DNA of 64,000 nucleotides, taken from assembly GCA_002118135.1 (NCBI GenBank), contig BDIU01000264.1:248001-312000 (forward strand), given 5' to 3'. A program made the translations under genes and the position numbers. Origin of the DNA: Trebouxia sp. TZW2008 (lineage: Eukaryota; Chlorophyta; Trebouxiophyceae; Trebouxiales; Trebouxiaceae). Shown one piece after another: positions 1 to 64,000 of this stretch (position 1 is the first letter of the stretch; every line of letters starts with the position of its first letter). The notes under the pieces are model-generated. The model had not been told where the DNA came from. It worked only from the letters and a program-made list of their open reading frames with translations, and did no database searches.

Positions 1-538
1 ATCAAGCAGAAACCACCAATGTACAGAGTGATGCTACACAATGACACTTTCAACAGGTAACGCTTTGCATTGCATAGTGGACAGCAAAGTCCATTCACGA
101 GATTTCATGACTCAGTCATGCTCATGCACATTTGTGGCATGCAGGCGAGAGTATGTTGTCAGGGTGTTAATGAAGGTTGTGGATGGCCTGACTATTGACG
201 ATGCAGTCAATGTCATGCAGGTATGGCATCATAAAGAACACGATCCAGAAGTCCTTTTCTGGCTAAATGACCAAGCATGATTGAGCATCGACTGGCTGTT
301 ATGCAGAGCAACAGTTGCTTATTGCATTGTGTGGAAATGGTCAAGCCATTCTGTTTTTGATGATGTGTTGATGTGTGTTGCTTTGACTGCACAGGAGGCT
401 CATCAAAATGGCATGGCGTGTGTCATCGAATGCGCACAAGAAGATGCGGAAAGATATTGTGAGGGACTGAGAGGCAATGGGCTTATGGCCAGCATAGAAC
501 CTGCTGGCGGAGGTGGTAATGGCAAGCCAAGTGATTAA
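1..538 (+). CDS. CLPS: ClpS adaptor protein of the plastid Clp protease (5' truncated by the window edge)
   Basis: This is the C-terminal part of a ClpS adaptor, which delivers N-degron substrates to the ClpC chaperone of the plastid Clp protease. Exons are 1-56 (continuing from outside the window), 145-220 and 395-538, with GT-AG introns, in frame to the TAA at 536-538. The family core is visible: YRVMLHNDTFN followed by EYVVRVLMKVV in the next exon, then EAHQNGMACVIECAQEDAE and the closing GLMASIEP. The LHND acidic element belongs to the substrate-binding site in the family. A short Gly-rich tail ends the protein. The start codon and the expected transit peptide lie left of the window, so plastid targeting is inferred from the family in algae and plants. 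The gene converges on the phosphodiesterase gene, with about 1.5 kb between the two stop codons. Confidence 0.92.
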
Positions 539-2086
539 ATGAAAAAGACACGGACAGAAACGAAAAGCATGCTCTATGCCGTTATGCGTCACAGCGGGAG
601 CCTCTGTGAGTAGAGCATCATGGGAGCGAAACAAGAGAACTGTCAGTGGCCAGGTGTCATCAAGGGAGACATTGAGACCAGAAGCAATCTGGGATTTCAC
701 AAGACATTCAGCTTGATGCTGCAGCTTTTTTGTGCAGCTTGCTGCATGAGTTGTTTTGTGCAACAGTTGCAAACCAGGAGATGCCCTTTAACATGGTTCA
801 TCCGCTATGCACTAGCAGAGCCAATCAGGCATTGCAACAATGCTGTACAATATGGATCATTGTACCCTACATTGCCTGTGACAGACTGCCTTATTGATTT
901 GTCCTTCAGCAGTGACAGCAGACGAGATGCAGAATTTTTGGAGCAATGTGAAAGCTACCTGTGGCATTTGTGTGGCCTATGTGCTGCTGAAACAGTGGCT
1001 GTGCCTGAGACAGTTATGTATCAGCAGTCCACCCAACTCCTTGGTGAAATGCAACATGTGCTGCTATGTCCAGCAGCTTTACATGTTACTTGTGAGGTGG
1101 GCTGGTTTGATGACACAGTGGAGATGAGCATGTCCACATCTGAAAATGGTGTTGCCGGCTTTGTGGCAACGTGCATAGAGCCTGGTTCAACTGCAATGGT
1201 GTTACCCAGCAAGACGTCATAGCTTACCAAGGCAATCATATGAATATGCATACAGGTAGTGCTTCATCGACAGGCCTCAGATTAAATTTGAAGCTGGCAT
1301 TGTCATCTTCAGGGTTGCAATCTCCAAAGTGTTCAGATGATGCAATGCGAGCAAAGATGTCCTGCAGGGACTTCCACCCTAGCCAAACTTTGCGGCATGT
1401 GCATCAACAGCTCATTAGTCCTAAAAGCTACAATACAAAGCATATTCCCAGTCCCAAAGTGTGATGGAAAGTGAGTCACAACTGGCGTAACACGCCAGTG
1501 CTGATATGCAAGTGCTCTTGTGAATAGTGTGCATCAATGTTGTCACCCCCCAGAAAGGAAAAGAGGTTGAAAGAGGTACAGGTAAGAACAAATTTGCAAT
1601 CACTCAAGTGAACACAAGGAAAGAAAGCGTGCAATGTGCACGGTACACTCTGTCATGAAAGAAAGTTTGCACAGTACAAGAACCCCGTACAATTGAACAG
1701 GCAGCAGAAAGTGCTGGAGGCAAAATTGCGCCATGAACTCCCCGTACCTTAAACAACGCCCAGATGTTCACCCCGAATCCCAAAAAAAAGCAATTATATC
1801 AATACTGGAGCCGCAATCCTGAAGAAAATTTCTGTCTGAGTTATCCTGTCACCTAGTGCTCCCAAGTTATTCACCCCAATTCAGTCAACTTTGCTGTTGG
1901 CCAGCTGCAGCACCAAAAGAATGCCCATTAGCCCAAATTGTCAATTTTGCTGTTGACCAGCGTCAAAACAATGCCCATTCACTTGATTTCATTGTTGAGC
2001 AGCACCAAAGCAGTGCCTGTTCACCCGTAACAGTCTGTTGTATTGTTGGCCAGCACCAGAAAGAAGCCCAACCATCAAACCAATGG
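539..2086. other. Intergenic region between two convergent gene ends
   Basis: This stretch separates the ClpS stop from the phosphodiesterase stop. It presumably holds both 3' UTRs. Several open frames run through it, the longest 200 codons on + at 620-1222, but none has recognisable domains, splice structure or a gene-like composition. The only structured part is the repeat at 1860-2075. Confidence 0.6.
1860..2075. repeat. Degenerate tandem repeat, about 4 units of roughly 55-60 bp
   Basis: Units share a core like TTGCTGTTGGCCAGC followed by ACCAAAAGAATGCCCATT, seen near 1888, 1950, 1998 and 2043. It lies just past the phosphodiesterase stop codon, in the probable 3' UTR. No coding or structural role is visible. 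Confidence 0.6.
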
Positions 2087-5000
2087 TCAGATTGCCAATT
2101 CCGCAATCTTGCCGGTTTCCCAATGGTGGTAGTTAGTCTGTAGGCCACGCATCATAGGCATGGCATCTTCAAACAGCTCAGTGACTGCCACAAAAAGTGG
2201 TGCCCCCACAATGTTGAAGAAGCCCAACTGTGACCTGGTCATCCCTCCTTGCTGGTTTCTGTCCATCAAGGGACTCACTGTCATACCCAGAGACCGCTCC
2301 TTGTCGCCCTGTAAGAACAAGCCAAACACTGTGTTGCTGGGATCACTGACTGTCATGTATGTGTGTGCTGTCCTACCAAGCTATACGAGTGTTGTCAAGA
2401 ACTGATACCGCATCCGCAGGGAATGCTGTGACCTAGTCATGCCTCCCTGGTGGTCTCTGTCCATTAGGGGACTCACTGTCATCTCCAGGGACCGCTCCTT
2501 GTCACCTTGCGACTACAAGCCAAAGTCACAAAACTGCAATACTGATCTCACTGACTGTCATGCAGGTGTATGCTGTCCCATTGACCGAGTCATGCCTCCT
2601 TGTTAGTTTTTGTCCAACAAGGTACTCACTGTCATGCCCAGTGACCGCTCCTTGTCACCCTGCCATCACAGACCCAGTATTGCAGTACTGATCTCACTGA
2701 CTGTCACATGTGCGTCTGCTGTCAACAAAGGAGGGTTTGAGCCTATGCCTGGACTGCGCAGGTTGATTGCAGATCATTGCTGGAAAACAGAGATGCATTG
2801 CAAAACACCGCTGGAAGTCAGAACTTTGAAGGGCGGCTGATCATGCTGCGACCAAGCAGGTGCTGACTGTGAAATGCAACAAGGCAGGTGCTATCTGTGA
2901 TTAACATCAGTATGGCATTCTGACCTGTCTGAAGAACTCCTCTTCAAGTTGAATAGCCCAGCGCTTATGTGTCTTGGGAGCAGCTGTCAGGTGGCCAATG
3001 TCAGCACACTTCAGTATCACCTACATTGTGCAATGGCGCTGCTGGGCATCATCTCAGCATGTGACGTGACACGTAAGCAAGCTACAAATGCTCCTGCATG
3101 TCTGAACATGAGAGTCACAGTGATGCATGCAGTCAGACCAGCTCTGGGCGCAAAAGCAACAGCATGGCTGGGCAGAGCTGTATGCCACAGCACTAGCATG
3201 AACATGCAGACTTGTCATGCAACAAAAGTGTCAGCAAGTGCATCACGACAGCACAAAAAGGTACAACAGCTTTAGCATGGATGTGCAGAGTCTGTTCACT
3301 GTAGCATGCCCTCACTTGTACAATGAACAGCTTGACTGCAAGACAGCACAGTGCGGCAATGGATTTCATGCTGTGATTGCTTATGCTGTGATTGCAATGC
3401 TGTGGACGCCATGCTGTGGTTGCCATGCATGATGGCCATGCTTGAATTGCTTTGCTTTGATGGCTGTGAGTGCCGTGCTTGTGGTTGCCATGATGTGACC
3501 CTCAGGCTGTGACTGCCATGCTGCGATTGAAATGCTGTGATTGCCATGCTGTGATATGCGTGCTGTGATTTCTGTGCTATAACCGCCATGCTGTGATATG
3601 CGTGCTGTGATATCTGTGCATGCTGTGATTGCCATGCTGTGATATGCGTGCTGTGATTTCTGTGCTATAACCGCCATGCTGTGATATGCGTGCTGTGATA
3701 TCTGTGCTATGACCGCCATGCTGTGATTGCCATGCTGTGATATGCGTGCTGTGATTTCTGTGCTATGACCGCCATGCTGTGATTGCCCTGCTGTGGTTGC
3801 CATGCTGCAATTGCTATGCTGTGTAGGCACCGGGCTTGCCTGGAATATGAGGGTCTTGTCCTCCACTTTGCTGGTCTCCAGGTCACTGTTGTTGAAGGGC
3901 ACTCTGCTGCCGCCTGGAGAGCCAGGAGGCTGCTTGAACGCTTGCTGCAATTCATAAAACAGATTAATTGATCATGTATATGACAACAGATGCAGCCAAG
4001 ATACAACTTGCAGCCCCAACAGTGTTCTTGTGAGCTGTCTGCTATGGTGGAATTTGATCTAGCAGCTGAATGACAGCTAGCGGCAAGTGCTGGCATTGCA
4101 GAAGACATGAAATTGCAGTTTGCACACTACAAATGCAGAGTTGTGTTGTTTGCAATGGTCAGCATAGCAATGGATGTCGGCGTCTGATGAGTCTCTTGCA
4201 GATTCAAGGCACGCCAGCACAATTGTGCATTGCACATTGGCTTGCATTGTGTCCCCTTAATCCAACAACACGAGGTGTCAAACTTACAGACTGCCATCTG
4301 AGGGCATGAGTGCAAGCAGAGCAGAATGTACCAAGTGCAAAATCTGTCCAACAGTCATGGCATCAGTGAATCACCACACTCTTCATCTCAATTATTGATA
4401 CTGTAAAATATATGCATATTGGGTATTACGTATCGGCCCCAACGTATTGCGTATTCAACGATTTGCACTGCAGCTCAGTGAGCCCTACTCTCAAAAACTG
4501 CATATTGCATATCACGCATTGCGTACTGAGTATTACGTATGTGTGATTACAGCATGCATTGTAGAGGACATGAGAGTCTGAAATTGGCGTTTGTGCACTG
4601 TCGTGCAACAAAAGCCATGAAGCATATGTGATTACCTGGAACCTGGAGACAATGTCAAAGTGCTTCTTCATGTCTGTGCCCAGTACTTGACTGATACAGG
4701 TGCTGCGCATAGATATCAGCTGTGCTGCCATCTCTTTCTGCACATCACGACAGCATTGATGCACATTTGCATGCGCTGCACAGACTGTATCGCATGACCC
4801 TGTCTGTCCATGGATGCATGCAAGACAATTCCGCTGTGGCAAGAATGCACGGATGCATCCATAAGCTGTGCTGCCATCCCTTTCTGCACCTCAAAACAGC
4901 ATCGGCATTCATTTACATGTGCTGTACATTTGTATGCCAAGTGGAAGGACCCTGTCTGCTCAGCTCAGGTGTGGGGAGTGCTGTTGCACAAACTCTCCTG

Positions 5001-8000
5001 CCCAAGTGAACTTTGAGTCTCACAGTACTTATCTGCTGCTGGGTGCAAATCAGTCCATCATCAGATGCAAAACAGATCAGTGGGGATATTACTGCAGGAA
5101 TCCACCCTTCATCATTGAGGCATTTGCATCAATGCAATGTATCTGCAGTGGTAAATGAAAAGAGCTTGGCGCATAATCTGCTCAGATTGTATCACAACAA
5201 AGTGCTCTTGTCGCATCTACCAGGTGTGAAAAATTTGCTTGCAGCATGATTGGCCCGACCACAGTCATGACTTCACTGCAACAGACACAATCGCAAACCA
5301 CACAGATGATCATGATGATGTCAGAGCACAGTGTTCACACGCTTCAGAAAACACAGACACTGGGCATGCAAGCTGTTACCGGTGGGAAGCAGTACTCAGG
5401 CATGTACAGGATCCTCGAGCTAGCAGCCAAGTGGTGGTTTTCCAAAGGCGAGCTGTCATTGTAAGTCAGAGCCAGAGGGTGCGCTGTCTTGATCAGGAAG
5501 TCGTTGTTACATCCACCATGCTCGTAGTCATGCACGGTGGCCGACCAGTAGGACGCTAGCTGCTGCACCCGGTTCATAACATTGCTCTTGAGGATGCCGC
5601 CATGCACCAGCAGCATGTGAGTCATCTGAACCACAGATGCCACATGGATGCTGCACGCATGCACAATTTTGTGTTACTTGTGTGCTGTATTGTGTTACTT
5701 GTCTGCTTTGCCCACGCCGTAATGGAGCCATGCTTAGCAGCATGTGCGTCATCTGAACCCCAAACGCCACGTGACAGTGCACATGCACAATTGTGAGTTA
5801 ATTGTCTGCTGCACCCGACTCATGACGTTGCTCTTGAGGATGCCGCCATGCACCAGCAGCATGTGAGTCATCTGAACCACAGATGCCACATGGATGCTGC
5901 ACACAAGTAAGGTTTGAGTTACTTGTCCGCTGTATTGTGTTACTTGTCTGCTTTACCCACTCCAAAATGATGCCATTCTTTGCAGCGTGCGAGTCATCTG
6001 AACCACAGACGCCACATGGATGCTGCACACATGCACAGGTTTGAGTTGCTTGTGTGCTATATCCGGTCTATGAATGCTGCCATGCATCAGCAGCATGTGG
6101 GTCACCTGGACCACAGATGCCACATGGATGCTGCACGCATGAACATTTTTGTGTTATGTGTCTTCTGTACAGCTTTTGGTATGCTACAATGCACAGCAGT
6201 AGGCATGCCTGAAGAAGCATCCTTCCTGTTGCCTGTTTTATTTGTAGACCTGTTGTGATGAGGAGTGACAGAATCAGGTGATGTGCACCACAGAGTCTTC
6301 TTTTGCAAGTAAGCTATAACAGGATTTGGCAGGATCAGGTGACGTGTATCATAGTGTTCTTTACAGGCCTGGTGTGATAGAGAGTGGCAGAATCAGGTGA
6401 TGTGCATCACAAAGTGCTTCTTGCAAGTTTGCTATGTCAGGGATTGGCAGGATCTGGTGATGCATATGACACAGGGCTCTCTGCAGGCAGTTCATGAAAG
6501 GGACAGGACCAGATGATGCAATACATCTTGAGCCTGACACCAATCAACAAAACTGCAACAAATCAGGCAGCAACCCACATCACGTGATGTGCATCATACG
6601 TTACCCTTTCTACATGAGATGAAAAGATGGCAGTCACTTGCAGACCTGTTGTGATAGGGGTTGGCAGGGTCATAGCCGCTCTCTATCTTGCGAAGGCAGG
6701 CCACCAGCTTGGCCTCATTCAGGTCAAACTCCTTTGCCAGGCCAGTGCTCTTCAGCAGGTGGAAACTCAGCATGGACAGGCTGCATCCTGGCGTCATCTC
6801 AGCAAAGGTAAAGATGTCAAACTGCCAGTTGCTCTCTGCGTCCTGCACAGGTGGCACACACTTGCTCAGATGCAACCACTTCGTTTTCCATATGATCTTT
6901 GGGCTGTGGACTGATGGAAGCTCAGCATGGACGAGCTGCTTCCTGGTGTCATCTCAGCAAAGGTGAAGATGTCAAAGTGCCAGTTGCTCTCTACATCCTG
7001 CACAGGTGGCATGCACTTGCTTGAATGCAACACTTGATGTTCAACATCATCTTTGGGCTGAGGACTGATTGAAGCTCAACATGGATGAGCTGCTCACTTG
7101 TTTCATCTCAGCAAAGGTAAAGATGTCAAACTGCCAGTTGCTCTCTGCATTCTGTACACAGCAGTTTTTGCTAAGATATGCCAAGTAGCTTGGATGATTG
7201 CTTGCAGTATAGCAGCTGTGTTTGCATTGATGCAACCGCCTACAGAGTGCATGAAGCTATGGCTAGGACTGGTTGGAATGCTGCAATGTCAGTTAGTGCC
7301 TGGCAACCTCTCAACAAAGACAAAGATGCCAAGCTGCCAATTGCTCTCTGCATTCTGCAACAGCAAGATGCAGCTGTTTGACTGTGGATTGCTGATCCTG
7401 AAGGTAAAGTGTGTATTGGGGCATGGCCCTAGCGCTACACTGTCAGTGGCGTTTTGCATTCTGTGGTAGAGAAGTGTGGCGTCTGTAGGCATAAGTCACC
7501 TCAGACTCTTCCTGCTTGGCAAGAGCTTGCCTGATTGTGTGCTTTGTAGCAGCCACATTTCTATTCAAGTATCTGCAGGCAGACACTATCTATTAGCCCA
7601 TGCATGCATTAGCACATGCAAGCCGCAAGGTGACCGCTGATGCAGCAACAAAGACAGGACCCAGAATGACAGCTGATGCAGCATCACACCAGCTGCTGCA
7701 ATCTGCAGTACAGAGAAACAAGCATTGTGCTCACACGAGGGAGTATCACCTGTAGCACAGCTGTGGTAGTGACAGGCAGTTCGACTCCAGGGGATAACTC
7801 ACCTGTTGCATGCGCTCCACAGCTGGGGTGACAACAGGTGGCGTAACCGAAAAAGGTGGCATTACCTGAAGCATTTGCTCCACAGCTGGGGTGACAACAG
7901 GTGGCACAAACACAGGGGGTGGGGAGCGGGCTTGGGGCGTCCCTTCTGCTAGCCTGCTGCCATCAATAGAATCTCCTCTGGTCATATCCAGCACAGGCGC

Positions 8001-11000
8001 ATCAGCCAAGTCTGGGTGGCGAGAAAGGGCCTGTGATGTGGCAGCATTGCGGGCAGCCATTTGCTCAGGTAGGCCACTGCCCTTGGCGGGTCCTAGAGCG
8101 GTGGTCGATAGACGCCTCTCCCGGCCCTGCAGTGGTGCATTGACTGTCATGATGATGCTGATGATTTGCATGAGGCAGTGGCTAACAGATGCTGCTGCCA
8201 GCTCTGCAGTGGCGCATGGACATCATCATCATCATCACCACCATCAACATCCCATCCAGTGAGGTTCAGCGACCCAGCTAGGTGCATTCAGAAGCAATGA
8301 ACTGTCTCAACCAACACTTTCGCAAAGCACACATTAGTCCTGAACACAGGTAAGGCACCACACAGGGGGCTACACAAGAACAGATGGGCAAGGGGAGTGA
8401 CCTGAAGCAGCTGTAGTATGGACTGGCCCACTTCAGAGTCCATGTCCACGTTGTCCTTGAGCAGCTGAGTCTCTAGGCGCACAGGCTGGCGCAGATCAAT
8501 GCCCGGCTCACTCAGCATGCGATACAGGTCTAGCGCTGCTGACACTGGCGGGCAGTACCCCTGCATGCCAACTCTTCTTGACGATTGAGAAATACAACTG
8601 CACTGTGTCTTGCAGCTACATCGCATGCTGTACTATAAAATTGAGAACACATGCTTATAGGAAACAATCTCTCAAGCGACACGCATATTTAATTGCAAGA
8701 ACAGGGCCACACAGCTACCGTGTATAGTTTCTCAAGCTGCACCACATCCTGTTCTGTGACAACAGGGCCACACTACCACAGTCTGCATGAGGGCAGTCAA
8801 CAGCGCACCGCAATAATGAACTGCAGAAAGCTGAGAGCTTTGTCAATAGGGGTGTCTGAGTCGAAGCCCTTGCCATTCTGGGGCCCAAACTTGTCATTCA
8901 GCAGGGCATTCAGGTGCTGCGCCAGGGCTTTGGCGTCCTGCTGCAGCCGGAACTTCTCATCCAGCATTGCCGCCCAGTCTATCTCTAATGCCTGGTTCTG
9001 CCTGCATGCATTGCAGCCCAGATTCTTTCTGGTGCCTGCGTTTGCTTGCATGCATTGCAAACCCAGTCTATCTCTAATGCCTCATTACACCAGCACGCAA
9101 TGATGTCGTCTGGGAAACAAAGTGTGCAGGAGGCTATAGAATGCTGTGCAGACCAGTGCCTGATTCTGCCAGCACGCAACGATGTCGCTTGGGAACTGCA
9201 GAGTGAGGAAGATGGCTTGCCAACACTAGTCTAAACACACAACGATGCGTATTCACATCTTCATTAGCATCAGTAACTGTACACACAACACAAAGATGCT
9301 TTGGCATGCCTCAAACAGCACAGGCACAGGTGAAGTTGAAGCAAATCTACACCAATGCCTGATGCGATGTTGCTACAAGAAGGTCAGCAGGGGGCTCACT
9401 TCTCCAGAGCATCCTTCTGTTGCCTGAAGAGCAGCTCAGCCCGCTTGAGGCGGGTGATGCTGCTCCTGTGCACCAGCATTGCTGGTCCCCCCTCCACAGG
9501 GTCCTGCACCCCATATGCTTCACGCGTCAGCTGTCTGGGCACATTCTTCTTTGTTATCACAGAATAGTATATTATATTATATTATATTATATTGTATCAT
9601 GTTATGTTATGTTATGTTAAGTTATATCATATTATGTTATATTATATTGTATTATATCATATGATGTTATTTTATATGATATTAAATCTTAGTATGTTAT
9701 ACTATTATATGTATATTATAATGTATTGTGTTATCACAGAAGCTCCTCAGCCCACCCTTTGCCACAGTATATTGTCTGTGCGTGCTGTCACAGACAATGT
9801 ACTGTGACAGCACGCATAGAAGCTGTCTTGCGTGTGAGTTGCCTTGTTTTGGTCTTGCAATGCAGTTTGCACATCAAATCAACAGACAAGGTCCACAAAA
9901 TGCCTTTATACCACCGCACTGACAGCCGCTTGATGATACTTGCGTTCTGGCATGCTTGACAATGTTCAGCTACGGATGCTGCTGCTGTTTCTTATAACAA
10001 ACACTGTCGCCACCTTGCCTGAAGGATTACATAAGCGAGTGACAGTGTATGAAGTGGAAACCCGCCAAGCTCAGAGAGCAGCGGCTGATGCAAGAGCTTT
10101 GGGTATCCACTTACTGCTGCTCAGCCAGAGCATGTCAAGCTGCAAACTCCCAATCAGCATGCAAGACGCTCAGTTGCTGTACATATGACATCCAGCTGCA
10201 GGGCCACCCACAGCAGCAGAGAGATGCTTTGCCACCTGGACCAATTGGCTGCACTTGACATTTGAAGGCTGGTGCAGATCTCAGCTGCAGACACCCTCAG
10301 ATCCACTCAACTCACTAGCTGAGGCGTACATTCGCTCGCAATTTACGTCGTAAGGGCACAAACAAGGCTGGTGCAGATACAGCCATTCACAACAACATTG
10401 ACACACAGCCAAAGAACCACTGAGTACAGTGTGATTGATACTTGGATTTGCGCACAATACTGGGGTAGTGATGGTGAGCAGGACAGCGGGCTGCAATGCT
10501 GGGCATACAGTTATGCAGGAGCAGCACAACCAGTTACACAACAAGACATCCAGCAGGCTGGCATTGTTGAGCATTGACTGCTGACAGCAGTGATGTGTTA
10601 GATGGCTGCCGCATTACAGGTGGGACGCTGCAGACATCGTACATGAAGAGTAAGAGGTACACAGGAAAGACAGTGAGAAACTGCTGTCTCTGCTGTGCCT
10701 GTTGATTTGTCATGCTTTCTACTGCATGAAGGAAATCACAGGGTGGTGCAGGGTCGTCAAGCCACAAAGGTATGCAGGGCCTCACCTTGAGAGGCCACAT
10801 TTCCAGTAGCGCCCACTTGAGTGTGCCATCTTTAGGGCTAGGGTAGGGCTGCACATGCTGGTGGTACTCAACCTCCAGCCCAAACACATCATTCAGCGCT
10901 TCCTCATAAGCCTTGTCTGCCTCCTTCTTGCCACCTGATGGCAAGTTGTAAACAAGACTTTGAATGTTCCGCTTGTGGCAAAACCCCACCTTTGGCATCA

Positions 11001-13418
11001 GTTGTCACGCCTACTAGATTCCCTACTGCCACTTGATGCAAGATGTCCATGCTCAACTTTCATACACAGTGCAAACGTATACTTTCTACAAACTGCATTG
11101 TTCATTGAATGTTGTATATATTGCTGCATGTATATGATCACACATGTCCATGGGGAGAGAGGCTGTCAGTCATGCTTGAGTGGCAGTGCTAAGAGCTTTG
11201 CATCAGGGCAAGAGTAGCAATAGAGCAGCAGTTGTGATCACAGCACACTATGCAAGTCCTGTGCAGCTATGGTGTGTTGCAAACACTTGAGTACCTTGAC
11301 TGCATGTGTTGAGTCCAGGGACAGCAATGCTTGTAGCCTGATGCAAAGAGCAACAGAGTCAAGAGCAACACAAATCCAAGAGGCAGGCAGTGGTGCAGAC
11401 CTGAGTATGTGCCCAGGTCAAACAGGGTCCTGAGGCCTACTGGACCATGGTCATCCTCTCCTGCACACCTCATCCAGGGTTTAGAGGTTATGCAATGCAT
11501 CACGCTGAGCCATGCGACGCAACACGTTCAGCGTCTGTCTTGCATGAGCAGTGTCTCATAGCAGAAGCTGTTGTCACATCATTCCAACTTTTCTGTTCCT
11601 AAGCTGGCTTAACGTTTGGGGCAGAGCGTCAAATGCTTGGATTGTTAAGCGGGGTCAAGGTGCATACTGCTGTAGCAACAGGTGTTTCAACAGTGGTTCA
11701 TGATTTGACATTCTCAACATGTGTATTACCAAGGCCGTGCGCAGGCCATTGCAACCAGCCCATGATTGAACTCCAAATCAAACATGCCATGCACACTTTT
11801 GATACTCAACTGAAACTCCAGCATGTGCTGACGCAGGGGGAAATGGACAAAAGGGTTCTGCGCAGTGGATGGGTACGGTGACCATGACCAACACGCACAC
11901 CTAGCAAGGTCATGAGAAAGCATGATGAAAGCATGATGTGCTCAAAGCACTTGGGAGCACAATCATCTGATAGCGTAGAAGCTGACCTGCATGGGCCTGA
12001 AGTCCTGTGCGCGCTGCTTTGTTGGCATTCAGCAAAGCACCACGCTTGTCAAACATGAACATCTGAATCGGGCTACGTTCATGCAGGGCACATATGCGTC
12101 TCTCTTGGCCCCTTGTGTCTGCATCTGTGCTCTGTGTATCTGTGCATGCTGCATCTGAGCTGTCCATAGGAGGCTGAAAATCGTCAGCAGCACCAACAAC
12201 AGCAGCATTCAAAGCTGCTGATGTTGCAGTGCTGGCTGATTGCGTCTCAAAGAGGTGCATGATGGCAATCTCAGTTTTGCCCAAAGCTGTGTGGATCCTG
12301 ATGGGCTGCACAAGAGAGCAACAGAAACATCTAAATCATGCTGGACACAAGACTGACCAAATGACAAACAATCTGTAATGCTATCATCGCCTACATCATT
12401 ACTCGCAGAGACAGTTGTACATGCAGAGACAGTTGTGCAATCCAGGAATAGGCCTGAAAGACAAATTGTACAAAGCAAGTGATTGTTCAGCACCAAGCAT
12501 AGCATGCTACATCAGATTATATCCCAGGTGAGCAGGACCAGTGGCATTGCATAGCAGTGGAGCCTCACTTGCCAAGCTGATCAGTTTTGCTGAAAATTTC
12601 AAAGCTAGACGCTCATGCGTGACACCATCTGACAATTAGGTCTTGTTTGCAAAGCAAGGGCGGCACTCAGACTTGCCTTGCTATGTACGATTGAAGTGTA
12701 GTCGGGGCTGCCAGGGTCAACCTTGCGGAACATTGGTTGCAGTAATTGGTGGGCATCAACATGCGCCTGGGTGCCTCTGTCAGCCTACAACATGTTGGCC
12801 ACCGTGTTCTGACATGCCATCATTCAGCTTTATACTGGGTGGATTTTAGGAAACAACTGGGATTGTGGCTTGCAAGGCTCAACAGAAAGGTAATGCGTTT
12901 TGGCAGGAAGCACTGACCTGCAAGATCTGAGTGATATTTTCCCATTTAGCCTTCTGATCAGCCTTAGACAGGCGGTCCCATTTGGCAGAGTACTCAAGAT
13001 GAGATCTTGGCAGGCCAAAGCGGCGCAGGAAAGAAACATTTTCAAAAACTAGCTGGCAGCTGTGCCCAGCCGCTGAACTGCATGGGTGACACATCCAGAA
13101 GGTTTCAGAATGGCTCAAGTGAGAACTGGCGAGGTGGGTAGCTTGGCATCACCTGTTGAGGTTGTTGTATAAGAGAACAACGACTGGCGTCGACACTTCT
13201 TGCAGTGCATCCAGCTCTGCAACAGACCAAATACGTGTTGACAACGGCGCAGCTTCGGCATGAGGACGAGGATATGCCACGCCAGGTCCCGGTCGGCCTG
13301 CGTCAGGTGCTACAACGGTTACGCTTTGTGCCCTTTCGAATAGTCTGAAGCGTGTCGTGTATGAAGACAGCCGATGGAGGGCTGCAAAACAAGATTTTCA
13401 AGAGGTCTTACCGGACAT
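2087..13418 (-). CDS. PAS-domain class I 3',5'-cyclic-nucleotide phosphodiesterase
   Basis: This predicted 881-residue enzyme would hydrolyse cAMP and/or cGMP. Exons on the minus strand, high to low: 13418-13412, 13297-13153, 13077-12918, 12784-12689, 12305-11987, 11460-11401, 10934-10786, 9503-9400, 9001-8809, 8560-8402, 8126-7866, 6842-6646, 5650-5380, 4737-4636, 3944-3840 (GC donor), 3020-2925 and 2308-2087. Every junction keeps frame. Residues about 30-350 hold PAS-like segments (VVVLLYNN, QLVFENVSFLRRFGL, SPIQMFMFDKRGALLNANKAA). Residues about 555-881 are the catalytic domain: NPYHNSIH (H615 general acid, H619), VHDYEHGG (H657, D658), LGTDMKKHF, KCADIGHL (D783) and SQLGFF (Q835, the conserved purine-binding Gln). 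All metal ligands are present. The usual HAADV reads HVASV, a non-ligand change. The first exon contributes only 7 coding bases, so the start is the least certain point. Substrate preference cannot be read. Confidence 0.93.
2420..2730 (-). repeat. Two partial copies of the start of the last phosphodiesterase exon
   Basis: The intron before the last exon (2308-2087) holds two decayed copies of that exon's first ~90 bases and of its upstream intron flank, near 2438-2530 and 2588-2680. Each keeps the GACAAGGAGCGGTC core, and each is followed upstream by a copy of the flank around 2341-2380. Both are broken by substitutions and stop codons. Confidence 0.8.
3363..3830. repeat. Intronic minisatellite
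   Basis: A dense array of short related units (GCTGTGATTGCCAT, GCTGTGATATGCGT, GCTGTGATTTCTGTGCTAT) fills the intron between phosphodiesterase exons 3944-3840 and 3020-2925. Units combine into higher-order blocks of about 55-90 bp. It ends about 10 bp from a GC donor site. Confidence 0.85.
4855..4905 (-). repeat. Partial copy of the acceptor and start of phosphodiesterase exon 4737-4636
   Basis: On the minus strand the text GTGCAGAAAGGGATGGCAGC matches the acceptor and first bases of the exon encoding KEMAAQL, about 150 bp upstream of it in the same intron. Confidence 0.75.
5715..6140 (-). repeat. Four partial copies of the start of the HD-motif exon
   Basis: The intron upstream of exon 5650-5380 carries four copies of that exon's first 35-75 bases with the acceptor, at about 5725-5770, 5820-5905, 5985-6030 and 6078-6140. 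The copy at 5820-5905 is almost identical to the real exon over the stretch encoding VQMTHMLLVHGGILKSN, so it is recent. None contains the downstream HD motif, so none could replace the real exon. Confidence 0.88.
6920..7375 (-). repeat. At least three partial copies of the first catalytic-domain exon
   Basis: Copies of the 5' edge of exon 6842-6646 (encoding DAESNWQFDIFTFAEM) lie upstream at about 6925-7000, 7075-7155 and 7305-7370. Similarity falls with distance from the real exon: the farthest reads like NAESNWQLGIFVFVE. None extends to the YHN motif. Confidence 0.87.
7800..7865 (-). repeat. In-frame copy of the end of exon 8126-7866 with a second donor site
   Basis: Directly after the chosen donor of exon 8126-7866 (ending TPAVEQMLQ), a copy of the exon end follows, reading TPAVERMQQ, with its own GTGAGT donor after position 7803. 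The distance is 63 bases, so use of the second donor would add 21 residues in frame. Confidence 0.8.
9035..9190 (-). repeat. Partial copies of the start of phosphodiesterase exon 9001-8809
   Basis: The segment encoding QALEIDW, with its GCATGCAG acceptor, recurs in decayed form near 9045-9095 and more weakly near 9150-9185, upstream of the real exon in the same intron. Confidence 0.7.
9566..9730. repeat. AT-rich microsatellite
   Basis: About 160 bp of interrupted TTATA/TTATG pentanucleotide-like repeats in the 1.28 kb intron between phosphodiesterase exons 10934-10786 and 9503-9400. No gene is visible in the rest of that intron. Confidence 0.9.
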
Positions 13419-13860
13419 GCCAACAGCGCGGCGCAGCGGCACCGCCGTACACCGGTTTTACCCCACACTAGTTGGCATGCTTGGTCTGATGCTCTCTGTG
13501 CAAGACCAGCAAGCCGGTCTGCGCCCCTCAGCTTCGCGAAATGGTGTGCTCTGAAGTCTCAGCCGCCCCTTGATCCCGCAGTCGTCTTCAACAGGGCGGC
13601 AAGGCTCATATCGTCGATTGTTGCTAGACGAAAATCGTTTCGCGATTACCCATGCAGCTTCCCTTCACACTTCGACAGCAACGGACTCCGTTGAACGATC
13701 CTTGGATCATCTCAGCAGTCCGCACTTGACAAAACAGTCGCACAAGAAAGTAATTGTGACTCAGCTCATGCACGCTTGGAAAGCGGGCTTTGCTTTGCAC
13801 AGCACGTTGCTAGCCGAGGGACCTCTGCTGCATGCATCTAACTTTGCGGACTCAATTTGA
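13419..13860 (-). promoter_or_regulatory. CpG-rich 5' region of the phosphodiesterase gene
   Basis: From about 13200 to 13760 CpG dinucleotides are common, in contrast to the CpG-poor introns on either side. The region overlaps the start codon at 13418-13416, so it probably contains the promoter and 5' UTR. No TATA box or defined element was recognised. Confidence 0.5.
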
Positions 13861-14559
13861 GCTTGCTTAGTTTGCTCCAAATGCTGTACATGTACACATA
13901 CACACACCGGAAGACCACAAAATTCAATTAATCCCATTTGATGCTGAGAATGAACAGAACGCCAGCGAAAACTTGTATAGTGCTTTGTCCTTTCAGGCCT
14001 AACCAAAATGATCATCAGCTGTGAGTAGACCAGACAACTTGCGACACTCCAGCAGACTGCAGTGCTGCAACTGCAAGTTAAAACTGTAATAAAAGTCGTT
14101 TGTTTCAACACTGCAGCACAGCTTCATCACCCTATCCATTCAACATTGCAGTCAAAATGACCTTGAAGAGAAGGCTGCCCATCCATGTGCAAAAATGAGC
14201 AAGCCTGAACCATGCTGCTGTACACACATTGTGTACAATCACTATACTAAGATAACACAACACAACGTCAATGCAAATAGCACATTCTGAAGTCAAAAAG
14301 TCTGTCTCTACAAAATCCAGAGTCGGAACATCAGTACAATGGTTGCAGCAGCCTCGTGTAATCACAGAAGTGTTATTGAAAAAAATAAAAAGTCTATGCC
14401 ATCAGGCGTTGCCATCAGTGGCTATTGATGTGAACACCCAAGCTGAAGAAACTCATGCAGCAGCATCCTTGTAGAGACATGGTCTCCTTAACGTTGAGAA
14501 CCGTACAGTGCCGGCTTGCCCCTCCTGGCAAACTTTGGTGACAGCAGCTGCTGTTTGCT

Positions 14560-15130
14560 GAGTGACCCTGGTTATGGATAAGCAGCTCAATGCTGGATTT
14601 TGGGCTCAGATGCAGCTGCTGTCTATTTGCTCTTCCAACTTGTCGCTCAGCAGCCTCACCATTATGTATGGGATGAGATGCAGCTGCTGCTGCTTTGCTG
14701 TTCCTGCTTGTTGATCAGCACCTTAAGGCTCATGTGTGGGATGAGAGGCAGCTGCTGTTGCTTGCCTGTCCTCACTGATTGATCAACAGCCCAAAACAGG
14801 ATGCGAGAAGCTGCTGTCATTTTGCTGTCCCCACTTGTAGCTCAGCAGCATCATTGTTATGTGTGAGATGAGATGCAGTTGCTGGAGCTGGCTGACCCTG
14901 CTTGTTCATCAGCACCCTGAGGCTCACACGCGTGATGAGATGCAGCTGCTGTTGCTTGGCTTCCCATACTGATTGATGAACAGCCTGATCAGATGCAGGT
15001 GCTGTTGCTGTGCTGTTCCTGCCTGTTCATTGACAGCCTGAAGCTCAAGACATGAAATGAGATACAGTGACTGCTGTTGCTTGGCTGTCCCTGAGTAAGC
15101 CTCAGCAGCCTCACAGTCATCAGCATTGCA
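14560..15130. repeat. Degenerate tandem repeat of about 60-75 bp, roughly 8 units
   Basis: Units share GATGAGATGCAGCTGCTG and a TGTTCCTGCTTGTTGATCAGC-like part, seen near 14615, 14670, 14735, 14800, 14865, 14930, 14990 and 15055. The array lies in the 2 kb between the lipase stop (15459) and the phosphodiesterase promoter. The rest of 13861-15458 shows no supported gene. Confidence 0.75.
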
Positions 15131-15458
15131 CCTCAGAACCGCATGTCTGTCCACCTGTGGATCTTCCTCCCCTCAGTGGTGCTGCCTCCTTACACCCTAT
15201 GCTGCTGTGCTTGTGCTGGAATACAATGTCTGGGGTGAGTCATGCCTGGTCATAGATGGAAACATGTGTCTTGCTGCTGCTGTGCCATAGGATCTAACCC
15301 CAGAGGATGTCCAGTGCCACAGTGACGCCAAACCACAGTATGGGAATTTGCTGGAGGGCCTGTACTGAAATACGAGGCCTGGCATGATGGGGCTAAGCAT
15401 ACGGGATAAGCCACAGGGCTTGTGCTGGGATAGAAAGCCTGGGTCTCTTGATGCCTGG

Positions 15459-18400
15459 TCATACATGATAAGACAAGTCTCTGCTCAATGCTGAGTTTGC
15501 AAGCACATCATCTGCTTGTTCAGAGTCTTCAGCCTTTGGGATGTCGTGCTGAGAAAGGTCTTTAGCAACAGCAATATCCTCGTCTGCTGCTTGCAGCATG
15601 TCTGTCAGGTTGACACTGTTGATCAGCTCCAGAACGCCTTCTAGCCCATCTCCAAACCGTTGCCGCTTCAGCTCAAGCTGCATAGCAAGAATCCAATCAC
15701 ACTGATGAATCAGGCAGACAGACATGCCCCTCAATTTTCAACTGGAGGCCACGGTACAGTGCTGACTGTCCACTCAAATTTGTGGACAATGCTGTAGCAG
15801 AAAGCCTTATGCCAGCGAGGTGATGCTGGTTGCATTTTGGTGCAGGGCACAGGGTGCAGGGCACAGGGTGCAGGGCACAGGGTGCAGGGCACAGGGTGCA
15901 GGGCACAGGGTGCAGGGCACAGGGTGCAGTGTAAGCCAATTAGCAAGAGTTTGTGTGCATTGCTAAGGCAGACAGCCATGTGGCAGTGTGCCAATGCCAG
16001 CGCTATTTGAGAGGTGAGTTGGGAGTACAGGGTGTAGGCAGTACAGAATAGGGGTTAGTGGCCATAATGTATGGTTCTTTAAATGCTGCCTTGTGTGCAA
16101 TGACAGTCACAATGCAGCTTGCAGAGCAGTACATCTAACACAAGATGTTCACTGTACATGCCTGCAAGGTAGACTAGATGACCTTGACATTGCAGGAGCG
16201 TGGAATTTCATCAGTAGAAGCGTGCAAGGTAGACAACATGACTGACCTTGACAATGTGCAGGAAGCAATTCTTGTAGGAGGCCAGCATGTGCGCCTTGAC
16301 TGAGTTCATGAACGTGCACCTGGCCACCATCTGGGACACCAACGGCAGGCTGTTGATGATCTGCTTGACTGCATACACAGCATACCAATCAGAATGACAC
16401 ACTATCATATTGACAATTAGCTTCACTGCAAACAGCATGTGAGTTAGATCGATAACCCACATTATTGATGATCTGCTTGACTGCACACAGCGCACGTGGT
16501 TCAGAAAGATACATTCAAGTATCTTCTACATTCAAGTGTCGGTCATGCACGAGCAGCATATTGTTAAGACAGATTCACCATATTGGTGATGATCTGCTTG
16601 TCTGCAAACACACCATATGAACAGGAAGGTACAACGTGTTGTTAATGATCTGCTTGACTACACATACAGCATGTAGCTCAGTAGCAACCCAGGCTGCTTC
16701 TGCTTTCAGCAACTATGGTCATGACACAAATTGGTGCTAAATTTCTCGGTTCACTTGCGTTTCTTCAGAGGCATGCTCCAGTCTATAGCCATGCAGTGGG
16801 CATCAACACAACAACACACAGCTTGCTGCGTCTCGAAGCAGCCATTACATTTGAGCAGCGGCCGTGCAGCTGTCTTTGCAAAGGCGCATCCAATTGAGCA
16901 CCTTGCAATCGCATTGCGAGCTGTTGACAAAGGCGTCAAGGAAGCAATGCTGCTGGTGCCTTAACCAACAATTTGCGGTGCTACTACAAGGTGCTGACTT
17001 GGAACCAGCACCTCCTGCATGACGACTGCAACACTGGCAATGCAAACCATTACAGCAGCTTGCACTCAGCAGCTTCATAAGCTGTGAAGATAAACAAACT
17101 GCACCACATTATTGAGCCTCCGGAAATTCCTAGGGATGACTGGTTGGCATGAGGCAATCAACAAAAGACGGCGACTGCAAAACGCAACACACTATTGAGC
17201 AATTGGCAGACATTCAAAAAAATGGACGGTTGGCATGAAATGACTGAAAATAAACTTGCACAGGTGATATGCTTACATGGGTTGAGGGAGGGGAGCCTCA
17301 TTTCCAAGGGGGTGGGCCGCACTTGCATGTCACCAGTCAAGTCAATCAGAACTCGCTGTCCTGGCCGTGCGTAAAGAGTGCCAAACTTGCCCACCTTAGG
17401 CACTGGATCCTGCAACATACATATGCATTGTCAAGTGATGGTGCGAAGCAAGAGCCAAGACGCTTTGGGTACAGCATCCTGCAACACATGCATGCACCAT
17501 CACATGATGCTGCTGACCTGATTGACAAGCAGGAGAAAGCACACTTGTAATAGCAAACGGCATCTCAAGCCTTCAGCAGGCAAACAGGATCAGCAGCATG
17601 CACATGGATAGGCAGGATCGCTCCAAACATAGTTGCAAAGGGCAAGCTGGCGCGCATCCAGGTGGCACATCTGCATCTAGGCCATTTGCATTCTATTGCC
17701 CTGAACCACAGTTGATCCAACCCAATATCGCAATGCACATTGGCCTTGCCATCATCACTGCAACATGCTGATTCTGTCCTGATGACACATCACTGAAGCC
17801 AGCATGCTGAGCAGCACATGCAACTATGAGGGAGGAGTAGTGTCTTATAACCCAAGTGTGTGATCATGCATATCTGAGATGACCATTTGAGTGATGCATA
17901 TGAGCAGTACGGCTGTGATCACCTTAGGATCAATGACGTGCCAGGTGTCTGGCACCTTAGCATCGTACATATGCATTCTGATGTGAGCTCATGAACTGTA
18001 TCTGCCTTTGGGCTGCTCACATGCTAAGTGTCCAGTACCTTGGCATTGTACATATGCATGCTGACCTGTGCACTTGAGCTATGGTTGCTGCACCTTTGAG
18101 TTCATGGCATGCCAGGTTTCCAACAACATGGAATTGTACACATGCACTCTGACACGAGCACTTGAGCTATGACTGCCTCAGCTTTGGGTTGACGACGTGC
18201 CAGATGACCATCACCTTGGTATTGTATGCATGCATTTTGCACTGTGGCATTGAAGACATGTATTCTGACGTAAACATATAGGTTGTAATCACCTTTGGGT
18301 TGATGACATGCCAGGTGTCTGGCACCTTGGCATCGTACTTGTCAGCGAAGGCCTTGTTGCCAGGTCTTGGCGCCCCAACAGTGTACACTTGGACAGACTT

Positions 18401-21400
18401 CCAGGGACATATGTCAACAATGTCATACGCTGCAAGAATAGCCATAGCACCGCCCAGAGAATGACCTACAAAAAAGCCAAGAATTGGTATTGACACATAC
18501 ACATGAATTGAGGAGGTGCATGTTCACAGGTGACTTTGCTAAAACCACGCTTGTTTGTGCTGTTCAGAACCTACATGAACATGCAGCTAATGTAAGGCGG
18601 CGTTCAGATGCTGCGGGCCCGGCACATATGCGTGGGCTCAAGCTATACACAGCAGCGGGACTGCATGGCAGCTGAATATCAACACGATAAGAGTCCATAA
18701 AAGTCAACCCAGCAGGCGTGTCATGTTGTCATTTGTGATGACGCGCTTGCTGACAAAGAGTGATGCCTGCAATGTTGACAGCTTACACCAAGCTTCTCAT
18801 CATCCACAAATGCTACTCACCTGCTTCTGTATTCTGCTAGCCAACTCATGTCCTAGAAGCAGACGGCATGTGCAACTGAAGCAGGCCTGGACTCCATGCA
18901 CTATTGAGGCAGTCCATCATGATCCATGTCATCAGCAGCATGTACATACTTGCTCATGAGATTCCATGGCCCTGCCAGGTGCATACAGAAGCAGGAGACT
19001 GCCAAACCCCCTCCCCCCCCCAGTTCTGTCCATATGCACTTTGCAGTTCATTGCCTGGCACAAAGAGATGCATGCCAGCTGCAGCCTTGTCATCTCAATT
19101 GAACAAATTGAACAGATTGATGAGAATATCACAACTGAAGCAAGCCTGGCCTTGATTACTTGGTCACCTGACTGGCAACACTGAGGCAGTGCATTACCTG
19201 TGAGCATGACATGCATGCGAGCTGCAGTCTTGTCGTCATGGTTGACCACAGTCTGGAGGAGGGCGCACACAGCCTTCTTCAGCTTATTCTGCCAACTGAT
19301 GCTGAAGCCTGAGTGCACAGCAGGCGCAGCTCCGAATCCACACCCAATGCTGGCTGTGTCTTCGGGCACATGCGGCACCAGCCATGCCTGCAAAGACTTT
19401 ATGATTATACCTATGTAAACAGAAGCATGACCAGCGTGTGTCCATTCTCTTTGCGATTGTCTTTCAGTCCTGGTTATAGCCAATGCTGTGTGTGTCAGCA
19501 GGCACATGCGGCACCAGCCATGCCTGCAAAGACACTGAGGTTATAGCTGTGTAAACAGAAACATGACGAGCATCTGTCCATTCTCTTCGCAATTCTCTTT
19601 TCAGACCTGGTTATGGCCAACGCTGGCTGTGTCTTTAGGCACACGCAGCACCAGTAACGCCTGCAAAGACGTTTGCACGTGTACAGCAAACATACCTCTC
19701 TTCATCTGCCAACTTTCAATATGACGTTGTTGCAGAACCAGTCACAGCCAAGGCTAGCTGTGTCTGCAAACATGTGCAGCACCGGCCATGCCTGCGTAGT
19801 CATCTTAACATATAGAGCTATGGCCCAACATTGCCACAGGGAGAGCCATGCAGCTGAGCCCAGCAGGCATAGCACTCAAGCAAGCTCATTGACAGAAAGC
19901 AGCACAATGTGTACTGGCAACACTGCTTGTTGAATGTCAGGCTGGGCCGTATGCCCTTAGTCTTGTCTCAATGTACCAGACAGTATCTGCAGTGCCTGCT
20001 GCAGATTACCATGTAAAAAGCTGGCAGCGCTGTAAGCAGCCCAACACACTGGCATAAGCTCTTTCAATGCAGTCATGACATCATCCGAAATGATCAGTCA
20101 TTCATGCATGTCTTGAAAGCAAAGACATGCTACCAACAAAAGGTGCTAGCTGTGTGCACAGCTCTGCCCAGGACAGGTGGACAGTACACGATCAGCAGCA
20201 TGCAAATTTTGTGCAGCAATATGTGTATGTCAGTGTCTGATGCTGACAGCAAAGCGCTTACAAAAGCACCTATTCCAGAACATTCATTACGTCACACCAT
20301 GGTAGTAAGACAGAGCGCTGTACCTGAATGTCGTGCATAGCATTCTGCTTGTTTGCGGTGCCTCTGAAAGATATCATAATGGTGTGTTGGTTCCAGGCGA
20401 CCAGGCATTTGGTGTTGGTGACAGGGTCCCTGATCAGCTCAATGCGTTCCAGGTTGTACAGCTCCATTGCCTTGTCCTCTGATGCTGTGGTGGTCTTTAG
20501 AGTCTGCAAATATAGCAGTAGCATTGACAGTCACAGTAATGACAGCAGAGCTCGACCAGGCACTTAATGTTGATGACAGAGGCTCAATGCACTCCAGGTT
20601 GTACAGCTCCAATGCCTTGTCCTCAGACGCTGTTGTGGTCTTTAGAGTCTGCAACCACAGCAGCAGCACGTATGAGTGAAATTGGACAAGCACATCATTG
20701 CAGCAAGGCTCAACCAGGCATCTGGTATTGGTGACAGGGTCCCTCATGAGCTCAATGCGCTCAAGGTCGTACAGCTCCATTGCCTTGTCCTCTGATGCTG
20801 TGGTGGTCTTCAGTGTCTGCAAACATAAAATAGCATTGACAGCTGAAATTGGATGAACACAATAATTACAGCAGAGCTTGGCCAGGCATTTGGGATTGTT
20901 GACAGGGTCTCTCATAAACTCAATGCGCTCAAGGTCGTACAGCTCCAGTGCCTTGTCCTCTGATGCTGTGGTGGTCTTCAGTGTCTGTAAACATAAAATA
21001 GCATTTACAGCTGAAATTGGACAAACACAATAATTACAGCAGAGCTTGGCCAGGCATTTGGGGTTGATGACAGGGTCTCTCATGAGCTCAATGCATTCCA
21101 GGTTGTACAGCTCCATTGCCTTGTCCTCTGAAGCTGTTGTGGTCTTCAGTGTCTGCACACACAGCAGCAGCTTTTACAGCTGAATGGTCACTTTGGCCAA
21201 GCTCAACTAGGCACTTGGTGTTGGTGACAGGGTCTCTCATGAGCTCAATGACGCTCCAGGTTGTACAGCTCCATGGTAGTCTTCAGGGTCTGCACACACA
21301 GCAGCCAATTGTGACTGCGGCTGTTGTTGCAAAGCACTGGGAGAATCTACATTGTCAGTTGTCATCACAAACATCTCTGTGACCCGAAGCAGCCCTGAAT

Positions 21401-23583
21401 TGCTGCCTCTGACTGGTTGCTAATGCTGAAGCACATGTAGTGTGAATTGTTTGAAAGGCTGCATCAATGCCTGATGCTATGTTCGGTGTGCACTCAACAG
21501 TCAAGCAGTGGGGTCGCACAAAACTCGATGGCTTTGATGCATGTCATGCCACTGATGAAACATGGGCTGTGTGTTTGTTGATTTTACACTCCGTGGCAAA
21601 GCACACTAAGCTGCTTGTTTTGTGATGTGCTATCTTCCTGGCAAAGCAGTGGAACAGAGGTGAGACACAAAGCCTGAATTGCAACAGCAGGGACAACTGG
21701 CTGAGTAACACATCTGAGGTGCACTTGGGTCTCTGGATATCTGAGCATGCAGCAGGCACACAGGCATCAGCTCCGTCCCACAAGCAGCTGAACTGATCTG
21801 GGCAGCACTTTAAGCAACCAGATCTTACCACGAAAGCACATGACTGCATGCTGACTGATTAACAGCCCTCTGATGAGATGACGCAAAAACAGCCATGGAC
21901 AGTCACTGACAGTACGCGATGTACACTGATTACTCACTGGTAACAGCGGACAGCTTGGAGCCCATGCTATTACACTCCACTACACTGCTATGAATCCACA
22001 GCTCAGTGTTTTGTGCATGCACCTAGCTGGGGAAAGGTGAAAACTCACTTGCAAGCATGATAACGATAACAAAATTCATGAAGATACTGATACTGATGAT
22101 GATGATGGCGATGATGGACTGTTAGTGGCAGAGAGCATCTCACCTCATCAAGCTCGTATACAAAGGCAGACCAGTACAGCATCTTCACAGCAGTCTCAAA
22201 GCAGAACATGGGCTCAGCGCTCAGCAGCGTCTTGTCCTTGGGCAGCGCATTGCGCCGCGCCATTCGGCTCTTAACTAGCTGCTCTGTCCAAGAAAACCGC
22301 TGCAGCCAGGACTGCACAGCACAGCCACGAAACAACTTCAAGTCCTTGTTTGCAGCCATGTTTTTGTTGTTCAACTTTGATGGGCACATGCACTTGCCCT
22401 TGCGTTCATTCGATCAGCTGCAACCAAAACTGCTTAGCAGAGTCAGACAGGACCGTGAAGCACTGCTTTCATGCCATGATCTTGGTCACCGATGCTGACG
22501 GACAAATGTGCTTGCTTTTGATGAACGCATCAAGGTAAGGCCATGCCATGACTGCATGGCACACCCACAGATCCGGGGTCACCTTGTGTATGCCATGACC
22601 TCGATCCCCGATGCTGATGTGATCCCCAATGCACTTGCAACAGCTCCAACAGGCATGTAGACTGATCAGAAGGCGGTGAGCAAACAGTCTGCAAACTTTT
22701 TGATACATCGCAGTATGTGTGGACTATTGACATCAGCAATCATGGATGCTGAGCACATGCTGTGCATGGTGATGTCATGAGCGAGTCGCTGACTGATGGG
22801 CTGCAAGAAGGTCATTCATAATCAACAACCTGAACCAAAGCAGCTTCTTACCTCAATAATTCAGTCTACAATGCAAGGATATACAATACAAGGCAAGGCA
22901 AACGTGTCTACGGGAGAAGCGTACAAGGCAACTTCTGACCTGCGTGTGACGTCATCGCTCACTTATGGACTTGTGGGCTGTATGGGTATCATTTGAAGGC
23001 ACACCATACTTTAAGCAAAGGAAGCCTTATCTCAAGGGTAGCTATGCAAAGCAAAATCTGACCTGCATGGTGATGTCATCGCTCGTGTATTGACTCATGG
23101 GCTGCAACATGATCGTGTGCATACACTCCAGTGGCATGCACAACACTACTTACAATAGGGTGCTGTGTATGAGCTGAATACTTACTTGCATGGTGACATT
23201 ATCGCCTGTGGACTGACTCATGGGCTGCAGCAGGCGGGAAGCCATGCCAATGAGCATGGTGCTGGACATGCACATAGCCAGCAACAAATAGTTTGGCTGG
23301 CACCCTGGGCATGCTGTGTTCAGGGTGGCAAGCAGGAAAGCAATCTTGGGCGCGAAGCTGGATCCAATGCCAAAATCCTGGCTTGCATCCATGCGGCACA
23401 GAATCCGACCCAGCCTGCAGCATATCAATGTTTTGGTACTACTGTTGGTCAGCCAAGCAAGCAAGCAAGCCAGCAAGCCAGCCAGCACGCAAGCAAGCAA
23501 GCCAGCAAGCAAGCAAGCAAGCCAGCAAGCCAGCAAGCAAGCCAGCAAGCAAGCCAGCAAGCAAGCAAGCAAGCAAGCCAGCC

Positions 23584-23661
<78 letters not shown>

Positions 23662-26600
23662 TAAGCAAGCAAGCAAGCAAGCATGCAAGCAGCTAACCCA
23701 ATGCCAGAGACCTGACTTGCATCCATGCACAACATTGCCCGGCCTGCAGCACATTCATGCTGCAATGCCGCTCTTGATGCATGCATGCGACAAGCAACAT
23801 TTGCAAAATTGGCATTGGTCGTCAATCAGTTTCTCATGTCTCGATCGTACACCATGCATAAACATAGGGGTTGCAGATGAAGGTGCCCTTTCATATTTTG
23901 CCTCTCTTGCACATGCCCACAACGCAGATCAACAATGCTGTACGAGATAAGGCAAAACCATGCACATGCCAGACGCCGACCCCACAACCTCAGCCAGGTT
24001 GCCTTGCAATACTCAGCTGACAAATCAGACAAGTTTTGCAAAAGCTAGCAGATGACATTGATGAAGATCAATGGTGATAGGGCTGTGAGTGGCTGCAGAG
24101 GCTCAAAGAAGATACCACATGGTGACAATTCTGATCGTCATCACCTTAAACAAGCCGGCGTGGCAAGACAGGACTTGGCCACACATGACTAGCACTCACT
24201 CTTGACAGTAGGACACAGCAGTATTGTCATTTGAAGCTGTTTGAGGGCATGCCACACCATGACTAGCACTCATTCTAGAAAGTAGGACGCAATAGTATTG
24301 TCACCTGAAGCTGTTGAGGGGCATGCCACACGTGACCAGCGCTCATTCTAGAATGTAGGACATAACAGTATTGTCACCTGAAGCTGTTCAAGGGCATGCG
24401 TGCCATATCTCGCAAACTGTGGTACACCAGCACAAAATGCCAGATTGCAGACAGTCCCAGGATGACGCAGCGAGCAATGGCTGCCCCCTTGTTCAAGTGC
24501 GACCCTCGACACAGCTCCAGAGGCGTGAGACACTCACGAAGCTCCAGATTGGGCACATAGTTATGACCTGCAGCAAAATTATGATAATGATAATAATAAC
24601 AATAATAATAAGCACAGGGCCAATGGCAGTCATCCCAAGGTATAGGGCTTGCTGTATGTGATACGAGCGTGATCACAAGCAGGACAGAAACCCATAAGCT
24701 TGGCAGAGACATATGACAGCAGTCTGGGAGCCTCTGATGTACGCAGACACAGAGAAAAGTACATGGCACAAATCAGGCATGACAGTGACAGCAGGACTGA
24801 CTCAGCCCTGCCACACATTGGCACAAATTGATGATGCAGCAGCCGCATGCGTCTTCATGCATGCAATCAGCAAGAGTGCAGGGCTACCTTGGAGAGCCAC
24901 CACAAGCTGTATGAGAATGGTCGCCTCAATTGCAGCCCTGCACACCATGCCATAGTCACTTTATCAGCCCACAGACCAGCAAATCAGACCACAGACCAGA
25001 AAATCAGGCACTGAACAGGGACGTACATAGCTACAGCTGGAAATGTAGCATGCTTGTTGCCATAGTCAATGTTTTAGTCCCCAGACTCAGCAAATCAGCC
25101 CACAGACCAGCAAATAAACCCACAGACCAGCAAATCAGGCACCGAGCAGGAGCGCACATATCTACAGATGTGCATACATAGCATGCTTGTTCTGCATAAC
25201 CTCAACTTCAAAGCAGATGAGGTGTGCCAATGGCTTGGAGCGGGGCCTGAGCAGAAATTGAGTGGAGCACCAACTGTGTGCATGACAAGCTTGCATATGT
25301 TCAGCTTGAAGAGCCAAGAGTCATGTCAATGTCAAAAATTGCTCACCAAACAACTAGCTTTGGCAGGTGCACCGACCAAGGTGCATCCAGAACCAAAGCA
25401 GCCTTGGGTCTATTCCTCCTAAAGCCTGGGAAGACTGCACATCACCACAAAGCATGAGACAGACAAGTCTTGCCAAGATCGTTTTGCTGCTGACTGGAAA
25501 TGAATGTGAATGCATCAGCAATGTGACTGAACCCTTTTTGTGGCTGCTCTCTGTGCAGAGCTCACGTCAGGTTAGATGACAGTCGCGACAACTTATGCAG
25601 TACCAGGTAAAGTGGTGAAGTAGCAGTTATCGGGCATTTGCATGCTTGTTGTGAAGCAGCTAGTCAAACATGCAATATGCAGACCGTCATCTTGACATGT
25701 TGAGCAGATTGCAGCATACAGTGTGACAGACATACATCCTGGATTACGCGCATGTTGGCCCGGCACCGTTGCTGATACTGTTCAGCAAGACAGCACCAAA
25801 CAGAGCATGCAGGTTTGAAAGAAAAACGTGCTGTAGCTGCGTCCAGGCAGGCATTGATGCTACAGAACGATGGGGTTCCTTGAATGTGTGGCCTTCGGGC
25901 TGCCTCTTTAGACAGAGACTCCTGTTATGACGCCTGACGGCATAGACTTTTCTTTTTCTTTTTTCTCTTCTTTTTCTTTTCTTTCTGTGCCCTCACCTTG
26001 CATGAGGAGTGTCCTGCAAGGCTTCCCCTCAGCGTCTGTCCAGATACAGGTGCAATGCGTCATCAGCAGTTGACTCATGACAATCTGCACAGCAATCAAG
26101 GCTGCTGCTCATAGCTGAAGCTTAAAGCTGCGAAATGCTGCAGTTCACGCAAACAGGCGGATATGCAGGCATGCGAAGAAGGGCTGTCTTGTAATCTCAA
26201 GTGCTATGAGCTGTGCATCATCAAAGCATGCATCTACAGGTGGCAGCTCTTGACTAAGACAGGATCAATGACATCCATCCGGTGATTGCCTCACTGCATT
26301 AAGCCAATGCAATTTTGCAAACAGCATTATGAGGCGTAAAACACAGCTGAGGCTCACCGTATTCCAACATGTGAATTGTATAAACTGACTCCATTTGCAG
26401 AAGTTGCCTGCGCTGTTGCAGTGCCTTTTGGTTGCCACAGCGCTTGAGGCAACAAACATAACAACGGCAAGCTCCTGCAGCACAGTACTTGCAAAATTGA
26501 GCTAAGCAGACATGGGCATTGAGCGTCAGCTTGCGCGCTGGCATCTGCTTATCCGTAGCAATGTGCATCTGAAAGCATGGGACGCACCAATGCAAAGAGC

Positions 26601-27250
26601 TGAGTGAAAGTAATGGCTGCCAAGCGTCGGCGCTGCCTGGACCTGCACAGCATGAGGAGGGTGAAATCTGGCCAGCCGGCTGCTTCTCCTGTTTGCAATC
26701 AAAAGAATGCGGAACCGAAATGAAAACAGCAAGAAGGAAGTAGTGCCTGTGGCAGCTGCTGAGCAAAGCTTGCATACCATTGTTGATAGGATCTTGACAC
26801 CTTCAAGATGCGATAGGTGAAGCTGGCAAAAGCCAAGGTGGAGAGCACCGAGAAGATTGCTGACAAGCTTAGAGCTAGTCGCAAGTTGACACGCTCACGG
26901 CTGTGCAGGTAGAACGACCTCTGGAAGGCCAGAACAGCGAAAGCAATCCACACGATCGACAGGGCATAGCGAAAGCAGGTTTGTATGAGGACAAATCTCT
27001 GCAGTGTCCAAAAGTGAAGTCAACAGACTGCTTGACGCAACAGCCAGATCACCTGCTGTGGTCTCACCTTCAGGAGGTACTTGCTAAGACACTCGACCCT
27101 CAGCACAATGTTGGTGTCGACGTCTGTGCCACCTTCGCTCGGGTTGGTATAGGGCCCGCTACTGGGCGCGTCTTGCAGAGAAGTGTTGCCGCTGTTCTCG
27201 GACGGTGACTGCAAGTTCGACATTTGCAAGTCGGCGGACCCCTTTGACAT
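15459..27250 (-). CDS. Membrane-anchored class 3 lipase (diacylglycerol-lipase-like)
   Basis: Predicted 765-residue serine lipase, probably acting on glycerolipids at a membrane. Minus-strand exons: 27250-27068, 26998-26801, 26474-26358, 26084-25997, 25434-25377, 24937-24888, 24567-24378, 23414-23186, 22311-22144, 20503-20324, 19387-19198, 18465-18293, 17409-17277, 16368-16247 and 15677-15459. All phases agree. Hydrophobic spans at about residues 63-82, 97-120, 128-142, 155-172, 255-275 and 340-360 give a multi-pass N-terminus. The lipase domain (about 428-690) shows MISFRGT (oxyanion region), AVHSGF, TGHSLGGAMA (nucleophile S553), YTVGAPRPGN, DPVPKVG (likely D609) and AHMLASY (likely H679). 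TM segments before an alpha/beta-hydrolase domain recall animal DAG lipases; this is resemblance, not proof of substrate. The exons at 26474-26358 and 25434-25377 rest mainly on splice sites and phase. An acidic tail ends the protein. Confidence 0.88.
15838..15929. repeat. 14-bp minisatellite, about 6.5 perfect units
   Basis: The unit GGTGCAGGGCACAG is repeated without visible mismatch in the last lipase intron. The lack of decay suggests recent expansion. Confidence 0.95.
16440..16675 (-). repeat. Three partial copies of the start of lipase exon 16368-16247
   Basis: The acceptor and first bases of the exon encoding KQIINSL recur upstream at about 16450-16495, 16570-16610 and 16630-16670. 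On the plus strand they read like TTGATGATCTGCTTGACTGC with substitutions. A short copy of the donor edge also lies near 16178-16200, on the other side of the exon. Confidence 0.8.
17915..18240 (-). repeat. Four partial copies of the end of the GHSLGG exon
   Basis: The 3' edge of exon 18465-18293 (encoding DAKVPDTWHVINPK plus the donor) recurs downstream of the exon at about 18180-18228, 18095-18142, 18028-18062 and 17920-17980. The copies carry changes and do not contain the catalytic serine. Confidence 0.85.
19485..19800 (-). repeat. Three partial copies of the start of lipase exon 19387-19198
   Basis: The acceptor plus the sequence encoding AWLVPHVPEDTA recurs upstream at about 19490-19545, 19625-19675 and 19745-19800. 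Decay increases with distance from the real exon. All lie in the intron before the exon. Confidence 0.87.
20540..21295 (-). repeat. Five extra copies of the lipase exon preceding the FRGT motif
   Basis: Upstream of the real exon (20503-20324) lie five copies beginning with an AG acceptor and TLKTTTASEDKA-like coding sequence. They start at 20648, 20816, 20984, 21152 and 21289. Spacing is 145, 168, 168, 168 and 137 bp. The copies include the LERIELMRDPV segment but stop before the part encoding MISFRGT. An uninterrupted minus-strand frame of about 240 codons crosses most of the array, because 168 is a multiple of 3. Confidence 0.93.
22745..23115 (-). repeat. Three partial copies of the end of lipase exon 23414-23186
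   Basis: The sequence encoding LLQPMSQSTGDNVTMQ plus the donor recurs downstream of the exon at about 23060-23112, 22930-22985 and 22755-22805. Each contains a GATGACATCACCATG-like core, and most end in CAG followed by GT. Confidence 0.82.
23453..23690. repeat. Tetranucleotide GCAA microsatellite with GCCA variants
   Basis: About 235 bp of GCAA units interspersed with GCCA units, immediately upstream (minus sense) of lipase exon 23414-23186. The long open frames it produces, rich in Lys-Gln-Ala-Ser on one strand and Leu-Ala-Cys on the other, are repeat artefacts. Confidence 0.95.
24165..24345 (-). repeat. Two to three partial copies of the end of lipase exon 24567-24378
   Basis: The exon end encoding MPLNSF with its GTGACAATACT donor flank recurs at about 24298-24345 and 24225-24262, with a weaker trace near 24175-24215. 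One copy keeps an intact CAG-GTGACA donor. Confidence 0.82.
24958..25148. repeat. Short tandem repeat around CAGACCAGCAAATCAG
   Basis: Seven related 16-23 bp units (CCCACAGACCAGCAAATCAG and variants) in two clusters, 24962-25015 and 25080-25145, each followed by a GAGCAGG/GAACAGG and ACGTACATA-like flank. They lie in the lipase intron between exons 25434-25377 and 24937-24888. Confidence 0.8.
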
Positions 27251-27655
27251 GCTTCACTCCGCACGCATCGTGACCAGCAATAGGCGCAAGGGGTCGTCGA
27301 CTCTTGCGTTGAACACCTTGCGCACTGCGCCAGATGTTCTCGACTATCTCCTAGCTTTGGCTGATGTAAGCTTAGTCACAATTAGTATCGGCATCAGTCA
27401 CGGGTACTCGCTTAGTCATACGACCGACGTAACCAGCCTTGTCTCCAGCCTCGCCTCGCTAACCCACCTCGTTGACGCGATCCCATTCCGTTCGTCGCCA
27501 CAAGGCCTATGCGGACTTGAAACTTGTGCAGAAAAAACTTGCGGACAGCTACCGACGTGCGTAGCAGATCAAAGTCTTGCACTTGACTCCTGCTCGACAC
27601 CTATCAGGCTGTCTTTTGCCCCTGTGTCTGCTCTGATCAGCGCTGCTTGTGTCGC
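27251..27655. promoter_or_regulatory. Divergent CpG-rich promoter region between the lipase and PAO-family genes
   Basis: About 405 bp separate the two start codons, which point away from each other. The stretch and both first exons are rich in CpG, unlike the introns. It must contain both 5' UTRs and transcription starts. No specific element was recognised. Confidence 0.6.
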
Positions 27656-30600
27656 ATGAAACTTTGCAGCACACGCTTGCAAAATCAGGCTGGTGTATCT
27701 TCCATCCAAGTACGTCCTGCCGTTTTCGCGGGTCGTGACGTACACAGCTCTTGCGTCCCGCAGTCGCACCTTCGACTGCCTGCCAAGCGTCGATTGGCCT
27801 GCAATGTCGCACGTGCAACGGCAGCGCCTGCAACAGACATCAAGCAAAGCAATGGTGAGCCTACAGAGCGTCCACCACGTCAGTTGCAGTTTTGAGTGCT
27901 ACAGTAACTTGCACTCTCAACCAGACCTGCTTCAGGTGCTGCAGTTAACCCCGCACAGCATCAGCTCAGCAAAAGTGAAGCAAAGGATGCCTTTGTCTGG
28001 ACCAAGCATTGGTACCCCCTCATGCTAGAGAGAGACCTGGATCCTGACAATCCCACACCACACACTTTGCTGAACATCCAGATGGTTGTCTGGAAGGATG
28101 GTGAGGGCAAATGGGGTGCAGCAGAAGACAGATGTCCTCACAGGTACTGTTAACGTTTCTGCTTTGCCAGAATCTGCATGCACTTTGTCTGTGCCAAGCA
28201 GCATTCCATGCTCCCTGTGGAGTTGCTATACTCCAACAGCTGTTCTAGCTGATTGGGCTGTTGTGCAGCGGTCCGAAAGCCTGCTGAGCCTGTTGCACAT
28301 GCGCATGGTCTCACTCATCATGCTCAGACTGGTGTTCGCCTGCAGGCTTGCTCCACTGTCAGAAGGTAGACTACTTGATGGCAATTTGGCTTGCAACTAC
28401 CATGGCTGGGAATTTGACAGGAAGGGTGCTTGTTTAAACAACCCACAGGTTAGATGCTTTGGTTGCACATCTGATGTATGTGTTGCCTGTGAACATGTCG
28501 GCACATGTCCTGCCAGCATCACACCTTTGATGCATTGATGCTTTGGAGGCTTGCTGCACAAAGCCGTGCTGCATGAGAGGCCTGGCTGTGCAATCCAGCA
28601 CTGCGTTTGTGCGCAGGCGTGTTGGCATGATGCCTACATGCACTTGACATTCACCTGCTGAGCCTCAGTCCCTTTCTGCCTTGCCACCTGCCGTTTTCAG
28701 TTGTCAGATGCTCCACAGCTCTTAGCAGGCTCAGCAATGCGTAAAACCTCATTGCATGCAGTCTGGCAAGCGTGCTGATGACCCCATCTGCAAGACCTCA
28801 AAGGCCAAAGCAAGGGCTTTCCCCGCTCAAGTGGCCCAGGGTTTCCTGTGGATTTGGCCTGAGTCTGGGCCCCATGCTTGGCTAGAGTCTGCCATGCAAG
28901 GTCCTGTTCTCATCCCTGAAGCAGATGACCCCAGCTGGACTGGACACGACCTGTGAGTCAAGCGCTGCCTGCAGATGGGGTCACTTGCTTGTGTGTTATG
29001 TGTCCTAGCATGTCGTCTTACCATGGTCATGCCCTGTGGATCTGGCCTGAGTTTGGCCTCCATGCATGGCTGGAGTCTGCTGCGCATGGCCATGTCCTCG
29101 TTTTTAAGCAGATGATTCCAGCTGGACTGGGCATGACCTATGAGTCAAGTCCTGGGTTGACCTGTTATGGTTTGTTGTGCACCATTACTGCTGATCAGTT
29201 GATTGACCCTGTTGCTAGTACTACTGATATGACTTCTTTTCATGATCAACACCATCAGCGTTGGTAAATGTGTTGTTACTAGTATTGTTGTGCATGGTAC
29301 AGGGTTCCCACATTCTCAACCTGGCGAGCCAACTGGGACTTGTGGCTTGAGAACACCATGGACCCCTCCCATGTCAACTGGCTGCATGATGGTGCAGCTG
29401 GCAAATGGGAAAACTCGCACCCCATGCAAATGCACTTAGTTGACAATGCCATAGATGCTCACAAGGTTGGCTGCCAACACAAGTCATTGTTCTTCAGTAC
29501 ATTCGCTATCAACATGCAATTTGGTGTTTGCATTGACAAAAAGCCTTTCCTTAAATTCTAGTGTGCTTGCTTTGTCCTGACTGCAATGTGCATGCTCACC
29601 TAGTGGGAATGTGGCGGTGTCAGGTCTATCGGCTGAAGGACTTGCTGCAATCGGCAGACGAGTATGCTGTGCAGTTGCTGTCGTCTGCATGCAGCTGGGG
29701 ATTGTAATGCAGATTACGTCTGTCAGGTGGCCGCTTACGACGACATACCTTGTGGAAGTGTATGCTGACCATTTCATGGTGTTGTGTAGGGCTTTGTTGT
29801 GGAGCATGGTGGATACAGCAAGCAGCAGATCGAGTCAGGTCTGAAGGTGACCAGACAATTCTTGCCACCCTGTACCAACAGGTGGGTTTTCCCGTTACCC
29901 ATCCCCCGTTTCCACATGGGCCCGACCCTCTTGACAGTCTTGGCTGTGTATACCTGTTGCCTGTGCCTTGCCTACCTGACTCACGTGACATGGAGTCATG
30001 CTGGTAAGTGACTTTAATTCTCGTGTTTGAAAGCAATCTGTCAGAAGGTAGCTTGTGATGATTGACCTCAGTTTGGTGAACGTGCATGCTGCTTAGCACA
30101 AAGGGGAGGAGCTTGATCAGGACTCACTTGTTACATGTCTTGTTGCAGATTTGTGTATGAGTATGCAAACGGTCGGTTCGACATCTTTGCAATCTACTTC
30201 ACACCCATATCGCCTGGTGTCACACGATCCTTCTTCAAGTTTGTGTCCAAGGGCGCTCCCAAGGGCTTTGGCCTCATGTCCAAAGTGCCCCAGTGGCTGT
30301 TTCACAATCTCAGTGGCGTGATGAGTGATCAAGACAGTGTCATGATCCATACTCAGGTACAGAGTCTCTTCAGCCAGCCAATAGTCGCCTGCCTGCTTTG
30401 TATACTGTCATGATTGATGCACAGGTACAGCATCTTGAATCAGCAGCTGCTTGCCTGCTTTGTGCGCCTGCTTGTTGCCTCAGCTGGAGTCAGAGGTCTG
30501 AGATCCAGCTGAAGCAGAAGAATGCAGCTGTTCAAATTCTAGCATGCATGCGCTGCTTGCATCTTGAGCACCTTTCAGACCCAATGGTCTGTACTCTTCT

Positions 30601-31977
30601 TCTGATGCATTGTCTCAGAGACAAGCAACATCTTCATGGGAACAGGAGGCCTTGCAGACTTGCTGTTAAGATGTCACAAGTACCTCAGGTATCTCAGCTG
30701 GAACAAGAATGTCTGAAATTGCACTTGGTGTTACAGGACTATGCTTTGAGGGAGGACCCCAAGCACTGGAAGGGCTACTACCTGCCGAGTCAAGCTGACA
30801 GGTATTTACTGCTCTGCGCTCGGTGCATAATGGCCGTGACAAAGATATTGCAGACTGTTGTGCCTGTATTGTTTTGCCAGCTCTTGATCTGTAGAGACAT
30901 CACTTTTCCACCCCTGCCAATGGTGTGATTATGGCAGCTCATCCAGAGCGGTTGCAGCCTATTGGGATGTTTGCTTCACAAGCATGGTGACCTCCTGTTG
31001 TCAACGTGCTTTGTCCTGTCTTCTCAAGATATCATGCTCCGACCCTCATCACCAATAGCGTTCCTAGGACTGCTTGTTGTTGCAGAGCGGTGGCAGCCTT
31101 CAGGGTCTGGCTGCATGAGAGGGCTGGGGGTGATGTGGGGTGGGCCCATGGGGCTAGCTCTGCTGACCTGCCCCCAAAGCTGTCCAGGCAGCAGCTGATC
31201 AGTCGGTGGGACAGGCACACCAAGGACTGCGCCTCCTGCAAAGCTGTAAGTCACTCCTTGCCCCCACTGCCAATTGCAAACACAGGCTTGCAGATGGTGA
31301 TATCAGCATCAATCGCAAGCATGAGGATTGCGCATGCTTGTACTTTATGAAGATTTGTACGTGCTGAAGCATGGGATGCAGCCCACAATGTTGGCAGCAG
31401 CAAGTGAAGCTCTGGCTGTTTCTGCTATGCAGCTGTGTGACCTACCTTGCTCAGCCCTGCTTACAGGCAATGCTGGCTATGCATGCACACCATCTGCCTG
31501 CTATGCGTGCACTGTTGCAGCACACTTTTGTGCTGTTCATGCTGAGGCTGGCAAGCATCAGTGAGTGTACCCACTGTGGTAACTGACTGGACAAGCAGCC
31601 TGGAGTTGCAGATGAACAGATCAATCATCCTCGTGCAGTTGCATGATGCCTTGCACTTTGCACAGCAGGCTTCATATTTTGTACTTGATGTTGCAATGCA
31701 GGCAATGGCCAACATAAACAAGCTCAGGAATGGCTTGACAGTGACATCTGCAGCCTTGCTATTGCTCGCACTGTTCCAGACTGCTCAGTACAGATCAGCA
31801 ATTACAGACAGCACATTGGTTGAGCTGGGCCTGGGGGCAACATTGCTGTTGATACGAGAAGGGTTGCGAAAGTTTAACCAGAACTATATTACTGGGTCAG
31901 GCAATGTCTACAACATCAGGAAAAAGGCTATCAAGAAGGTTGATGCCAATGCATCCGGGAATCCTGGTGTTATGTGA
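27656..31977 (+). CDS. Rieske oxygenase of the pheophorbide a oxygenase / PTC52 family, plastid
   Basis: Predicted 554-residue Rieske-type mononuclear iron oxygenase; relatives open the pheophorbide macrocycle in chlorophyll breakdown (PAO) or belong to the PTC52 branch. Exons: 27656-27854, 27936-28143, 28346-28448, 28762-28952, 29303-29465, 29790-29881, 30149-30356, 30737-30801, 31086-31245 and 31702-31977, all in phase. Residues 1 to about 66 resemble a plastid transit peptide (Arg, Ser, Ala and Val rich, few acids). The Rieske motif is DRCPHRLAPLSEG (C133, H135) then LACNYHGWEFD (C152, H155). The iron site is ENTMDPSHVNWLHDG (D254, H257, H262). Near the C-terminus are FRVWLHERAGG, a DCASC motif (C458, C461) typical of this branch, and two hydrophobic segments (about 475-489 and 501-515), probably for inner-envelope or thylakoid anchoring. 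I cannot separate PAO from PTC52 by eye. Confidence 0.92.
28990..29135 (+). repeat. Partial copy of PAO-family exon 28762-28952
   Basis: After the exon, the intron repeats its 3' half: LWIWPE..PHAWLES at 29035-29085, then a decayed donor edge near 29110-29138. The copy has frame-breaking changes and a TGAGTC remnant of the donor. Confidence 0.87.
30398..30435 (+). repeat. Short copy of the donor edge of exon 30149-30356
   Basis: The exon end TCATGATCCATACTCAG plus GTACAG is echoed as TCATGATTGATGCACAG plus GTACAG about 70 bp downstream, giving a second plausible donor after position 30424. Confidence 0.7.
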
Positions 31978-32776
31978 TGGCTTGGCATCCTTGCATGAGC
32001 TGATCATCTGACATCAGGTTCAATGTGTTGCTTTGCTGTGTCTGCTTGAGTCGAGCAACTGCGATTTTGCACATTCAAGTGTACTTGGATGATTTTGTTG
32101 TGCTGGAATTCCAAATCGAACTTCCGTTTGATTTGTTTCATTCATTCCGTTTGATTTGTTTCATTCATTTCATTTGAAGTCATGAAACATTGCAATGCAC
32201 AAGGTTTGTGTCATATTTACTTTTGGATTTAAGGTGCTAAGCAATGGCCGGAGTTTACCGAGTCAGACTTAGAGAGAGACAGCTGTTCAAAATTGTTTTA
32301 GTTGTCACAGCTGCAAATGGCTGCATCCTAGTTGACACTGTAGACATCAGGTGCGTGAAAAGTTAAAGCTTGTTCTGCACTATCGCTCAATGACATCATC
32401 ATGCATGCTTTTGAACGCTGACGCGCTTGTCTACCAATGAAGAAGAAGCTTGGTAAGGTATTACGCCATTCTCCTCAAAACCCGGCTGGAAATTTCACGT
32501 CCCCGGCTACGTCCCCAAAACTCAGGTACAACAGCTCGCTTCAGTTTTGATTTGACTCTAGAGTTTTGCCCGATCGACGTGTGTGCCGAGTCAAGACAGC
32601 TTGCACATGTTTTTGTGCCGGAAGCGCTCTTGACAGGCATCGCAGTCGTTGGTCGTACTTGCACTAGTGGTTGAACGGTGTTCAACCAGCTCCTGAGTGA
32701 TCAGGTTGAGGTGTGCCAAGCTGTCACAGCTAAGGCAGCGTGCTGACCTCGCTTTTCACAAGCTTTGTCGCTTGCA
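31978..32776. other. Intergenic region with a CpG-rich segment before the coiled-coil gene
   Basis: The first part is AT-leaning 3' flank of the PAO-family gene, with a short direct repeat of TTCCGTTTGATTTGTTTCATTC near 32125-32168. From about 32430 to 32680 CpG becomes frequent, as at the other gene starts here, so this part is the likely promoter and 5' UTR of the next gene. No gene is supported inside it. Confidence 0.5.
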
Positions 32777-35700
32777 ATGTCTCAGCATAGACACAAGCAA
32801 CCGAAGCCGCAGCCCGCACCAAAGGCTTCAAGAATGTCACGCTGCCTTTGCCTTACTTCCAAGAAGGACAACCTGCAGAAGCTCTGCAAAGGAGGTACAC
32901 GGGAAGCTTCTGCAGGTACCGCTTTGATCCTTTGTCTGATGCGCTGACGGACTTTGTGTATTTGTAGAAGCAGAAGAGCAAGTTGTTGCTATCATGCTAG
33001 ACAGCAGCTCAACAGCTGATGCAGAAATCTCAAAGTATCAGCAAGAGACAGAAGAGCTGAGGAAGACAAAACAGGTCGTAGCCACACTGCAGGCAGTCGA
33101 GCCGAGTGCCATCCAGCAACTCGCTCGCCGAACCAAGGAGGTTGCGGCATTGCAGAAGGACATAGAAGCTGCTGAAGCTGGCAAGGCTCGCACTGTGAAG
33201 GTCAGCTTCTGCTGCTTTCGCTTTGCGTAAACATTGGGCATTATAAACAAAAGCTGCCTCTTTTCTGCTTCAGCTTTGTTGACGCTTCATCCAACCTTGC
33301 ATCACAACTCTATCTGGCGTGCCAACAGCAGAAAGATTCAAAGTTCAAGATTTGACAGAGCTCCCAAATCAGCCACAGCTAACACTATCCCACCTGCCTG
33401 TAACACTAGGGATTGTCCATATGCAGGCAAAGTGTGCTTGACACATCTGGTCTTCTTTGTTGTGGTGCATTTCTGAGGCCCTGGCTCAGCTCGAAGAATG
33501 CTGGGCTTTGCTTACAAAGGGTTCTTTCAATGCAGGACTTGTACAAGCTGTAATGTAATGGGTGCCTCAAATCAATATTTTGCCACATCCCTCTTTTTGC
33601 AGGCGCCAACATCCGACCAGAGGAGTTGGTGGCTGAAGATGCTCTGCTCTCGTGTTCCTTCACTATGCCTGCTACAAGCAGATCATTACTGACCGCCCAA
33701 TCACTATGCTGCAGAGTTTGGATGACCAGGTTGCTAAGCTGGCTTTTCAAAGCAAGGCATTCCAAGCAAAGCTGTACGCCGCTCGCAAGCAGTCTCACAA
33801 GGAGAAGAGGGAGCTGCAGCAGCAACTGGACAGCAGCAAGCAGGAGAAGGGTGCCCTGCAGGACACTCTGAACAAGACTCAAGATGAGCATAAAAAGGCC
33901 TCCAAGGTACGGCTATTTCTGCAAACAAAGGCATCCAGGACAGATTTGGAAAAGCTATGTTGTGTAGATCGTGGCACTGCTCATGACAGCAGTGCACATG
34001 CAATTTCTCTGTTGAATGACCCATGCCTGATAGGTAGGGCAGCATAAGCAGCGTTGTCCATGCCAATGTTTAGCTTCACTGCATGCAATGATGTTCATCC
34101 TCATGAAAGATGCAATGCTGCTGTTAAATGCTTCTTTGGGTCGCCCCAGCACGGCAGAGCTCAGTTCCGTCCATTGCGCTTTTGCCGGCAGTCCGGCTTC
34201 AGAGCTGCAATGCGCAACTTCTCGACATGTGGCACGGTTTCGTGGCCGTCTGAACACGAAAGTCCTGCCCGTTGTCGGTCTAGAGGAGCGATCACTGCTT
34301 CTCAGACTTGTCTTCATCGCACCTGCCGCCATGTCGCGTTCCGTCAGCAATGACGATTACTGCGAACATCTTTCCTCACTGTTTCCACTCGTAAACATGG
34401 TGTCGATCATCTCTGATCTGCCGCCCCGAACGGGTTCCGTGTGTGATGCTTCCAACCGGCGCTCTGCTGATCGTGGTGAGTGTCTCTTCTGTGCGCAGGT
34501 CGATACGAAAGTATATATTCCTGATTCACAGCAGTCAGTCGATCAGCTTGTTCATGCAGCCTTTTGTGTTGTCAACCTCCTAGCTGTGCACTGCAGGCAT
34601 GGCAGCAAATCAGGCAGAGTTTGGTTGCTCAGGCGCAAGAGAAGGTAGGCCAGGCAGAGGCTGCAACCGCTCACCTGAAGAAGAGCCACAGCCAAGCTGT
34701 GAAGGTATTGCTTACCCACACAGCTGCCCCACACTACAGCCATAGCATACCGTTCTTCAGGCTTTCACAAAGCATGCATTGGGACTGGTGCAAACCATTC
34801 ACTGAAGCCTGGCAAAGTGTCATACTGCATCCAACAGCACCGCTCTTGTGCCCAGCAATACAATCAGAAAACCAGCATCATATCATATGTCCCCGCAGAC
34901 TGCCAAGGAGGAAGCCAAGAGCCTGCGCCAACAGCTGCAAAGGTGACATGATCGCATCAGCAGCCTGGAGGAGACTGTGGCTGGCATGGAGCTGGCCCAG
35001 AAGGAGCAGCTGGAGGTATGTCTAACAGCATCTGGATCCTGCAAGCATGCACTGCATGAAGTCATTTGTCAAGAACAAACCTGGCGCAATTGCATCTTGC
35101 ATTAAATGACTTCTGCTAGCAGAGGGATATTGCAAAACTGAATTACTTGCGGTGCAAAGGCTTGGGTCTGGTTGCAGCAGATGCCCACTCATCCCACAGA
35201 TAAAGCTTGTGCATTCCCTGTATGCATACTCAGCAGAGCTCTGCTGATTAGAGGTTATGAGTGACCGCCAGTGAACGTGACATCTAGTTTCTGTTCACCT
35301 GGATGCACTGTAGGGCATGCTTGGCAACGTGTTTAGAAGATGTGAAGCTTATCAATGTGTACTGTCTCAAACAGGTGTTCATGAAATTTCAGCTATGCCA
35401 TCTGACATCATGCTTTGAAAGCAAATGGTGATACCTTGTCACCGCAGTGGTCCTAATTGGCATACAGTGCCACAGCTGCTCAACAATGTAGCATTCAATA
35501 AGCATGCAGATGCTGACTCTTGCAGATCACCCTTGCCTTGACCCTTGCAGATGCTGACCTTGTACTGCCAAGCAATCTTGACCTGGCACCAATCTTTACT
35601 TGGATGTGCTGTGCAGAAGCAGTGCGAGGACATGCAGTCCCAGCTGCAGGCCAAGAAGGAGGCTGACGCCTTCAAGGGCAAGATGGAGAAGACAGTGTCA

Positions 35701-38700
35701 GACCAGGCGCAAAGTCTGCAGGTACAAAAGCTGTCACTCTGCCTACGTATGCTGCCTCAGATGATCTGAGCAGTCAAGAGCTGCATCACACAAGGCGTGG
35801 ACTCTGCGTCGGTCTACTGCTGCGTATGCATGTATGAGCTGCTTTTGTGATTTTTGTTTGCAGTTTTGTGGCTGCAGGCAGGATGTTCAGGCTTAGCTGG
35901 CTTCTTGGTGACCCTGGACCCCCCACCCCCCCCCTAACAACCCCAAATCAACCCAACTTCCTATTGATAGAAATGCGTTAGTCGCAACTTGACTCAGTGA
36001 AAAGAATGTGCGTGTCAAAAACAAAATTCCAAAGAGTAGGGATGTACATCTTGTCTAGAATTTTTTGGGCTTACAAAATCTTTGTGAGGTTTCAGATGCC
36101 TGTGATGAAGCTACGTCTGCTTGTTGGTGCAGGTCTCAGAGGAGGTGCGCAGTGCGCTGCAGCAGCTGCTGCAAGATGAGATTAACAAGGCCAGCCAGCA
36201 GCGGGCAGCCTTGGCCACCTTTGAGCTGACCATATTGGAGTCGGCTCAGGTACACTGAACCTCATTCAACATGTTGAGCACTTCTGGTGACGATTTCCTG
36301 CTTCTTATGGCACTATTTACACTGTGCAATACAGTCTGGACTGAAAGCGGCAGACATGTATTTCATGCAGGTTCGCATGCGCTTCCACCATCCTGCTGCA
36401 GATGTTTCAGGGTTTTGCATTGTGTGTGTGCCCTGAGCTTTCTAGCCATCATGTGATGCAGGTAGGTTAGACATGGAGGATCTTCAATGGAGGAGCAACA
36501 TGAACCTACAAACACAGTACCTGTAGTCATGTGGCTTTCAAAAAACTGCGCTCAGACAATGTGTGCTTGCCTAATCATCATCAGTTTCCTATTGACAAGC
36601 CTTATTTGCTGTCTGATGCAGATTGCACAGATAGAGGGCGACAGGCTGCAGCAGCGTCTGTGTGAAGAGGCAAGCAAGGCCAGCAGGCAGGAGGCAGCAG
36701 TGGTCTGCCTAGACCAAGCCCTGCAGAAGTCCAACAAGGTATGTTATCTGTCACGGCATGTCTTGAGCGATGTGGCAACGCATTGTCGGAGCAATGGACG
36801 TGTTGCAGTGCGTGACTCAATGTGCTTGTCCTCACGTTGAACGTGAAGCTTATGCAGATGGCAATACCTGAGCAAGCTGTTGTTTGCCAACAATCTTGTG
36901 TGCACAGCTGTGGACATGATTGCATTTTGCATAGCTTATGACTGATGTGATATAGCTGCAAAATAGCAACAGACTGCATCAGCACTCGCCTGATCGCTCT
37001 ACGCATGAATCATGAAAGACAACTGGGCTTTCTTTCTTTGTTTCACCAAATGCTGTGCTGCAGCAGCTCAGCTTGCACTTGCTCAGGTCAGACATGTTGT
37101 ACCCAATGATCCTATAGACTTTAAAGGTTTCTGACACCATCAGATGCAAAATACAGGTGATATCAAGTTGAAGCTGGCAGATCCAACTGACAAACCATGA
37201 CACTCCAATCATTTGATGTGCATTAAACTGTCTCACACTGAAGAAATGTGTGTCTGCTTCAGGAAAAGGACTCCCTGCAGAGTCAGCTCAATGTGGCAAA
37301 CAAAATCAACGCTGACCTGAGCGTGCAAAGCAAGGCTGAGCAGGAGCAGCTCAAGGAGGCTGCCAACAAGGTCATCTTTGCAGAGAAGCAGCAGCAAGAG
37401 CTGCAAGGCAAGTTTGAGGCAATCCAGAAGAGCCTTCAGCAGGCCAAGGCTGACCAGAAGACTGCTGACCAGGTTTGTCTACTGTTTAGCGATCATTCAC
37501 GTGACTGCAGCTTTTGGGCAAAGTCTCTATGCCATGCTCTATTCAAATCTGCTTCTAAGAGGCAGAGGTATGTGTTGCATTACATGCTGATATCATGCAA
37601 TATATCAGTCATGTAGTCAACAGTCCCAAACATCGCTTATGCACAGGCCTAGCTCCTCGAGTGTGTATGCTGCAGTGTTTTGTGGTCTGCTGAAGATCAT
37701 GCTTGTTCTGGATGTCCTACTGCTGTGTTGTGCCAACACTGCATTCGGACCTGTATGCAGACACAGATTAACATGTCATGCACCATATCGGACAGAGCAA
37801 GATTCAAATGCATTGCTGTGTCCTGGCCAACTACACTTCTTGCTGCAGCAGAGGCTGAGAAACACTGTGATTGCCACGAACAAGGCGCTTCAGATGGGTT
37901 CTGCTTGCTCATCATGTTGCACATGTTTTGCAGAGACTTGAAGCACTAATGCTTGCTGTTTGACTGTTTGCTCACAGGCACCAGTTGAGCAGGAGCAGAC
38001 CAGTGTGTGAGTTTTGGGAATCATCATGCTTAGAAACATCCTGCTTGTAAATTTGTGATTGCTGCTGAATGCCTTTCAAAAGCCCATTTGGTGCAGGCCG
38101 CAGAGCACAAACTCAGTGAGGTGCAGCAGCAGCTGCAGAGTGAGGTGACCAAGGCCAAGGAGCAGGAGGTGGCGCTTACCACTCTGACCCAAGACTTGCA
38201 GGCATCTGCCCAGGTATGCTCAACGTCATGGCAAATTTTCACAGCGGTGCTTGTTTGCTACAAGTCAAGGCTTTTGTAACCAGGTGGTGACTGTTAGCAA
38301 AACCTGCAGGAGCTTGCCCTGGTATGTTCAACGCTCGTTTGTATGTTTGACAGTGGCAAATATCTGCTGTAGATTAGGATCTTCCTTACCATTTACTGAT
38401 TGTGAACAAGACCTGCAAGGGGCTCTTGAAAGGCATGCTCAACTGGTAGGCCATCAACAACAGCCAGTGTTTGCAATAAGCTATGGCTAATTTTACCATG
38501 TACAGGCTGTGACTCCTGCAGGAGCTTGTCCAGGTATGCGTAACATCTTGTCAACTGTTGGACATTGGCAGGTTTTGCTGTACGCCATGACCTCTGCCAT
38601 GCAATGACTGTGTAACGCTTCACATTCCAAGGTCATGCACAAAAAAAGAGCAGGCGTGCTGCCATACGTCAACAGCTTTGCGATCCGGACAGCACCATGG

Positions 38701-41700
38701 GACAGCAAATTCGTGATTGCTGCTTGAAGGCATTTTCAGAAGCCTGATTGGTGCAGGCCACAGGGCAGAGGTTGAGTGAGGTGCAGCAGCAGCTGCAGAG
38801 CGAGGTGACCAAGGCCAAGGAGCAGGACGTGGCGCTCTCTACTCTAACCCAAGACCTGCAAGCATCTGCCCAGGTATGCTCAACATTATGGCAACGGTGT
38901 GCATTTGCTATAACTTAAGGCTTCTGTAGCAAGGTGATGACTCTTTACAAACTCTGCAGGAGTCTGCCCAGGTATGCTCAACGTTCTTTTGTATGATTGA
39001 CAGTGGCAACATTTTGCGGCAGACCAGGGTTTTGTGGCTGTGTACGGACTGACCAAGACCTGCAGTGGACTCTTGCAAGGTATGCTCAACTTTTTTGGTA
39101 AGCCATCAACAGTAAGCAATGTTTGCAATAAGCTGTGGCTCTTACCTTGTACACGCTGTCACCAGGTCCTGCAGCAGCCTGCCCAGGTATGCTCAAAAAA
39201 TCTTACCTGTTTGACAGTGGCAATTGTTTGCTGTACACCATGACCTCTGTCATCTAATAGACAGCTAAGACTGTCTTGCGGCATGCCCGCACAGATCATG
39301 GCTAAGCTGGCAAATGTGATTGGCAAGCCATTGCAATGCAGCCAGTCAGTGACTTTTTATAACTTGACATCTTAAATTTTTGCTTCAGGCAAAGACTACT
39401 CTTGAAGGCCAGCTTGATGAGGCAGAGCAGAAGATCGCTCACCTGGGCTTGCACAGCCAGGCCAAGCAGGGGGACCTCAAGGAGGCTGCTATGAAGGCAG
39501 AGAAGCAGCAGCAAGAGCTGCAAGAGCGCTTGGAGGAGGCGCAGAACAGCCTCAAGCAACTCAAGGCTGACCATGAGAAGGCAAGCCATATTTGCCTGCT
39601 GATCAGTAACGACCCACTTGACTGCCTCTTCTGGGCACAGCAATTAAGCCATGTTGCGCCAGATTCTTGTCGACCAACTTGACTGCCTCTTCTGGGCACA
39701 GCATTTAGGCCACCTTATGCCAGATTCTTGTCAAACAAGACAGCATGTGCTTCACGACATGCTGAGTACACAATTTCAATTAGTGTCACATAGTGTCAGC
39801 TGCTTGTTCTTGTAGACCTAGTTTGCATTGTAGGCCTATGCGCTCAGCTACAATTGCTTGCTTGCAGGTGCAAAAGGTATCTGAGAGGAAGTTGGCTCAG
39901 GCAGCAACACAAAACAATGAGCTCGATGCAAGCCTGAAGGAAAGGAAGAAGCTTCACAACATGGCCCTAGCAAGAGTGACAGCCCTTGACAAGGATTACA
40001 AGGTGCTGGAAGCAAGGGTGGCCGAGCAGACCAAGGGCAGTGAGAGGCTGCAGCACGAGCTGCTGAAGGCTGAAGCTGCAGTGGATGAGGCAAAGCAGGT
40101 GGGTCTTGCTTGCCGAGTATACAGTGATTGCTGCTTATGAAATTTGCATTGACTACCTGGAAAGTCTTAGTGGTTCACACCTACCAATCGTCGGCTATGT
40201 CTCACAGCTCTGCAGCCTCCCAAACTTGGTATAACATGCACGGGAGCCGTACCTGATGCTTGTGTATGCACTGCAGGTCACTAAATTGATGTGAGTGTGT
40301 TTGCATTGCAGGGAAAGGACACACAGTAGGCTCATGGACTAAAAGCATGATCTTCTGCAATCTTTGCAAACAAAACGTCGCTTGTGTATATGGTAATGTC
40401 ACTCACAATACTTTGTTTTCTACAGGCCAAGAAGGCAGCTGAGAAGCAGCTGGCACGTGCTGAGGCCACCAACAAGAAGGTCAGCTCTGAGCGAGACGGC
40501 TGGCAGAACAAGCTCCACTTGTGGCTGGCCAGGGAGACAGCCCTTGGCACAACAGTCAAGAAGCTGCAAGGCCTGCTAGAAGACCACAAGGCCCGCAGTG
40601 CTGACCTTGACCAGAGAGTGTCAGCAGCTGTGGCCGCCAAGGATCAGGCCCTGCAGGTAGGATCATCACAGCTCCCACCTAAGTCTGTAGTTTCTATCTA
40701 GCACAGACATGTCATCTGTGTTTTTGCAGATTTGGCATCTGCACTATAGTGACAGTGGGATGTGTATGCACGTTGGGTTGCTGAATCAACAATTGAGTTT
40801 GCATGGTGGGGCAAGCAGAAAGCACTAGGGTCGATGGCCACCAGCATGGTCATCATAGTGACTGTACGCATTTTGTGGCTCTCAACATGTCACAGGAGCT
40901 CAGCAATGCCAAGCGCTTCCCTTGCACTTCAGTGATGTCTGATATTGATCTACACAGCCAATGTCCCTTTTCAGCAAGTGGACGGCAAACAGGTTGAGAG
41001 GCACAACTTGCTGTTTGGTGCAGGCGGGGGAACAGAGCAAGGAAGTGCAGCAGGAGCTGCAGAGTGTGAAGGATAGGGCCGAGAAGCAGGAGGCAGCACT
41101 GACTGCCCTGGAGCAAAGCCTCAGCGCCTCTAGCAAGGTACGTTGAGTCTTCTCAGGGCAAGTGATTGGATGTGCAGCAGTTTGGGTCCTGGATTCTATG
41201 TTATGTGTATCTGCTGCATTGTCTTCAACGTGCAACAACTGCCAATTTCAGTCGTCAAATGCTTGCAGACCAAAACAAATGCATCTTCTGATTGCATGGC
41301 TTTGAACAAATCTATCTTCACCTGCATGAAACATTGATCCTGCACACTTGGGATTACACGGAAGATGGAAAGACAAGTCAAGGCAATGTGGACCAGTGTG
41401 TTAAAGTCTCTGAGACTGATCGTGCTAGCACTTGACTGCAGACAAGAGACGAGCTGCAAGGTCAGCTTGCTAAGGCTGTACAGAAGAATGCTAGCTCTGG
41501 GTTGCGTAGTGAAGCAATGGAACAGAGCCTGAAGACAGCCAATGATGCCCATGAGGAGGCTGACCAGGTCTGTCTGCTGAGCATCCTACACTGTCACTTG
41601 ATTGACTGATGTGTACTGTGATCCTGCTTCGCGTTCCATGTATAAAGAGGACAGCAGCTTGTGTATCACCATATCGCAAGCCCCGTGCAAGCCCCATTTG

Positions 41701-44700
41701 TCGTTGTTGATTGCAATGCAAAGTAACACATGCTGACAGATGCGAATACGACATGCCGGCGGTGAATTCCGAGGCAACGATCGTCTGCCCATCTCAGGCA
41801 ACTCACTTGGGCATGACTGCAATGATGGCAAAGGCGACATGTCCATTGGTAACAAGCGCAGTCTTTCTCGGTCCTGCATCCATACTGTTGACTCTATTTT
41901 ATATCAAATCCACTTGCAATGCCTTGCCTGCAGGCCAAGAAGACTGCTGAGAAACAGCTGGAAGGTGCTGAGGCGAAGAATGCTGAGCTCAGCTCAGCCC
42001 TGCAGTCAGAGCACCAATTAGCGCTGGACAAAGACACAGCCCTTGACAACAGGACCAACGAATTGGAAGGTTGTCTGGAAGACCACAAGGCACGCACTGA
42101 TGACCTTGAGCAGAGGGTGTCAACAGCTCTGGCGGTCAAGGAGGAGACCCCACAGGTCAGACCTGCTCTGCCCTGAATGATGTTGGCCAAGGGTTGCAGC
42201 ATCAAGGTTGAAAGCTTAAAGTCTGTTAATGCTGCACACATCTTGCTCATCTGCATATATCTTAGCTGAAGATTCCAAGATGCCATGCTTGACAGTCTGT
42301 GCTGACCTTTGATGTCATGCAATACTGATGTGTGCATGGTGAGAGGTTTAATTTGCTGCTTGATGCAGGCTCTTGAGGAAAGTCCTGAAGTGCAGCAGGA
42401 GCTACCAAGTGTGGCAGACCAGGGAGAGAAGCAGGAGGCAGGACCAGCCACCCTGGAGCAATGCCTGCAGGACACGAATAAGGTATGCCATCTTCTTGAA
42501 TATCTGACGTCTGTTAGGTTTAGCGGCAAATGGGTTTCATTGAGTGCAAGGGGAGTGTATTTGTTCATTTGTGCAGTTGACTGCAAGCGTCACTGTTTCC
42601 AACTCTGACTGCTGACTTTTGTTGCAGAATGTAAAGATGAGACACTCTGGCTGAACATAACCAAGTCAAGTGAAATTACATCATCTTCACCTGCGTGAAG
42701 CATGGTGTTCTGCACAAACTGGAATGCGACTAGGATTGGGAAAACACCTCAGTGCAATGTGTAAGGATGTGTTCAGTGTCTTGTACTGAGCGTATTGCAC
42801 CTTTGCTTCAGGCAAAGGACGAACTGGAGCGTCGCCTTACTAAGCTACAGCAGAGGCATGCTGACCTCTGGTCGCTGTGCGAGCATGTGCGACAGCGCAA
42901 TGCTGACCTGTGTTTCCATCTCAACGAGAGCACGCAGAGTCTTGAGGAGGATGGCTGGCCAGACAAGAACGCATACAAGGTCAGCCTGCTGACCATGCAA
43001 CACTCAGGCGACACAACAGGATTACAATGAATAAAATCATCTGTTTACAGCAGCTCGTGTCAGTCCTGCTGTAAATGTCTTTGTCATAAAGCTGAGTTGC
43101 TTCTACAGCATCATAACGCTAGCTTGGTCATGCCCAAGTTGTGACTGCTAGTTCCAATACACAGTAGCCGATATTGGCAGACACGCACGAGAATGTAGTC
43201 CATCAATAAATTAGGTGCACAAGCATCAGTGCGTCTGAGTTTGTTGTCATTACAGCCTTTGCATTTCAGCCAGGACAAAGCAACGTAGGGCATTGCAAGC
43301 ACAGCCATTTTCACTCCTACAAACACTAAGTTGTCAAATAGATTCTGTCAATAGTGATGATACCAGCAATACCTTGCCTGCAGGCCAGGAGGGCTGTTGA
43401 GAAGCAGCTGGCGGCTGCTACCGCACAGATTGAGGAGCTGACATCATCCCTGGACACCAAGCAGGCGCAGCTGAACTACGTGCTTGGTAGGGAGCTGACT
43501 TGGGAGAACAAGACCAAGGAGCTGGACAGCCTGCTGGAAGCTAACAAGGAATACATTGATGCGATCAAGTACCACTGGTCAGCAGCCAAGGCTGCCAAGG
43601 ATTGGGCCCTGCAGGTAGCAACACTAAAGCGTCACCTGAGTCACACTGACCATCAAAGCTGAACCTGAACTCCACCATCTGTCGCGAATTCACCTGAGTC
43701 CAACTGTCTATGAAAGCGTCACCTGATTCCGACTTGACATCATGTGCTAATCCTGTCAGTCTGGTAATTACCAAAATCTCAGCACCTGCTGCACAAAGAT
43801 GTTGCTGTTGATTGTGCTGTGCATGCCACAGTTGTCAAGGTTGTCTGCTTACATGGAACTATTTGGCAAGCCCTGCGCATGCCTAATCTGTGTTTGTTGA
43901 CTGCAGTGCAAAGCATCACATGTTGGTGGGCTTGCACGGGACCTGTATACCTGACCTCTCACAGCCATTAGATTCAAGCACTCTTTAAGCTATGCTTTCA
44001 ATGCACTTGTGTTGGTGTTTGGAGTAAGGGCGCAAGCAGTAGGTCCATTGGCGACAAGAATGGTCTGCCCCACTTTCTTTTAACTTGACGCAATCTGTCT
44101 CTTTCATTGGTGATGTCACCTGCCATGCCTCGCCTGCAGGGCAAGAAGACTGCAGAAGAACGGCTCGACCTGACGCTGATCATGGAGGTCACTCAGCACC
44201 AATCACATCAGAAGCTGATGTCCATGCTGACATTGGTCACGTGCCAGCTGCATGCAGCTGGACGGTCAGTAGGTGTGGCTAACAAGGACAGCGCTCTGCA
44301 GGTGACTCCTGCTCTGCCCAATCTTGTGCATGCCAAGATTCCATACCAGGTGTTACAAGAATGCAATTGACCTGCTCTGCACATGTACCGCTCTGTTGCA
44401 TGACGACTCTGGGTGAGGAGCTATGTCAGTGCAGTGAGCATGCAATGCTGAGACTATCATGACAAGTTCACCATACTTGACAACCACCTTCAACCACCTT
44501 TTTGTGTTACAGTATGCAAGCAAGTGAATGTAGGCTGTACTATGTGATTTGCTTCTGCATCATGCAAGTGACAGCAAGCTCTGCCTGCAGGCAAATGTGA
44601 AGCAGCAGCGCCTGAAGACGGCCCGTGACAGCGCCATGGCAGCGCTTGGGCAGGTACCCAGCCGCCTCCCACAGGTGAGTCATGTTCAGCAACTAGGCTG

Positions 44701-47126
44701 TCGTTTTGCAGAACATGATGTGCATGTGCCGGCGCGTACATATTGATGCCGACTGTAGCGCACTTGACTGAAAGCATCAAGCAGCATTGGTGCAAAGTGT
44801 ATAGGTTTGTTGGATATACAGGAGGCGCAGCAGAAATCACAGGGTAGCTGAGTGCACTGCAACTGTCTGCATAAGCCTGATCACTGAGAGCTTCTGTCAC
44901 AATTGCACTGCTCACATCTTGTCAGAATACGCTGCGCTTCTGTAACACATAATTCTCTGTGAGGGGCAGCTTCTTGCAGCATTTCCCTTTGATAGCATAC
45001 ATCAGGGTGCTCAAATTTGTATGCTTGCGCAGCATTGCCTGCAAACCATGTGCTGAGTTCAGAATTTAATGTTAAGAAAACTTGTCTACACTTGTTACAG
45101 TATGCAAGCAAGTGCATGCTGAAAGAATGTGAGATGGGCACAGAACGTAAGTGATCTATGTGGTTTGCTTCTGTATCATGCAAGTGATAGCCAGCTCTGC
45201 CTGCAGGCAAATGTGAAGCAGCAGCGCCTGATGACAGCGCGTAACAGTGTAATGGCAGCGCTTGAGCAGGCACCCAGCCGCCTCCCACAGGTGAGTCATG
45301 TTTAGCAACTAGGCTGTCGTTTTGCACAACACGGTGCGCTTGTGCCAGCTCACACTTACTGATGCTACTGTACAAGCGCACGTGACTAAAAGCATCAAAC
45401 AGAACCGGTGAGAAGTATGTAGGATTGTTGGTGACACAAGAGGCGCAGCAGAAATCACAGGGTAGCTCAGAGCACTGCGGCGGTCTGCATAAGCCTGCTC
45501 ATTGAAAGCTTCTGTCACAATTGCACTGCTCATATCTTGTCAGTATACGCTGCACTTCTGTTACACATTTTTCTGTGTGATGGGCAGCTGCTTGCAGCAT
45601 TTTCCTTTTGTAGCATACAGCAGGGTGCTCAAAATTTGTATGCTTGCACAGCATTGCCTGCAATGCATGTGCTGAATACATAACTTGATGTTATGACAGC
45701 TTGTCTAACAGCTGCACTGGGTTCATGGATCTGGACCCAGCTGATTGATGTGCAGAAGCAAAAAAAGAGTGCACCCAGGCCAGACAGCCGCTTTCAGACT
45801 GACCAGACAGAGGTTCCCGGCGCCTCATCTTCTCAGCTGCATGTGGCACAGAGTGATGCTGCCACTAGCAGGTACAAATGCAACACAGAGTCATCTCTCT
45901 GCACACTTGTGCTCTGTCATGCTCTGAGCTTTTAAGGTGTATCACGGTTTGAGCTTGCAGCGCCTTGCTTGCCACCAAGTGACAGTGCTGTTCAAGCAAT
46001 GTGCTGAGCTCCGGTTGATTTGTACTTTGTTGTCTTGTAGCTGAGCGTTGTTTTACAAATCGAGAAACTTTGTTGCCGCAGGAATGTTAACAGGCGTACT
46101 GAGCCAAAAGCCACTGAGGGTGTGTCCACATTGTACCCACCTGGGTTTGAACCCCATCGACCCCTCAAGACCCCCAAAGCCGCCCACTCCCCTACAGTTG
46201 CCATTCCCCCCGCCATCGCCAACCCCAGCAGAAGCCAACCCACCCACCCCCCTACAGCTGCCACTCGGTCCCCCAGCGCTGACCCCAGCCGCAGTCCCCA
46301 CACCTACCCCTCTTCCTCTACTATGAGCCTCCCCAGCTCCAGATCTGCCAGCTCTGGCAGCCCTTACACCCACCCCCCAACCAGCCAAGAGCCAATCCCC
46401 TCTGGGCCCCTTAGTGTGCTGGACCCCAGCTGTGCACCTCCCAGCACTAGCACAGCTGGTCTCAGTACCAGCACTGCCGCTCCCAGCACAGTCACCGCTG
46501 CCCCAAACACCGGCATACAGGCTCCCAGCACAGTCACCGCTGCCCCAAGCACCAGCATGGCTGCTCACAGCACAGTCATTGCTGGTCCCAGCACTAGCAC
46601 GTCCTCCGTCAGCACAGTCACTGCTGCTGCCAGCTGCTCTGCCGTCCAGCTGCCTAGCCAGCTGAGCTGCAAGACATTTGGTGGCAGCGCCCAGGCCTCA
46701 TCTGCTGACACGCCTGTGTCTGCTGATGATGCCAGTTCAGACAGTGAAGGAGAGAAGGTCTCTACACCCAGCAATGCTGAGGCATCAGTCATGACCAGCT
46801 GGGATGACGAGCCCCAAAGTTTTCCGGTAGGTTTTGCTGCTTCACCTTGCATAGCCTTTGCCTTGCATGGCCTTGATCTCGCATAGCCTGCACCACTGTT
46901 GCATTGGTGATACGGTGTTGGCGTTTGATTGGCATGCAAAGCTTGCTTGCAGTGCCAAGATGACTTTGTTGTTGATGCTGTTTCCTATGGTGTTTCATGG
47001 AACCTGTACGGAAGACAGTTGTGTTTGCAATTTGCCAACTTACAAGCTAATGTTGTGCTTGCAGAGCATGCACAAGTGGACAGGGACTCGATGGTGATCT
47101 ATGCGCAAGTGGCAGTCCAGCTTTGA
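32777..47126 (+). CDS. Long coiled-coil protein made of repeated exon cassettes, with a Pro/Ser/Thr-rich C-terminal region
   Basis: Not recognised as a named protein. Exons: 32777-32915, 32968-33200, 33715-33906, 34597-34704, 34899-35015 (internal TGA), 35617-35721, 36133-36249, 36622-36738, 37263-37472, 38097-38213, 38757-38873, 39389-39580 (GC donor), 39868-40098, 40426-40656, 41024-41137, 41442-41567, 41934-42155, 42369-42482, 42812-42979, 43384-43614, 44140-44301, 44591-44674, 45207-45290, 45756-45871, 46082-46826 and 46953-47126. About 1480-1520 residues. Nearly every middle exon begins and ends in phase 0 and encodes heptad-like Glu/Lys/Gln/Leu sequence (LSEVQQQLQSEVTKAKEQE, AKKAAEKQLARAEA), predicting a long parallel coiled coil. 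Exon 46082-46826 is a Pro/Thr/Ser/Ala-rich linker with STVTAAPST repeats, and the last exon is a short non-coiled tail. The acceptor at 33715 (33682 also fits) and the unity of the 5' part are uncertain. A structural or tethering role is inference. Confidence 0.72.
34140..34500 (+). promoter_or_regulatory. CpG-rich island inside the coiled-coil gene, candidate internal promoter and first exon
   Basis: In the intron between exons 33715-33906 and 34597-34704, CpG density and composition match the promoter islands elsewhere in the window. An ATG at 34331 opens a reading frame starting MSRSVSNDDYCEHLSS. It meets a strong GTGAGT donor after 34475 (phase 1) and a weaker CAG-GT donor after 34498 (phase 0, compatible with exon 34597). 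This could be an alternative first exon or the real start of the downstream part of the gene. Confidence 0.4.
38280..39200 (+). repeat. Multiple copies of the donor edge of the two adjacent 39-codon exons
   Basis: After exons 38097-38213 and 38757-38873, the exon end (encoding LQASAQ) and its GTATGCTCAAC donor flank recur near 38305-38335, 38508-38540, 38950-38985, 39050-39085 and 39165-39195. Each looks like CTGCAGGAG..TGCCCAG followed by GTATG. The exons themselves are 117-bp near-identical duplicates. Confidence 0.83.
44490..45715 (+). repeat. Tandem duplication of about 616 bp containing an 84-bp exon
   Basis: Exons 44591-44674 and 45207-45290 are near-identical (ANVKQQRLKTARDSAMAAL versus ANVKQQRLMTARNSVMAAL). 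Their flanking introns also match over hundreds of bases, including a TATGCAAGCAAGTG stretch and the far flank near 44880-45070 and 45500-45690. This is a direct duplication of one exon with its introns. Confidence 0.92.
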
Positions 47127-48074
47127 CGCAAGGATGTCAACAAGGCCGGATCAGTGGTCAAATTGTCGCGGCAGACAGCATTGATCAGTTCGTTGAAGAC
47201 CTTGACATAATTTGGTTGTGAGTTGATGACCAGATTATTCATTGTAAGTTGAGTTACAATTTGTTTTGGCTTTTCCGAGTCAGTCTGCAGTTCTCTTGTC
47301 GGAATCGTGTCGTTTATTCTGCTATGTGAGAGTTTTTCAGGCAAGGCCGACAGGCATTTGGATGTCTTGAATGGAACATTACAAGCTGTGTTGCACAAGG
47401 CAACTGTCGATTTTTATTTTGCTGTTCAGACTTTTGGTGGCTAATGCTGGCGATGTTGTTTGTCTAAACAATGCCTGCATTGGTGCTGGATGACAAGAAG
47501 GTCATTGTAACAACACGATGCTGCGCAGAAAAGAGCAGGACATTGCAGTACCATAGTGCATTACTGATTTGGCAACATATCAGAAAAACAGACGGTTTTC
47601 CCAATCCAATATTTTGGTTCATGTCAAACACTGAAAAGGGCATGCCGCAGAGCAGGCAAAAGTATGGTAAACACGTCACGCTGTAACCAGAAATGTCGGC
47701 GCTTCTTGTACAGCATGCGCATTGCAGCAGACCAATCAAACTCACAGCAGCAGCTGTTAGTTGCTGCATGCATAAGCGCTAAAGGCTTCAGCAGGATGCA
47801 ATTGACATCACTTGGCCATGATTGCACTCTGTCAGGTGGAGAGAGCCACGTGCAATGTCAACGCTGTTGCTCCTCTGATTGAGTGCTGACAGTAGAAGCG
47901 CTGCAGAAGTTCACAATTTATGTCACGAGGGAAGTGCATTGCAGGCTAAGCTGTGTATACAAGCTTTCAGCCTAGTTGCAAGCAAGCAGCCCCACAGTTG
48001 CAGTTGACTGACCACAGGCGGATGCTGATGATACATTCATGCTACCAGCTTGCTGGGTGTGGTGTCATTTGTGC
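47127..48074. other. Intergenic region between two convergent genes
   Basis: Lies between the stop of the coiled-coil gene and the stop of the TPR-like gene. It is AT-leaning 3' flanking sequence. Short open frames on both strands have no recognisable motif, and no repeat stands out. Confidence 0.6.
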
Positions 48075-50671
48075 TCATTGCACTGCTCCGGCCAAAGCAG
48101 CAATATCTGGCAAGCCTGCCTGCTCATACTTCTCAGCTATCTGTGACCTAATGTCATCCCAGCTGAACTCCCCAGCTGCGGCCCTGTTCATCAGGAACTC
48201 TGCATCATCAAGCAAAACCTGCAACAACACATTTTGAGGTTGTAAGCCAAGCTTTGCTACATGCCATCAGAATAGAGCGTCAGCATAGCATTGCTGCAAG
48301 GACCGCTGTTGACTGTCATCCTCCAATGATGCTCGATTGCTTTTTGTGAAGACAGTGACTGTAGGAAGACTACAGGAGAGAAAAAGTTAGACCGAGAGGC
48401 AGGTCAATCGTCGTGTGCAGCGCCACTCAGGGGTGGTACATATGCCAAAGTGTGACTGCTGAAGGTGATGTGACTGACAGCGCCAGTAAAGCTTGACTTC
48501 ATGCAGACATATGTCAGTATCATTGCTGAACTTGCTGTGAACGCAAGCAAGCATGCAGGCTACCTGTCTGTCATCTTTGGCGGGTGCAGCACCAGGAGGC
48601 AGGGCACCGTTAGCAGCCAAGGTCTGCTCCTTGAGAGCTAGCTGCACTGCACTGGCATCTCCTTGTAGCCCAGCCAGCTGCCTCACAGCCTCAAACCCCG
48701 TCTTGAAGGTCCACCAAGGCATCCTGAGAGCCACCCTAGCCTGCAAGAAGCAGTTCTCTTTGTCTTGACTTGTACGTGTATGTCTTTGCGTGTACTGGCG
48801 ACCCCTCAAAGTCCAGCCAGCTGCCTCACAGCCTCAAAGGCTGTGGTGAAGGTCCACGATGGCATACTCAGAGCTACTCTAGCCTGCATGACACCATTCT
48901 GATGAGCACTTCCGCATGGCCACTCTGGTTTGGGTTTTTTGAAGGCCATCAATGTTCACTTTCCCTCAATCAACTTTGTCTGCAATCCTTTGTGGCCAGC
49001 TTGCTGCAATGCAAGCAAGTGGTCAAGGGGACAATGATAGTCAAGTCAAGACAATCATGCTAGACCCCATGCAACGCATTGTGATCCAGGATGTTTCGCA
49101 TTCATTCAGGAAGGTTATTGACTTCTTGAGCAGCACTTACAGGGGTGCATTCGGGACAGAGTGCTTCTGACTTCTGCATTCATGCAGTGCAAAGAACACC
49201 TTATGTGATTGCATGACATGAGCAAACTGCAGACAGATCACTGTCTCTTTACAGGTGCATGTGTATGCACCGCAAAAAGGAAACTTTCTCACTGCAGGTG
49301 CTTGTGAGGTTGATTGATGTCACCTACGCTATCACGAGACTCCTCAAGCCTGCCCAGCTGCTGATACAGCCCAGCAGTGAACTCGTACGGCCTGGCCCAA
49401 CCTGGGAAATGCTTAGGCCGCATGTACCACTCAGCAGTGATCAGTGCTGACATGTTGTCCTGCTTGTTCAGGTGATTTGCCACAAGCTGCTCAACCACAT
49501 CTGGATACATGCCTACTTTGCGTGTGAGGTAGGCGTACAGGTTGCTGCCAGCATCGCCACTGCTGTATAGTTGCTGGCCTGCTTGACCTGCAGCCTCTGC
49601 TATTGCTGCTGGACCTGACCTGCTGTCTTCTTCAGCCAACGCCCTACAGTGTCACGTAACTCAGAAGCCCTATCAGTATCGATGTACAGCACAAGGTCAT
49701 GATGTTGTACAGTGCACATGTGAAACTTCAAACGCAGAGCTGCATGCTGGAGGAAGGATGGTGTTGAGTGTATGCAGCAGCACAGGTGGCTGCAATCAGC
49801 ATGGGTAACAGGTGAAGAGGGTGTGGTGTTCTTTCTTGAGCATGTGGGAAGCAATGATGGCAAGGCCACAGAGAGGAGGCAAGGCAATGAGGCGAGAGGT
49901 GCATGCATTCGAAGGCATAGCCAGAACTGTAGTGGCATGCTTCAGCAACACACCTGTGAAGGTATTCAGTAATACTGCGTGCTACCAGGGTCATGTGCAA
50001 TGACCCTCTTGACATCTGAACAACTTGGGCAACCTGCAGTCGCATGCATGTCAGCACACCGTCCCAGCACCACGCAGGCTGCTCAGGCTTGCACATGTCG
50101 TACCTGATCGCTGTCTTTTGCCAAAGTTGCTTGTCTTAGTAGGCAGGTGTAGGCAGGCTGTGTCTGTCCATCTTGGTGTTGCTGTGCTGTAAGTGGTATG
50201 ACTAGCGGATGCAATTTACTGTGATCTGTTGGAGAGACAACGTCCTGATTTTGTGCTTGCAAGACCTGTAATGAAGCAGCACCCTCAGCGCCATCAATGC
50301 AGCTGCAGTAGGCATGCAGCTTGGCGCTCTATGACAGCAAAGCAGGCGGAAGTGCAGGCAGCATGAAGCAGTGTGACACCTTCAGCAGTGTCTCCAGGTG
50401 TTGCTGCTCAGCAAGCCCTGCTGTAGTCTGAATGTATTGGAGGTGGTCTGCACAGGCGAAGGTACTTGACCAGTCTTGAACCTTTTGGGAACCAGGCAGC
50501 AGAGAGACATGCAGCATGCTGCATACCGGTAGCCACACTGACGGACTGCGCCCGAAGTGTCAGCCGGCCACGAGCGTGCCGCCTGGGCCTTCTGCTGGGC
50601 AGAAAGCTGTGCCGCTGCAGTGCTGCTGGACAGCTGCAGTGACCCTGCATCTGCGTAGCACTCATCTGCAT
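48075..50671 (-). CDS. Conserved plastid TPR-like protein
   Basis: Predicted 315 residues. Minus-strand exons: 50671-50543, 50481-50380, 50033-49954, 49643-49328, 48740-48564 and 48218-48075, all in phase, stop at 48077-48075. The first 43 residues are Arg/Ser/Ala/Gln rich without acidic stretches, a likely plastid transit peptide. The body is helical, with TPR-like features (ITAEWYMRPKHFPGW, LYQQLGRLEESRD, ARVALRMPWWTF, LLDDAEFLMNRAA). This matches my recollection of a plant and algal family annotated only as a chloroplast TPR-like protein. Its function is unknown to me. The choice of first donor (50543; an alternative lies after 50527) is set by phase. It is divergent to the TBC gene, across about 490 bp between start codons. 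Confidence 0.75.
48795..48895 (-). repeat. Partial copy of TPR-like exon 48740-48564
   Basis: The acceptor and the segment encoding ARVALRMPWWTF..FEAVRQLAGL recur upstream as ARVALSMPSWTF..FEAVRQLAGL, ending in a stop codon. The copy is about 85% identical by eye and cannot replace the exon. Confidence 0.88.
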
Positions 50672-51157
50672 CGCTGCGTCGATGAGAGAGCCTTTCAAAC
50701 GGCGATCATGCGGAGACGCACTAGGCGGTCAGGCTGTAAGACATTTCAAGCTATGAATGTTCACACGCAACAACGGGAAGGTGCTGAGCGGCTGGGCACA
50801 ACCAGTCGACTGGAGCGCAGCTGATACAATAGATTCGGGCGGGAGACGCAGCGTCGCTCCAGGCGCTGGGTGCGCTAACGCGCAACCATGACCTATCGAG
50901 AGCTTGTCTCAGAGTATGTGCGAAGCTTGCTCCTGTTTGAGTCTGCGCTCAAGCATGCGCATAGCAATCTGCTGAACGTGACCAATAATTGCGGATTATC
51001 CAATACACATTGGCATCAAGACCTTAGAGCATTTGCGTGTCGCGCCACCCTTCCTCTTCCCGACTGCAGTCGCTCTGGGTTGAACAAGCGCATGCTTCTG
51101 CAGCGCTTGTCTGCTCTTGCTTCTGACTGGTTCAGGCATCATGTACTATGACTGGCC
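50672..51157. promoter_or_regulatory. Divergent CpG-rich promoter region between the TPR-like and TBC genes
   Basis: The stretch between the two start codons is CpG-rich relative to the introns and must hold both transcription starts. Its right part contains an upstream open frame (50888-51151). No defined element was recognised. Confidence 0.55.
50888..51151 (+). other. Upstream open reading frame of 87 codons before the TBC start codon
   Basis: An ATG at 50888 (context CAACCATGACC) opens 87 codons (MTYRELVSEYVRSLLLFE...) and stops at 51151, six bases before the TBC ATG at 51158. No family is recognised. It could be a regulatory uORF in the 5' UTR, a small separate gene or chance. Confidence 0.4.
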
Positions 51158-52918
51158 ATGGGAGACAGCAGGCCCAGCGTGGCTGTGTCGACCAGCAACG
51201 GCAGTCCCTCCTATACTGTTGATGCTCGAGTGATCAGGTTTCGGCAAGAGTTGAAAAGCAACACAATCAACCTCGTCGACGTTAGCAAGTTAGCCTACGA
51301 AGGTGTGCCGGACAAGTACGGGCTAAGGCCGCTCGTCTGGAAGGTACGCCTTTGCCACATAGAACTTTTTAGAGAAAAGGAACAGGCACAAGGCCAACAA
51401 TGCTGTTGAGGTCTTGACCTTTATACATGCCACTAAGTGTGGTAAGGTGTTGCAGCTTCTGCTGGGATACCTACCTGTGGACACAAAGGCTTGGACAGGG
51501 CTTCTTGCCAAGAAACGGCGTGCCTATGCTGTCTTTTGCGAGGTATGTGTGCTTTCCGATGCTGCCATCTATGTTGTTGCAGAGCAGCAGGTGGAAGCAT
51601 GTGGATTGCAGGAGCTGGTGGTAGACCCCAAAAACTTTGCTGACCCTCAAAATGATCACCCTCTTAACCAGCACGAGGACAGCGGCTGGCATGCTTACTT
51701 TCGGGTGATATACCAAGCTCCTGTCTTTTGTAGTGATGGCCTAATAAGCTGTGCAATGATGTGATCATCTACCGGCCACATAGGATGCAGAGATGATGGA
51801 GCAGATTGATCGCGATGTCATGCGGACACATCCTGACATGCACTTCTTTAGTGGCGATGGCGAGGTGCCAAAAGGTCACCGAGAGGTAATTTGTTGCGTG
51901 CAAGTTCGCAAGTCACTATCATCTTTCCAGCTGACAAAGCAACGAGACTTCAAGGGAGTACTTGCCTCCACATTTGTGAATTCGAATTTCGAAAATCAAC
52001 AGTATATTGATGTTTGTAGGCCATGAAGCGAGCACTTTTTGTGTATGCCAAGCTGAATCCTGGCATCAAGTATGTGCAAGGCATGAATGAGATATATGCT
52101 CCGATCTATCATCAGTTTGCCACTGACCCAGATGCAGTCGCGGCGCAGCATGCAGAGGCAGATGCGTTTTTCTGCTTTGTGGAATTGGTCAGTGAGTTCA
52201 GAGATCATTTCTGCCAGCATCTGGTGAGTCAAAAGGATGTATGCTGTGACAGTTCTCTGCTACATGAGACGCTGTGCTCTGGTCATTTTCACGCAAGCTT
52301 GTGCTGTATGCTTCACTTCAGGCCTGGTAGCCTGAATGGTTCAAGCTCAAAATGCAAACACTGCATTGATGCTTGTACTCAATGAGCTTGACGTTGCAGG
52401 ATAACAGTGTCGTAGGCATTCGAGCTACAATTGCCAAGCTCAATGCAATGCTGCAACATTATGATGCTGAGCTTTGGGCTCACCTTGAGCAGAAAAACAA
52501 GGTAAAGAACCATTTTGCCCAGGGACATTGCACATCCTGTGCACTACTGACATGACTCTTTGCACATGCTGTGTGTTTCTGATATAACTCTTGCACATCC
52601 TGTGTGTTACTGACACAACCCTGTGCCATGCAGATCAATCCCCAGTTTTATGCCTTCAGATGGATAACACTACTTCTTACACAAGACTTCCCATTTCCAG
52701 ATGTTATCAGGCTTTGGGACAGCTTACTCAGTGATCCTGGAGGTCATATGGACTGTCTGCTGCGCTTTTGCATTGCAATGTTACTCAACATCCGTACAGA
52801 GCTACTGCAGGGTGACTTTTCGCAAAACATCAAATTATTGCAAAAGTATCCATCAGTAGATGTGCATGCTGTTATACACCAAGCCATGCAGCTAAAGCTT
52901 GCAGCTGCTGCTCAGTGA
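51158..52918 (+). CDS. TBC-domain Rab GTPase-activating protein, TBC1D13-like
   Basis: Predicted 352-residue GAP that would stimulate GTP hydrolysis by a Rab GTPase in membrane traffic. Exons: 51158-51343, 51456-51542, 51612-51704, 51784-51885, 52020-52223, 52400-52501 and 52634-52918. All are phase 0 with GT-AG introns. The order of motifs fits TBC1D13: LAYEGVPDKYGLRPLVWK and LLGYLP, then IDRDVMRTHPD with the IxxDxxR arginine finger (R136), KYVQGMNEIYAPIY with the glutamine finger (Q176), and FYAFRWITLLLTQDFPF and IRLWDSLLSDP near the C-terminus. Both catalytic fingers are present, so the enzyme should be active. Almost the whole protein is the domain. The start ATG has a good context (GGCCATGGG). 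The Rab target cannot be told. The gene converges on RAD54 with 342 bp between stops. Confidence 0.94.
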
Positions 52919-53260
52919 TGCCTCTGTCTACCTGAGCCTTGTATCACAGACAGCGACTGAATAGGGGTAACACGTTCAGATTGACTGCACATGTACACTG
53001 ATCATGTTAGATGATCTCGACCCTACTGAAACCAAAAAAAAATTGCCAATGAAGCGAGGCATGCTCAATGATACACATCTAGGCTACACAAAAGCATGCC
53101 GATCGAAATCCTGTTGTCCTGCGTTGGTCTGCTGCTGCACACAGTACAAAATTTACAGCTGTTGGACACAAAAAGTCTTCGTCGAAGCCAGCTGCAGAGT
53201 AATGAAATGGCTACTAGCATTCTTGCTGTTGGGCGAGGAAAAATCAGCAAGCATGCACTC

Positions 53261-56200
53261 TCATACGAAATCATCATCATCATGGACTGCTGCTCTGACG
53301 GCGCTTATTCTGACTGGCTGGCTGGCTTCTGTCTTGCGCTTTCTGACCGGCAAAGTGTCATGCACAGCTGATTTGATAGTAGAAGTGGCACGTTTGCTCC
53401 CTGACAATGCACCACTGCTGACAGGTGTCTTGCCTAAGGGCAGCTCCTGATTAGACACGGATGCCAATGGTTTGCGAGAACCATCAGGCAAAGAGTGCCG
53501 CATCTGCATTGGCTTGTTGCTGAATTTGACTTGAGCCTTGTCAGCAGAACCACCAGGCACAGCATTGCATGGTGAAACAGGAGCTGAGTGCCTGTCAGGT
53601 TTCAGGTCAGAGCCTGGCTGCTGCTGCTGGCTCATGGGCGTTGGTACAGACGGCCTAGGCGCTGTATAGCTTGGAGCCTGCATGTCACAAGACAGCTGTA
53701 GTTAGCAGTCAGCAATCTTGCAGGTTTGCCACCAGCATCAAGGTGTTCATGCGCCCTCAAGAAACGAAAACTTTGCCCCTTATGGTGTCAGTCACAGAAA
53801 AAACAAATGCTGCATCAGTCTTCCCTAAAAGCTTTCAAAAGAGGGGAAGGGGGCACACGCCAACTAAATAATGCAAAGTGTTATTGTCAAGCCACTGAGC
53901 CATGTCAAGCACAATTTCCCTGCATCCGTTTCAGTCACAAATGATGATATGGTACCTTGATGACAGGTGCAGACTGGCGCAATGCTGCAGTGACGTGCTT
54001 TGTCACAGGGCCCTCAGCAGCAGCAGCAGATGGTGTGGGAGCAGAATGGCGCTGCACTGGCGGGGCGCTGTCTGTTTCCAGCTTCATGCCAGCAATCTGC
54101 ATCGCAGTCAAGGACTTGCTCATCAACACTTGTATCCACACCGATGGGCTTGCTTGTGGAGACTGTTGACCGGAAGGAAGGGCTTGCGCATCAAGACTTT
54201 GACAGAAGGTGATAGAAGCACAGTTCACTCTTGGAAGGGCTGACCATGCTGTGCAGATCAGGCAGCCGTTGGTGATAGCATGCCTGAAGCAAAGCAGGAT
54301 GCTGCATTTCACTGATGCCCCTTTCAGGTGCTCAATGATCGAGTGAGGAGCTCCGAGTCTGTAGCAGAACACACTCATTGAGGCCATCAAACCAGATGCA
54401 GCATGCCAACAACAATGCAAGGTGGTGACAGTGGTCTACCTGGCAGCTGAAGACAAAGGTAACATCATTCTCCGCCGCCTTGTGCATGACTTGATCCGGC
54501 ACAGTTGAGACATCTGGGTGGTGGCCCCAGTTGAGCAAATCCTCCTCAGCAGGGGCGCCAACCTGCAACATCAGCAGCATGAGAAAGATAAGTCCATGGC
54601 AAGTGTCTGCACATACTGCAGCTACAGCGTGAATAATCCTTCTTCTTCTTGTGTGTGAATGCTCCACGCAGCTCGCACGAACTTGGGCATGACATGCAAC
54701 TGACTGCCTGCTGTCTGACTTGGTTGTTGCTTATGTTTAGGCACATGCAACATTAGCAGCACATGAGACACAAGTCCATGACAGACACCAATGGGCGTCA
54801 AGCCCATCAAATCAGCAACAATCAAGCTCATCTGCAAATGCTGTACTGCAGCCATGTGCAGTCCCTCCTGTCTACAAGTTGCACTATGCGCTGCTGTCAA
54901 ATATCAAGGTGTCACACATGCAGACATGATATGCTATCAAGTGCCTGCATCTGTTCAGCTTGCCTGTTGCTTGTACTGAGGCGCTTCCAGAGGCCCTGCT
55001 TGACTGCCCTCATCCATGTTATTGTCTTCAGGCCTACACCTGGAGTCATAGGTGTCTGAGGCGGTGTCTTCCCGCAGCGTGAACAGGTCTCGCAGCATCT
55101 CGGAGGACCAGCCGCCACCAGCAGCGTCACTGCCGTTCACCACTGCTTGCAGACCCTCCTTGGACATCTGCCTCTGGAAGACCTGCATGTAACACGACAT
55201 ACATGTCTTCACAACCAATTGGGCATCAGTAGTGACTGACAACATTGAGGAGCATGTCTGCTGTGTTGACTGAAGCCATCTTGACTGCTCGTACGCTACA
55301 GCAGCATTCCGCTTGAGAGAGTTGCAATTGTCAAAATGCCAGTCTGAAATCAACAGTGCAGGCATTGCAGTTGGCAGTCTTGAGACCACACTCGACAGTT
55401 TTGGGTCTTGGTGATGCATGAGCTCTTGAATCTTAGGAATGCAATACAGTATCTCCTAGCTGACATCACGTGCCTTGAACATCAGCATGTGATGCACTCA
55501 TCAAGCCATTTGTCACGCAGGCTACAAAGACCATTGATGCACCTTCTCTTCTATGCTGCCAGTTGTGATGAACCTGTACACGTACACCTGCTTCTTTTGC
55601 CCATCCCGCCACACTCTGGCTGCTGCCTGTTTGTCTGTTGCTGGGTTCCAGTCTGCATCAACGCAAGTCTTGCCTCACCAAGTCAACCATGACGCACAAA
55701 AGCAAAGCGACACTACAGCTGAGGCTGCTGCTTTACATCAACTGGCTTGAGTCACCAGGCAACAGGCCTGAATGACTACAGACAGTAGTGCCGTTGATTG
55801 CAAGTCCTTAGCAGAGCCCTGCTGTGACAATGCATTCAGCAACACCATGTGGCATGGCTTGCTGAGCATAGCTGACTTTGTGCTAGGAGACAAGCAGTGA
55901 AGCAATGTATGACAGTCTGTACCTGGATCAAACAACACCAAGCGGTTGCCTCCAATGAGGTTCAAGCCGCAGCCGCCAGCCTTGCTACTCAGCAGGAACA
56001 CAAACTGGTTGTCTTGGGGGTCGTTGAACTTCTTGACCAGCTTCTGGCGCTTGTTGATGCTGGTGCTTCCATCCAAACGCACAAATGGGTACTGCAGTAT
56101 CAGAACTTGGGATATGCAACATGTCATTGATATGTTGTGTGTCATGCCTGCTTGAATGCCCAATTACAGTTTATGACAGTCATGCCACAACCCACGAAGC

Positions 56201-59200
56201 AATGTGGATGCGTCTTTCCAGCAAAGGCTTGCAACGCATTTCAATTGCCAAAGCCTACAGCATATATAATGCATGTGTAAGCAATTGTAAAGCCTGATAT
56301 CACAAAGCAGATGATGTTGCTGCTGCAGCATAACCCTTCTGCAGCATGTGTAGTGGCCGAACCCGCAAGCAATGGGCAGCAATCCACATTTGCATAGACA
56401 AGTTGACTCATAGACGCATTGCTTCCCAAACATTAGCAGCAAGCTACAGCTGCAAAACCCTTGCTGAATGAAAGTGAGACAGGTCACACGTTGTGACATG
56501 CATAAAGGCAGGTTGATCAAAGTACCTGCTGCTCGCGGCACAGTGTGCTGAACAGGTCCAAGGTCTGAGTGTAGTTGGACACGATGACAATGCGGTCACT
56601 GGTCTCAGTACGCAGGACCTTCAGCATGCGGGCCATGAGGGCAAACTTGCCAGACAGCAGCTCCCAACCCAGGGCAAGGCTCCCCCTGCCTGCCCTCCCA
56701 TTGTCAAACAGCCCCGGTGGGAAGAACTCACCGCAGCCCTGGACCAGTCAACCAATAAATTCATCATTCCATTGAATAAGTTCATAAATGAATGGACGGA
56801 GGATGCATGGCTGCGTGTGTTGGGTAAGACGTCATGGGTGCAAGCGTGACTGTCACATCATCAAGGCAGCAGTCATTGCATCTCTGTGCAAGGGCATGAT
56901 TGAAGCTACATAAGCGAGCATACAAGGCCCATGGCTGATGTGACATGCAGGTGCATTGAACAGCAGAACACATGACATGACCGCAATGCTTCAATAGTGA
57001 TTGTATGTCTGTGAGAATGTCTATTCGACACTTGATCGATGTTGGAGTTCAGTCAAACGTCTGTAAGACATGAACAAATTTGTCAATTTGCATCACACAA
57101 TTGCTGTAGAGTGGCTGTACCTCAAAACCTTCTGCAACTCCTGCGTCCTTGTTGACATGATGCAAGGCATCATAGATCAGCTTGGGGTGGTTGCACAGCT
57201 TCTTCAGGTTTGTGATAGCGGGCAGGACACCCACAGACTTCTGGCCTGATACCAGGTTGCGGGCTGCCTTGGACTTCAGGAAGTGACCGTATAGATCACG
57301 CTGAAGGTCTGTCAGCTTGCAGCAAACCACCTCAATAACCTGCAGGTAGGTGAATGACATTGTGCGCATACAGCTCACAGTGCTTTCTACATAACTGTCA
57401 GAATGGGTTGCTTACATGTCCTTGATTCGTGGTGCGCTGGTAGCGCTAGCTCAGCGAAGAGGTGCTAGATAGCTTGCATTGCATCATAGCTGCTCACAAG
57501 CCAGACATGAGCATGCTTATCATAGCAAGACAAGGAGATAGAGATGATGATGATGATGCATGCATAACAGTTGTCCTGTGTTGGTACTGGTGTTGATCTT
57601 GGGCGATGGACGTTCAGACAGTATAGTGTTGGTGTACCTGAAAAGAAAGTCGTTGCAGTGCTGGTTTCACAACATGCTGAAGGTGGCAAGAGAATGAGCT
57701 GGACATGACACATGTATTGACATCATTGCTACGCTGATAATGGTGCTGACCTTGGGAGGCAGATGGTCTGACAGAATGGTGTTGGTGCGTCTGAGGATGA
57801 AGTCATTGCAGTGCTTGTTCATCTCCTCCTGGCGCTCTGCAGCAAGCTGCACCTCCTTGTCAGTGGCCCCAGGCTCCCTGCCTGCCAGGATAGGCCTGTC
57901 GTAGTACCTTCTGAAGTGAGCAGGGCTCTCAAACACCTTGGGGTTGCAGAAGCTGGCCATAGCATAGAACTGCATGACAAACGATGCATTAGTACACTAA
58001 TGATGTGGTTCTGGAAGCTCCGTGTCTGTGGGCAGGGGCTATGGATGAAGCACTCACAAGTCCAGCTGACTCCAACAGCACCGGCATGTACTGTGTGCCT
58101 ACAAGACACCATGCCAATGACAGGCCTCTTGAATACCTTGGGGTTGTACAAGCTTTTATGGCATAGAAGTGCATGATCAAGTTGCGCTGGCTGCAACAGC
58201 ACCAGCAGAAGCTGCTCACCCATAAGACTACATTAACATGATGATGCATGAAGTTTTCTTGTCATTTTACTGATAAGGACTCTCAATACAAGGACATTTT
58301 CAGTGCAAGGACAATGCAATTGAAGACCCATCAACACATTCTGACAGCAGTGATGCCTCTTAGTGAGGACAAATTGTTATGAGAGCAAGTTTCTTAGCCC
58401 CCAAAGCAGCTGTTGTAAACAGACAACACTGTATGTCATCGTCAGATTTGTACAGTGCTGCTGACATCAAAGTGCAAGTGACAGGCCTGAACAAAGTGTT
58501 CAAGTAAATGCACTCACCTCATCCAAGTTGTTCTGAACTGGCGTCCCTGATAGAAGGATACGTCGCTTGCACTTCAGGCTGCCCAAAGCCTGCATTGCAT
58601 GATATTCAGCATGTTGCACAGCCGCATTCAGTTGCTACAGACTGCTTACAGACAAGAGGCCATGCCTCTGATAGGTCCATGCAGCGCTGCTGACACATAA
58701 AATACTGTGCCATTGACAAACACAGACAATGCTGCTTATGCTTCCAGAATGAGTGCTGGAAGCCAGGCAAGCTGGTTGTGCGGTCACATCTCTTGGAGAC
58801 TCAGCCTGTGAGCATGATCTGAATCTGTCATGAGCTTCACCTTGTTTGTCAGAGTCCTGCACAGACAAAGATACATGAATCATGGTATCCACTGCATGTA
58901 GCAAAGACAGCTGTGCACTATGCAAGATTGAGCCTTACTGGTCATTCTTGAGTCTGTGCGCCTCATCACAGATCAGCAGGTCGCAAGCTGTGTCACTCTT
59001 GAACTTGTCCGTGTGCAATCTGAAGGTCTCATATGACACAATGAGCACCTGCACAACACCACAAGCTTATAACAGCTTACAAACAGCATTACACCATTGG
59101 ACATACTGCAAGCAGCAGTAACACACTGATCAGCAAGCAGGATGGAGAGTGAGTAACTTCAAGACGGGCTGGCTGAAGCTAGGCATGTGAGCAACATACC

Positions 59201-61173
59201 TTGGCAAAGTTGCGGGGGCTCAGGAACTGGCTGATGCTATCAATGACATCATCTCTGGTGGACTCACACAGAGGAAGTGTTTGCAGGCGGCCCTGCAGGC
59301 ATCATCAGCACCTTGTTCAATATGTTAGCTTTGACACAAGCGCGAGCAGGAAGAGATATTCCCGTGTCCAACCCAGTGGGGTCGCTCGTCAAAGACAGCA
59401 TGAAGACGCCATGCACTCCCTTCACAGAGCTTTGAGGCTACTGATACAGTGGTAATTCAAGCACAGGTGCCAGATGTGTGACATTGCCAAATTGGGCTTG
59501 TTTTGAGAGCTTAGGTCACACCTTGAGCCATTTCTGGATTTCACTGTCCCAATTGCTGACCAGGCTGGTTGGACAGCAAATGATCACGCGCTTTGCTATG
59601 GGCTTGCCACCAAGCAGGTCATTGCCTGAGTTCAGCAAAGTCCACAGCAGCGTGATGCTTTGCAATGTCTTCCCCAGACCCATGTCATCGGCAAGGATTG
59701 CACCTGTAGAGCAGATTTCTCTGTTCGCACTATGTTTTGAGCGGTGGCACCTCTACTATGTCCTAAAATCAGTTAGATCATCGCAACTGTACCAGAATCC
59801 AATGCAGACTGAGAAGGATCCGTCTGTACATATACAGCCACAGAAGTCCAAAGCCTGCCTAGGAAGTGTATGTAAGGACTGGATAATGAGACAACGGCGC
59901 AAATTGGGACTCTGGCTGTACACTTTGCCAGCACTTCATGTTGGTAAGTTTTGTGTCCTCGTCCTGGAATCATCAGAGTTCCTGGGAGATCATGAAGTGC
60001 TACATGTTGGCAAGTTCACCTTGTCCAGTGTCTGATCTGAGTCCTGTGACACAGTCAAACAGGAACTGCACGCCCTCCCTCTGATGAGGCCTCAGCCATC
60101 TGGTGAGCATGGTGTCAACCACCACTGGGTCTGCAGTTGAGCCTTCTGGGGGCTCCCATACAACCAATGGCTCAATACCAGCAGGCAGCTCAATGACCTG
60201 ACAAAGAGCACAAAGAGACTGTAACTCAAGAGTGTGCTGATGCAACCATTCTCATTGCAGAACTCAATATCCAACCAGCATTGTAACAGTCAAAAAATGA
60301 CTTTTGGATATAAGGACACTCAGTACAAGGACATTTTCTTTGTAAGGACAATGCAATCCGGAATTCACCACTGCACTGCTATTGAGAAAGGGCTTGCAAT
60401 GTAGGGACGTCTCTTTGGATACCAATGCAGTTGTTATAAAGACAAAACACTGTATGAATGCTGCAATCAGACTTCTTAGTAAGTATATACTAGCATCTGA
60501 GCCTACCTCAGAGACCTTGGGTGGATCTATAACAGCAACAATTGGCACAGCTAGGGGAGCTTTGCAACCCCATGGCACAACCGTACGCCTTGCAAGAGCA
60601 CTTCTCTTCAGTGCCTGCAACAGTTGTGAAACTTGAGTTGCTTGTATGATCTCAAGAAGTGCTGTGAAACAAGGAAGGTGTGCTGTGATTGCAGCAACAG
60701 CAGCACCCTTGCCTGGGAAAAGCCACTTGTTGATGGGTGTGGTGACTTGAAAGGTTTCCTCAAGCACACTTGATCATGCTCCGTGACCTTGTACAGTTTT
60801 GGCAGCATAGACTTACGCTTGACCTCCAGGCTGCAAGACCATATCAAACAGTTTGATCATACAACTCAATGTTGCAAGAGCCATGCAGTCCCCTGCACTG
60901 ACCTTCCGCTGAGCATAGCAGCGATGTTTGCGTCCCTGCGCTGCTTGAGCTGCTCAGCGTCAAGCTCATCTTCTGAGTTTTCTGCACTAGTGCCATCTTC
61001 CTCGGCGGCGTCCTCGCTGGCATTAATGGACTGATCGCAGTCGGAACCTTCCTCTGCAGATGGAGTTTACCGTCGCAAGTGTTTGGTAGACTGCGTGGAG
61101 TTGACAGCCTCTTGTAAAGCTCACCTTCGCTATCACAGATGTGAGCAGAAGCGTCGTCCTCCCCATCCGACAT
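53261..61173 (-). CDS. RAD54: RAD54 homologous-recombination DNA translocase (SNF2 family)
   Basis: Predicted 968-residue Snf2 ATPase that works with RAD51 in strand exchange and nucleosome remodelling at breaks, in the nucleus. Minus-strand exons: 61173-61125, 61053-60903, 60830-60713 (GC donor), 60614-60507, 60197-60020, 59703-59522, 59292-59200, 59048-58939, 58856-58841 (16 bp), 58589-58518, 57969-57751, 57339-57121, 56738-56526, 56091-55923, 55652-55543, 55182-54964 (GC donor), 54562-54440, 54096-53956 and 53677-53261. All are in phase. Motifs: RKPFK and ARRTVVPWG in the N-terminus; [20 protein letters not shown] (K213); DEAHRLKND (about 321-327); [76 protein letters not shown]. All helicase motifs are intact. 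The C-terminal ~140 residues are Ser/Pro/Gln-rich and end in DDDDFV. A TGTAA on the minus strand near 53152-53156 could be the poly(A) signal. Confidence 0.96.
57585..57672 (-). repeat. Partial copy of the end of RAD54 exon 57969-57751
   Basis: The segment encoding [14 protein letters not shown] with its donor region recurs about 155 bp downstream, with several substitutions. It repeats the TTGCAGTGCTGGTTT and CCTG..GTGTTGGT order on the plus strand. Confidence 0.83.
58110..58185 (-). repeat. Partial copy of the start of RAD54 exon 57969-57751
   Basis: Upstream of the exon the intron repeats its 5' edge: [16 protein letters not shown] appears as FYAIKA.TTPRYS in a shifted, decayed form (CAACCCCAAGGTATTCAAGA). 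This exon therefore has edge copies on both sides. Confidence 0.82.
58262..58447. repeat. Dispersed repeat, copy 1
   Basis: About 185 bp similar to 60296-60472 in another RAD54 intron. Shared pieces include GGACATTTTC, GGACAATGCAAT and ACACTGTATG at the same spacing and orientation. The sequence contains several GGAC-type short repeats. It is not related to the exons, so this may be a small mobile element. Confidence 0.75.
60296..60472. repeat. Dispersed repeat, copy 2
   Basis: Matches 58262-58447 in the same orientation, about 70-75% identical by eye over its length. No terminal inverted repeats or target-site duplications could be fixed by eye. Confidence 0.75.
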
Positions 61174-61552
61174 GCCTTCAACGCCTGCCGCGGATCAACA
61201 GCAAAGCCACACCGAGAGCGATCGCGACAGTGCGTACCAGCGTACGACGGAAACTTGTCACGGTTACGCCCCGAAACCTCTCAAGTTGGCAACTGGCTTT
61301 CGAAATTTCGTAATTCGCTGCTTCTCCTGCAGATCCTCCCAGCGCTGCTCTTGGAGCTTGAGCCGGTTGCGTTGGACTGCGCGCATGACACACATCGATG
61401 TGCAAGCGTCGTTACGGCATGTCATGATTGCACATTGATGGCAGCACAGAATACGAGGCGACACTGATCTAAACCGTGCATGTCTAGTCGCAGTTTCTGC
61501 GCAACACACTAGACTGCGCACAGGTCTGGCATACTGTTGTGACCCGTAGTCT
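61174..61552. promoter_or_regulatory. Divergent CpG-rich promoter region between RAD54 and the GDPD-type gene
   Basis: About 380 bp separate the two start codons. The region from about 60950 to 61450 is strongly CpG-rich (many CGA, GCG and CGC) compared with the flanking introns. It must contain both transcription starts. No element was identified. Confidence 0.6.
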
Positions 61553-63819
61553 ATGGTCACGAAGCCAACGGGCCCAAGTCAAAGAAGGCAAAAGCATTTC
61601 TGGCAGTCTTCGAGTCTATGGCGTTACCTGCCAGTTCTTGGCATTGTGCTGTGCCTCTTGCTTTTTGCCTGGATAAAGGTAAGCATGGATTAAAGGGCTT
61701 CGTCTACCGCGCTGCTGCAATATTTCCTGCTCAAATCAGTCACGAGGTGCAATTCTGCCTTCAGGACTCTGCAGGCACAAGTGCCAGTGGCAAAGTCAAC
61801 AGAAGTCCTGCACAAAGTATGTCTGAAAAGGCAGGTTGACATGATGCTGTGACCGTTAGCAACTCAAGCCAATGGTCTGTAACGATGACGCAAATGCACT
61901 GCAGACCATAACAGTGCAGGCTTGGCAGGATCACTAGACTTAGATCAGTGCAAACACCTGCCACAGCTTCGCATATGTTCGCATCAGATGAAAGGCGTGA
62001 CCACCACCTGGGGCATGCTTGCAGCTTTGCGGTAAGCAACTTTCAGCATATGCCATGCGTCTGCACATATGTACAAAGTGGCAACAGCATCATGTTGCTT
62101 TTGGCAAGCAAGTCAAAAGCTGCATTCTGCAAGAACTGCTGCTGTAGAGAGCTGCCATTCGACTTGAGGCGTCCATTGCCTCTTCATAGACAGATATGCT
62201 TGCGTTCATGATATACTCTCAGCATGTGTTGGTTGTACATGCCCTCCATGTGGTGTGATGCTTTGCTGCTGCAGCTGGAAGTCCTCCAGCAGCTTATGTA
62301 CCAATGCAGGGAACTGTTTCAGATGGGTGTCAGATGCTTTGACATAGATATTATTACTACTTCAGATCAACAGCTCCTTGTTACGCATCCCAGGTCTCTG
62401 CAGGTACCCAACTCTTAGCGCTTTTACTTGCTTTGCTATTGTACTGATCTTGAGCAAGTGCAAAAAGCAGCTTCTGTCCTGTGCAGGATGTGCTTCAGCT
62501 CAGTCTACCCAATGACACAATAGCTGACTTCAATACGCACGATTACAGCTTGAGAACCATGCGTGAGCTGGGTGCCAATCTGACAGCATTTCCTTCTGCT
62601 GCTGAGGTGATTGCTCAACTGTTGTTGTGGCGCACTTCCCCTGTGTTGATGCAAGCGACGTCTGCTTTAGGGATTATTGACTGTTTGGGATTGTTCACGA
62701 GCTGACTTATGTTTGTTCACGTTTGAGCTTGGTGAGAGGCAAAGTTCACTTTGCCATCTGCAGTTTCTTGAGGAGTACGCTAGATTGATCAGACAGGCAG
62801 GCGCTGCAGATGATGCTTGGCATGGTTGGGATCCCCACAGGTGTGAAATTGTCTGTGACACTGCTGGACAGCCTACGTCCCCTGACCTTTCTGTGCTGTA
62901 GTAGCCTCAGAAAGCATGCAACTATGTCATTGCATGCCACCTGCAAAGCCCAGCAAGATTTGACAAGGCTTTCCAGACACAGTATGTCACAGACTGGTAC
63001 ATTGTACCATACAGTACTATTGTCCTGATGTGAGTCTGTTCCAAACATAGAGTGTTGCACGAAACATTGAGTCTGTATACCGGACAAATTTCTTATTATC
63101 ACGCAGGATGCCATTTGCATTTCTTGAACTTAAAGGTGCGGCGTACAATACGGATGCCATCGACTGGCTTTGGGCAGAAGTGTTGGAGCTTGGCATTGTC
63201 AAGCATGTGGCAATTTATGTGACTGATGATCGGCAGCCAGTCATGTTGGCTCACCAGACGCATTGGCAAGGATTGCTCGTGCGTGGCTTCAAGGTAATTT
63301 CACATGCTAGTGTGAGGCTGCAGTAATGACGCCTGTGTGCTGCCGCATTATATGCTGAGTGTGATGTCATGACGTGCAATCTGCTTAGTCAAAATTTGCC
63401 TTGCACAGCACAGATGCACACCTCAGCATGGCACATGTTGGCTCGCCACGCTCCATCCACGCACGCATATGCCCATGTGCAGTCATATCTCTGCAACATG
63501 TGCATCTACAAAGAGATACACAAATTTGCTCGCACGGGTCTGTGTTACGTTCTAGGATACACTGACAACGGAGGAGCAAGACAGTGTGGATGGCGAAGCC
63601 TTGAAGGCTTCTGCATTGTTGAGCTCCTCTATTAATCTGCCTGAGCCCTTCTACCGCCGCCTCAAGCAGACTGCCAAGCCAGTGTTCTCATGGGTTATTG
63701 ACAGCCCTCTGCAGCTCCGCACAGCGCTCAGCAGAAATGTAGATGGCATCATCAGCAACGACCCCTTCTTCTTGAAACTTGTGTTGAAAAGCTGGTGGAG
63801 GCGCTGCAGAGAAACATAG
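61553..63819 (+). CDS. Membrane-anchored GDPD-type (glycerophosphodiester phosphodiesterase) protein
   Basis: Predicted hydrolase of the PLC-like phosphodiesterase fold; relatives cleave glycerophosphodiesters to glycerol 3-phosphate. Secure exons: 61553-61678, 62275-62403, 62487-62606, 62764-62840, 63107-63293 and 63556-63819 (stop at 63817-63819), with 61775-61816 probable. One exon near 61918-62031 (ending GHACSFA before a GTAAGC donor) is likely, but I could not fix its acceptor in phase. Residues 1-42 carry a basic start and a single hydrophobic segment (LPVLGIVLCLLLFAW), a signal anchor. Family features: MGVRCFDIDIITTSDQQLLVTHP (acidic pair and His of the active site), FLELKGAAYN, and at the end VFSWVIDSP..LRTAL and VDGIISNDPFF. 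The usual E-x-D is D-x-D here. The N-terminal catalytic His-containing segment is the unresolved part. Confidence 0.85.
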
Positions 63820-64000
63820 CCTCAAAGGTGTGTGCAGGACTTTCTCAACAAAATGTATGGTGAATCACTTGAGTTCCGATCAGTCTGATGTTGTGTGATT
63901 GTGTCCCCTGTGCTGCCCACTTCTGGACTTCCTAGATTAGCGCGCAACCTTGTCTGTTGGTTCCATCTGTGGCACTCAATTTTTTGGCTTGGCACTGACA
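63820..64000. other. 3' flank of the GDPD-type gene
   Basis: Non-coding sequence after the stop codon up to the window edge. No signal was recognised. Confidence 0.5.

Follow-up and report, generated by a model that had tools for sequence, protein, structure and literature searches.

Exon edges and their copies in the window

The window, a stretch of 64,000 nucleotides from Trebouxia sp. TZW2008, carries genes for a cyclic-nucleotide phosphodiesterase (- strand), a class-3 lipase (-) and a pheophorbide a oxygenase-like protein (+), together with a coiled-coil gene (+), a gene at 48-50 kb (-) and RAD54 (-). All contain exons with local copies (decoys) of an exon edge in the adjoining intron (Table 1). 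At least fifteen such exons in five genes had been proposed in the original prediction, and this is confirmed: local copies exist for approximately 15-17 exon edges of the window, in at least five genes, and the pattern is genome-wide. Exons were taken from a self-trained gene finder, which merges genes, failed to find a TBC-domain gene at 51-53 kb and misplaced one acceptor by 27 bp. In a comparison with homologues, positions were binned by 40 bp, so that one decoy may be counted twice. No Rfam match was found in the window.

Table 1. Exons of the window whose edges have local copies
Feature	Position	Strand	Copied edge and position of copies	Basis or remark
Phosphodiesterase exon	2099..2317	-	5' edge	Extent from homologues (tblastn of P0133, P0134 and others)
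Two decoys of the 2099..2317 5' edge, upstream	2426-2509, 2582-2662	-		
Phosphodiesterase exon	4636..4737	-	5' edge: 4861-4928	
Phosphodiesterase exon	5380..5652	-	5' edge: 5806-5898, ~5959-6170	Gene finder 5' end: 5625
Phosphodiesterase exon	6646..6842	-	5' edge: 6914-6997, 7068-7151, 7292-7354	
Exon	8809..9001	-	5' edge: decoy 9052-9082; 44-bp array 8964-9082	
Lipase exon	18293..18429	-	3' edge, downstream: array 17911-18270	Homologues P0122, P0126
Lipase exon	19211..19387	-	5' edge: ~19479-19532, 19606-19673, 19743-19795	Homologue P0124
Lipase exon	20324..20503	-	5' edge, five times upstream: array 20553-21305, units ~155-168 bp	P0125
Predicted exon	23186..23414	-	3' edge: 22924-23109 (69% identity)	
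Predicted exon	24378..24567	-	3' edge: 73-bp array 24178-24399	
Oxygenase exon	28762..28952	+	3' edge, downstream: 29033-29149	Donor GT to AT in copy
Coiled-coil exon	39389..39652	+	3' edge: 39671-39738	Exon end uncertain
Exon of gene at 48-50 kb	48564..48740	-	5' edge: 48791-48891	
RAD54 exon	57751..57969	-	3' edge: 57582-57666	Donor GT to AT in copy
RAD54 exon	57751..57969	-	5' edge: 58121-58176	

Similarity had been expected to fall with distance from the exon. This holds for the array at the phosphodiesterase exon 6646..6842, where the homologue P0134 matches the exon (6648-6842) at 85% and its decoys, proceeding outwards, at 71, 61 and 52%, but not for the lipase array at 20324..20503, where the match to P0125 is 80% for the true exon and, again outwards, 48, 60, 52, 69 and 74% for the decoys.

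Scale, direction and side of the copies

Across 302 kb, comprising the window and 25 further stretches of the genome, 157 local direct-repeat pairs were detected compared with 0 in dinucleotide-shuffled sequence, and chance is excluded. Pairs in direct orientation with a 60-300 bp offset number 113; copy offsets lie mostly within this range and most commonly at 140-160 bp. The number of inverted pairs, looked for within 2 kb, is 0, and inverted or templated insertion was rejected on this ground. The same pattern occurs in most of the 25 further stretches and is therefore not peculiar to the window; a Pfam profile-based search also revealed it in kinase and SNF2 genes on 13 contigs. The lipase array, the one array compared with the whole assembly, matches only itself and one adjoining piece, not the dispersed relatives in many genes that introners or other mobile elements would have.

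Exon edges are included in the copied units more often than by chance: 64 of 92 clusters span an exon edge, as against 42.7 for randomly shifted clusters. Whole exons are included in 2 of the 92, and one of these, at 2228-2723, is reclassified as an edge cluster when homologues are used to correct the exon. The table of simple pairs leaves out 37 of the 92 clusters (31 multi-copy and 6 with a unit above 300 bp) and holds 12 entries without an edge (7 classed as 'none' and 5 exon-internal).

As predicted, copies of a 5' edge lie upstream and those of a 3' edge downstream, in 42 of 43 simple two-copy edge pairs; the only exception, 7801-7905, is inside a predicted exon. Among 89 decoys, 7 cover both ends of the exon and 9 neither, and 68 of the 73 one-ended decoys are on the right side. 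The Pfam profiles alone gave 16 of 16 unambiguous cases on the right side and 3 more that were ambiguous. Wrong-side probe matches amounted to 10/290 and 13/301. An unfiltered tally, in which pseudo-exons in arrays and repeated coiled-coil exons were kept, gave 64 copies on the right side and 19 (12 + 7) on the wrong side, the latter being, as far as inspected, mostly predicted pseudo-exons in arrays and repeated coiled-coil exons. The side rule requires no special mechanism, because the exon stays whole only if the spare half is on the intron side. Indeed, when random duplications were simulated (random sequence, assumed rates, as in all simulations here), 433 of 434 surviving pairs lay on the right side. 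The prediction was to fall if edges were included no more often than by chance or if copies lay equally on the wrong sides; neither was found, but the result for sides carries almost no information, since tandem duplication leaves no other outcome.

Copies are nearly adjacent to the original in 15 of 42 simple cases, and multi-copy arrays are contiguous. An unaligned spacer separates copy and original in the other 27, whereas neutral simulations give such gaps in 14-25%; 6 of the 27 spacers resemble the flank expected from plain tandem duplication. It is the copies beyond an unrelated spacer, together with the excess of edges, that form the part of the pattern that is not ordinary.

Decay of the copies and state of their splice sites

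The copies are neutral debris. Among their 956 codons are 7 stops, and frameshifts result from 10 of 13 gaps; on these grounds a coding role was rejected. Changes found only in the decoys are distributed over the three codon positions as 51/74/82, and those found only in the exons are mostly at third positions (5/3/22). The RAD54 protein joined without decoys matches 1z3i and, for the phosphodiesterase, oxygenase, lipase and RAD54, homologous proteins contain every exon once, with no new intron required. The decoys of a given exon differ between relatives, and contigs of related strains show similar copying.

The expectation that the introns would be rich in decoy splice sites was borne out, most of these sites being intact. 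The AG is preserved in 39 of 41 decoy acceptors, compared with 73% expected at their divergence; the GT is preserved in 18 of 23 decoy donors, with 70% expected and hence no clear excess. Scores, for sites with an intact dinucleotide only, are 5.8 for decoy and 6.6 for true acceptors, and 5.0 for decoy and 4.4 for true donors. Of 64 decoy sites, 29 equal or exceed the true site in score.

Probable origin by duplication and selection, and the excess of exon-touching copies

The copies are probably what remains of short tandem duplications that arise often in gene DNA and are sifted by selection acting on the spliced product. If the duplicated unit spans an acceptor, the resulting order would be intron, half exon, intron end, whole exon; if it spans a donor, the order would be whole exon, intron start, half exon, intron. 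In both cases the protein would remain unchanged only if the spliceosome takes the junction joined to the whole exon, so that the spare half would always be found on the intron side. This half would then decay neutrally, and repeated rounds would give rise to arrays. The excess of edge clusters, the unaligned spacers and the wrong-side copies of the broader tallies count against this reading. The source may be a repair-type duplication, such as fill-in at a staggered break followed by end joining, and decoys may be tolerated through exon-definition splicing, in which a half exon would have no partner splice site.

The original interpretation is partly supported. Of the two explanations put forward, selection against any duplication that fails to leave one complete exon explains why the copies lie on the side they do, as the simulated survivors illustrate, and why exon-internal units are mostly in frame: these are divisible by three in 5 of 5 cases in the simple table and in 7 of 9 in a wider set. 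The other explanation, a duplication mechanism with a bias to splice junctions, need not be invoked. The junction sits anywhere within the unit, the exon share of the unit ranging (10th-90th percentile) from 0.20 to 0.84 for 5' edges and from 0.27 to 0.65 for 3' edges; no breakpoint motif was seen by eye in 15 alignments; and a rough calculation on the null shows in-frame exon-internal cases to be about as numerous as expected from the edge cases.

Edge-spanning and intron-only clusters stand at 67:18, a count in which the cluster 17936-18234, classed as 'none', is part of the lipase donor-edge array, and three more of that class are micro- or minisatellites. Six forward neutral simulations gave ratios of 0.92-1.15 to 1, that is about 1:1, and single-unit simulations gave 0.46-0.49 as placed and 0.59-0.69 as detected. 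Both types fall short of the observed ratio, and detection bias alone was rejected. Exon-touching units are thus about three to four times too frequent, relative to intron-only units, under a uniform process. Junction-specific copying is not needed to explain this; a preference for exon-derived copies, or their longer persistence, is.

A preference would result if duplication were directed at exon-containing DNA, through nucleosome-sized units or transcription-linked breaks, on top of the selection filter. This idea, which we regard as possible but doubtful, fits both the 67:18 ratio and the commonest offsets, which are close to the length of nucleosomal DNA. However, the peak in unit size may simply be typical of small duplications, and the excess is smaller per 60-bp probe: copies were found for 53 of 305 probes at acceptors and 35 of 299 at donors, compared with 39 of 500 in intron interiors, 14 of these 39 matches being not clearly tied to exon copies. 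Longer persistence would instead imply uniform duplication, with exon-derived copies remaining recognisable for longer through constraint or gene conversion from the intact exon, and is likewise a tentative reading. Aligned intron parts are short compared with exon parts, a 4-8-fold faster decay of intron-derived sequence would fit, and the surplus of intact AG points in the same direction. Yet under neutral decay the advantage of edges is about twofold at most, as argument and simulations both indicate; intact GT is not in clear excess, and stops and frameshifts are present. Nor do the differences cluster in patches, as expected from conversion (p = 0.25 and 0.33, 63 decoys), and gene conversion as the agent keeping copies alike was rejected. 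It is conceivable, if rather unlikely, that in this lineage small tandem duplication is several times commoner in exon-bearing DNA than in plain introns, with units of about nucleosome size and often with unrelated filler between the copies; introns would then be continually restocked with half-exons whose splice sites nearly work and which the spliceosome would have to ignore via exon definition.

That the decoys function as alternative or poison splice sites regulating their genes is improbable. Their scores close to those of true sites would suit such a role, but the copies are truncated, interrupted by stops and frameshifts, different among close relatives and missing from the homologous proteins that were compared. 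The suspicion of an assembly artefact, in which two diverged haplotypes or strains are joined at shared exons, arose from an excess of third-position differences (0.249 compared with 0.117 and 0.111), such as would fit two homologous coding sequences; the unrelated spacers would also fit. This artefact is very improbable and was rejected: decoys carry stops and frameshifts, contiguous multi-copy arrays exist, the lipase stretch lacks a second copy elsewhere in the assembly, and relatives' contigs contain similar copies. Moreover, the analysed sequence (the 302 kb minus six stretches) contains only 2 N.

In tandem exon duplication, whole exons are copied and tolerated through splicing; the Trebouxia copies resemble this in exon scale and tolerance, although few of their clusters contain a whole exon. 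Tandem genomic duplication was reportedly described as an intron source by Rogers in 1989 and by Gao and Lynch in 2009. Such a source is presented for a potato RdRp gene (PMC4974935) and in a review (PMC3443670), and in the sections of these papers considered here the outcome is a new spliced intron with added exon sequence. The likeness is tandem duplication within a gene; in Trebouxia, by contrast, the extra half remains within the intron and decays there (in genes with homologue support), and this has happened at many exons and repeatedly. Fill-in by Pol alpha-primase at breaks with 3' overhangs yields small tandem duplications in human and mouse cells, according to an abstract that does not describe an exon preference (PMC8355091). 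These too are small and direct, and the process is a possible source mechanism here. Introners (PMC9860276) spread one element through many genes by inserting copies of it, and similarly reshape introns genome-wide. Unlike introners, each Trebouxia copy derives from its own adjoining exon, and the lipase array matches nothing else in the genome. No description of genome-wide half-exon copies was found among the open-licence papers searched.

Throughout the genome, the copies place true and decoy splice sites as natural pairs in one and the same pre-mRNA. RNA-seq on these pairs could test how a near-perfect acceptor or donor is rejected and whether exon definition is sufficient. Junction-spanning duplication, a proposed step to intron gain, is caught here at high frequency, with strains differing in the copies they carry. 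Should the preference for exons be real, it would reveal a hitherto unknown bias of small tandem duplications. In such algae, gene annotation must allow for false partial exons.

Exon-edge copies and the side on which they lie

Copying of half exons in this genome is real and genome-wide. The 302 kb analysed, from a genome of 68.5 Mb in 527 contigs, comprised the window, positions 248001-312000 of its contig, and 25 other stretches, of which 8 lie on that contig and 17 on eleven others. Exons were modelled with a two-strand exon-intron HMM, self-trained on the same 302 kb, which converged on CAG/GTRAG-like donors and TGCAG/G-like acceptors (slash, splice point) and predicted median exon and intron lengths of 133-136 and 326-346 bp. 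The predicted RAD54 protein aligns with the solved structure 1z3i ('similar to RAD54-like'; residues 24-573, E=2.2e-163), and homologues match the predicted exons of the phosphodiesterase, lipase and oxygenase, with one acceptor misplaced by 27 bp (5625 predicted, 5652 correct). The phosphodiesterase matches a Trebouxia sp. C0006 protein at 83% over 47% of the query; the oxygenase matches relatives at 77% and 74% over 99-100% of the query, and at 54% in Trebouxia sp. C0010. On these matches the genome is assigned to Trebouxia or something close to it.

When each stretch was compared with itself by blastn, 157 direct pairs were counted at offsets of 35-2000 bp (most commonly 140-160 bp), against 0 in shuffled sequence; no inverted pairs were found within 2 kb. 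According to the original prediction, copies of 5' exon edges lie in the upstream intron and copies of 3' edges in the downstream intron. This is borne out by 42 of 43 simple edge pairs with units up to 300 bp (24/24 5' edges, 18/19 3' edges). The exception, at 7801-7905 (-), involves the 3' end of the predicted exon 7803-8126, where a 42-bp unit is repeated; the first copy may hold the true donor, and the case would then be a further donor-edge decoy, a decoy being a decayed copy of an exon edge with its splice site. A whole-exon search of 267 exons (534 sides) recovered decoys at 70 sides, 89 in total. Of these, 73 are one-ended, with 68 on the right and 5 on the wrong side; 7 have both ends and 9 have neither. 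With 60-bp probes, acceptors have copies upstream in 53/305 cases and downstream in 10/290, donors downstream in 35/299 and upstream in 13/301; shuffled probes gave no copies at the same threshold. Relatives' proteins, used without the gene finder, placed 10 binned loci of the window on the right side and 0 on the wrong side; one of these 10 is probably the next exon. Moreover, Pfam kinase and SNF2 profiles gave 16 right, 0 wrong and 3 ambiguous genome-wide, on 13 contigs.

This rule, the most striking feature of the pattern, follows logically from tandem duplication combined with selection. After a duplication running from intron into exon, the exon is complete only downstream, and the spare half with its acceptor lies upstream; a donor-spanning duplication is the mirror case. 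A forward simulation in which duplications, deletions and point changes occurred uniformly, and every event that altered an exon was discarded, placed 433 simple edge pairs on the right side and 1 on the wrong side. The side regularity thus arises from tandem duplication and an intact protein. The same combination fits the exon-internal duplications, whose units are mostly multiples of three (5/5 simple cases: 165, 117, 123, 180 and 84; 7/9 in a wider set).

Other features of the window
Feature	Position	Strand	Description
16-nt RAD54 exon	58841-58856	-	HMM prediction, fits 1z3i alignment
Coiled-coil gene, repeated exons	36124-45707	+	Composed of repeated exons
Large whole-exon duplication, coiled-coil gene	38049-38600 with 38707-39253		77%
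Second large whole-exon duplication, coiled-coil gene	44540-45088 with 45156-45707		86%
14-bp minisatellite	3367-3823		About 33 copies, 68% match
14-bp minisatellite	15839-15929		6.5 perfect copies
CAAG tetranucleotide array	23454-23691		About 60 copies; several reading frames are open

State of the decoys

The 956 codons of the decoys include 7 stops, where 11.9 would be expected had all changes fallen randomly on the decoy, and the length of 10 of the 13 gaps is not divisible by three. At edges with two decoys, decoy-specific changes occur at all three codon positions (51/74/82), whereas those unique to the exon concentrate at third positions (5/3/22); selection therefore acts on the exon but, on this evidence, not on the decoys. 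Across decoys in the 302 kb, exon-decoy differences are 0.249 at third positions, 0.117 at first and 0.111 at second. This more than twofold excess is above that expected if only the decoy evolved freely, and perhaps reflects fast silent change in exons.

Their splice sites are largely preserved: AG is intact in 39/41 decoy acceptors and GT in 18/23 decoy donors, and 29/64 decoy sites equal or exceed the true site in score. The AG retention exceeds the 73% expected at total divergence, but with decoy-side changes alone the expected share lies nearer 80%, which makes the excess modest. No sign that decoy sites are purged was seen in the 302 kb; without its partner site, a half exon would probably be ignored under exon definition.

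Excess of copies at exons

The 157 pairs form 92 clusters, of which 64 span an exon edge, 16 touch no exon, 10 are exon-internal and 2 cover a whole exon, where random shifts of the same clusters expect 42.7, 38.0, 9.2 and 2.1. Inside genes, edge and no-exon clusters stand at 67:18, against 0.319 to 0.541 for uniform placement. Decay should favour edges about twofold at most, because an intron-only pair exposes both its copies to every hazard and an edge pair only one of them; simulations with decay gave 0.92, 1.00, 1.15, 0.99, 1.10 and 0.95 to 1. The aligned intron parts are short compared with the exon parts, which would fit a 4-8 times faster decay in intron-derived sequence. In three contiguous arrays, however, the match of 82-86% extends through the entire unit with its intron part; others match at 66-80%. 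The excess shrinks when counted by probe and varies with the definition used (53/305 acceptors and 35/299 donors versus 39/500 intron-interior probes, 85 low-complexity probes skipped); for 14 of those 39, a tie to exon copies is not clear. At least 35 bp of unaligned sequence lie between copy and original in 27 of the 42 simple cases; such gaps make up 14-25% in simulation, and only 6 of the 27 spacers resemble the flank predicted by tandem duplication. In one stretch (L023), two spacers contain additional partial copies of the edge concerned, by eye; one of the two also showed up in two other comparisons. An exon preference, of origin or of persistence, is likely but not proven.

Relatives and significance

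Judging by relatives, copying is ongoing. Their open frames, read as genomic, contain different decoys of the same exon, by eye. For example, the exon start CVCSIHVASVV is repeated in one homologous sequence (P0158) and occurs once in two others (P0159, P0160), and donor-edge copies of PEYCFPP lie downstream in P0155 and P0159. In a further relative (P0123), whose match is 98% identical and covers 17% of the lipase query, a long decoy lies upstream of the matched exon; in the alignment this decoy lacks a counterpart in the window, yet a short decayed one is visible in the window sequence.

Single junction-spanning duplications are already described, as in a potato RdRp (PMC4974935). The present pattern stands apart by its extent, by its intact decoy sites and by the excess at exons, which justify study by transcriptome and strain comparison.
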